A stretch of 36,646 nt of DNA, taken from Serratia marcescens (GTDB taxonomy: Bacteria > Pseudomonadota > Gammaproteobacteria > Enterobacterales > Enterobacteriaceae). Shown here piece after piece: positions 1 to 36,646 of the stretch (positions are counted from its first letter, which is position 1; every line of letters starts with the position of its first letter). The notes under the pieces were generated by a model. That model was not told where the DNA came from. It did not search any database and saw only the letters and a program-made list of their open reading frames with translations. The position numbers and the translations under genes were made by a program. The stretch spans positions 1-36,646 of the forward strand of contig JADMXW010000035.1 of NCBI GenBank assembly GCA_015548865.1. The letters are read 5' to 3'.

Positions 1-33
1 TTCAATCTGAGCCATGATCAAACTCTTCAATTT
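1..33 (-). rRNA. rrs: 16S rRNA gene, 5' end only (partial)
   Basis: Read on the minus strand, bases 33 to 1 match the first 33 bases of mature enterobacterial 16S rRNA (starting AAATTGAAGAGTTTGATC). The rest of the gene lies outside the window. The rRNA operon therefore runs leftwards out of the window, away from gmhB, which is the same gmhB/rrn neighbourhood as E. coli rrnH. Confidence 0.95.
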
Positions 34-192
34 AAAGTTTGATTTGCTTCTGCTCGAGAAGCGATGCTCAAAGAATTTATACTGTTAGTTCGTAATGAAT
101 TAACTGTTGTTCACTCTTCAAGACTTTTATTTTTTAAGCCCGTAGGCTTTGCGATAAAGTCCTGTGAGTGCCCACACAGATTGTCTGATTAA

Positions 193-205
193 TTGTTAAA
201 GAGCA
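193..205 (-). promoter_or_regulatory. rrn leader boxA antitermination element
   Basis: On the minus strand the sequence TGCTCTTTAACAA matches the rRNA boxA core, which loads the Nus antitermination complex. It lies about 160 bases upstream of the mature 16S 5' end, in the leader, where boxA is expected. Confidence 0.85.
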
Positions 206-244
206 GTGCGACAAGGCTTTCTGCCTGCTGTCGCGAGGTGGCGT

Positions 245-272
245 ATACTACGCTTTCCTCTTTAAGAGTCAA
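245..272 (-). promoter_or_regulatory. rrn P2 promoter
   Basis: Minus strand: -35 TTGACT (272-267), a 16-base spacer and -10 TAGTAT (250-245), closely resembling E. coli rrn P2. It is the promoter nearer to the 16S gene. Confidence 0.8.
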
Positions 273-355
273 CGATTATTTTCATCAGAAGTTCATCGTT
301 TTACTCTCTTGTTAACCGTGCTGTGAGCTGCCTCACATCGTGTCAACGGAGGCGC

Positions 356-383
356 ATTATAGGGATCCCAATAATTTACACAA
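356..383 (-). promoter_or_regulatory. rrn P1 promoter with A-rich UP region
   Basis: Minus strand: -35 TTGTGT (383-378), a 16-base spacer and -10 TATAAT (361-356), followed by GCGCC as in E. coli rrn P1. Upstream, 384-420 is strongly A-rich on the minus strand, as expected for an UP element. The 410 bases from here to the 16S gene hold only promoter and leader sequence; I see no gene in 34-442. Confidence 0.8.
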
Positions 384-442
384 CCCCTTTTTTCATCTTT
401 TTTTCTGTTTGTTCAAAATCCATCCGGAAGGCCCGATTTTAC

Positions 443-1009
443 TCACTTACTACGCTGTTCGATAATGCGAGGTAAATCAGCCAGACTATCGATCACAAAA
501 TCAGCCAGTGCTTCGCCTTGCTCCGTAATCGGCTTGCCGGTACGCACCAACACTTTTGTTCCGACACCCGCGGCAATGGCAGCCTGCATATCTTCGGTTT
601 TATCGCCCACCATATAAGAAGCAGCCATATCAATGTTAAGAAAACTTTGAGCTGAGATGAGCATACCTGGCTTTGGTTTACGGCAGTCACACTCTTGGCG
701 ATACTCCCCCTGCCCCAGTTCTGCGTGGTGAGGACAGAAATAAATGCCGTCCAAATCGACCCCGCGATCGGCCAGCGACCAATCCATCCACTCGGTCAGG
801 CGCATGAAATCATCTTCACTGAACATGCCGCGCGCAATACCGGACTGGTTAGTCACCAGAACCAGAGCAAATCCTTTCTTCTTTAATTCACCCATAGCGT
901 CGATAACGCCATCAATAAACTCAAACTGATCGATCTCGTGAACATAACCATGATCGACATTAATCGTACCGTCGCGATCGAGAAAAACGGCTGGAATTGG
1001 CTGTGCCAC
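443..1009 (-). CDS. gmhB: D-glycero-beta-D-manno-heptose 1,7-bisphosphate 7-phosphatase
   Basis: Removes the C7 phosphate from heptose bisphosphate during synthesis of ADP-heptose for the LPS inner core; cytoplasmic. The 188-residue protein is close to full length and very like E. coli GmhB. It has the HAD nucleophile motif DRDGT with D11 and D13, and the zinc-site residues C92, H94, C107 and C109. The start is GTG at 1009, preceded at a suitable distance by AGGAG. It is divergent from metN and lies just upstream of the rRNA operon, an arrangement shared with E. coli. Confidence 0.96.
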
Positions 1010-1094
1010 TGCTATGTGCTCCTAATGGCGTTATTTGCGCGCTAGTATCGCATGTTTTTGCACTTTGCGAGAATGCGTCATAACGACAAAGCAA

Positions 1095-1126
1095 ATTGAC
1101 TTAGACGTCTAGACACCCTAACATCC
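1095..1126 (+). promoter_or_regulatory. metNIQ promoter overlapped by MetJ boxes
   Basis: A -35 TTGACT (1096-1101), 17-base spacer and -10 TAACAT (1119-1124) drive metN. Overlapping it are tandem 8-base met boxes: a perfect AGACGTCT (1103-1110) followed by AGACACCC (1111-1118), with weaker matches on both sides. Tandem met boxes over the promoter mean repression by MetJ with S-adenosylmethionine, as known for metNIQ in E. coli. Confidence 0.8.
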
Positions 1127-1190
1127 GTACAATATTCTGCACACGGCAGACGTTGATCTATCCAACGATAGGCACTTACGATAAATAAAG

Positions 1191-2225
1191 ATGATTAAAC
1201 TTTCTAACATTACAAAAATTTTCCAGCAGAAAGGCCGGACTATCACAGCACTGGACAATGTCAGTCTGTATGTCCCTGCTGGGCAAATCTATGGCGTCAT
1301 TGGCGCGTCGGGCGCAGGTAAAAGTACGCTGATCCGCTGCGTGAATCTGCTGGAGCGCCCGACACACGGAGAGGTATTGGTAGGTGGTCAGAATTTGATG
1401 GCGCTCTCTGAATCTCAGTTGACCAAAGCTCGCCGCCAGATTGGCATGATCTTCCAACACTTCAATTTATTGGCTTCACGAACCGTTTTTGGCAACGTGG
1501 CTCTCCCCCTTGAGCTGGATAATACGTCGAAAAACGAAATTACCCGCCGCGTCAATGAATTACTTGAACTGGTTGGGCTGTCTGACAAGCATGATGCGTA
1601 TCCGGCAAACCTGTCTGGAGGGCAAAAGCAACGTGTCGCCATCGCTCGTGCGCTTGCAAGTAACCCAAAGGTGCTTTTGTGTGACGAGGCGACCAGCGCG
1701 CTCGATCCAGCCACAACGCGTTCCATTCTTGAATTACTTAAAGATATCAATCGCCGTTTGGGGATAACCATTCTTTTGATCACCCATGAAATGGATGTGG
1801 TAAAACGCATTTGCGATCAGGTAGCCGTTATCAGCGGAGGCCAATTGATTGAACAGGATACCGTGAGCGAAGTGTTCTCTCACCCCAAGACTCCCCTGGC
1901 ACAAACATTCATTCAGTCTACGCTTCATCTGGATATTCCAGAGGATTACCAAACCCGGCTGATCTCCGCACCGCACAACGACCAGAATACACCTCTGTTA
2001 CGGTTGGAGTTTACCGGTCAATCCGTTGATGCACCGTTACTTTCTACTATCGCGCGCCGCTTTAACGTTAATAACAATATTATCAGTGCGCAGATGGATT
2101 ACGCGGGTGGCGTTAAATTCGGCATTATGCTGGCCGAAATGCACGGTGAAGAACAGGACACGGTGGCCGCCATCGCGTTTTTACAGGAACATCATGTGAA
2201 AGTTGAGGTGCTGGGCTATGTCTGA
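1191..2225 (+). CDS. metN: Methionine ABC transporter ATP-binding protein
   Basis: ATPase subunit of the MetNIQ D/L-methionine importer, on the inner face of the cytoplasmic membrane. The 344 residues include Walker [10 protein letters not shown] (38-46), the ABC signature [15 protein letters not shown], Walker [13 protein letters not shown], and a C-terminal ferredoxin-like NIL domain (about 265-340), which in this family senses methionine and inhibits transport. It starts the metN-metI-metQ operon behind a MetJ-box promoter. Its last 8 bases overlap the metI start, which suggests coupled translation. Confidence 0.97.
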
Positions 2226-2871
2226 GGCAATGATGTGGTTGATGGCAAAAGGCGTCTGGGAAACCGTCGTGATGACATTTGTCTCTGGCTTTTTTGGCTT
2301 TGTTCTGGGATTGCCCGTTGGCGTGATGCTTTATATTACACGTCCAGGACAGATTGTTGCCAATCCGCCGCTGTATCGCACACTATCAGCGTTGGTGAAT
2401 ATCTTCCGTTCTATTCCGTTCATTATTTTGCTGGTGTGGATGATTCCGTTCACTCGCGCCATTGTCGGCACATCGATCGGGCTGAAGGCTGCCATTGTGC
2501 CGTTGACCGTAGGTGCAGCACCGTTTATCGCCCGCATGGTTGAAAATGCCCTACTGGAAATCTCCAGTGGATTGATCGAAGCCGCTCGCGCCATGGGCGC
2601 CACGCCGTTACAGATCATTCGTAAGATTCTGCTGCCAGAAGCACTTCCCGGTCTTATCAATGCCGCCACCATCACACTTATCACCCTGGTAGGCTATTCT
2701 GCAATGGGGGGGGCTGTTGGTGCCGGAGGGTTAGGTCAAATTGGTTATCAGTATGGATACATTGGTTATAACGCGACAGTCATGAATACGGTATTAATAT
2801 TACTGGTTGTTCTGGTCTATCTGATCCAATTCGTAGGCGATCGCACGGTACGGGCAGTGACTCATAAATAA
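2218..2871 (+). CDS. metI: Methionine ABC transporter permease
   Basis: Membrane channel subunit of MetNIQ. The 217-residue protein is hydrophobic, with about five membrane segments, and carries the permease coupling motif around [13 protein letters not shown] that docks onto MetN. The start at ATG 2218 is chosen because the protein then begins MSEAMMWL, as in E. coli MetI; the frame extends 5 codons further upstream inside metN, but that extension is not conserved. The gene overlaps the metN stop by 8 bases. Confidence 0.96.
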
Positions 2872-2941
2872 GTTTTACTACATGTCGGACTATGCCCCTT
2901 ACGGCAAGCCGCAAAACGTTAAATATGCAGAGGTTAAGGAA

Positions 2942-3757
2942 ATGACAATCAAATTTAAAACCGTCGCCGCACTGGGTACGTTATTAGGTGCACTGGCGCT
3001 GGCGGGCTGCGGACAAGAAGAAAAAGATCCGAACCACATCAAGGTCGGTGTTATTGTGGGTGCTGAACAGCAAGTGGCTGAAGTTGCACAGAAAGTGGCT
3101 AAAGACAAATACGGTCTGACCGTTGAACTGGTGAGCTTCAACGATTACGTGCTGCCGAACGAAGCGCTGAGTAAAGGGGATATCGATCTGAACGCCTTCC
3201 AGCACAAACCCTATCTGGACCAGCAGATTAAAGATCGTGGTTATAAACTGGTTGCTGTCGGCAATAGTTTTGTCTACCCGATCGCTGGTTATTCCAAAAA
3301 AATCAAATCATTAGACGAGCTGCAAAACGGTGCGCAAATCGCACTGCCTAACGATCCAACGAACCTGGGTCGTTCCTTGCTGCTGTTGCAAAAACAGGGT
3401 CTGATCAAACTGAAAGATAATGTTGGCTTACTGCCAACCGTGCTGGACGTGGTTGAAAACCCGAAAAACCTGAAACTGGTAGAACTGGAAGCGCCGCAGC
3501 TACCCCGCTCTCTGGATGACGATCAAATCGCACTGGCTATCATCAACACCACCTATGCCAGCCAGATTAACCTGACGCCAACCAGAGATGGCCTGTTCGT
3601 CGAAGAGAAAGACTCTCCGTATGTTAACCTGATCGTTGCGCGTGAAGATAACAAGGATGCTGCAAACGTGAAGAAATTCGTTCAGGCGTACCAGTCAGAC
3701 GAAGTTTATGAAGCCGCCAATAAGATTTTCAACGGCGGTGCAGTGAAAGGCTGGTAA
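2942..3757 (+). CDS. metQ: D-methionine-binding lipoprotein
   Basis: Substrate-binding lipoprotein that delivers methionine to MetNI. The 271 residues are the same length as E. coli MetQ and nearly identical over long stretches, such as IKVGVIVGAEQQVAEVAQKV. The signal peptide ends in the lipobox LAGC, so the mature protein is lipid-anchored. The frame is open 20 codons further upstream, but ATG 2942 follows a good AAGGA site and gives the family N-terminus. It is the last gene of the metNIQ operon and is followed by a terminator. Confidence 0.96.
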   Translation: MTIKFKTVAALGTLLGALALAGCGQEEKDPNHIKVGVIVGAEQQVAEVAQKVAKDKYGLTVELVSFNDYVLPNEALSKGDIDLNAFQHKPYLDQQIKDRGYKLVAVGNSFVYPIAGYSKKIKSLDELQNGAQIALPNDPTNLGRSLLLLQKQGLIKLKDNVGLLPTVLDVVENPKNLKLVELEAPQLPRSLDDDQIALAIINTTYASQINLTPTRDGLFVEEKDSPYVNLIVAREDNKDAANVKKFVQAYQSDEVYEAANKIFNGGAVKGW

Positions 3758-3788
3758 TATCAGCGGATACGCGAGTGACAATTTTTTC

Positions 3789-3820
3789 AAGACGGGCCTC
3801 GGTGCCCGTCTTGTTATTTG
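3789..3820 (+). terminator. Intrinsic terminator after metQ
   Basis: Stem AAGACGGGC (3789-3797) / GCCCGTCTT (3804-3812) with a 6-base loop, followed by GTTATTTG. It lies 32 bases after the metQ stop and ends the metNIQ operon. Confidence 0.8.
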
Positions 3821-3869
3821 TGTCGTAGCTTGCTTCAATAACGCACTCCAAAAGAAGAGAGGAAATGCT

Positions 3870-4277
3870 ATGCGTGCTATACCGCTCGTGTTTTTAGCGC
3901 TGTCATTAACAGGATGTTCTTTACTGCAACCCAAAACGGTACCTGCGCCGCAACCTACCATCGAACCTGCGGTGGAAGCCCCGGCTAAACCGAAACCAGT
4001 ACAGCGCCCAGCGACTGCCGTATTGTATAACAATGCGGAAGAGTTGGTCGGCAAACCATTCCGCGATATGGGCGAAGTTTCAGGCTCTGTGTGCCAAGCC
4101 AGCGTTCAAGATACGCCAGCTACGGTTGCGAATGCACGCCGCCGTATGCAGACTCGTGCAACGGCAATGCGGGCCAATGCCGTTCTGGTGCATAACTGTC
4201 AGGTTGTCAGCGGCGTTGCGGGTTGTTACCGGCAGGCCATTTGTGAAGGCACTGCACTGAAAATTTCTTCTCAATAA
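3870..4277 (+). CDS. rcsF: Rcs stress-sensing outer-membrane lipoprotein RcsF
   Basis: Sensor that signals envelope and LPS damage to IgaA and the Rcs phosphorelay. The 135 residues comprise a signal peptide with lipobox LTGC (Cys16), a proline-rich disordered linker (about 22-48) that threads through outer-membrane porins in E. coli, and a compact C-terminal domain. The four cysteines C75, C110, C119 and C125 match the spacing of the two crossed disulfides of E. coli RcsF. It sits between metQ and trmO, as in E. coli. Confidence 0.95.
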   Translation: MRAIPLVFLALSLTGCSLLQPKTVPAPQPTIEPAVEAPAKPKPVQRPATAVLYNNAEELVGKPFRDMGEVSGSVCQASVQDTPATVANARRRMQTRATAMRANAVLVHNCQVVSGVAGCYRQAICEGTALKISSQ

Positions 4278-4287
4278 AGCCGGTACA

Positions 4288-4998
4288 ATGATCACCTATC
4301 ACGTCGATCAGATTGGCGTTATCCGTTCGCCTTATAAAGAAAAATTCGCCGTACCGCGGCAACCCGGCCTGATTGAAGACGGCGACGGAGAACTCCACCT
4401 TCTGCCGCCCTACCATCAGCCAGAAGCTGTACGCGGGCTAGAGGATTTTAGCCATATCTGGGTGCTGTTTGTTTTTCATCACACCATGGAACAGGGTTGG
4501 CGCCCTACGGTACGCCCTCCCCGTTTAGGCGGGAACACGCGTATGGGCGTCTTTGCCACGCGCTCTCCATTTCGCCCCAATCCCATTGGCATGTCTTTGG
4601 TCAAATTAAAAGGGATAAAGGCCACAGGGGACGGTGTAATCTTGCAATTAGGTAGCCTCGATCTGGTCGATGGCACGCCGGTAGTCGATATTAAACCCTA
4701 CTTGCCCTTTGCAGAAAGCATTCCTGACGCCATCGGTGGCTTTGCCCAACAGGCACCCGATACTGCCATGCCAGTGCATTTTTCCCCCCTGGCAGAACAA
4801 CAGCTAGCGCAGCACCAATCTGCTTACCCACATCTGCGCCGTTTTATCACTCAGGTGTTGAATCAGGACCCGCGCCCTGCATATCGAAAGGGGGAAGCCT
4901 CGCGTGACTATGCCGCGCTGCTGTTGGAATTCAACGTACGTTGGCGAGTGACAGCCTTGCATACCGAGGTACTCAGCCTTGAGCCAGCACCACGCTAA
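4288..4998 (+). CDS. trmO: tRNA (N6-threonylcarbamoyladenosine37-N6)-methyltransferase TrmO
   Basis: SAM-dependent methylation of t6A37 to m6t6A in threonine tRNAs. At 236 residues it is the usual length of the YaeB/TsaA family, with a single beta-barrel TsaA-like domain. The family motif ATRSPFRPNPIGMSLVKL is present at about residues 90-110. It starts 10 bases after the rcsF stop and is probably co-transcribed with it. Older names are yaeB and tsaA. Confidence 0.92.
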   Translation: MITYHVDQIGVIRSPYKEKFAVPRQPGLIEDGDGELHLLPPYHQPEAVRGLEDFSHIWVLFVFHHTMEQGWRPTVRPPRLGGNTRMGVFATRSPFRPNPIGMSLVKLKGIKATGDGVILQLGSLDLVDGTPVVDIKPYLPFAESIPDAIGGFAQQAPDTAMPVHFSPLAEQQLAQHQSAYPHLRRFITQVLNQDPRPAYRKGEASRDYAALLLEFNVRWRVTALHTEVLSLEPAPR

Positions 4999-5318
4999 GA
5001 GCCTACCCCAGTCGACATTATTGGCGCAGCCAGTTTGGCCATGAACCCCATGTAAAAACCGGTGCGTACACCCTTTCAAGCGTAGCCGAGAGCAAAGACG
5101 GCACGTAAAACCCCCCTAATGGGATAAGCGCCAAGCTGAAATTAAATACGGTAAGGCAACCAGCGCACCGTAAAATTCATGCTGCTCTCTTTTGACGGAG
5201 TAAAGTCGCTGTTACACTAGGCCATTTTATCGTGTTTTAGGGCATGTGTTGCCCTTTACATCTCGTTTTGGGGCACATCGGTGCCCATTACTTTGCGTTC
5301 TGACGGAACTAAAACACC
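4999..5318 (+). other. Gene-free region and proS leader
   Basis: About 320 bases between trmO and proS contain no convincing gene. A possible promoter is TTGACG (5192-5197) with TACACT (5213-5218), although its 15-base spacer is short. Two perfect small hairpins follow in what would be the proS leader: AGGGCA/TGCCCT (5239-5255) and GGGCAC/GTGCCC (5271-5286). Neither has a T-tract. They could affect proS translation or mRNA stability, but their function is unknown. Confidence 0.5.
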
Positions 5319-7037
5319 ATGCGTACTAGCCAATATCTGCTCTCCACTCTAAAGGAGACGCCTGCCGACGCGGAAGTCATCAGCCATCAATTGATGCTGC
5401 GCGCTGGGATGATTCGCAAGCTGGCCTCCGGGTTATACACCTGGTTGCCGACCGGCTACCGAGTTCTGAAGAAAGTCGAAAACATCGTGCGTGAAGAGAT
5501 GAACAGTGCCGGTGCTATCGAAATTTCCATGCCCGTGGTACAACCCGCCGATCTGTGGCAGGAAAGTGGCCGCTGGGAGCAGTATGGTCCGGAGCTGTTA
5601 CGCTTTGTCGATCGCGGCGAACGTCCGTTTGTGCTGGGTCCGACGCATGAAGAAGTGATTACAGACCTGATTCGCAACGAACTCAGCTCCTATAAGCAGC
5701 TGCCGTTGAATCTGTTCCAGATCCAAACCAAATTCCGTGATGAAGTTCGCCCCCGTTTCGGTGTGATGCGTTCTCGCGAGTTCATCATGAAAGATGCCTA
5801 CTCGTTCCACACCTCGCAGGAATCATTGCAGGTCACCTACGATGCAATGTACGACGCCTACAGCCGTGCATTTAGCCGCATGGGGTTGAACTTCCGCGCT
5901 GTTCAGGCAGACACGGGCTCCATCGGTGGCAGCGCATCACACGAATTTCAGGTGCTGGCGCAGAGCGGTGAAGACGATATCGTTTTCTCTACCGACTCCG
6001 AATACGCCGCCAATATCGAATTTGCCGAAGCCGTTGCGCCAACGCAGGGTCGTGCCGAAGCAAAAGAAGAGATGCGTTTGGTTGATACACCCAATGCAAA
6101 AACCATCGCCGAACTGGTTGAGCAATTTAATCTGCCCATCGAGAAAACCGTAAAAACACTGCTAGTTAAGGCAACAGAAGAGAGCGGCCATAAACTGATT
6201 GCCCTGCTGGTGCGCGGCGATCATGAGCTGAATGAAGTGAAAGCGGAAAAACTGGAAGGGGTCGCAAGCCCACTGACGTTCGCAACCGAGGCCGAGATTC
6301 GCGAGATTGTTGGTGCAGGCCCTGGCTCATTAGGTCCAGTCAATATGCCTATACCGGTAGTCATCGACCGAACCGTTGCTGCGATGAGTGATTTCGGCGC
6401 AGGAGCAAATCAGGACGGCAAACATTTCTTCGGGATCAACTGGGAGCGTGATGTTGCATTGCCACAGGTGGCGGATATTCGCAACGTGGTTGAAGGCGAT
6501 GCCAGCCCAGACGGAAAAGGCACACTGTTAATCAAACGTGGTATTGAAGTAGGCCACATCTTCCAGTTAGGTAACAAATACTCTCAGGCGTTGCAAGCCA
6601 GCGTACAAGGTGAAGATGGCCGTAATCAGATCCTGACCATGGGTTGTTACGGTATCGGGGTCACTCGTGTGGTCGCTGCGGCCATTGAGCAAAACCATGA
6701 TGAGCGTGGAATTATCTGGCATGACGCTATTGCCCCCTTCCAGGTGGCGATTCTGCCGATGAATATGCACAAATCTTTCCGCGTAAAAGAACTGGCAGAA
6801 GATATTTATCAGCAGTTGCGCGCCAAAGGTATCGATGTTCTGCTCGACGATCGTAAAGAACGTCCGGGTGTCATGTTCGCTGATATGGAATTGATTGGCG
6901 TGCCGCATACTATTGTCATTGGCGATCGCAACCTGGATAACGACGAGATCGAATATAAATATCGTCGTGACGGTGAGAAAAAAATGATTAAAGTCGGCGA
7001 AATCGTTGATTTCTTGCTGGCAAATACTGTGCGCTAA
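5319..7037 (+). CDS. proS: Prolyl-tRNA synthetase (bacterial type, with editing domain)
   Basis: Charges tRNA-Pro with proline; cytoplasmic. The 572 residues are the standard bacterial ProRS length. Class II motif 1 lies near residue 40-60 ([17 protein letters not shown]), motif 2 around [17 protein letters not shown], and motif 3 around [17 protein letters not shown]. The inserted INS domain (about 220-400), which hydrolyses mischarged Ala-tRNA-Pro, lies between motifs 2 and 3. The anticodon-binding domain ends the protein. The next gene, rpoS, converges on it across a shared terminator. Confidence 0.97.
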
Positions 7038-7056
7038 TACGCGGAAATACGGCATG

Positions 7057-7086
7057 AAAAAAGGTGGGGTAAGCCCCACCTTTTTA
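7057..7086. terminator. Bidirectional terminator between proS and rpoS
   Basis: Stem GGTGGGG (7063-7069) / CCCCACC (7074-7080) with loop TAAG, flanked by a run of A on the left and T on the right. It can therefore stop transcription of both proS (plus) and rpoS (minus). Confidence 0.85.
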
Positions 7087-7159
7087 TTTGACTGATACTT
7101 TTTATTTGATGGATAACAGGGCTCAAAAAGCAAATGCTGTGATGAAATTTAACGTCCCG

Positions 7160-8152
7160 TTATTCACGGAACAGTTCTTCAATATCCAGCCCCTGTACCT
7201 GCAAAATTTCACGCAGACGGCGCAGCCCCTCCACCTGGATTTGGCGTACACGTTCGCGGGTTAAACCAATTTCCCGACCAACGTCTTCCAGCGTTGCCGC
7301 TTCATAGCCCAGCAGGCCAAAACGACGAGCCAGCACTTCACGCTGTTTAGCGTTCAATTCAAACAACCATTTAACGATATTTTGTTTCATATCGTTGTCT
7401 TGCGTGGTGTCTTCCGGCCCGTTGCTTTTTTCATCCGCCAGAATATCCAGCAGTGCTTTATCGGAATCCCCACCTAACGGTGTATCTACCGACGTTATAC
7501 GCTCGTTCAAGCGTAGCATGCGGTTGACGTCGTCGACAGGTTTGTCGAGCTGCTCGGCAATCTCTTCTGCACTGGGCTCATGATCCAGCTTGTGCGAGAG
7601 TTCACGCGCAGTACGCAAATAAACGTTCAGTTCTTTGACTATATGGATAGGTAAACGAATGGTACGGGTTTGATTCATGATAGCCCGTTCAATCGTTTGG
7701 CGAATCCACCATGTGGCGTAAGTTGAAAAACGGAAACCCCTTTCAGGATCGAATTTTTCAACCGCTCGGATCAACCCAAGATTACCCTCTTCGATGAGAT
7801 CCAATAGCGCCAAGCCGCGATTGTTGTAACGACGAGCGATTTTCACCACCAGCCGCAGGTTACTTTCAATCATACGGCGACGCGATGGAACATCACCGCG
7901 CAGCGCTCTTCGGGCAAAAAACACCTCTTCTTCTGCGGTCAGAAGCGGAGAGTAACCGATCTCTCCCAAATAGAGTTGGGTTGCATCCAGCACGCGCTGG
8001 GCTGCACTTTGTGACAACAACTCATCGTCGGATGCCTCATTATCCCCCGCCTCTTCCTCCGCTAACGCCTTTTCGTCAAAAACATCAAGTCCATTTTCCT
8101 CGAACTCGGCATCATCATGTAACTCGTTAACTTTCAGCGTGCTTTGGCTCAT
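7160..8152 (-). CDS. rpoS: RNA polymerase sigma factor RpoS (sigma-38)
   Basis: Master sigma factor of stationary phase and general stress. The 330 residues equal E. coli RpoS and are almost collinear with it. Region 2 contains [14 protein letters not shown] and [15 protein letters not shown]. Region 3 contains [11 protein letters not shown]. Region 4.2 contains the -35-binding helix-turn-helix [18 protein letters not shown]. It follows nlpD by about 50 bases; in E. coli a major rpoS promoter lies within nlpD. The neighbour on the other side is proS, not the mutS region found in many enterics. Confidence 0.98.
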
Positions 8153-8205
8153 AAGTGGCTCCTACCCGTGATCCCATGGCAGAATACCGAAATACTCTGC
8201 CCGAT

Positions 8206-9270
8206 TTATCGCTGCGGAAGGTAACGCAGCGGGTTTACGGATTTCCCCTTGTAACGAATTTCAAAATGCAAGCGTACTGAACTGGTTCCGGTGCTACCCA
8301 TGGTAGCTATCTGTTGACCCGCCTTGACCTCTTGTTGTTCCCGGACCAGCATTGTGTCGTTATGGGCATAGGCGCTCAGGTAATCATCGTCGTGTTTGAT
8401 GATGATAAGATTACCGTACCCGCGTAATGCGTTGCCGGCATACACGACACGCCCAGAGGCGGTCGCAATTATCGGTTGCCCACGAGAGCCAGCGATATCA
8501 ATCCCTTTGTTTCCCCCCTCCGATGCAGAGAAACTATCTATGACTTTCCCCTCAGTAGGCCAACGCCAACTGCCGACAGCAGGAGCACTGCTTTCAACAG
8601 CCGCGGGGGCAGTCACTGGAGCCGTCACGGCAGCCCCGGTGGCAGGCAACATCTTACCTACATTCTGTTTACCCGAATTTCCAGAATACGCATTAGTTGA
8701 CTGAGAATCAACCTGCGTTGTTTGAATTTGCGTCATTGACGGCGGCTGGGGCACGCCACCACGCGTGGCATCGGAGGGGGCCAGCATACCGCCACTGCTG
8801 CTTGTGCCGCCTGCCAGCATACGTCCGCCTCCGGTAGAGCCCGTGCTCGCTGGTGCCGAAGAACCATCACTCACTTGAAGCACCTGCCCGACATTCAGGC
8901 TATACGGCTCAGGCACATTGTTGCGCTGAGCCAACTCGCGATAATCACTGCCCGTTATCCAAGCGATGTAGAACAGGGTATCACCACGTTTCACCGTATA
9001 GGTGCTACCACCGTAGCTACCTTTAGGAATGGCGGTATAGCTACGGTTGTAGACGATACGCCCATCACGAGTGGTAATAGGCGCATCGCCGGAAGAAGAT
9101 ATGTTAGAGGTCGGAGACGATATCATCCCACCGCGGCTATTATTATTCCCCTGACCACCGACGCTGCTGATCGGAGCAGGTTTGCTGTCATTATTGGAAC
9201 ACCCCGCCAACCCCAAAATAATTGCCGTGCACGCCGCGATCTGACGCAGTGTTCTCGTTTGGCTTCCCAT
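8206..9270 (-). CDS. nlpD: Murein hydrolase activator NlpD (LysM + degenerate LytM)
   Basis: Outer-membrane lipoprotein that activates amidase AmiC for septal peptidoglycan splitting. The signal peptide ends at lipobox LAGC. A LysM domain (starting [17 protein letters not shown]) binds peptidoglycan, and the C-terminal M23/LytM domain begins near [11 protein letters not shown]. It lacks the usual zinc ligands (NKGID and RLHFE replace them), as in E. coli NlpD, so it activates rather than cuts. ATG 9270 is chosen because an AAGG site precedes it. The 15-codon upstream extension to 9315 lies in a palindromic repeat element and is not conserved. Confidence 0.95.
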
Positions 9271-9305
9271 GCGCCTTGCTCCCCTATAACCGTAATACTC
9301 AATCA

Positions 9306-9508
9306 ATATACCCATAATGCTTCACGTTGTAGGAGCATTGCCTGAACTCACTACTCGCCCCACCCCAGGGCAACCTCTCACGAGGCCGCCGCACACGGCG
9401 TTCAAACCTGTTCCAGACAGACTTGCTACCCGAATAACTTAACTGGGTGGGCTTATCAGGACTCACTCACTAGCCAACTTCCTGAAACGCGAATTGTTTA
9501 GGGTATAC
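9306..9508. repeat. TATACCC/GGGTATA-bounded palindromic repeat element
   Basis: The stretch begins TATACCCATAATGCTTCACG and ends CGAATTGTTTAGGGTATA, so its ends are imperfect inverted repeats. The right arm matches 16 of 17 bases of the right arm of the 60-base element at 12002-12061. This looks like a non-coding ERIC/MITE-like intergenic element, about 200 bases long. The whole 400-base gap between pcm and nlpD (9271-9670) contains no gene that I can support. Confidence 0.6.
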
Positions 9509-9670
9509 ATTAATGAAACCGCTCAAAGATAGTCCTGTCATCACGGTACTGAAACTTATCCAATGCTAGCAATATCAACGCGTTCTCACTATGACAGGGT
9601 TGTATTGAAATAAGTTCTATTGAAATAAATCATAAATTACTGACACCCGTGCAACGTGTTTGCAAAGGTA

Positions 9671-10297
9671 TCAGGCCAGTTCGCCTTTGACCAGTGGAAC
9701 AAATTTAACCGTTTCGATAGTGTGAACCACAAATTCACCGCCCTGGCGCTGTATTCGTTGCAGTGTCTGCGACTGTTCTCCCACTGGGAGCACCATAATG
9801 CCGCCTTCATCTAATTGTGCCATCAGCGCATTCGGAATTTCAGGTGCTGCCGCCGTCACGATAATGGCATCAAAGGGGCCTCGCGATGGCCAGCCCTGCC
9901 AGCCATCGCCGTGCCGGGTGGCCACATTGTGCAGATCCAACTGTTTCAGCCGCCGTTTAGCCTGCCATTGCAGCCCTTTAATACGTTCAACGGAAAAAAC
10001 ATGCTTTACTAAATGCGCCAAAACTGCCGTTTGGTAACCAGAACCGGTACCAATTTCCAGCACACGAGAAGCAGGGGTCAACTGCAGGAGTTCCGTCATG
10101 CGGGCAACCATATAAGGTTGAGAGATGGTTTGACCGGAACCTATTGGCAGTGCAGTATTTTCATAAGCTTTATGTTCAAAAGCCTCATCGACAAAACGCT
10201 CACGCGGCACATCCTCGATAGCCTTAAGCAATCGCTCGTCCTGAATGCCCTGCTGACGCAACAGAGCCAGCATCGTTTGCATGCGCTTGTTCACCAT
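9671..10297 (-). CDS. pcm: Protein-L-isoaspartate O-methyltransferase
   Basis: Methylates isoaspartyl residues with SAM, starting repair of aged proteins. The 208 residues match E. coli Pcm in length and nearly throughout. The SAM-binding motif I is [13 protein letters not shown], the active-site loop is [13 protein letters not shown], and the protein ends in the conserved [10 protein letters not shown]. Normally pcm follows and overlaps surE. Here surE is absent and 97 bases separate pcm from truD. Downstream, the palindromic repeat element lies between pcm and nlpD. Confidence 0.96.
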
Positions 10298-10394
10298 GTC
10301 CCGTCTGCCTCAGTCGTGATTAACGTCTTCATGCCTTTACTCAATAACGATAATTCACCGCCGTGAATTCGTATCCTGATATAGGTACGACATC

Positions 10395-11465
10395 TCAATC
10401 AGCGATATCCATGTGCTCTGAAAGCGTAATGACTTCACGCACTACGCTAGTAGCAAAACTGCCCGCTGGTAGCCAGAAATCCAGCGTAACCGTGGCATCA
10501 TCCAGCCAAGACCAACGCATCTGCTGTGGGTAAAGCAGTACAGCACGCCGCGCTATCTCAACGCGTTCACGGCGCAGCAGCCCAAGCAGCGTCTCTTGCC
10601 CTACCAGACAGCGTTGTTCGAACGCCAAAGCCTCACCCTGAGTGCCTGATTCTCCATCACCCGGCAACGGTGCCGTCACACAGAGCTCACGCTTATCAAC
10701 GCGAGTTTGAAGATCCGCCCGTTCATCTTCATTTGCCACAAACCAGCTACCGCGCCCGGCGAGTTGCAGCGCATCCCCCGTCAGCACCTGGGTTGCCAAA
10801 CCCTGGCTCAAACGTTGGCTTACGATGAGATTAAACAGCGCACTACGGCTGGCAGACAAATAGAAGCTGCGTTTGTTGCGTTCTTTAACGCGAATCTCAT
10901 CTCTGGCCCAGCGCGCAGCCTGAATCAAGTTGTTACCACCACGGCCAAAACGCTGGCTGCCAAAATAGTTTGGCACGCCCTGTGCGGCGATAACAGATAA
11001 ACGCGCCTCTACAACATCACGATCGCTAATATCACGCAGCGTCAGCGTAAACTGATTGCCACGCAGCGTGCCAATGCGCAATTTGCGTCGATGGCGAGCA
11101 CTGCTAAGGATTTCACATCCTTCGAGCGCAAAGGCAGAGAAATCTGGCGTTGTTTTTCCCGGAAGATGCAGGCAAAACCACTGCTCCGTCACCGCATGCC
11201 TGTCTTTGAGGCCAGCATAACTCACCGCACGGGCGGGAATACGGGCGAACTTTGCCAAAGCTTCCGCAACAAACGGGGTGTTGCAGCCACGTTTACGTAC
11301 CTGTACCAGTACATGTTCACCGTCACCATCCGGTGCAAACCCCAGATCTTCCACCACAAGAAAATCATCAGCTGTCGCTTTGAGGGTCCCTGTTGCCAGC
11401 GGTTTGCCATGGAACCATGTCAGGTTATCCATGCTGAGCGTAGCGGGCTCTTGCTGTATTACCAT
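10395..11465 (-). CDS. truD: tRNA pseudouridine(13) synthase TruD
   Basis: Makes pseudouridine at position 13 of tRNA-Glu. The 356 residues are slightly longer than E. coli TruD (349). The catalytic-aspartate motif is in [15 protein letters not shown], and other family signatures include [24 protein letters not shown] and [16 protein letters not shown] 11465 overlaps the ispF stop (ATGGTAA), which suggests coupling. An internal ATG at 11432 would begin [11 protein letters not shown] and is a possible alternative start. Its 3' neighbour should be surE, which is missing. Confidence 0.95.
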
Positions 11466-11956
11466 GCGACAACTTCACTCCGCTCATCCTTAACCAGCAA
11501 GGCAACCGCTTCACAAGCGATACCTTCTCCGCGCCCCGTAAACCCAAGTTGCTCAGTCGTGGTCGCTTTTACGTTGACATCATCCATATGGCAGAGAAGG
11601 TCTTCCGCCAGATTAACCCGCATCTGTGGAATATGCGGCGCCATTTTCGGCGCTTGAGCGATGATGGTGACATCCAGATTCCCCAGCCGATAGCCTTTGT
11701 TTTGAATGCGTTGCCACGCTTGACGTAGCAGTTCACGACTATCTGCGCCTTTGTAGGCGGGATCAGTGTCGGGAAACAGTTTACCAATATCGCCTAATGC
11801 CGCAGCCCCCAGTAGCGCATCAGTTACCGCATGCAGCAATACATCGCCATCAGAATGCGCCAACAGTCCCTGAGGGTAAGGAATACGAACCCCGCCGATC
11901 ACCAATGGGCCTTCGCCGCCCAGTTTATGGACATCAAAACCGTGACCAATACGCAT
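11459..11956 (-). CDS. ispF: 2-C-methyl-D-erythritol 2,4-cyclodiphosphate synthase
   Basis: Fifth step of the MEP isoprenoid pathway; a zinc-dependent trimer. The 165 residues begin with the family N-terminus [12 protein letters not shown] (zinc ligands D8 and H10). [20 protein letters not shown] supplies the third ligand, and [18 protein letters not shown] the CDP pocket. ATG 11956 is preceded by AAGGAGA at 8 bases; the open extension to 12013 runs into a repeat element and is rejected. In E. coli ispD and ispF abut; here 117 bases with a repeat separate them. Confidence 0.96.
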
Positions 11957-12001
11957 GGGGTTATTCTCCTTGATTATCGAATGGTTGTGAAACATGAGGT
12001 C

Positions 12002-12061
12002 TATACCCGTCATACTCCAACTTGCAGGTACGTTGGCTGCAACTCGAATTATTTAGGGTAT
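12002..12061. repeat. 60-base palindromic repeat element between ispD and ispF
   Basis: Begins TATACCCGTCATACTCCAAC and ends AATTATTTAGGGTATG. The two halves are imperfect inverted repeats (ATACCC...CTTGCAG against CTGCAACTC...GGGTAT) and could fold into a long hairpin. It belongs to the same family as 9306-9508. It sits in the ispD-ispF transcript, so it may influence mRNA processing. Confidence 0.65.
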
Positions 12062-12073
12062 GTAATAAGCACA

Positions 12074-12784
12074 TCACACGTTTGGATGTGCCAATCGAGC
12101 CAGGTAGAACTCAGCCAGCGCCAAATCCTCAGGACGTGTCACCTTAATATTATCAGCGCGTCCTGACACGATCTGCGGATGATAACCGCAATATTCCAGC
12201 GCCGATGCCTCATCGGTCACGACAGCGCCTTGTTGTAACGCGCGTTCCAGACAATCTTGCAATAATACCCGAGGAAACAGTTGTGGCGTCAAGGCGTGCC
12301 AAAGATCGCGACGATCAACCGTGTGCTCAATCGCCTCCCCTTGGCTGCGCTTCATGGTATCCCGCACGGGTGCAGCAAGAATGCCGCCCACGTCGTAATG
12401 CCGGATAAGCTGTAACAAGCGATCGAGATCCTGAATATGCAAACACGGACGCGCAGCGTCATGCACCAGCACCCAGGGCGCATCACTTACCGCGCGCAAG
12501 CCGGCCAGCACCGAATCAGCTCGCTGTTTGCCTCCGAACACCACACTCACGCGTGGGTCCAGTGCCAGCGGCAAGGAATCAAAGCGCCAGTCGTCGGGGC
12601 TAATCACCACCACGGCACGCTGTATGTGCGGGTGCTGAAACAACGCAGCCAGCGTGTGTTCCAGCAGCGTTTTACCATGAAGGGTGAGATATTGTTTTGG
12701 GCAGTCGCACTCCATTCTGCTGCCGCTTCCGGCGGCAGGCAGGACGGCGACAACCTCAGGCAAGGACACCAGCGGTTCAGACAT
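12074..12784 (-). CDS. ispD: 2-C-methyl-D-erythritol 4-phosphate cytidylyltransferase
   Basis: Third step of the MEP pathway, making CDP-methylerythritol from CTP. The 236-residue Rossmann-like protein has the CTP-binding loop [19 protein letters not shown] (about 15-33), followed by the VHDAARPC motif and [14 protein letters not shown] near the C-terminal half. It starts a few bases after the ftsB stop, the usual ftsB-ispD pair. Confidence 0.96.
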
Positions 12785-12787
12785 AAG

Positions 12788-13150
12788 TTAACGTGACGTC
12801 ATAGGGGTGGAAGACGGCAGGGAGCTAGACGCGCCAGAATTTGCATATGAAGGCGCTGTCGCCGCACGGCGACCAGATTGATCCGGCACCAGACGGTAGA
12901 AGCTCTCACCCGGTTTGATCATGCCCAGTTCATTGCGTGCGCGCTCTTCAATGGCCTCCTGTCCGCCATTGAGATCGTCAATTTCCGCAAACAACTGTTC
13001 GTTTCGGGCCTTGAGCTTGCCGTTGTTGCCCTGTTGGACAGCCACGTCGTCTTTAACCCGAACATAGTCATGAATACCATTTTTACCCAGCCACAGCGAA
13101 TATTGCAGCCAACCGAGCAAAATCAATAATAACAGCGTTAGTTTTCCCAT
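12788..13150 (-). CDS. ftsB: Cell division protein FtsB
   Basis: Bitopic membrane protein that forms the FtsQ-FtsL-FtsB complex activating septal peptidoglycan synthesis. The 120 residues have a short cytoplasmic N-terminus, one membrane segment (about 4-20, [19 protein letters not shown]) and a periplasmic leucine-zipper coiled coil (about 30-75). The C-terminal tail is rich in Ser, Ala and Pro and is some 15 residues longer than in E. coli. Confidence 0.94.
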
Positions 13151-13438
13151 CCCGCCCCCTGAAAAACCGCCTAATCATCCCATAACTTTGCCTTCGACTC
13201 CATATTATCAAGGTGGATTAACACACCTGAACACTGATTACCTTGTTCCAGAAGGATAATCCAATGCGTGCGTTATGATTATAAAGCGAGGGAATAAGCA
13301 AGAAGACCGGTATTATCATGCGAGACATTAGTCACATTTTTTAAAGGTCAGTAACAGATACACCCTAAAAAACGCATGTCGCCAATACACATGCCACTTG
13401 AAGTATGAAGGGATATAGCGGTGCTTTTACACCGCGCA

Positions 13439-13765
13439 TCACCAACCGGTGATCAGTGAAAATACCAACCAAAACAGACAGACAATCACTGCGCCGCTGC
13501 ACAACACCATCAGCGTCATGTTACCTTTAAAGGTAACACTGAAAAAAACCCCTATCAGCACCGATGCGGGCATCAGTGCAAGGAAAAATGGCCAGGTGTA
13601 GAGCATAAAGAACAGCGTGGTACTCGAGCCATAGACCCAAATTGGCACCACAAACGCCAACCAGTAGAAAGAAAAACCGGCGATGGCCCCCATAAACGGG
13701 TAAGTGCGTTCATCTTCACGCACCCGAGGCCGTTTACTTACAGATAACTGCGTTACGTTCTGCAT
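13439..13765 (-). CDS. ygbE: YgbE-like DUF3561 inner-membrane protein
   Basis: A 108-residue hydrophobic protein with about three membrane segments, beginning after a short charged N-terminus (RPRVREDERTYPFMGA). The core FMLYTWPFFLALMPASVLIG matches E. coli YgbE. Function is not known. It lies downstream of cysC on the same strand, its usual neighbour, with 58 bases between them. Confidence 0.85.
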   Translation of the reverse strand: MQNVTQLSVSKRPRVREDERTYPFMGAIAGFSFYWLAFVVPIWVYGSSTTLFFMLYTWPFFLALMPASVLIGVFFSVTFKGNMTLMVLCSGAVIVCLFWLVFSLITGW

Positions 13766-13823
13766 AGTCTACCCTGCAACACTCCGCCTCAACGCAAAAT
13801 GCGATGACACCTGACAGAGCAAA

Positions 13824-14465
13824 TCAGACTTTGATAATAGCTCGACTGTGCAGCAGATCTAATAACTGAGCGGTCAAATTTGTTACCAATTGTTCGCCTT
13901 CCAATCGCAGATCGGGCGCTTGTGGCGGCTCATACACGGCATCGATACCCGTAAAGTTGGTCAGCGTTCCAGCGCGCGCTTTCTTATACAATCCTTTAGG
14001 ATCGCGCGCTTCGCACACTGCCAACGGTGTATCGACAAACACTTCGATAAACTTTCCTTCCGGCACCAATTCACGCACCATCTGGCGTTCTGCTCGGTGG
14101 GGGGAGATAAATGCCGTCAGCACCACCAGCCCCGCATCCACCATCAGGCTGGCGACTTCCCCTACACGGCGAATATTTTCGCGCCTGTCAACATCGGAAA
14201 ATCCCAAGTCACGGCATAATCCGTGGCGCACATTATCCCCATCCAGCAGGTAGGTACTGACGCCGAGTTGGTGTAAGCGTTGCTCAAGTTGCCCGGCCAG
14301 GGTGGATTTCCCCGATCCTGACAGGCCGGTGAACCAGATGATGGCCCCTTGATGACGGTGCAATTGCTCCCGATCGCTACGTGCCACCGGGTGATCGTGC
14401 CAAACAATATTGTCATCAAGGTTACCCTCAATGGCGTGATGTTTCTCTTCTGGAGACAACGCCAT
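13824..14465 (-). CDS. cysC: Adenylylsulfate kinase
   Basis: Phosphorylates APS to PAPS in sulfate assimilation. Walker A is [19 protein letters not shown] and the lid segment [12 protein letters not shown] are the APS-kinase signatures. ATG 14465 gives 214 residues starting [10 protein letters not shown], with a slightly longer N-terminus than E. coli CysC (201). The frame is open upstream within cysN, but this start lies one base after the cysN stop, as expected for a tight cysDNC operon. Confidence 0.95.
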
Positions 14466-14466
14466 A

Positions 14467-15894
14467 CTACTTCCCTCCCAGCAGATCGCGTGCACCCCAA
14501 TGCGGGAAATGGCGGCGCACCAATGCATTCAGCTCCAACTCAAATGCACTGTAAGCGGAAGGCTCCTGCGTCACCTGCACAATCGGCTCACGCACCAATC
14601 CGGCGCCGACAGTCACATTACTCAGTCTGTCGATAAAAATCATGGCGCCCGTGGTGACATTTTGCTGATAGGGCTCCAGCAGCAGCGGTTCATCAAAGGT
14701 CAAATCCACCAGGCCGATACCGTTCAACGGCAAGTTTTCTGTGACGCGCTGCGTCAGCGAATTGATCTCGACTTGATACTGAATGTTGTCTACCCGAGCA
14801 CGGGTTTTCTTACCCGCGACTTTGATGTCATAGCTATGTCCCGGCACCAGTGGTTGCTCCGCCATCCACACCACATCAACCTGCGCATGCTGTACCGCAC
14901 GCAAATCATCCGCCTCCGGCACCAACAGATCGCCACGGCTGATATCCACTTCATCTGCCAGTACCAGCGTGATCGCTTCTCCAGCATGTGCCTGTTGCAG
15001 ATCGCCATCAAAGGTAACGATGCGCGCCACGGTAGACGTCACGCCGGACGGCAACACCTTCACACGTTGCCCAACCTGCACTACGCCGGAAGCCAGCGTT
15101 CCAGCATAACCACGAAAATCCAGGTTGGGGCGGTTAACATACTGCACCGGGAAACGCATAGGCTGCGTATCACTCTGCCGCGTAACGTCGACTGTTTCCA
15201 ACACGTCCAGCAGCGTCGGGCCGCTGTACCAAGGCATAGTTGTGCTCGGCGTTGCCACGTTATCCCCATCCAGTGCGGAGATAGGCACGAAAGTCACCTG
15301 CAATGATGACGGCAGTTGCTGAGCGAAATCGAGGTAATCCTGCTTAAACTGCTCAAATACTGTTTGCTGATAACCCACCAGATCCATTTTATTCACCGCC
15401 ACCACCAGATGGCGAATGCCCAGCAGCGTGGCAATAAAGCTATGACGACGGGTTTGATCCAGCACGCCTTTGCGCGCATCAATCAGCAGAATCGCCAGAT
15501 CGCACGTCGAGGCGCCGGTCGCCATGTTACGGGTGTACTGCTCATGACCGGGGGTATCGGCAATAATGAACTTACGTCTCTCCGTGGAGAAATAACGGTA
15601 GGCCACATCGATGGTAATGCCCTGCTCACGCTCAGCCTGCAAACCATCCACCAGCAACGCCAGATCCAGCTTCTCCCCTTGCGTCCCTAACCGCTTGCTA
15701 TCGTTGTGTAATGTGGAAAGCTGATCTTCGTAAATCTGACGAGTGTCGTGCAGCAAACGGCCTATCAAGGTACTTTTACCGTCATCCACGCTGCCGCAGG
15801 TCAGAAAACGCAGTAAACTTTTGTGCTGCTGCGCGTGCAAATAGGCTTCAACCCCACCCTGATCGGCAATCTGTTGTGCAATGCTTTGATTCAT
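14467..15894 (-). CDS. cysN: Sulfate adenylyltransferase GTPase subunit
   Basis: GTPase that drives ATP sulfurylase (with CysD) to make adenylylsulfate. The 475 residues have an EF-Tu-like GTP domain: G1 [16 protein letters not shown]3 [11 protein letters not shown] and G4 NKMDLVGY. Two beta-barrel domains follow (about 240-440). It lies 11 bases downstream of cysD. Confidence 0.96.
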
Positions 15895-15905
15895 TTGACG
15901 ATTCC

Positions 15906-16814
15906 TTAAAAATACCCTTGACGCTTTTTCAGTTCCATCGAACCGGCCTGATCCCGGTCAATGACGCGCCCTTGCCGTTCGCTGGTAGTCGATATCAGCA
16001 TCTCTTCAATGATTTCCGGCAGCGTCTGCGCGTGCGATTCCACTGCGCCGGTCAACGGCCAACAGCCGAGGGTACGGAAGCGAACCATGCGCTGTTCGAC
16101 AACTTCGCCCGGTTGCAGATCGATACGATCGTCATCCACCATCAACAGCATGCCGTCACGTTCCAGTACCGGACGCGGGGCAGCCAGGTAAAGTGGCACG
16201 ATATCGATATTTTCCAGATAGATGTATTGCCAGATATCCAGCTCCGTCCAGTTGGAGAGTGGAAACACGCGAATGCTTTCACCCTTGTTAATCTGGCCGT
16301 TATAGTTATGCCACAGCTCCGGGCGCTGATTTTTTGGATCCCAGCGATGAAAACGGTCGCGAAAGGAGTAAATACGCTCTTTGGCACGCGATTTCTCTTC
16401 ATCACGCCGCGCACCGCCGAAGGCCGCATCAAAACCGTACTTATCCAATGCCTGCTTCAACCCTTCGGTTTTCATGATGTCGGTATGCTTTGCGCTGCCG
16501 TGTACAAACGGGTTAATCCCCAACGCTTCACCCTGGGGGTTACGGTGCACCAGCAGTTCGCAACCATAGGCTTTGGCTGTGCGATCGCGGAAGGTGTACA
16601 TCTCGCGAAACTTCCACCCGGTATCCACATGCAGCAGCGGAAACGGCAAGGTGCCGGGATAGAACGCTTTGCGCGCCAGATGCAGCATGACGGAAGAATC
16701 TTTGCCGATGGAGTACATCATCACCGGATTACTGAATTCTGCCGCCACTTCGCGAATAATATGTATGCTTTCCGCTTCAAGCTGTCGCAGATGCGTCAGT
16801 CGTTTCTCGTCCAT
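15906..16814 (-). CDS. cysD: Sulfate adenylyltransferase catalytic subunit
   Basis: Adenylylates sulfate to APS. The 302 residues are the family length, with the PAPS-reductase-type PP-loop [19 protein letters not shown] near residue 34-52 and the conserved [15 protein letters not shown] and [11 protein letters not shown] segments. It follows cysG by about 9 bases, so siroheme synthase and ATP sulfurylase are almost certainly on one transcript. Confidence 0.97.
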
Positions 16815-16823
16815 AACCCTTCC

Positions 16824-18245
16824 TCAAGCCAAATTCACGAGCGCAGAACGTCCGGTTTGCCCGGTCTCCTGCGTCTGTAGACCAAACCAGGCGAGCTGAT
16901 GGTGCAATGCAACCACCTCGCCAATCACCAATAATGCTGGCGTCGGAGCCTGATGCGCCAAGTTCTCCAACTGCGCCAGCGTACCAATATTCACGGATTG
17001 ATCCGGCCGCGTGCCTCGGCTGATCACCGCCACCGGCGTATCCGGCGCACGACCATGGGCAATCAGTTGCTGGCTAATTTCCGCCGCTTTCACCGTTCCC
17101 ATATAGATTGCTAACGTCTGGCGTCCACGCGCCAGCGTGGACCAATCGAGCGCTTCACCGTCTGGCCGACAGTGCCCAGTAATAAACAGCACGCTTTGCG
17201 CGTAATCGCGGTGCGTTAGCGGAATACCGGCATACGCGGTGACACCCGCTGCCGCCGTGATCCCCGGTACGATTTGGAAAGGAACCCCTGCTTTTGCCAG
17301 GTATTGTACTTCCTCACCGCCGCGCCCGAAGATGAACGGGTCGCCCCCTTTCAGGCGCACCACACGTTTACCGCTTGATGCCAGCGTAAACAGCAGGCGG
17401 TTAATCTCTCCCTGCGGCAATGAATGCGCGGAAGCACGCTTACCGACGCAAATTTTCTCCGCATCACGACGCACCAGTTCCAACACTTCCGGGCTCACCA
17501 GATGGTCATAAAGCACCACATCTGCCAGTTGAATCAGTTGTAAGCCACGCAAGGTCAGCAAACCGGCATCCCCCGGCCCAGCCCCCACCAGTGCCACATC
17601 ACCCAACACCCGTTGCGGTTGATCAAGCTGCTGGCGCAGCGTTTCCTCGGCCACAGTCTGTTGCCCTGCGGCAATCTGGTCGGCAAAAGGGCTATTAAAC
17701 AGCCGCTCCCAAAATTGACGACGCGCGCGCATGGAGTGCAGCCGATCTTTGACACGATCGCGCCATTCGCCCGCCACTCGGGCCATATCACCCAAGCTGG
17801 CTGGCAGCAACGCTTCCAGTTTTTCGCGCAGCAAACGCGCCAAAACCGGCGCCTGTCCACCAGACGAAATCGCCACCACTAACGGCGAGCGATCGACAAT
17901 AGACGGAAAAATAAACGAGCATTTGGGCTGGTCATCCACCACGTTAACCAAGCGATAACGCTGCTGCGCGGCTTCAGACACAGCAGCGTTCAATGCAACA
18001 TCATCGGTAGCGGCGATCACCAGAAAAACCTTATCCACCTGTTCTGGAGAGAATTCCTGTGCCAGCCAGCGCAACTGACCTGCGTTCTGCTTTGCCAATA
18101 GCGGCTCTGTCAAGGATTTGGCTACCACATGCACGTCGGCGCCCGCACGCAATAACAATTCAATCTTGCGCGTTGCTACCTCACCGCCGCCGACAACCAA
18201 CACTACACGCTGCTTCACGTCAGCGAACAAAGGGAGATAGTTCAC
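16824..18245 (-). CDS. cysG: Siroheme synthase (fused Met8-type and SUMT domains)
   Basis: Makes siroheme, the cofactor of sulfite and nitrite reductase, from uroporphyrinogen III. The N-terminal half (about 1-210) is the dehydrogenase/ferrochelatase with the NAD motif [20 protein letters not shown]. The C-terminal half (about 215-460) is the uroporphyrinogen methyltransferase with [14 protein letters not shown] and [15 protein letters not shown]. The 473-residue length shows the full fusion. The start is GTG 18245 after AAGG. Here cysG heads the cysDNC run; in E. coli it lies with nirBDC. Many enterics carry such a sulfate-linked copy. Confidence 0.95.
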
Positions 18246-18350
18246 AATCGCCTTAACAAAGTTAAAAATTTGATAAGTGGACTATACGGTGCTCTAGGAA
18301 GGGTTATGAAATGCCGAATTGGAATGATAAGTTCCGTAATGGAATAACAG
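18246..18350 (-). promoter_or_regulatory. Candidate CysB-dependent promoter for cysG-cysDNC
   Basis: On the minus strand a -10 TATAGT (18286-18281) lacks a good -35, as is typical of activator-dependent promoters. Just upstream, around 18318-18348, GGAAT/ATTCC half-sites recur (plus strand: GGAAT, GTTCC, GGAAT), resembling the degenerate repeats bound by CysB. The gap 18246-18520 has no gene. Confidence 0.4.
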
Positions 18351-18486
18351 CGGGGAGGAAAACGCAGTGTAGTGCTTATCGATTGATTTATTTAACATTA
18401 TTAAAACAGCATCAGGCACACTGTGAGTAAATACCTTCGCTGTGAGAAAAAATTTCAGGTTGAGGGATTATGCGCTCATCCCAGTC

Positions 18487-18510
18487 AGGTCGGTCATCGC
18501 TGACCGACCT
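18487..18510. terminator. Perfect 10-bp hairpin after the tail fibre gene
   Basis: AGGTCGGTCA (18487-18496) pairs perfectly with TGACCGACCT (18501-18510) around a 4-base loop, 11 bases after the fibre stop. No T-run follows directly on the minus strand (T-rich sequence comes about 35 bases later), so it may be a weak terminator or a 3'-end protecting structure marking the end of the phage-derived operon. Confidence 0.5.
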
Positions 18511-18520
18511 AAGGTGCCAC

Positions 18521-20980
18521 TCATGCTTGGGCTGAAGTGTCCAAAACAACCTCGTTTGTCACCTCATCTGGCACCGTTTCAACCACCGTCGCCTGCACCT
18601 CAGTCTCTGGCATCTGTACGCGTACCGAGATGAACGTATCATGCGGGATGTCTATCGGGTCACCGTTTGCATAGCCCTCTATCTCATTACGCGCAAAACC
18701 GGGAGCCTCTGGATGGGGTCGGTGATAAGTCCGAATAACGATAGAGCCATCCGGGTTTATCTTCTCGCTTCCCTCATCGCCGCCATAATCCACCCACAGA
18801 CGAGGCAGCTTATTGCGGCACATCGGCACATCGATACCGCCCTCATCACCGCCCCAGGCGCGATCCGCATTCAGGCCCAAACAGCCGGAAATACGATACA
18901 CGCCTTCGCTCACGCGTTCGGTGGTGATGCCTTCGGCCTCGCTGGTGAGCTCGCTGGTGCCGTCAGCAAAGAGTTTTACGACAGGGGATGCGGTTTTCCA
19001 GAAGCCGTTTGAGTCGGCTACGGCGTTAATCCCACTGATAACGGCGTTATAAATACCAGTACCTGATGATGGATATGAAAATCTAATTGCTTGTTGATTC
19101 GTTGATTGACCGCTAGCAGATCTCCTGATGAAATCAAAAGTATTAGCTCCGTATTGGACGTCTACAACCCTACCTACCTCACCAGCGGTATTTGAAGTGT
19201 TTTCAAATACTAAACGTGGATTTGGTTTAGATATAGTCACGTCTTGGCTAAACGTTTTTGCACCAGAAAACGTCTCTGCACGCTGCAAAGTCGCCAAATT
19301 ATAGTTATTCCACCTAAAGACGGATGCCATTATATCAAGCGCACCGGCACCTACTGTGGATGAACCACCCGTTGCAATAATTCTGGCATCATAGTCGTTA
19401 TCATTCCCTGATGAATGAAAATCAATAAATGATGATGATGAGCCATCTACTCGACCAATCTCTAAGCCAGTATTACCAGAACCAGCTCTAATTGATACCG
19501 ACTGAAATATCTTACTGCCATCAATGTATTGCCCTGGACCGCTAAGCGCTATCTCATTCCAATAGAATGTTGTTGCATTCATGGTTCTTAAAAACCACGC
19601 TTTTGATGACGTAATGTTTGTGACCAGGAAGATCCCTATGTTTTGGTCAGCGTTATGCCTACTTATCACGGTGTAACTGTAACTATCATCGGCAGCAAAA
19701 TTACTGGTTGGCAAATAAGCGGGGTCGGAGCCACTCAGTTGTGACGCAACCAAAACCACCTGACCATGTACAGCCGCAAGAATTTGCCCGACTGTGGCGC
19801 TGGTCAGAATTATTCGATCAGTCATGGTTCTCTTGCCAATCTGAGTTACCGAGTCCTCAAGGCCTCCGTTAAAGGTCTTTTTGCCTGTGATGGTTTGAGC
19901 GGACACATCGTTGATTAGCTGCGTCCAGCCCTGCCAGACTCCCGACGCCTTCCGCCGTAACCTCAGAAAATCCTGGCCTGCGTCAAGAGCTAGTTCAGCG
20001 CCCCAATTGGCATTGGAGCCGAAGAAAATGCCGTAACCCGCTATCGTGGTTGGCGCGCCCGTCGTATTTGCGGCATAGCTAAAGAAACCATTTCGCGTTG
20101 CATCATTCAGATTACCGATGCCGTAGGCCGTCTCCTGAGCCCCCAAGCCAAAGGCCTCGTTGATGAGCATCGCTCCAGCTGCTGTATCTACTTTGCTCGA
20201 CTGTTTTACAAGGTTTTGGTCCGTCCAAAATTCATAGGTTCTGGTTGTCGTACCGCCGTTATTACCGGCAACAGCCCTCACTCCCGAACCAGTTACACCA
20301 CCAAATCCTATGGTCAGCGCGGCATATGTATCACCGGCCCGGAGCAATACACCAGGACTGTATTGTTTGGAGTAAGCAGTGGCAGTGTCGTTTCTAAAAA
20401 TCCTGCTGCGATTTCCTAGTGTTCTTACCCAGGTAAGAAAATCGGCATCATTCATCTGAAGTGTTTGCCCCACGCCTCCCCATCCCCAGCCGCCGTTCAA
20501 CATTAGAACGCCAGGGGTTGGGTCATATGCATCTGCCTGTTTGGTACCGGTCACCTTCCCATCCAGAGCAGTATCCCAGGCCTTCTGCGAGCGAACGGTA
20601 ACGCTCTGACCGTCCGGCGTGGTCAGCGTAACATTTCCCGTTCCGGTTAATATCTGCTGCCAACCTGATAGCTGTTGCTGGTAATAAGCAAGCGTTGAAG
20701 CAAATTCATGCGCAAACTGCTCAATAGAAACAGCCGGTGAAGTTGGAATAGCATAGGCTTTGCCCGTGCCCGTTGCGCCAGTATATGCAGATACCAGCGT
20801 TAATTGTGTATCGGATTGCACAGACTCAATTTCATAAACCTGAACAGTGCCAGCAGCGGGCAATAATAACATCCGTCCTGCTGATACACCGTTTAATGAA
20901 TTAGTGAATTGTGTTCCTGTGCCCGTAATGATTTTGCTGCCGTTAGTGGCAGCGATAGTTCCGATTTTGTACCAAGACAT
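18521..20980 (-). CDS. Side tail fibre / receptor-binding protein
   Basis: 819 residues from ATG 20980 (MSWYKIGTIAATNGSK), a common phage fibre N-terminus, preceded by GGA at 8 bases; 9 further codons upstream are open but have no good site. The middle contains fibre repeats such as TITGKKTFNG and TFSGAKTFSQDV. The last about 130 residues (GVYRISGCLG to the end, with GGDEGGIDVP) resemble a conserved enteric phage fibre C-terminal module. No separate fibre chaperone gene follows. Base composition falls sharply over about 19040-19700 (residues about 427-647), suggesting an exchanged receptor-binding segment. It probably sets target specificity. Confidence 0.85.
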   Translation of the reverse strand: MSWYKIGTIAATNGSKIITGTGTQFTNSLNGVSAGRMLLLPAAGTVQVYEIESVQSDTQLTLVSAYTGATGTGKAYAIPTSPAVSIEQFAHEFASTLAYYQQQLSGWQQILTGTGNVTLTTPDGQSVTVRSQKAWDTALDGKVTGTKQADAYDPTPGVLMLNGGWGWGGVGQTLQMNDADFLTWVRTLGNRSRIFRNDTATAYSKQYSPGVLLRAGDTYAALTIGFGGVTGSGVRAVAGNNGGTTTRTYEFWTDQNLVKQSSKVDTAAGAMLINEAFGLGAQETAYGIGNLNDATRNGFFSYAANTTGAPTTIAGYGIFFGSNANWGAELALDAGQDFLRLRRKASGVWQGWTQLINDVSAQTITGKKTFNGGLEDSVTQIGKRTMTDRIILTSATVGQILAAVHGQVVLVASQLSGSDPAYLPTSNFAADDSYSYTVISRHNADQNIGIFLVTNITSSKAWFLRTMNATTFYWNEIALSGPGQYIDGSKIFQSVSIRAGSGNTGLEIGRVDGSSSSFIDFHSSGNDNDYDARIIATGGSSTVGAGALDIMASVFRWNNYNLATLQRAETFSGAKTFSQDVTISKPNPRLVFENTSNTAGEVGRVVDVQYGANTFDFIRRSASGQSTNQQAIRFSYPSSGTGIYNAVISGINAVADSNGFWKTASPVVKLFADGTSELTSEAEGITTERVSEGVYRISGCLGLNADRAWGGDEGGIDVPMCRNKLPRLWVDYGGDEGSEKINPDGSIVIRTYHRPHPEAPGFARNEIEGYANGDPIDIPHDTFISVRVQMPETEVQATVVETVPDEVTNEVVLDTSAQA

Positions 20981-20994
20981 ATTTTTTTCCACGT

Positions 20995-21022
20995 AAAAAA
21001 ACCGCAATACCCGGCTTATAGT
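20995..21022 (-). terminator. Terminator-like hairpin upstream of the tail fibre gene
   Basis: Minus strand: AAGCCG / CGGTTT stem (with one G-U pair), loop of 7, followed by T7. It lies within 40 bases upstream of the fibre start and so would cut fibre expression unless polymerase is antiterminated. Confidence 0.45.
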
Positions 21023-21109
21023 GTTTAGATTGTGAACGCCGCTAAATCGATACGATGATAATGTACTTTAATAAATATACGCGGCAGTCATGTTTGAACG
21101 GACACACTA

Positions 21110-21733
21110 TCAATTGTATACATCCGTGTAGATAAAGTGCGTTTGATTCAGGTAAGAGAATCCACCCGGACCTGACGCGCCCCCGGCGATCTGCAATCGA
21201 TAGTTAATAAGTTTGTTGCCTGATGCACAAAAGTAGTAATTGAATATATCGAAACCACCAATTTGAGTGTTGGGACCGGTTGTTTGACCTGAGAACCTGG
21301 GCGTTATAGCCACGGGGCGACCCATATCAATGATTGAGTTTGTTGATATATCAATATTTACTTGGTGCATTTCCAGCGGAAGCATATCAGCAGAATAAAT
21401 GAGATCGCCCACCGCGTTGAACATGTATATTCCATACCCTCCCCTTCTGACGGCCATATTTCCAAATGCATATACCGTAGCTTGAGAAACTCCTATGCTG
21501 CGCTCCACCGTCAAGCAGTGAGACCCGTTTCTCACCTCCGGTATGTATCTAACTAGGCCGTCTGTGTTATGCGAAACGAAGAATATAACTTCTTTCTCAC
21601 CTGGTATGTCGGTTGAGAAAACTGTACCCGGCGATGTGGAAATGACACCTTTGTTTATCAGATTCAGGGGAGTGAAATCAGGACTTAGCCATAAACTCCC
21701 ATCCTCTTTCAATATCTGCATCCCGTAAGTCAT
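21110..21733 (-). CDS. Phage tail-associated protein, DUF6453-like
   Basis: 207 residues from ATG 21733 (MTYGMQILKEDGSLWLSPDF). The N-terminal YGxxI....G pattern resembles the DUF6453 family found beside tail tip genes; that family call is from memory. The start overlaps the previous stop (TGATG), so translation is probably coupled. Function is unknown; a tip- or fibre-associated structural role is likely from position between J and the fibre. Confidence 0.6.
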   Translation of the reverse strand: MTYGMQILKEDGSLWLSPDFTPLNLINKGVISTSPGTVFSTDIPGEKEVIFFVSHNTDGLVRYIPEVRNGSHCLTVERSIGVSQATVYAFGNMAVRRGGYGIYMFNAVGDLIYSADMLPLEMHQVNIDISTNSIIDMGRPVAITPRFSGQTTGPNTQIGGFDIFNYYFCASGNKLINYRLQIAGGASGPGGFSYLNQTHFIYTDVYN

Positions 21734-22020
21734 CACTGCCCCCAATAGAAATAAATCGGCCCGCCCCGGTTCCGACTCCAACTTACTGCCCCCCCTGACA
21801 CGTAGAACTGAGCCCCCCCCGTTGATCCCGAAAGAATGGACACAGATGACTCCATGTATCTCAGAGTCTTTCCCTGTGGCGGGGTGCCAAAGTTGCGGCT
21901 TCCGCTCTCCCCTGTTGCAGCCTCGATGAAGAATGAGGGAGATAATAAACCTGTAATATCAACGCCACTGGCACTGAAAATTCTAATACCGTAGGCCACA
22001 GTTGATATCCTTGTATTCAT
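21733..22020 (-). CDS. Small tail-associated protein, possible DUF6453 paralogue
   Basis: 95 residues. The N-terminus STVAYGIRIFSASGVDI resembles that of the following gene (MTYGMQILKEDGS), so the pair may be tandem paralogues. No signal peptide. It overlaps the preceding lipoprotein gene by 38 bases and the following gene by one base. A weak ribosome site suggests coupled translation. Function unknown. Confidence 0.5.
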   Translation of the reverse strand: MNTRISTVAYGIRIFSASGVDITGLLSPSFFIEAATGESGSRNFGTPPQGKTLRYMESSVSILSGSTGGAQFYVSGGAVSWSRNRGGPIYFYWGQ

Positions 22021-22261
22021 TAGGCTTAAGCCAGCCAGATCCGACGAAATTTATGTGCTGCCCCTTTTGTGGGTGAACATCCATCTGCCCAAAACGGTTA
22101 ATTCGTATTTTATCCACCCTTAATTTGTAGATCCCATTAATTGGGAACGTGTGGAGCGAGTAAGCTACCTCACACTCTTTATTCGTAACCACGCCACCAT
22201 CTAAAGAACATCCAGACAAGCTAATACTCACCAATAAGCACACGACGAATATTGTTCGCAT
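21983..22261 (-). CDS. Small lipoprotein directly downstream of J
   Basis: 92 residues. The signal peptide MRTIFVVCLLVSISLSGC ends in a clear lipobox with Cys18 as the lipidated residue; about 74 mature residues follow, with Cys29 and Cys88. The start at 22261 lies inside the end of J (41-base overlap) and has GAGG at 6 bases. In lambdoid phages, small envelope proteins after J (such as Cor of phi80 and N15) block re-adsorption. A similar self-protection role is possible here but rests only on position and the lipobox. Confidence 0.6.
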   Translation of the reverse strand: MRTIFVVCLLVSISLSGCSLDGGVVTNKECEVAYSLHTFPINGIYKLRVDKIRINRFGQMDVHPQKGQHINFVGSGWLKPNEYKDINCGLRY

Positions 22262-25200
22262 CGTAAACCTCTATTTTTTTGTTAGATTGTGACATGCGCC
22301 CTCCACCAGAAGTCGCACCGTTATTTTCAATCTGCCCTGTGGTGAAATTGAAATAAAGCCCTCGTTGACCGGCAATATAGTTATCGGACTGTAAACTATC
22401 AGTTAGCTTTGCTCGTGTTATCGTTGCATCACCAATAACAGCAGAGTTGATAATCACCTGATTGCCCTGCGTGGTGAATATTAATTGCGGATTTCCCCCA
22501 GCCGCATTCATGATCGAGAATCGGTCTTGCAGGAATATGGTATTCGACTGCATTCCCTGATCCGTGTCCTCAATGCTCTGCGTCATACCCGCCACATATT
22601 GCCGCCCATTTGCATCAACTTTGATGCGCAGTGTGCGATAGGCCGACAACTTTGCATCTGTGCCATTCACAATGCTGCTGATATCGCTGATTTCCGTTGT
22701 GACGCCATTAACCGTTGCGGTTAACTGGCTGATTTGCGTTCCCTGAGCAGTAATGGCATTACCCTGCTGTGTGACCGTTGTGGAAACAGCATTAACGCTT
22801 TGTACTGCACTGTTCGCCGTAGATTGTGCAGCCGCAGCTGCACTCGCTGCTGCATTCGCCGCCACCTGCGCATCAGTTGCGGCTTTATCCGTAGCAACCT
22901 GCCATGCCGTACCGTTCCAGCGCATCGGCGTGTTGGCGTTGTTCGCTGTGTTCATCCACAAGTTCTGTGCCAGCCGTTTATCTGCACCAGGTGTGGTTGC
23001 AGACCAGATAATCTCCCCTTTGTTTCCTGCCGCTGTTGCCGCTGCATTTGCCGCGCTTTGGGCTGCAGTCGCCGCTGACTGAGCATTATCCGCAGTTTGC
23101 TGGGTTGTACCGACAGACGCGGTGATCTGTGTTATCTGCGTCCCCTGCGATGTGATGGTGTTGCCCTGCTGCGTAACCTTTGTATCCAGTGCAGAAACGG
23201 CATTTGCAGCACCGGTGGCTGTAGACTGCGCAGCATTTGCCGCTGACTGAGCATTGTCGGCAGTTTGCTGGGCTGTACCGACCGATGAACTAAGCTGAGT
23301 AATAGCACTACTTTGGGATTCAAGCTGATCACCTTGCTGTGATACTTTGGTTTCCAGCCCGCCAACCGCTGTAGAAATCCCCTCAATCTCACCCTGCGCA
23401 TCTGTCATCTGACTATTTAGCATGGATATTTGCTGAGATGTGGTTGAATCCAGCGTTGCCACCGTCTGCTGTAACTGCGTCAGATTGCTGTTAGTTGTGC
23501 CTATACTTGACTGCATTTCCAGCATCGCAATCGTTCTAGCTTCGACCTCATTTGCAATAACAACACGCGTTTCTGTTATTTCTGCCGCCCTGTCGCCGTT
23601 CTGCGCACGCCAGCGCCGTGTTTCAGCATCATTAGCCAGGCTGTTTTGTATAATGGCTTTTGCCTGCTCAATACTGTTCAGCATGCCGTCAGCAATCTTG
23701 CCCGCCTGATCAGAAAGTTGCTGAGTGTTTACCTCGATCCCACCAACCAGAGATTTCCAGGCATCGGTTTCAACGATTTCCCCAACAATAACGTCTGTAA
23801 TATCACTCACGTCCGTGCTGGATTCCCCGCGTATCCAGTTCGTCCACGGTCCCTGATTGCCGGACCGGTCAACAATACGGGCACGGTAGAAGAACTCCTG
23901 GCCTACACTGAGCCCCATTTGCTGATAGGTGCGCGTGGGGTAAGCCACATCAGCCAGTAGCAACGCATTCTGGCCGTCGCTCGTCGGGGAATATTGAATC
24001 TCAGTTTTTAGGGTATCGCCTGTGTCAGCGGGGAAACTCCAGTCAAGCTGGATGCCAAAAACGAGCGGCGTTGTGATGAAGCTGGCCAGCGCAGGCGGGT
24101 TATCCGCTTTGCCTGTAAGCGTGGTTTCCTGCGCGTTGGCCCACAGGCTGGAAATCTCCGTGGCATTGATGGCGCGCACGCGCGCTTGGTAACGTCCGGC
24201 ATAAATACCCGGCACCTCAACGCTTTGTGCCGAGGTGCGTGCCGCACTGATCCAATTGCCGTTATCACGCCGCCATTGAATTTCATAGGCAATGGCGCTG
24301 TCCGCTTTATCCCAGGTAATGCGCAGAGTAGTGATATTGATACCTTGCTCAATGCGGTTATCACCACTGATAACCACATTGGTGGGTGCAGGCTGTACCG
24401 AAGGCGGAACCTGGCTTATTGGGCGAGATTCAATGCGTGCGCCGGTATCGATTTTGGCGAATTTATCAGGATCAAATTCGATGGCCGTGATGTCAAATGA
24501 GGCGCTATCCTCCCCCTCTTTCACACCAATGACGCGATACAATTGCAGCGCCAAATCATTAGCATCTACCGCCCACACCGACTCCGGCACGGGCGTTTCG
24601 CTATACGCCGTAGTAACGGTAACAACCTTGTCGTTCACCGCCTCAATGGTGCGTCCTTCTGCTTTCCCACTCGGCAGGTTGAGAATCAGGCGTTCACCGA
24701 TTGCCGCAGAAGAAACACGGTCAAGCGTGATGTTACGTCCGTCAACCACACTGATACGCCCACCTAATGGACGCCCGGCCAGCAATGTATCAGCGATACC
24801 AACAATAGTGCCGGGAATCGGAATATCACCGTCCAGCCCCATGGTGTAAGAAACGGTGCGATCGGCATCGTTGGTATGCAAAATCCATTTACCGCGCCGG
24901 ATAGCTTCCGTCTGGCGCGTACAGCCAATCGCGGTCACATCCGCCTGTTTAATGCCGTAGCGTCGCACCAGCTTGTTATCCGAAACGGCTTCCACTGCAT
25001 CTTGATAAGCGTTATCAGGATCGGACCACGCCACCATCGCCGTGCTGTAGTGTGTCTTGCTACTGGCGTTACTGTAGGTAAAGCGCCCGTCGCGCACATT
25101 GGCACGGGTTACCACGTAATCCATATCACGCGGCATATCGGACAACACGTTCATCTGACTGTTTGCCCAAAACGAAGAACCGCGAAAGATCGCCGCCAGA

Positions 25201-26252
25201 TCGTTCAGTACCGTCCATGCATCCTCTTGCGATTGAATGTACACATCGCACAAAAAACGGGGTTCCGTTCCGCTGCCGCCATGACCATCCGGCACAAGCT
25301 GATCGCAGTACTGGGCAATCTGGTACAGCGTCCATTTCGACAACACCAGATTGGTGGCTTTGATCCGCTCCCCAAGGCCAAAACGTTCCGAAAGCTGAAT
25401 ATCGTAGTAAACCCAAGCTGGGTTGTTGGAGAACGCCCACTTGAAAGTGCCATCCCAACTGCCCGAGTAGCGACGAGTCTGTGCATCATAGTTGGTGGGC
25501 ACACGGATAATACGCCCATCCGGCTCGCAAGAGATGACCGGAATATTCTGGAACTGCTGCGCGTCAAACTGCATCAGCAACAGCGCCGTTTCCGGATAGC
25601 GCAGCTTGGCATCGATCACTTCGGTAATGGCTTCTATCGCCATCTTGTCGGCAATACGATTACTGGTGGAATTGGGCGTAATGCGGCGTACGCGAATCTG
25701 CCAGCCGGTTGATGCGCTGGGCAAATCGATACGGTGGCTGCGCTCATATTGTGTGGTGGTTTTACCGTCAATCGCCGTTTTCAGCACTTCACGATAGCTG
25801 CCGCCATCCGTTGCAATATCAATGGCATATTCAATACGGTAGCCGCCCGCATCACCATTATCATACTGCTGTTGCAGCGCTGCCCATGAGAAGCGTATCC
25901 GCACCGCTGAGAGATGAATGTTGGTCAGCGAACGTATCCACGGCGTTTTACTGGTGAGCTCGCTACTTACCGTAATATCGTTTTCTACACCAGGAAAGCC
26001 TGGGATATAGCTTTGGTCTGGCGTACCGGGACGAAACGCCCACGACACACCGGAGAAATTGGCATTGCCGTTACTGTCATTGAGCGGCGTACCGTCAAGA
26101 AAAATACGCGAGCCATCCAAATTCCCAGCAAATTCACCTTCCCCCAATGCCAACAGTATTTTGGCGTAGGAGGTGGATTGAATGGAATCCGGCGACTCAA
26201 CAGGAACGCGCGCGTTCGCGCTGCCGCCTTTGCTGCCTTTGATCGCTGTCAT
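22221..26252 (-). CDS. Tail tip attachment protein J (central fibre)
   Basis: 1343 residues, the size class of lambda J (about 1130) with a longer coiled region. The N-terminal two-thirds have J signatures such as DGTPLNDSNG, SERFGLGERI, DVYIQSQEDAWTVLNDLAAIFRG and NLPSGKAEGRTI. Fibronectin-III-like segments follow (about 620-800). Then comes a long Ala/Gln-rich helical repeat stretch (about 850-1190, with QQTADNAQSAA copies), and a C-terminal DUF1983-like domain around SIEDTDQGMQSNTIFLQDRF. It forms the tail tip and contacts the receptor. It is the last of the lambda-order genes U to J and is intact. Confidence 0.93.
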   Translation of the reverse strand: MTAIKGSKGGSANARVPVESPDSIQSTSYAKILLALGEGEFAGNLDGSRIFLDGTPLNDSNGNANFSGVSWAFRPGTPDQSYIPGFPGVENDITVSSELTSKTPWIRSLTNIHLSAVRIRFSWAALQQQYDNGDAGGYRIEYAIDIATDGGSYREVLKTAIDGKTTTQYERSHRIDLPSASTGWQIRVRRITPNSTSNRIADKMAIEAITEVIDAKLRYPETALLLMQFDAQQFQNIPVISCEPDGRIIRVPTNYDAQTRRYSGSWDGTFKWAFSNNPAWVYYDIQLSERFGLGERIKATNLVLSKWTLYQIAQYCDQLVPDGHGGSGTEPRFLCDVYIQSQEDAWTVLNDLAAIFRGSSFWANSQMNVLSDMPRDMDYVVTRANVRDGRFTYSNASSKTHYSTAMVAWSDPDNAYQDAVEAVSDNKLVRRYGIKQADVTAIGCTRQTEAIRRGKWILHTNDADRTVSYTMGLDGDIPIPGTIVGIADTLLAGRPLGGRISVVDGRNITLDRVSSAAIGERLILNLPSGKAEGRTIEAVNDKVVTVTTAYSETPVPESVWAVDANDLALQLYRVIGVKEGEDSASFDITAIEFDPDKFAKIDTGARIESRPISQVPPSVQPAPTNVVISGDNRIEQGINITTLRITWDKADSAIAYEIQWRRDNGNWISAARTSAQSVEVPGIYAGRYQARVRAINATEISSLWANAQETTLTGKADNPPALASFITTPLVFGIQLDWSFPADTGDTLKTEIQYSPTSDGQNALLLADVAYPTRTYQQMGLSVGQEFFYRARIVDRSGNQGPWTNWIRGESSTDVSDITDVIVGEIVETDAWKSLVGGIEVNTQQLSDQAGKIADGMLNSIEQAKAIIQNSLANDAETRRWRAQNGDRAAEITETRVVIANEVEARTIAMLEMQSSIGTTNSNLTQLQQTVATLDSTTSQQISMLNSQMTDAQGEIEGISTAVGGLETKVSQQGDQLESQSSAITQLSSSVGTAQQTADNAQSAANAAQSTATGAANAVSALDTKVTQQGNTITSQGTQITQITASVGTTQQTADNAQSAATAAQSAANAAATAAGNKGEIIWSATTPGADKRLAQNLWMNTANNANTPMRWNGTAWQVATDKAATDAQVAANAAASAAAAAQSTANSAVQSVNAVSTTVTQQGNAITAQGTQISQLTATVNGVTTEISDISSIVNGTDAKLSAYRTLRIKVDANGRQYVAGMTQSIEDTDQGMQSNTIFLQDRFSIMNAAGGNPQLIFTTQGNQVIINSAVIGDATITRAKLTDSLQSDNYIAGQRGLYFNFTTGQIENNGATSGGGRMSQSNKKIEVYDANNIRRVLIGEY

Positions 26253-26264
26253 GGGTACCCCATT

Positions 26265-26292
26265 AAAAAGAAAACCCGCTCAAGGCGGGTTT
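26265..26292 (-). terminator. Intrinsic terminator between moron gene and J
   Basis: Minus strand: AAACCCGC (26292-26285) pairs with GCGGGTTT (26279-26272) around a 5-base loop, then TCTTTTTA. It lies only 12 bases before the J start, inside what should be one late operon. Confidence 0.75.
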
Positions 26293-26299
26293 ATCGGCA

Positions 26300-26614
26300 T
26301 CAGGATTTATGTCGTTTCTTCCAGGTATCAATCATCTCTTGTGTCACTTCATTCTTATAACAAATCGGGGAATAGCCCCCGGCCCGGCTCCACGCGCTGC
26401 GCTTTCCACAACTGCTACCGTTACGTGCCGAATTGTAGGGGCACGGGCAATTCCCCGGATAAGCAGAAATAGACTCATTGATGATGGCTTGTTTTATTTG
26501 ATCGTTATTGGCGGGTTGAGATTTAGCGATAGCAACATCCGACAATAACGATACGGAGAAAAGCAGAATTGGCAGAAACAATAATTGCTGTAGCAATAAT
26601 AAGGATGCTTTCAT
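26300..26614 (-). CDS. Small exported Cys-rich protein (moron-like insert between I and J)
   Basis: 104 residues. An N-terminal hydrophobic signal (about 4-29) ends in a likely AIA-K cleavage site. The mature part has four cysteines in NCPCPYNSARNGSSCGKRSAWS and GGYSPICY, a pattern I recall from small uncharacterised enterobacterial proteins near mobile DNA. A good AAGG site precedes ATG. It interrupts the usual I-J adjacency and is closed by its own terminator, the layout of a moron gene. Function is unknown; it could be a secreted accessory or protective factor. Confidence 0.65.
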   Translation of the reverse strand: MKASLLLLQQLLFLPILLFSVSLLSDVAIAKSQPANNDQIKQAIINESISAYPGNCPCPYNSARNGSSCGKRSAWSRAGGYSPICYKNEVTQEMIDTWKKRHKS

Positions 26615-26690
26615 TTTTTTACCTTAGCTGTATGCAGATAAAGGTAAATAAAGCACGACAGCATCAGTAAAACGTTGATGAAGGCAATAA

Positions 26691-27290
26691 TTATTGCTGG
26701 TCTTCGGCGTAAATTCCCGCAGAAATAATCGCGCCGCCAACACGACGGCGACCATAAAGAATCGGCACCGGGTTTCCCTGCGCAATGGAGTTAACCGGTC
26801 CGCCAAACGCATAAGAGGGTTTGTTATCGGGAGACTGGCGCATGGAGATACCGCCTTGAACCGGAGTGAGCATTTGCATTACGCCGCCAAGGGCCATAGA
26901 AGCGCCACCCATCATCATACCGACACCAATAGTAGATGTAGTACCAAAAGTAAAATAGCCCACAGCAATCAAAACTGCCCCCAGAATAGTTTGGAACAGT
27001 CCAGCTTGTTTACTGCCAATAATAACTGGCGCAATGCGAATATCATCCGCAACGATGAAGTCCAATTCATCGTGTGCAAGATTACGTTTCCCATCAAATA
27101 TGGCATACGCTAAACCGCGGGATTTACTCGTCAGCAAAAACTTCTCAAAACCGGGAATAATCACGCCCAGCGCTTTAATGGCCTCCTGCCGGGTATCAAC
27201 CGCCAGGCGATGCACACGACCAAAGGTTGCGCCCAACACACCGTAAAGCCGAATGGTTTTTAACGGCTGATATTCAATGGCTAGCGTCAT
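26691..27290 (-). CDS. Tail assembly protein I
   Basis: 199 residues from ATG 27290 (MTLAIEYQPLKTIRLYG), preceded by GGAGGG; the frame is open 43 codons upstream inside K, but that part is not conserved. It has the lambda-I type Gly-rich middle (GVGMMMGGASMALGGVMQMLTPVQGG) and C-terminal NSIAQGNPVPILYGRRRVGG. In lambda, I is needed for tail tip assembly but is not found in the finished tail. It overlaps the K stop by 17 bases. Confidence 0.9.
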   Translation of the reverse strand: MTLAIEYQPLKTIRLYGVLGATFGRVHRLAVDTRQEAIKALGVIIPGFEKFLLTSKSRGLAYAIFDGKRNLAHDELDFIVADDIRIAPVIIGSKQAGLFQTILGAVLIAVGYFTFGTTSTIGVGMMMGGASMALGGVMQMLTPVQGGISMRQSPDNKPSYAFGGPVNSIAQGNPVPILYGRRRVGGAIISAGIYAEDQQ

Positions 27291-28002
27291 GATTCCCTCC
27301 GGTATAACGCAGTCGAATAATGGTTCTGTCCAGCCAGTAGCCGCCATAAGGCACTTTCTGGCTGAGCTGACCGTACATGTGATGTAGCATTTCGCCATTG
27401 CCAACGTAGATGCCAGCATGGTTTGGCTCGCTGGCGCGCACTTGCATAATGATCACATCTCCCAGGGCAATGTCATCCGTTACCGGTGTAAAACCCGCCT
27501 CGCGGTAGTGCGTCATATACAAATTTTCCCCTCGGTTCCACCAGTCGTCCGTGCGTGCAAAATTCGGCAGTTGAATATTGCACTCCAACCGATACCAGTC
27601 GCGCACAATGGCGTAGCAATCCCAAATGCCGTGCACAAAAGGACGCGCCAGCAGTGGCTTAATCCCCAGCAGCGGCATCAGGGTGCGAACATCGCCTTCC
27701 GGCCAACTGACGATCACCCAAGGCAGTTGCGATTGATCGCACTGAGCAAGATCGACGGCGCTGGGCGTGGTGGTGGCATCGGGATGGCTGTGCACAATAG
27801 CCACCAGCGCACCGCTGTCTTCCGCTTGCGCATAGTCCTCAGGGCTCATGATAAAATGATCCTGCGGTGCCTGTGCCAGATTGCGGCAAGGCACGTAGCG
27901 TTGCCGCTGTTGATTGTGCACGACTACCCCACATGCTTCACGCGGATATTCTTGCTCAGCATGAGCGAGGATCGCGCTGACAATTAAATTTCCCAGTTCC
28001 AC
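27274..28002 (-). CDS. Tail tip assembly protein K (JAMM + NlpC/P60 peptidase)
   Basis: 242 residues with two enzymatic domains. The N-terminal JAB/JAMM metalloprotease site is complete: E22, H71, H73, S81 and D84 (HSHPDATTTPSAVD). The C-terminal NlpC/P60 domain has C129 (WDCY) and H195 (NHAGIYVG). In lambda-like tails this protein acts in tip assembly, and the P60 domain may cut peptidoglycan. The start is GTG 28002 after GAGGT, just after the L stop. Confidence 0.92.
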   Translation of the reverse strand: MELGNLIVSAILAHAEQEYPREACGVVVHNQQRQRYVPCRNLAQAPQDHFIMSPEDYAQAEDSGALVAIVHSHPDATTTPSAVDLAQCDQSQLPWVIVSWPEGDVRTLMPLLGIKPLLARPFVHGIWDCYAIVRDWYRLECNIQLPNFARTDDWWNRGENLYMTHYREAGFTPVTDDIALGDVIIMQVRASEPNHAGIYVGNGEMLHHMYGQLSQKVPYGGYWLDRTIIRLRYTGGNHDASH

Positions 28003-28006
28003 GTTA

Positions 28007-28759
28007 TTACCTCTTAATCAGTGCCGATCCTGGGAAGCCGCCGAACGGTAATTCAGCGTCTTCGCCAAAACGCGGCTTGCAACCGGTGGAAAGCAACCCA
28101 GAGCATTCATCCTTTGCAGGATCATCGACCGGATTACCGTCAATATCGAAATAGCGCGACCCAGTGTAACCACAGGACGCACCGCGATATTGCCCGCGTG
28201 CACACCACGTACACAGGCTGTGAATCTGGCGGGTGGGGATCATGATCCCCTGCAAATCAGCGGGCGAGGAGAGATTGAACATGACCGACTCACTGTCCTC
28301 GTTCGCCTTGCTGTCGATGTACCAGACCTCCAGCCGCTCTTGAGTGGGGTCAGCACTGTTATTGCCATCAGGGAAATTGCGCGCATCCAGATAGTGAGCA
28401 AAGGTGGTGTGAATACGCACGGTGGCCTGCGCCAGATTTTGATAAACCAGACACAGCGCGGTGATGGTGCCGTCGATATTACCCACCGCCAGCGTGGGCG
28501 TGGGCGCACTGCCATCGCTGGTCATTTCCAGCCCCTCAATATGCGTTGGCCATGCTTTGTATTCTTTTCCCTGCCACCAAAGGGATTTTGCCGGAAGTTT
28601 ACTGTCATCCCCTGCGACCGCAGCAATCTCGTCTGCGGTGTGGGGGATCGGATGATTGTGGAAATAGAGCTCCGGACCATCGAATGCGGTGCAATCCACT
28701 TCAAACAAGCGCACGCGATCGCCCGGCGCCAGCAGTTGGGCGTCAAGATTGATAGACAT
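28007..28759 (-). CDS. Minor tail protein L (iron-sulfur tail tip protein)
   Basis: 250 residues. The C-terminal part carries cysteines at 183, 186, 196, 219 and 227 (LCTWC, ASCGYTG, DECSG, TGCKPRF), matching the four-Cys Fe-S cluster domain known in lambda gpL. ATG 28759 follows GGAGA at 4 bases. It belongs to the tip complex with J, I, K and M. A terminator-like hairpin lies between it and M. Confidence 0.92.
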   Translation of the reverse strand: MSINLDAQLLAPGDRVRLFEVDCTAFDGPELYFHNHPIPHTADEIAAVAGDDSKLPAKSLWWQGKEYKAWPTHIEGLEMTSDGSAPTPTLAVGNIDGTITALCLVYQNLAQATVRIHTTFAHYLDARNFPDGNNSADPTQERLEVWYIDSKANEDSESVMFNLSSPADLQGIMIPTRQIHSLCTWCARGQYRGASCGYTGSRYFDIDGNPVDDPAKDECSGLLSTGCKPRFGEDAELPFGGFPGSALIKR

Positions 28760-28774
28760 CGGTTCTCCAGAGAT

Positions 28775-28797
28775 AAAAAAACCAGCACGATGGCTGG
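28775..28797 (-). terminator. Terminator-like hairpin between M and L
   Basis: Minus strand: CCAGC / GCTGG with a 6-base loop, followed by seven T. The stem is short but GC-rich and the T-run is strong; it sits in the M-L gap inside the tail operon. Confidence 0.6.
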
Positions 28798-28823
28798 AGA
28801 GTGTTTACGACGATATGGGGACG

Positions 28824-29171
28824 TTACACGCTATACCACTGAACGAAGGTTGCAGTAATAACGCCCTGAACGTTGCCAGCCGGAGCAAACTTTATCGAGT
28901 CCTCTACTACGCGATAGAGCCCCGGCTTTTCATGTGGTGGTGTCCATTGGAATGATTTTTTGCGATGACGCCGCAAGAAATCCCGAATTTCTACAGCCAT
29001 GTCAAGCTTGCCGCGAAAAGCGTAGGAAAAGGTGATGGTTTCCCCGTTTATCCCTGCGCCAGACAGTTGAGTGTAACCATCACCGAACTGCACTTTACGT
29101 ACCGTTTCGCTGTATTGCACCTCAGGCTGGTTACCGATTTGCAACGGCCAGTGAAATGTTTCTATTGCCAT
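28824..29171 (-). CDS. Minor tail protein M
   Basis: 115 residues, the length of lambda gpM (109). Family features: an N-terminal FHWPLQIGNQPEV, then VRKVQFGDGYTQLSGAGING, and FLRRHRKKSFQWTPP. Forms the hub at the distal tail end. Start and H stop share a base (TAATG), so expression is coupled with the tape measure gene. Confidence 0.92.
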   Translation of the reverse strand: MAIETFHWPLQIGNQPEVQYSETVRKVQFGDGYTQLSGAGINGETITFSYAFRGKLDMAVEIRDFLRRHRKKSFQWTPPHEKPGLYRVVEDSIKFAPAGNVQGVITATFVQWYSV

Positions 29172-30511
29172 TAGCTTCTCCGTCCTTTCATTGCCGTGCT
29201 TAACATACGCCCCTGCCCCATTTCTCGGGTTAGCAGCAATTTAAACCGCTGATCGACAAAGCTGCCGATTTCACTGCCAAATTGCTCCAACCCAGCCGAT
29301 GAGGTCTGAGAGATGCGACCATCGCTGGCGATATTGATACTGACCTGGGGAGCCGCATTGCCACTCACGCTGCCCACGGCCCGCACTCCCAGTACACCGT
29401 TGGCATTACGGGTCAGCGGCATAATGGCTTCCGGCCCAGCCTCGCCCATTAGTCCGGCGCCTTTGGCAAAGGCAAACAGCGTGGGGCGATCGACCACCTG
29501 CCCTGAATAGGCCGATAGGCTAGGTGAGGTATAAACACCGCCTTTGGCATTGGCGGTAACCCCAAACGCGCCCATTAACGCATTCACTCCTTGCACCAGT
29601 GCCGACTTCACTGCGATTTCTGCCAACATACCCAACACCGATTCGGCGAAAGAGGAGAAATTGAGTTTCCCGGTCCGCACAAAATTCGTCACGCTATTAT
29701 CTAACTGTTGGAATGCTGCCTCTCCCCCAGCCTGGATGATGGAATAGGAATCCAGCGCGCTCTCTGAATATTTCCCCCAGGATTCACTCAAGCCATTTAC
29801 CCAGGTTTTACCGATATTTTTATTCGGCTCATCGGCATCCTGATTGTTATTATTTTTCTGGGTATCATTGCGTGATGCCGCAGTGGTTGCCTGATTTAAA
29901 GATGTGCTCTCCTTATTTTTATCCTTATCTTTATCCTTGGTTGTTGTCGAAATATCGAAAAAACCAAGAATGGCATTAACCCCTTGGACCATTGATGCCC
30001 TGAGCGCGACGTTCGCTAACATACTCAGCATGGATTCAGCAAAGTTCGAGAGGTTCAGTTTGCCGGTTTTCACAAAACGCGTTAATCCCGCGTCCAGTGT
30101 TTTAAACACCGCCTCACTGCCGGTTTTCACCTGGGTATAGGTATCTGAAGCCACTTTCGCGTATTCGCTCCATGACTCAATCAGGCCGTCCCGCCAGGTT
30201 TTTACATCTGTTTTATCTTTCGATTGATCGGTGCCAATGCCATTCAACCCTGCCAGCATAAAACCACGGGTATCGTTAAAATCAGCGCTCCCTTGCGCCA
30301 TCACGCGTTGTGCCGACCAGGTGCCCGGCTGTGCTAGCACTTCACTCGCTTTCAACGCAGCACTCTGCTGGGAGACTAATTGAGAAAAACTCTGCGTCGC
30401 CTGGGTAACGACATTTCCCAGTGACAATAAATCCTGCTGCACGCGCAGCACGCTGCTGTTTAGCAACACAGCGTCAAAACTTAAAGCCTGTTCATTGGTT
30501 GTCTGGGCCAT
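29171..30511 (-). CDS. Tail tape measure protein H, short, with duplicated C-terminal domain
   Basis: 446 residues from ATG 30511, which has GGAGG at 8 bases. Lambda H has 853 residues, so the long central helical part is missing. Two about 81-residue segments, 105-185 (WRDGLIESWSEYAK...) and 236-316 (WVNGLSESWGKYSE...), are clearly homologous to each other and to the lambda H C-terminal (Tape_meas_lam_C) region. They are joined by a charged KDKDKDKNKE / Asn-rich linker. The C-terminus has GGVYTSPSLSAYSG and GEAGPEAIMPL, typical of tape measures. Frame intact, no stop. It should specify an unusually short tail. Confidence 0.9.
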   Translation of the reverse strand: MAQTTNEQALSFDAVLLNSSVLRVQQDLLSLGNVVTQATQSFSQLVSQQSAALKASEVLAQPGTWSAQRVMAQGSADFNDTRGFMLAGLNGIGTDQSKDKTDVKTWRDGLIESWSEYAKVASDTYTQVKTGSEAVFKTLDAGLTRFVKTGKLNLSNFAESMLSMLANVALRASMVQGVNAILGFFDISTTTKDKDKDKNKESTSLNQATTAASRNDTQKNNNNQDADEPNKNIGKTWVNGLSESWGKYSESALDSYSIIQAGGEAAFQQLDNSVTNFVRTGKLNFSSFAESVLGMLAEIAVKSALVQGVNALMGAFGVTANAKGGVYTSPSLSAYSGQVVDRPTLFAFAKGAGLMGEAGPEAIMPLTRNANGVLGVRAVGSVSGNAAPQVSINIASDGRISQTSSAGLEQFGSEIGSFVDQRFKLLLTREMGQGRMLSTAMKGRRS

Positions 30512-31204
30512 AACGAACCCCTCCAAATAATCCTTCGCCTATTGCCATCAGTTCATCGTCGCTCATCGTTTCAGACTCAACAGCTTGCTGTAACAAGCTG
30601 AGTTGCTGTAACGGGATGTCTTGATGACCCGTCAACGCCAGCATCGTGGCACGCAGGGCGCAACACTCTGCATCCAGCAGGACATCGGAAAAGTAGTTCT
30701 CCTGATAGAAATCAAACCATTCCGAGAATTCACTGGAAGAGAGTTCAGACAACATCGTGCGCCAGTCATGACGCCGGAACTCCCGAGCCAGACGCATCGC
30801 AAAACGCACCTGTACGGCTAAGACTTTCCCGGCGTGTTGGGCGTGTTGTCACCACTGGATTCCTCATTGGTATTCTCAGGGGCAATGCCGCTGAGTTGCT
30901 GAACAAGCAAGGCAGCGTCATTAATCAGGCGCGGTGGCCAGTCGTTAAGCACCTGATTGAAAATATCATCCAGAGCGCGCTCCCGATCTCGTTGCCACAG
31001 CGAGCGGGATACCAGCCAGGCGTGTAACTTGATGGTCAGGCTGCCAAAAATGGCCATTTTCTTGGCCTCAGGGATAGCGTCAGGAATGTTCTCCAAAGCG
31101 CTCATGTGTTCAACAATGGCTTCGAGATATTCGATGCGCTGCAACCCTGACAGCTCAGACAGCACCACCTGATTAGGACCGAAAGGCTCGGTTTTCAGGT
31201 ACAT
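30492..31204 (-). CDS. G-T tail assembly chaperone made by -1 frameshift
   Basis: The T frame (30492-30809) opens at a GTG without a clear ribosome site and is expressed as a G-T fusion. At 30830-30824 the G frame reads G GGA AAG, identical to the lambda slippery heptamer. Slipping back one base gives GTC TTA GCC GTA CAG and then the T frame, about 237 residues in all. In lambda, G and GT are needed at a fixed ratio as chaperones of the tape measure and tail tube; T carries the tube-recruiting part. The T stop overlaps the H start. Confidence 0.88.
30818..31204 (-). CDS. Tail assembly chaperone G
   Basis: 128 residues, N-terminus MYLKTEPFGPNQVVLSELSGLQRIEYL, plainly related to lambda gpG. 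The gene ends GGA AAG TCT TAG within the slippery site. AAGGAGA lies 8 bases before ATG 31204. It coats the tape measure during assembly and is not in the mature tail. The gap to V is unusually long (236 bases) and holds a terminator and a dispersed repeat. Confidence 0.92.
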   Translation of the reverse strand: MYLKTEPFGPNQVVLSELSGLQRIEYLEAIVEHMSALENIPDAIPEAKKMAIFGSLTIKLHAWLVSRSLWQRDRERALDDIFNQVLNDWPPRLINDAALLVQQLSGIAPENTNEESSGDNTPNTPGKS

Positions 31205-31281
31205 ATATTCTCCTTGATTTCATTTTTACCGAATAAGCCCGCGTATGCAGGCACACGTTGCTGGCAAACGGCCTTACTCCC

Positions 31282-31373
31282 ACCGTCATTCCCGCAAAGG
31301 TGGGAATCTTTTGCAGGTGAAACGCATTTCTTCTGGCAGAGATCCCTAGCTTTCGCCGAGGATGACGAGGTAA
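31282..31373 (-). repeat. Dispersed repeat copy inside the tail operon
   Basis: Read on the minus strand, this segment (CGTCATCCTCGGCGAAAGCT, GGGATCTCTGCCAGAA, then CTGCAA, AAGATTCCC) matches the plus-strand copy at 36297-36385 over most of its length. It lies between V and G, a place with no gene. The same sequence both inside and outside the tail module indicates a chromosomal dispersed element that entered the operon. Confidence 0.75.
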
Positions 31374-31414
31374 AGTGACGTTGTTATCAGCCTGAGTCAG
31401 CTTACGCGGGGCAT

Positions 31415-31442
31415 AAAAAAAGCAGCGTTACACGCTGCTTTT
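31415..31442 (-). terminator. Intrinsic terminator after the tail tube gene V
   Basis: Minus strand: AAGCAGCG / CGCTGCTT with a 5-base loop followed by a run of T. It begins at the V stop codon and is strong by eye. It would favour V (needed in many copies) over the downstream genes unless Q lets polymerase through. Confidence 0.8.
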
Positions 31443-31917
31443 AGGGGGTTACGGCAGCGGGAGTTTCTTCCGCCAGCACCGGCTTGCCGGTATTCGTCAC
31501 CTTCGCGGTGCGGGTGATCACCTCCTTAACAGGAATCGATTTACCTAACGCACTGACCCAGCCCTTAAACACATCGACAACGCCATTGGCATACTTGATT
31601 TTGTAGCCACGCACGGCACCGGACGTAAACCAATCAACCAATTCCTGTTGCCCTGGGTCACCCGCTTTCCACGCCAGAGTGAAACTGGTGTCTCCTGCTG
31701 ATTTAATACCCTGCGCCGTATCACTCCACCCTGCATTTTCACCATCCAGATAGGTGTTATCATAGGATTCCGCCGTCATCTCGCCCGGCGTCAGTTCTTT
31801 GATCTGCGCCAGACGGGTCCAACCGCTGTCGCTCGTTGGGCTCGCATAAGGGTCACCGGTGCCGGTAAAAACCCAAAGCGTTGTTCCTGCACCTTTAATG
31901 GCTTCTGTTGTAGACAT
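31441..31917 (-). CDS. Major tail tube protein V (short form)
   Basis: 158 residues, N-terminus [21 protein letters not shown], with the tube-fold region [27 protein letters not shown]. Lambda V has 246 residues and a C-terminal Ig-like domain; here the protein stops after the tube domain, so the decoration domain is absent. It forms the stacked hexamer rings of the flexible tail. It follows U directly (7 bases) and precedes a terminator. Confidence 0.9.
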
Positions 31918-31924
31918 AATGGCC

Positions 31925-32335
31925 TCACTGATAATAAGTTATTGAAAATTCGAGGTCCGCTGACCTCCAAATGCTCCCTTCTTCATCGTGTCGGTAGTCA
32001 TACCGCTGCGTTGAGAAGGTTTCCGTACTCTCCTTCAGCACTGAAACTGACATCAGCACGGGAGAAATCTCTTGCGCCATCTTTTCATCCAGCGTCGTAT
32101 CTGGGCTGTCCTCCTTTTCGAAAAGCTCAATGTGCAGACTGGCTTGCCACAGCGCTTCATCCAGAGCGTTTTCCACGGGTTGCGCATCACTGATGTATAC
32201 CGCGATGGCAGGCAGGCTGTCTGGCGTTAAGACGACGGGGCGGCCGTCAAGAAAAGTGGTGTTTTCGGTGATGGCGGCGCGCAGCGCAGCCAAAACGGCA
32301 GCACGTAGCTGCATATGCTTCATCATGATTGGCAT
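31925..32335 (-). CDS. Tail terminator protein U
   Basis: 136 residues, related to lambda gp[49 protein letters not shown] and [23 protein letters not shown]. It caps the tail tube and stops growth once the tape length is reached. ATG 32335 has GGA at 4 bases; ATGs at 32326 and 32323 (MKHMQLRAA) are alternative starts. It follows Rz by 57 bases; no head or head-tail connector gene lies between. Confidence 0.88.
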
Positions 32336-32392
32336 GTCATCCGTTGTTGATTGTCGGTAGGGTTAACGCGCTGGCACTTGGCGGACAGCGGG

Positions 32393-32920
32393 TTACTTTC
32401 TGTCGGCTTGTGCCGCACGTATCGCATCAAGCTGGCTGTTGGCCTGTTCCAGTGCCGCCAACAGTGGCTCAATCCAGTAAACGGCCTGGGCGTAGGTCAA
32501 TCGGCAGCCGGCGGTAACGGCACCTCGACGGGTTGCGTTAGCATCTGGGGCAACGCTATGCACGGTGCGGGCACGTAGACGGTGCGCGTCGTCGAGCAAC
32601 CGGCCAGAAACAGTATCAGGCACGCATTGACGCCCCACGGGATCGCCTTTAACGATCGTGCGGTAAATAATCTGTTTTTCATCAGAGTCTGCCTTGATAG
32701 AGAGGCCTCGCTGATAGGTATCGGCGGCTATCAGGTTTAGGCGCTGAAAGGTAAAAACCTGTTGCGCAATAATGGCTTGTTGCTGTACCTGGCGCACCTC
32801 ACTTGACTGCTTGTCGCGAGCAGCAACGTCAGCGTCCCAACGAACCCCTTGTATATACCAACCTGCGCTAAAAGCGGCAGTGAGTGCACAGCCAGTAAGT
32901 AATAGGTTTATTTGCATCAT
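32393..32920 (-). CDS. Rz-like inner-membrane spanin (i-spanin)
   Basis: 175 residues from ATG 32920, which has AGGAG at 8 bases and lies just after the endolysin stop. It has an N-terminal membrane anchor (about 3-22) and then a long helical periplasmic domain rich in Gln and Arg. The Rz1 gene is nested in it in another frame. Together they bridge inner and outer membranes and fuse them at the end of lysis. The frame is open about 30 codons further upstream inside the endolysin gene, but without support. Confidence 0.82.
   Translation of the reverse strand: MMQINLLLTGCALTAAFSAGWYIQGVRWDADVAARDKQSSEVRQVQQQAIIAQQVFTFQRLNLIAADTYQRGLSIKADSDEKQIIYRTIVKGDPVGRQCVPDTVSGRLLDDAHRLRARTVHSVAPDANATRRGAVTAGCRLTYAQAVYWIEPLLAALEQANSQLDAIRAAQADRK
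32497..32682 (-). CDS. Rz1-like outer-membrane spanin lipoprotein (nested in Rz)
   Basis: 61 residues entirely inside Rz in a different frame. Signal peptide, lipobox LAGC, then a short mature peptide of about 33 residues rich in proline (VYVPAPC, QPVEVPLPPAAD). Nested position, lipobox and proline content together are the hallmark of an o-spanin. Confidence 0.85.
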   Translation of the reverse strand: MKNRLFTARSLKAIPWGVNACLILFLAGCSTTRTVYVPAPCIALPQMLTQPVEVPLPPAAD

Positions 32921-32925
32921 AGGGG

Positions 32926-33483
32926 CTACTCCTGCACGGCCAGACACAGCGCCATCTCTTTGGTTCGGCGGGCAACCAAACCGGGAAGCACCTCCTGTCC
33001 AGCGTATACCCAACGGGGGAGCTGGTTACACGCAGCGATGTACGATCCTGCAATCAGGTAACGGTACAGCGTGGACATCAAAAACGTCGAACAGCCAACA
33101 TTGAACACAAAGCTGCCTACCCCATCAAAGACACTTTGTGGTAAGCGCATGCCCAATTTGCGTTCAACGTTCTGTTCAAGGCAGTTTTGTGCATCTAACT
33201 GATCCTCAGCAAACCAACGCGCAATCTGCCGATCATCCGCCTGAGTCACGGTCCCTGAGATACGCCGCGTATGACCAATACCCTGAGTCCTAATACGCGC
33301 CGGGCATAGATAAGCATCACGACGACATCCCTCCGCATTCCCCATCACCTCCATCGCCTCTTGGCTGAAACGCAAGGCATTACCTTGTTGTGAACGATAG
33401 CTATCGCTATTACTCAGCACCATGGCAACAATCACATTGACTGAGCAAAACGCAGCAATGGCTATCTTGCGCCTACTCATCAT
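32926..33483 (-). CDS. SAR endolysin (lysozyme), P1 Lyz-like
   Basis: 185 residues. The N-terminal signal-arrest-release segment (about 7-25, [19 protein letters not shown]) is weakly hydrophobic and not cleaved. The T4-lysozyme-type active site is E51-x8-C60-x5-T66. Cysteines C13 (in the SAR segment), C53 and C60 reproduce the P1 Lyz arrangement, in which a disulfide blocks the catalytic Cys until the SAR segment leaves the membrane. It exports itself by Sec and needs only a pinholin to become active. The start overlaps the holin stop by 11 bases. Confidence 0.9.
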
Positions 33484-33691
33484 TTATTCCCTCTTCTCTG
33501 CGCCGGTCTTGCTTGATTTTGAAAAACAAGTTCACCAGGAAAGTCAGCAGACCAAACAGCAAGCTTCCCATCACGCCAATGGCTGTCCATTGGTTTGGAG
33601 AAACAGCATCAAGTAACTGAAGCATCCAGTAGCTGCCGCTGGCCCCCGAAGCGCCATAGGAGATGCCCGTCGTCAATTTATACATACGCAT
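33473..33691 (-). CDS. S21-type pinholin with dual start
   Basis: 72 residues (70 from the second Met). Very like phage 21 [36 protein letters not shown], then a second membrane segment (about 37-57), and a charged tail [11 protein letters not shown]. Two membrane segments, class II. The start MRM offers two Met codons; GGCGG serves the first (7 bases) and GAGG the second (8 bases). In phage 21 the longer form is the antiholin. It depolarises the membrane and frees the SAR endolysin. Confidence 0.92.
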
Positions 33692-33825
33692 AACCTCACC
33701 GCCGTCGTGCGGGGTGCCTACAGTGATAAGAACAAAAAGCGGAATTTAGGGTATATGTGGAATAAGTTTCAAAAAAAGACTTAAAAAAACCCAAAGCATT
33801 ATTAACATTGTATATTCGTAAAAAC

Positions 33826-33856
33826 AAAAAGGCCTCGCGTAAGCGAAGCCTTTTTT
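33826..33856. terminator. Intrinsic terminator ahead of the lysis genes (tR'-like)
   Basis: Minus strand: GGCTTCGC / GCGAGGCC with loop TTAC and one G-T pair, followed by TTTTTGTTTT. The plus strand also ends in T6 but has a mismatch. It lies between Q and the holin, as lambda tR' does, and is the expected barrier that Q relieves. Confidence 0.8.
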
Positions 33857-33884
33857 ATAGTTTCGGTAAATTAACGATTTTTAA

Positions 33885-33923
33885 CAGACTACATTACCAT
33901 TTGGAATTCCACAACATATTTAA
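33885..33923 (-). repeat. Repeat copy 1 of the Q 3' end
   Basis: Contains the palindrome TGGAATTCCA (33902-33911) and, read on the minus strand, GTTGTGGAATTCCAAATGG then AATGTAGTCTG. It matches the end of the Q gene (34793-34832) closely, including the stop codon. Confidence 0.75.
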
Positions 33924-33980
33924 TTTTTATTTAAAACATAAAACAGCACTTCATGACACCGAGCCAAACAACCATTTTTG

Positions 33981-34020
33981 CAGAGTAAATAGCTTTTTGG
34001 AATTCCACAACCTTTTTTAA
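33981..34020 (-). repeat. Repeat copy 2 of the Q 3' end
   Basis: Palindrome TGGAATTCCA at 33998-34007; minus strand reads AAAAAAGGTTGTGGAATTCC then AAAAAGC. It would encode KKVVEFQKA, as does the Q C-terminus, but the stop is lost and only a short tail follows. Confidence 0.7.
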
Positions 34021-34089
34021 GATGATGTGATAAAAATAAAGTTGTATCAGCATTCTGTTTACGCCCGGTTATTTTTCAACACCAGGTAA

Positions 34090-34491
34090 TTATTTCGCTG
34101 GGCCAGTATATTGCTGCGTAATGGGCGTTCTATCCCATTCCCAATTTGATTTCGTTTGTTGCTGCCAGCCATTATCCCACATGCAATCATGAAACGAACT
34201 GCTCCGGCTGCCGCCGTTGACATCCGTGACATAGCTTTGTAATTCCTCAACTTCATAGGTTCTATACTTTTTGCCACCACACCACCTTTTATAATGGCAA
34301 GGCTCAGTGACTGTACGGTAGTTGGTACGATATGCCACTTCATTGTGAACCGGGAATCTCTGTTCAGCGTTAACACGACACAGGGATCTCGACGTAATAT
34401 GGTCAGTCGGGTTATCACGAATTTTCACCCACCGCGTAGAACACCCAGAAAGCAACACTGGAACCAACATGAATAACAGCAGCGTCTTCAT
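34090..34491 (-). CDS. Small lipoprotein between Q and the lysis genes
   Basis: 133 residues from ATG 34491 (6 bases after GAGG); ATG 34494 and a start at 34533 are also possible. The signal peptide MKTLLLFMLVPVLLSGC ends in a clear lipobox. The mature part has Cys pairs (EPCHYKRWCGG, SFHDCMWDNG) and is rich in Arg and Tyr. I do not recognise the family. It is expressed ahead of the main terminator, so it could be made before lysis. An envelope role such as protection against the locus's own tails is possible but untested. Confidence 0.6.
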   Translation of the reverse strand: MKTLLLFMLVPVLLSGCSTRWVKIRDNPTDHITSRSLCRVNAEQRFPVHNEVAYRTNYRTVTEPCHYKRWCGGKKYRTYEVEELQSYVTDVNGGSRSSSFHDCMWDNGWQQQTKSNWEWDRTPITQQYTGPAK

Positions 34492-34533
34492 CATATGCCT
34501 CATTAAGGGACGAATTGGCAACATTACTTTCAT

Positions 34534-34796
34534 TTTTTGCGATAAGACTAATCTGGAATATTCCTGATTTGATGTATGGGTAGGTTCTTGTGAAGTGAGT
34601 TATCTCCTAAAGGCATGTTCTCTAGTGAACGATACTACACGGACAAATACACCTTTCTTTGAGAAAAATCAAAACATGAATGCACATTATTCAACATATC
34701 CATTAATTAGGACAATTGTCCTGTTGCGGAAACGAAACTGGTCATAAGAAATTAATTTCGCATTAGGAAAAGGATGAAATAATCATTTTTATCAGA
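34534..34796 (-). promoter_or_regulatory. Candidate late-promoter region with palindromes
   Basis: No gene. Contains the perfect 14-base palindrome AGGACAATTGTCCT (34709-34722), a 12-base palindrome GAAATTAATTTC (34748-34759) and the imperfect GTTCTCTAGTGAAC (34617-34630). On the minus strand TTGTCC within the first palindrome, followed 17 bases later by GAATAA, could be a promoter whose -35 overlaps an operator. This lies directly after Q, where a late promoter is expected. Confidence 0.4.
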
Positions 34797-35231
34797 CTAC
34801 ATTGCCTTTTGGAATTCCACCACTTTTTTTATTTTCGGCGTATAAATCAGCTCTTTTTGGCATTCAAGATCGATATCCAGCTTGATATCCATCATGCTCA
34901 GACAGCCATCAATAAATCCCTCAGCCATTTGCAGCTGTTTTAATACCAGCGTATGTGAAATGCCCAATTTAGTGCCAATCGCCCTCACCGGTAAGCCAAG
35001 CACGTAGTGCCACTCCAATAGCACATGCAGATAGGGATCGCGCTTTTTCAAGCATGCCATCGCGCCGTTAATCGCCAACCCATCGTCATCACAACACGAC
35101 GGACGCGAACGCTGACTTGAAGGCAGCAGACCGCGAAAACCCGCCGCAACCGATGAGTAATACAACCCTTGTTCACTATGAGACGCCCATGCGCCATAAC
35201 GTTCAAGCACCTTTTGGATATCACGAATCAT
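34797..35231 (-). CDS. Phage antitermination protein Q (PF06530-like)
   Basis: 144 residues: MIRDIQKVLERYGAWASHSE at the start, then SCCDDDGLAINGAMACLKKRDPYL, and a helix-turn-helix-like segment LPVRAIGTKLGISHTLVLKQLQ (about 80-101). This is the antiterminator family of lambdoid late control: it modifies RNA polymerase so that it ignores downstream terminators. ATG 35231 follows AGGTGGCGAG. It is the first gene of the leftward transcript that starts under repressor control; no replication gene intervenes. Confidence 0.88.
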   Translation of the reverse strand: MIRDIQKVLERYGAWASHSEQGLYYSSVAAGFRGLLPSSQRSRPSCCDDDGLAINGAMACLKKRDPYLHVLLEWHYVLGLPVRAIGTKLGISHTLVLKQLQMAEGFIDGCLSMMDIKLDIDLECQKELIYTPKIKKVVEFQKAM

Positions 35232-35263
35232 CTCGCCACCTTTGTTGTTTCTATACCGTTATC

Positions 35264-35333
35264 TGACAAGACCATTGGGTTCTTGTCACACCGTCCCCTG
35301 GAGTAACAAAAGAGAGGCAGTAACACACTGCCG
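35264..35333 (-). other. Two hairpins in the Q leader
   Basis: Perfect inverted repeats TGACAAGA/TCTTGTCA (35264-35271 and 35281-35288) and GGCAGT/ACTGCC (35317-35322 and 35328-35333) lie in the 170-base untranslated leader of Q. Neither has a T-run. They may bind a regulator or modulate Q expression; no function is known. Confidence 0.4.
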
Positions 35334-35401
35334 CTGGAAAGCTATTGATTTAGTTGATGACTAGCGTCTGTTACTCACGCCCAGTTCGTCTTGTAAATAC
35401 A

Positions 35402-35430
35402 ATAATACCTTTCGCTATTGGTGATAGCAA
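35402..35430 (-). promoter_or_regulatory. Leftward promoter for Q and late genes
   Basis: Minus strand: -35 TTGCTA (35430-35425), exact 17-base spacer, -10 TATTAT (35407-35402). Both elements are covered by the 35-base inverted repeat that is the likely repressor operator. Confidence 0.75.
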
Positions 35431-35438
35431 AAGGTATT
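35404..35438. promoter_or_regulatory. Repressor operator, long inverted repeat
   Basis: AATACCTTTCGCTAT (35404-35418), spacer TGGTG, ATAGCAAAAGGTATT (35424-35438): 14 of 15 positions pair. It spans the leftward promoter. The inner half-sites GCTAT/ATAGC recur in a second palindrome at 35459-35472. Confidence 0.75.
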
Positions 35439-35448
35439 GGATTCTCAC

Positions 35449-35475
35449 TTGAAATGCAATAGCAAATGCTATAAA
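35449..35475 (+). promoter_or_regulatory. Repressor promoter with second operator
   Basis: TTGAAA (35449-35454) and TATAAA (35470-35475) with a short 15-base spacer. The 14-base palindrome ATAGCAAATGCTAT (35459-35472) overlaps the spacer and -10, which fits autoregulation. The predicted transcript start is within a few bases of the ATG and no ribosome site is visible, so the mRNA may be leaderless, as for lambda cI from PRM. Confidence 0.5.
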
Positions 35476-35484
35476 GTCATCGAC

Positions 35485-36219
35485 ATGAAAACAATGAACA
35501 CTTTGGCAGAACGGCTTAACCATGCTATGTCGCTGACGGGAATGACGCAGGGGCAATTGGCGCGTGCCGTTAACATGGCCCAGCCGACAATCTGGCGCTT
35601 GACCTCCGGTCAGGCGAAAGGAACCTCGCGTATCATTGATATCGCTGATGCTCTAGGCGTACGCCCAGAATGGCTGGCAAATGGCGATGAGCCTATGCGA
35701 GCACAAGCGGTAGCACCTTATGATTCACGCTCCAACATTCCGCCGGAATCCCAGTGGGGAACGGTTGACGTGTGGGATAGCCATACCCCTTTGCGGGATG
35801 ATGAAGTGGAAGTCCCGTTTCTGAAAGACATTGAATTCGCCTGTGGGACTGGGCGCATCATGAATGAAGATCATAACGGGTTTAAACTGCGCTTTTCCAA
35901 ATCGACCTTGCGCCGTGTCGGCGCAAATTCCGATGGCTCTGGCGTGCTCTGTTTCCCGGCCAAGGGTGACAGCATGGAACCCTTTATTCCCGATGGCACA
36001 ACCGTTGCCGTCAACACGAATGATAAGCGCATTATTGATGGCAAGATCTACGCTATCAGCCAAAACGGTTGGAACCGCATCAAGTTGCTATATCAGGTTG
36101 GGCCGAACACGGTAAGCATCCGTAGCTACAATAACGCCGAGCATCCCGTTGAAGAAAAATCCCTCAGCGAAGTCGATATTATTGGGCGCGTATTCTGGTG
36201 GGCGGTACTGGATTACTGA
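35485..36219 (+). CDS. S24/LexA-type self-cleaving phage repressor (CI-like)
   Basis: 244 residues from ATG 35485. The N-terminal helix-turn-helix (about 22-41, TQGQLARAVNMAQPTIWRLT) binds operators. The C-terminal S24 peptidase domain has the catalytic pair S163 (GDSMEPFIPDG) and K200 (WNRIK), and the cleavage site is probably C120-G121 (EFACGTG). RecA-stimulated self-cleavage after DNA damage would release the divergent Q promoter. ATG 35494 is an alternative; the upstream extension to 35437 lies in the operators and is rejected. No integrase gene is beside it. Confidence 0.92.
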   Translation: MKTMNTLAERLNHAMSLTGMTQGQLARAVNMAQPTIWRLTSGQAKGTSRIIDIADALGVRPEWLANGDEPMRAQAVAPYDSRSNIPPESQWGTVDVWDSHTPLRDDEVEVPFLKDIEFACGTGRIMNEDHNGFKLRFSKSTLRRVGANSDGSGVLCFPAKGDSMEPFIPDGTTVAVNTNDKRIIDGKIYAISQNGWNRIKLLYQVGPNTVSIRSYNNAEHPVEEKSLSEVDIIGRVFWWAVLDY

Positions 36220-36273
36220 TGGTTGCGCTGGCGTTGTACACAAAAAAGGCCGTTAACCTACGGTCTCTGACTG

Positions 36274-36646
36274 ATGACAAAGCCACTTGCCCTCTCGTCA
36301 TCCTTAGCGAAAGCCGGGGATCTCTGCGAGAATAAACGTATCTCTTCTGCAAGAGATTCCCCCTTCGCGCTGAGGAATCCCCACAAATTTAGGTCAAATC
36401 TTTTTGTTGGTGCAGTGAACGTTTCGTGCGCCTTAACCCGCGCGGTTATTTGCACGGTACATCGCACGCGCCCGACTCGGGGCGTTCAATCGCCTTCGCC
36501 CCGAGCCCCCTGGCCTTGCGCGGGAAATAACGCCGCTACGCGGTGCCTTCGGAGCCCGAGCCCACTGACGGGCCGCCAGCGACGCGGAAAACTCGTCTCA
36601 TCCATGAGACTCGCCCCTACGGGGCCGCTGTTAACAGCGTTCAAAA
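36274..36646 (+). CDS. Open frame running off the window end, uncertain
   Basis: From ATG 36274 (MTKPLALSSSLAKAGDLCEN) the frame stays open for at least 124 codons to the window end. The first 37 codons lie in the dispersed repeat; the rest is a GC-rich stretch with many Arg, Pro and Ser (RAVICTVHRTRPTRG). I recall similar open frames ahead of small Icd-like genes on enterobacterial mobile elements, but cannot confirm it. No convincing ribosome site. It may be untranslated repeat DNA that happens to be open. Confidence 0.3.
   Translation, partial: MTKPLALSSSLAKAGDLCENKRISSARDSPFALRNPHKFRSNLFVGAVNVSCALTRAVICTVHRTRPTRGVQSPSPRAPWPCAGNNAATRCLRSPSPLTGRQRRGKLVSSMRLAPTGPLLTAFK
36297..36385 (+). repeat. 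Dispersed repeat copy after the repressor gene
   Basis: Starts CGTCATCCTTAGCGAAAGCC and includes GGGATCTCTGCGAGAA, TCTGCAAGAGATTCCC and a final GAGGAATCCCC. It is the partner, in opposite orientation, of 31282-31373. The remaining sequence from 36220 to the window end has no gene other than the uncertain open frame. Confidence 0.75.

Follow-up and report, generated by a model that had tools for sequence, protein, structure and literature searches.

The window, the whole stretch of 36,646 nucleotides that was analysed, carries at positions 18521-36219 the lambda tail genes U-V-G-T-H-M-L-K-I-J and a fibre, all of them open (Pfam, PHROG, ORFs), and in the same part holin, endolysin, Rz/Rz1, Q and an S24 repressor, each open as well. 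This undamaged open stretch of about 17.7 kb, the window copy of the element, has the following features:

18521..21007, minus strand, side tail fibre, 828 aa, middle variable (Pfam Phage_tail_C_2, PHROG tail fibre, identity profile)
21110..22261, minus strand, three small genes (223, 95 and 92 aa) between J and fibre (PHROG 425 and 557; third without match)
22221..26252, minus strand, J, tip attachment protein, 1343 aa (Pfam)
26300..26614, minus strand, 104-aa gene between I and J (PHROG 27544, unknown function)
26691..27419, minus strand, I, tail assembly (Pfam)
27274..28002, minus strand, K, JAB/NlpC-P60 (Pfam)
28007..28759, minus strand, L, minor tail protein (Pfam)
28824..29171, minus strand, M, minor tail protein (Pfam)
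29171..30526, minus strand, H, short tape measure, 451 aa (Pfam, PHROG)
30492..30809, minus strand, T, via -1 frameshift from G (Pfam; slippery heptamer 21 bases ahead of the T start)
30818..31204, minus strand, G, tail assembly chaperone (Pfam)
31441..31917, minus strand, V, tube protein, 158 aa (Pfam, PHROG)
31925..32335, minus strand, U, tail terminator (Pfam)
32393..33013, minus strand, Rz spanin, with Rz1 nested at about 32497-32682 (PHROG; Rz1 translation)
32926..33483, minus strand, endolysin (Pfam Phage_lysozyme)
33473..33691, minus strand, P21-type holin (Pfam)
33826..33855, minus strand, terminator-like stem 5' of holin (scan; conserved in 4/4 aligned copies)
33900..33915, minus strand, Q-associated 16-bp element, copy 1
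33996..34011, minus strand, Q-associated 16-bp element, copy 2
34090..34533, minus strand, lipoprotein-like gene, 147 aa, without phage relative found
34808..34823, minus strand, Q-associated 16-bp element, copy 3, within the 3' end of Q
34797..35231, minus strand, Q, late antiterminator (Pfam)
35402..35430, minus strand, candidate promoter of Q, overlapping operators (scan; site number not above chance)
35405..35418, no strand, candidate operator 1
35424..35437, no strand, candidate operator 2
35459..35472, no strand, candidate operator 3, inside candidate repressor promoter 35449-35477
35437..36219, plus strand, CI/LexA-like repressor, HTH and Peptidase_S24 (Pfam; 434 repressor match)

The siphovirus-type tail set is complete with tube, tape measure, chaperone, terminator, tip and fibre (Pfam, PHROG), and the lysis genes for release are present at the locus (Pfam, PHROG, Rz1 translation). 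Two of the three small genes between J and the fibre are of moron or outer-membrane type (PHROG), and relatives occur only in G001, at about 41%. An earlier sequence-only reading had claimed that the lambda-order tail genes and the fibre are intact, that holin, endolysin, Rz/Rz1, Q and repressor are present, that genes for packaging, capsid, head joining and replication are lacking, and that Rz adjoins U after 57 bases. The Pfam and PHROG assignments, the open frames and the Rz1 translation agree with the first two points. As to the others, no gap in the window copy exceeds 398 bases, which leaves no space for head genes, and the Rz-U junction measures 55-57 bases in 4/4 copies. The element was found to be free of genes for capsid, portal, terminase, head joining, replication and integrase (gap list; flank to cysH in the relatives). 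The positive control is a lambda-like prophage that G004 has in addition, in which Rz and U are separated by terminase, portal, capsid and Z. A functional lambdoid prophage was rejected because the 57-base gap of the window copy holds no terminase, portal or capsid gene, and an R-type tailocin because none of the locus's 20 proteins is a contractile sheath protein (Pfam). We also dismissed the idea of a further, contractile tailocin in the window genome, whose sole sheath match (contig C12) is part of a P2-like prophage that has genes for terminase, portal, capsid and scaffold. An Rfam scan of 18246-36646 gave no match.

The host belongs to Candidatus Symbiopectobacterium, a symbiont genus beside the soft-rot genera that lives with insects and nematodes (PMC10019282), which corrects the earlier placement among soft-rot bacteria. 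In all five genus genomes examined the element sits between cysH and cysG. It is contiguous on one contig and headless like the window copy in G001, G002 and G004; in G003 only its two ends, on separate contigs, were seen, and in the window genome cysH is on another contig. The check that had been proposed on sister genomes at the cysG locus thus returned the same headless gene set and not full prophages. In the four other genus genomes the next gene beyond the repressor, 70-207 bases away, is cysH and neither an integrase nor a head gene; a full prophage extending past the window was rejected on these grounds. The repressor is 94-100% identical across the five genomes; among the matches listed (392 genomes) the best one outside the genus is partial, at 69%. 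Neither repressor nor Q was found beside outgroup cysH (0/25 loci, within the available flank), and cysG begins 300-370 bases from cysH in three of these 25 loci. Named relatives of K occur at 29 loci, many of them short; two have repressor, Q and cys genes, and head genes were recognised near only two others. K retrieved two weak loci and no close relative from viral collections (IMG/VR), and at the DNA level phage records gave a single 80-base match, in two records of one phage.

The control region resembles a stripped lambda switch, judging from its sequence: a repressor, three candidate operators, Q, three Q-associated elements and a terminator. The operators are equally spaced in 5/5 genus genomes, with near-matches of up to three mismatches at 13 further places in the window. 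The Q-associated 16-bp element has three copies per genome, confined to this locus, in 4/5 genus genomes. The promoter scan gave 7 sites against 6.3 expected by chance and the terminator scan 3 against 3.3; therefore, what supports the candidate promoter and terminator sites is conservation and overlap and not the scan. The leader 5' of holin folds better than its shuffles (z -3.57), and the terminator stem makes up much of that. The G-T slippery heptamer is kept in three of four copies and altered in G001. Q matched none of the solved structures in a sequence comparison, and the 147-aa lipoprotein had no match in phage records; one might guess at an immunity role for it.

The pooled genes U-K have a dN/dS of 0.086-0.097 and a dS of 80-84% of that of the cys genes. 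Judged by these values together, the headless element appears to have been passed on vertically under purifying selection; the dN/dS being 1.8-2.8 times that of the cys genes counts against the tailocin reading. The tests left out G001, G003 and the three small genes between J and fibre; J, the fibre, and I with the 104-aa gene were reported separately from the pooled value, and for genes broken in G002 or G004 the best-matching open frame alone was compared. The fibre middle and the J C-terminus vary strongly (identity profile). That the tail is kept by selection, as had been claimed, agrees with the U-K values, while the claim that no gene is broken stands for the window copy and fails for G001, G002 and G004. 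The window copy is the only one seen fully intact, and three sister copies have one to many lesions: M and I interrupted, endolysin split and U shortened in G002, a frameshift in L in G004, and many lesions in G001. U was not found in G003 (genome 87% complete, middle of the element not seen). Assembly noise was dropped as an explanation for G001, since decay is simpler in a species, S. endolongispinus, for which 2,679 pseudogenes are given in excerpts of PMC13345370. These lesions indicate that the element is dispensable in some lineages.

The same lesions, and an eroding genus (the pseudogene count above), favour a decaying, functionless prophage remnant that is intact here by chance. We regard this as unlikely, because the element is retained at one site in 5/5 genomes, U-K dN/dS is near 0.09 after head loss, the whole window copy is open, and operators and Q elements are conserved. 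A tail factory for another use, for example lending tails to head-making satellites or prophages, would fit the retained U and the lambda-family portal genes elsewhere in G002 and G004, which make heads possible in the same cells. However, the window genome has no lambda-family portal, Z is missing, without which lambda tails are not infectious, and the diversification of fibre and J is what one would expect of target choice, so that this use is very improbable. We give slightly less credence still to tails directed at an insect, nematode or plant host instead of bacteria: the lifestyle of the genus (PMC10019282) would suit them, but the tip genes are all of the lambda kind and 20 Pfam and 10 PHROG scans of the locus proteins named no eukaryote-directed payload. 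Head genes hidden in the assembly gap are hardly credible, for although cysH lies on a different contig of the window genome and the link to it spans a break in an interspersed repeat, in which the window contig ends 427 bases after the repressor, the repressor-cysH distance in the other four genomes is short, and contig C11, on which cysH stands 256 bases from the end, has its last 51 bases in common with the window contig, though with other contigs too.

We conclude, with a probability of roughly 0.82, that the locus is a domesticated headless lambda-like tail locus, i.e. an F-type tailocin, as the earlier interpretation of a headless flexible tailocin had it; the same-site headless sisters, the cysH flank and purifying selection argue for it. 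The element probably arose from a lambda-like virus and serves as a weapon against related bacteria. Gene content, head-gene absence, shared site, selection and conserved candidate regulatory sites are read from the sequences themselves; induction, particles and killing we infer. We propose that integrase, replication and packaging/head genes, Z among them, were lost from a lambdoid prophage next to cysG, that these losses predate the split of the genus's known species, and that selection kept the remainder. The 434-like repressor would sit on three 14-bp operators and cover both its own promoter and that of Q. Upon DNA damage it would cleave itself and Q would be made, load at the recognition elements and take RNA polymerase through the terminator before holin, so that lysis and tail genes are co-expressed. 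The G and G-T chaperones would coat the 451-aa tape measure, V would build a short flexible tube with U as its cap, and H-M-L-K-I-J with the fibre would form the tip. Holin, endolysin and Rz/Rz1 would lyse the producing cell and release the tails, whose target J and fibre would choose and which would kill presumably via a membrane channel. We stop just short of favouring the fuller reading of an undescribed F-type tailocin lineage, without precedent in Enterobacterales, whose single domestication took place in the ancestor of the symbiont genus, with a minimal lambda switch in which an SOS-cleavable repressor acts directly on Q, three Q-recognition elements are stacked, and the lipoprotein behind its own Q element is a candidate self-protection factor.

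F-type tailocins are few, rhizoviticin being presented as a rare case alongside F-pyocin and monocin (excerpts of PMC10811719), and the mechanism by which they kill is described as unknown in parts of PMC11762384. An F-type tailocin almost wholly of lambda-family parts would open this mechanism to lambda genetics. The genus offers an intact-to-broken series of copies among strains of differing host dependence, so that one could ask at what point such a weapon no longer pays for a bacterium. The 16-bp element is a testable candidate recognition site for a large phage antiterminator family.

The phages phi80, N15 and HK225 share the tail gene order of the locus, as in lambda, and V shows 70-73% identity with phi80 and 70% with N15 and HK225; in contrast to them, the locus lacks all head, packaging and replication genes and an integrase. 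Its tape measure is about half as long as that in a sister prophage; at 0.15 nm per residue, its 451 aa suggest a tail of about 70 nm. F-type pyocins of Pseudomonas aeruginosa, described as flexible tails that lack a head and have kinship with phage lambda, are alike in this respect. Pyocins are under PrtN/PrtR control, whereas the locus has a repressor and Q, comes from another bacterial order and lies at another site (cysH-cysG). The earlier likening to them thus stands for the headless lambda-type tail and not for control, and an F-type pyocin in the narrow sense was rejected, as host, site and regulators differ. Monocin has a Gram-positive host and belongs to an unrelated phage lineage. 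Carotovoricin is contractile. Like dickeyocin P2D1, it is a tailocin of soft-rot Pectobacteriaceae; fibre recombination stands in the title of PMC13195805. Dickeyocin P2D1 is P2-like and contractile (excerpts of PMC13195805, PMC10719855); the locus differs from both tailocins of neighbouring genera in lacking a sheath gene. That a flexible one would be new or little described here accords with our literature search, which found no F-type tailocin from Enterobacterales. Monocin of Listeria monocytogenes is listed as an F-type tailocin and rhizoviticin of Allorhizobium vitis as a headless, inducible, flexible one, with an alphaproteobacterial host, a chimeric locus of two subregions and 164 nm tails (excerpts of PMC10811719). 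Relative to the known F-type tailocins, the element was probably domesticated independently.

The window is an entire contig (36,646 bases) of a 5.39 Mb genome, and a single lambda-like block spans positions 18521-36219. It runs from the fibre gene through three small genes, J, a gene for a protein of 104 amino acids, I, K, L, M, H, T, G, V and U; past U lie Rz (with Rz1 nested), the endolysin, the holin, a lipoprotein-like gene and Q, with the repressor divergent to Q. Pfam matches were obtained for 15 of the 20 proteins scanned (five had none), and head, packaging and replication families are absent among these matches. The intergenic gaps between the listed genes total 1742 bases, the biggest being 398. 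Both the Pfam scan and the gap list bear out the sequence-only reading of a complete lambda-order tail set with lysis genes, Q and a repressor, and with nothing for head, packaging or replication. The locus has the features of an F-type tailocin that can be tested in sequence.

We compared five genomes of Candidatus Symbiopectobacterium, the genus to which we assign the host, the window genome included. The genus has been recorded from nematodes and insects; for three New Zealand potato isolates small lesions or none were described (PMC10019282). The suggestion to look in related genomes for the same gene set at the cysG locus proved fruitful: in G001 (Ca. S. endolongispinus), G002 and G004, one contig carries successively cysH, the repressor, Q, the lipoprotein gene, the lysis genes, U to J, the fibre and cysG. 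In G003, one contig bears cysI, cysH, the repressor, Q and the beginning of the lipoprotein gene, and a second bears fibre-cysG; the part between them is not covered, and U was not found. As to a flanking integrase, which the sequence-only reading proposed to look for, cysH comes next after the repressor in all four other genomes, at 70 bases in G002 and G004, 207 in G001 and ~185 in G003. In the window genome cysH sits on a separate contig (C11), whose last 51 bases are the reverse complement of the window end and are common to other contigs too; the window ends in an interspersed repeat (36260-36646), to which at least 44 matches were counted genome-wide with 40 of 109 candidates scored. Across all five genomes repressor identity is 94-100%; the best identities outside the genus, among the matches listed from 392 genomes, are 69% (partial) and 68%. 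For U, identity is 88-89% in three of the four other genus genomes and at most 50% in the rest of the matches listed (295 genomes). Neither repressor nor Q was found beside cysH at any of 25 outgroup loci within the ~1.5 kb flank examined; there, cysG starts 300-370 bases from cysH in three of the 25 and 1.3-1.4 kb from it in three. The Rz-U junction measures 55-57 bases in all four copies and is alike in sequence, which fits a single loss of the head genes before the species split.

An unreduced counterpart of the headless locus, serving as positive control, is a lambda-like prophage of G004 (G004:C10:442000-480000; L015, L016), outside the tailocin locus, which has head genes: large terminase, portal, capsid/protease, cement protein and Z lie between Rz and U, and its tape measure frame has 964 amino acids. 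A lambda-family portal is encoded in two of the five genus genomes, and none was found in the window genome.

For the pooled tail genes U, V, G, T, H, M, L and K, dN/dS was 0.094 for window-G004 (1604 codons), 0.086 for window-G002 (1550) and 0.097 for G004-G002 (1511), with bootstrap limits of 0.069-0.125 over all pairs. The corresponding dS values of 0.365, 0.426 and 0.229 are 80-84% of those of cysG, cysD, cysN, cysH and cysI (0.437, 0.512 and 0.284). Lysis and control genes gave dN/dS of 0.092-0.101 and the cys genes 0.033-0.053. The tail dN/dS, together with a dS near the cys-gene level, is consistent with vertical inheritance and with purifying selection since head loss, weaker than on the cys genes. 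The endolysin (window 32926-33483) has a dS of 0.86 and 1.37 to its sisters, above its neighbours, which suggests an exchange of this gene. In fibre and J, dS reaches 1.0-1.3 and 0.57-0.85, respectively. Identity profiles of the window against G002 and G004 show 73-93% over fibre residues 1-180 (43% in one G004 bin), 15-55% over 181-660 and 79-96% later; J is 86-99% identical across 800 residues and 16-79% past them. We read this pattern as exchange of target-recognition segments.

The claim that no tail, lysis or control gene is broken holds for the window copy, the only one seen to be intact throughout, but not for three of its sisters: in G002, M and I are interrupted, the endolysin is in two frames and U is shortened; in G004, L has a frameshift; the G001 copy has many lesions. 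PMC13345370 reports 2,679 pseudogenes for the species of G001. As we read these lesions, host-bound lineages have recently been losing something on which selection used to act.

The DNA-binding (HTH) part of the repressor best matches the 434 repressor among solved structures (E 1.4e-5), and its C-terminal part is a Peptidase_S24 domain. Three imperfect palindromes of 14 bp, candidate operators, separate the repressor from Q, with spacings of 35 and 19 that are equal in all five genomes; sites within three mismatches of them occur at 13 other places in the window. Candidate promoters of Q and the repressor overlap the palindromes, promoter-like sites overall being present at a chance-level count. 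A slippery heptamer at the G/T boundary serves in lambda. Three of the four tailocin copies have one at the end of G, and T follows in the -1 frame; G001 has an altered version, and the pattern was not found in the G004 prophage.

A 16-bp element associated with Q is present in three copies:
33900-33915, minus (Q) strand, 16-bp element
33996-34011, minus (Q) strand, 16-bp element
34808-34823, minus (Q) strand, 16-bp element
One copy lies within the 3' end of Q; the other two are found in the stretch that runs from the lipoprotein gene to a terminator-like stem preceding the holin. Four of the five genus genomes have three copies each, only in the tailocin locus and on the Q strand; G003 has none. 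In IMG/VR, 105 loci contain the element. A Q homologue with 56-68% identity is encoded in 38 of them, and 67 have no Q in the stretch examined; the reversed pattern, used as control, gave 29 loci, none with Q. All 38 Q-linked copies are on the Q strand, 17 of them 22-25 bases before the end of Q and the other 21 beyond that end by 322-374 bases, and these loci represent 11 sequence contexts (one of 18 members) and are not independent. By analogy with phage 21, for which PMC6606751 places the Q binding element within the late promoter, the 16-bp sequence is probably the recognition element of this Q family.

The lipoprotein-like protein (window 34090-34533, 147 amino acids) has no relative in 50,697 phage records; its relatives (22-46% identity) are in chromosomes of the family. 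At two such loci read, the frames beside look like htpG (both) and adk (one). The gene is flanked by 59-base direct repeats (33869-33927 and 34777-34835, 83% alike; third copy 33965-34023, 63%), one of them at the Q 3' end, as if it had arrived as a cassette.

Other phage-like elements were seen in these genomes. The window genome has a P2-like prophage (G000:C12:44000-66000; L166, L168) that encodes capsid, terminase, portal, sheath and fibre; its baseplate genes point one way, and its terminase and portal genes as well as its sheath-tube-tape block the other. A second contig of Ca. S. endolongispinus carries another K-L-I-J-type tail locus (L087; K 76% identical), with no repressor, Q or cys genes within the stretch examined.

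Within the available text of the literature searched (including PMC13195805, PMC12090994, PMC9205054, PMC10811719, PMC10719855, PMC13280938, PMC11762384, PMC13345370, PMC13303436, PMC6266700 and PMC6606751) we found no Enterobacterales tailocin of the flexible kind described, though there may be earlier accounts from electron microscopy. By its site and its control the locus is no F-pyocin.
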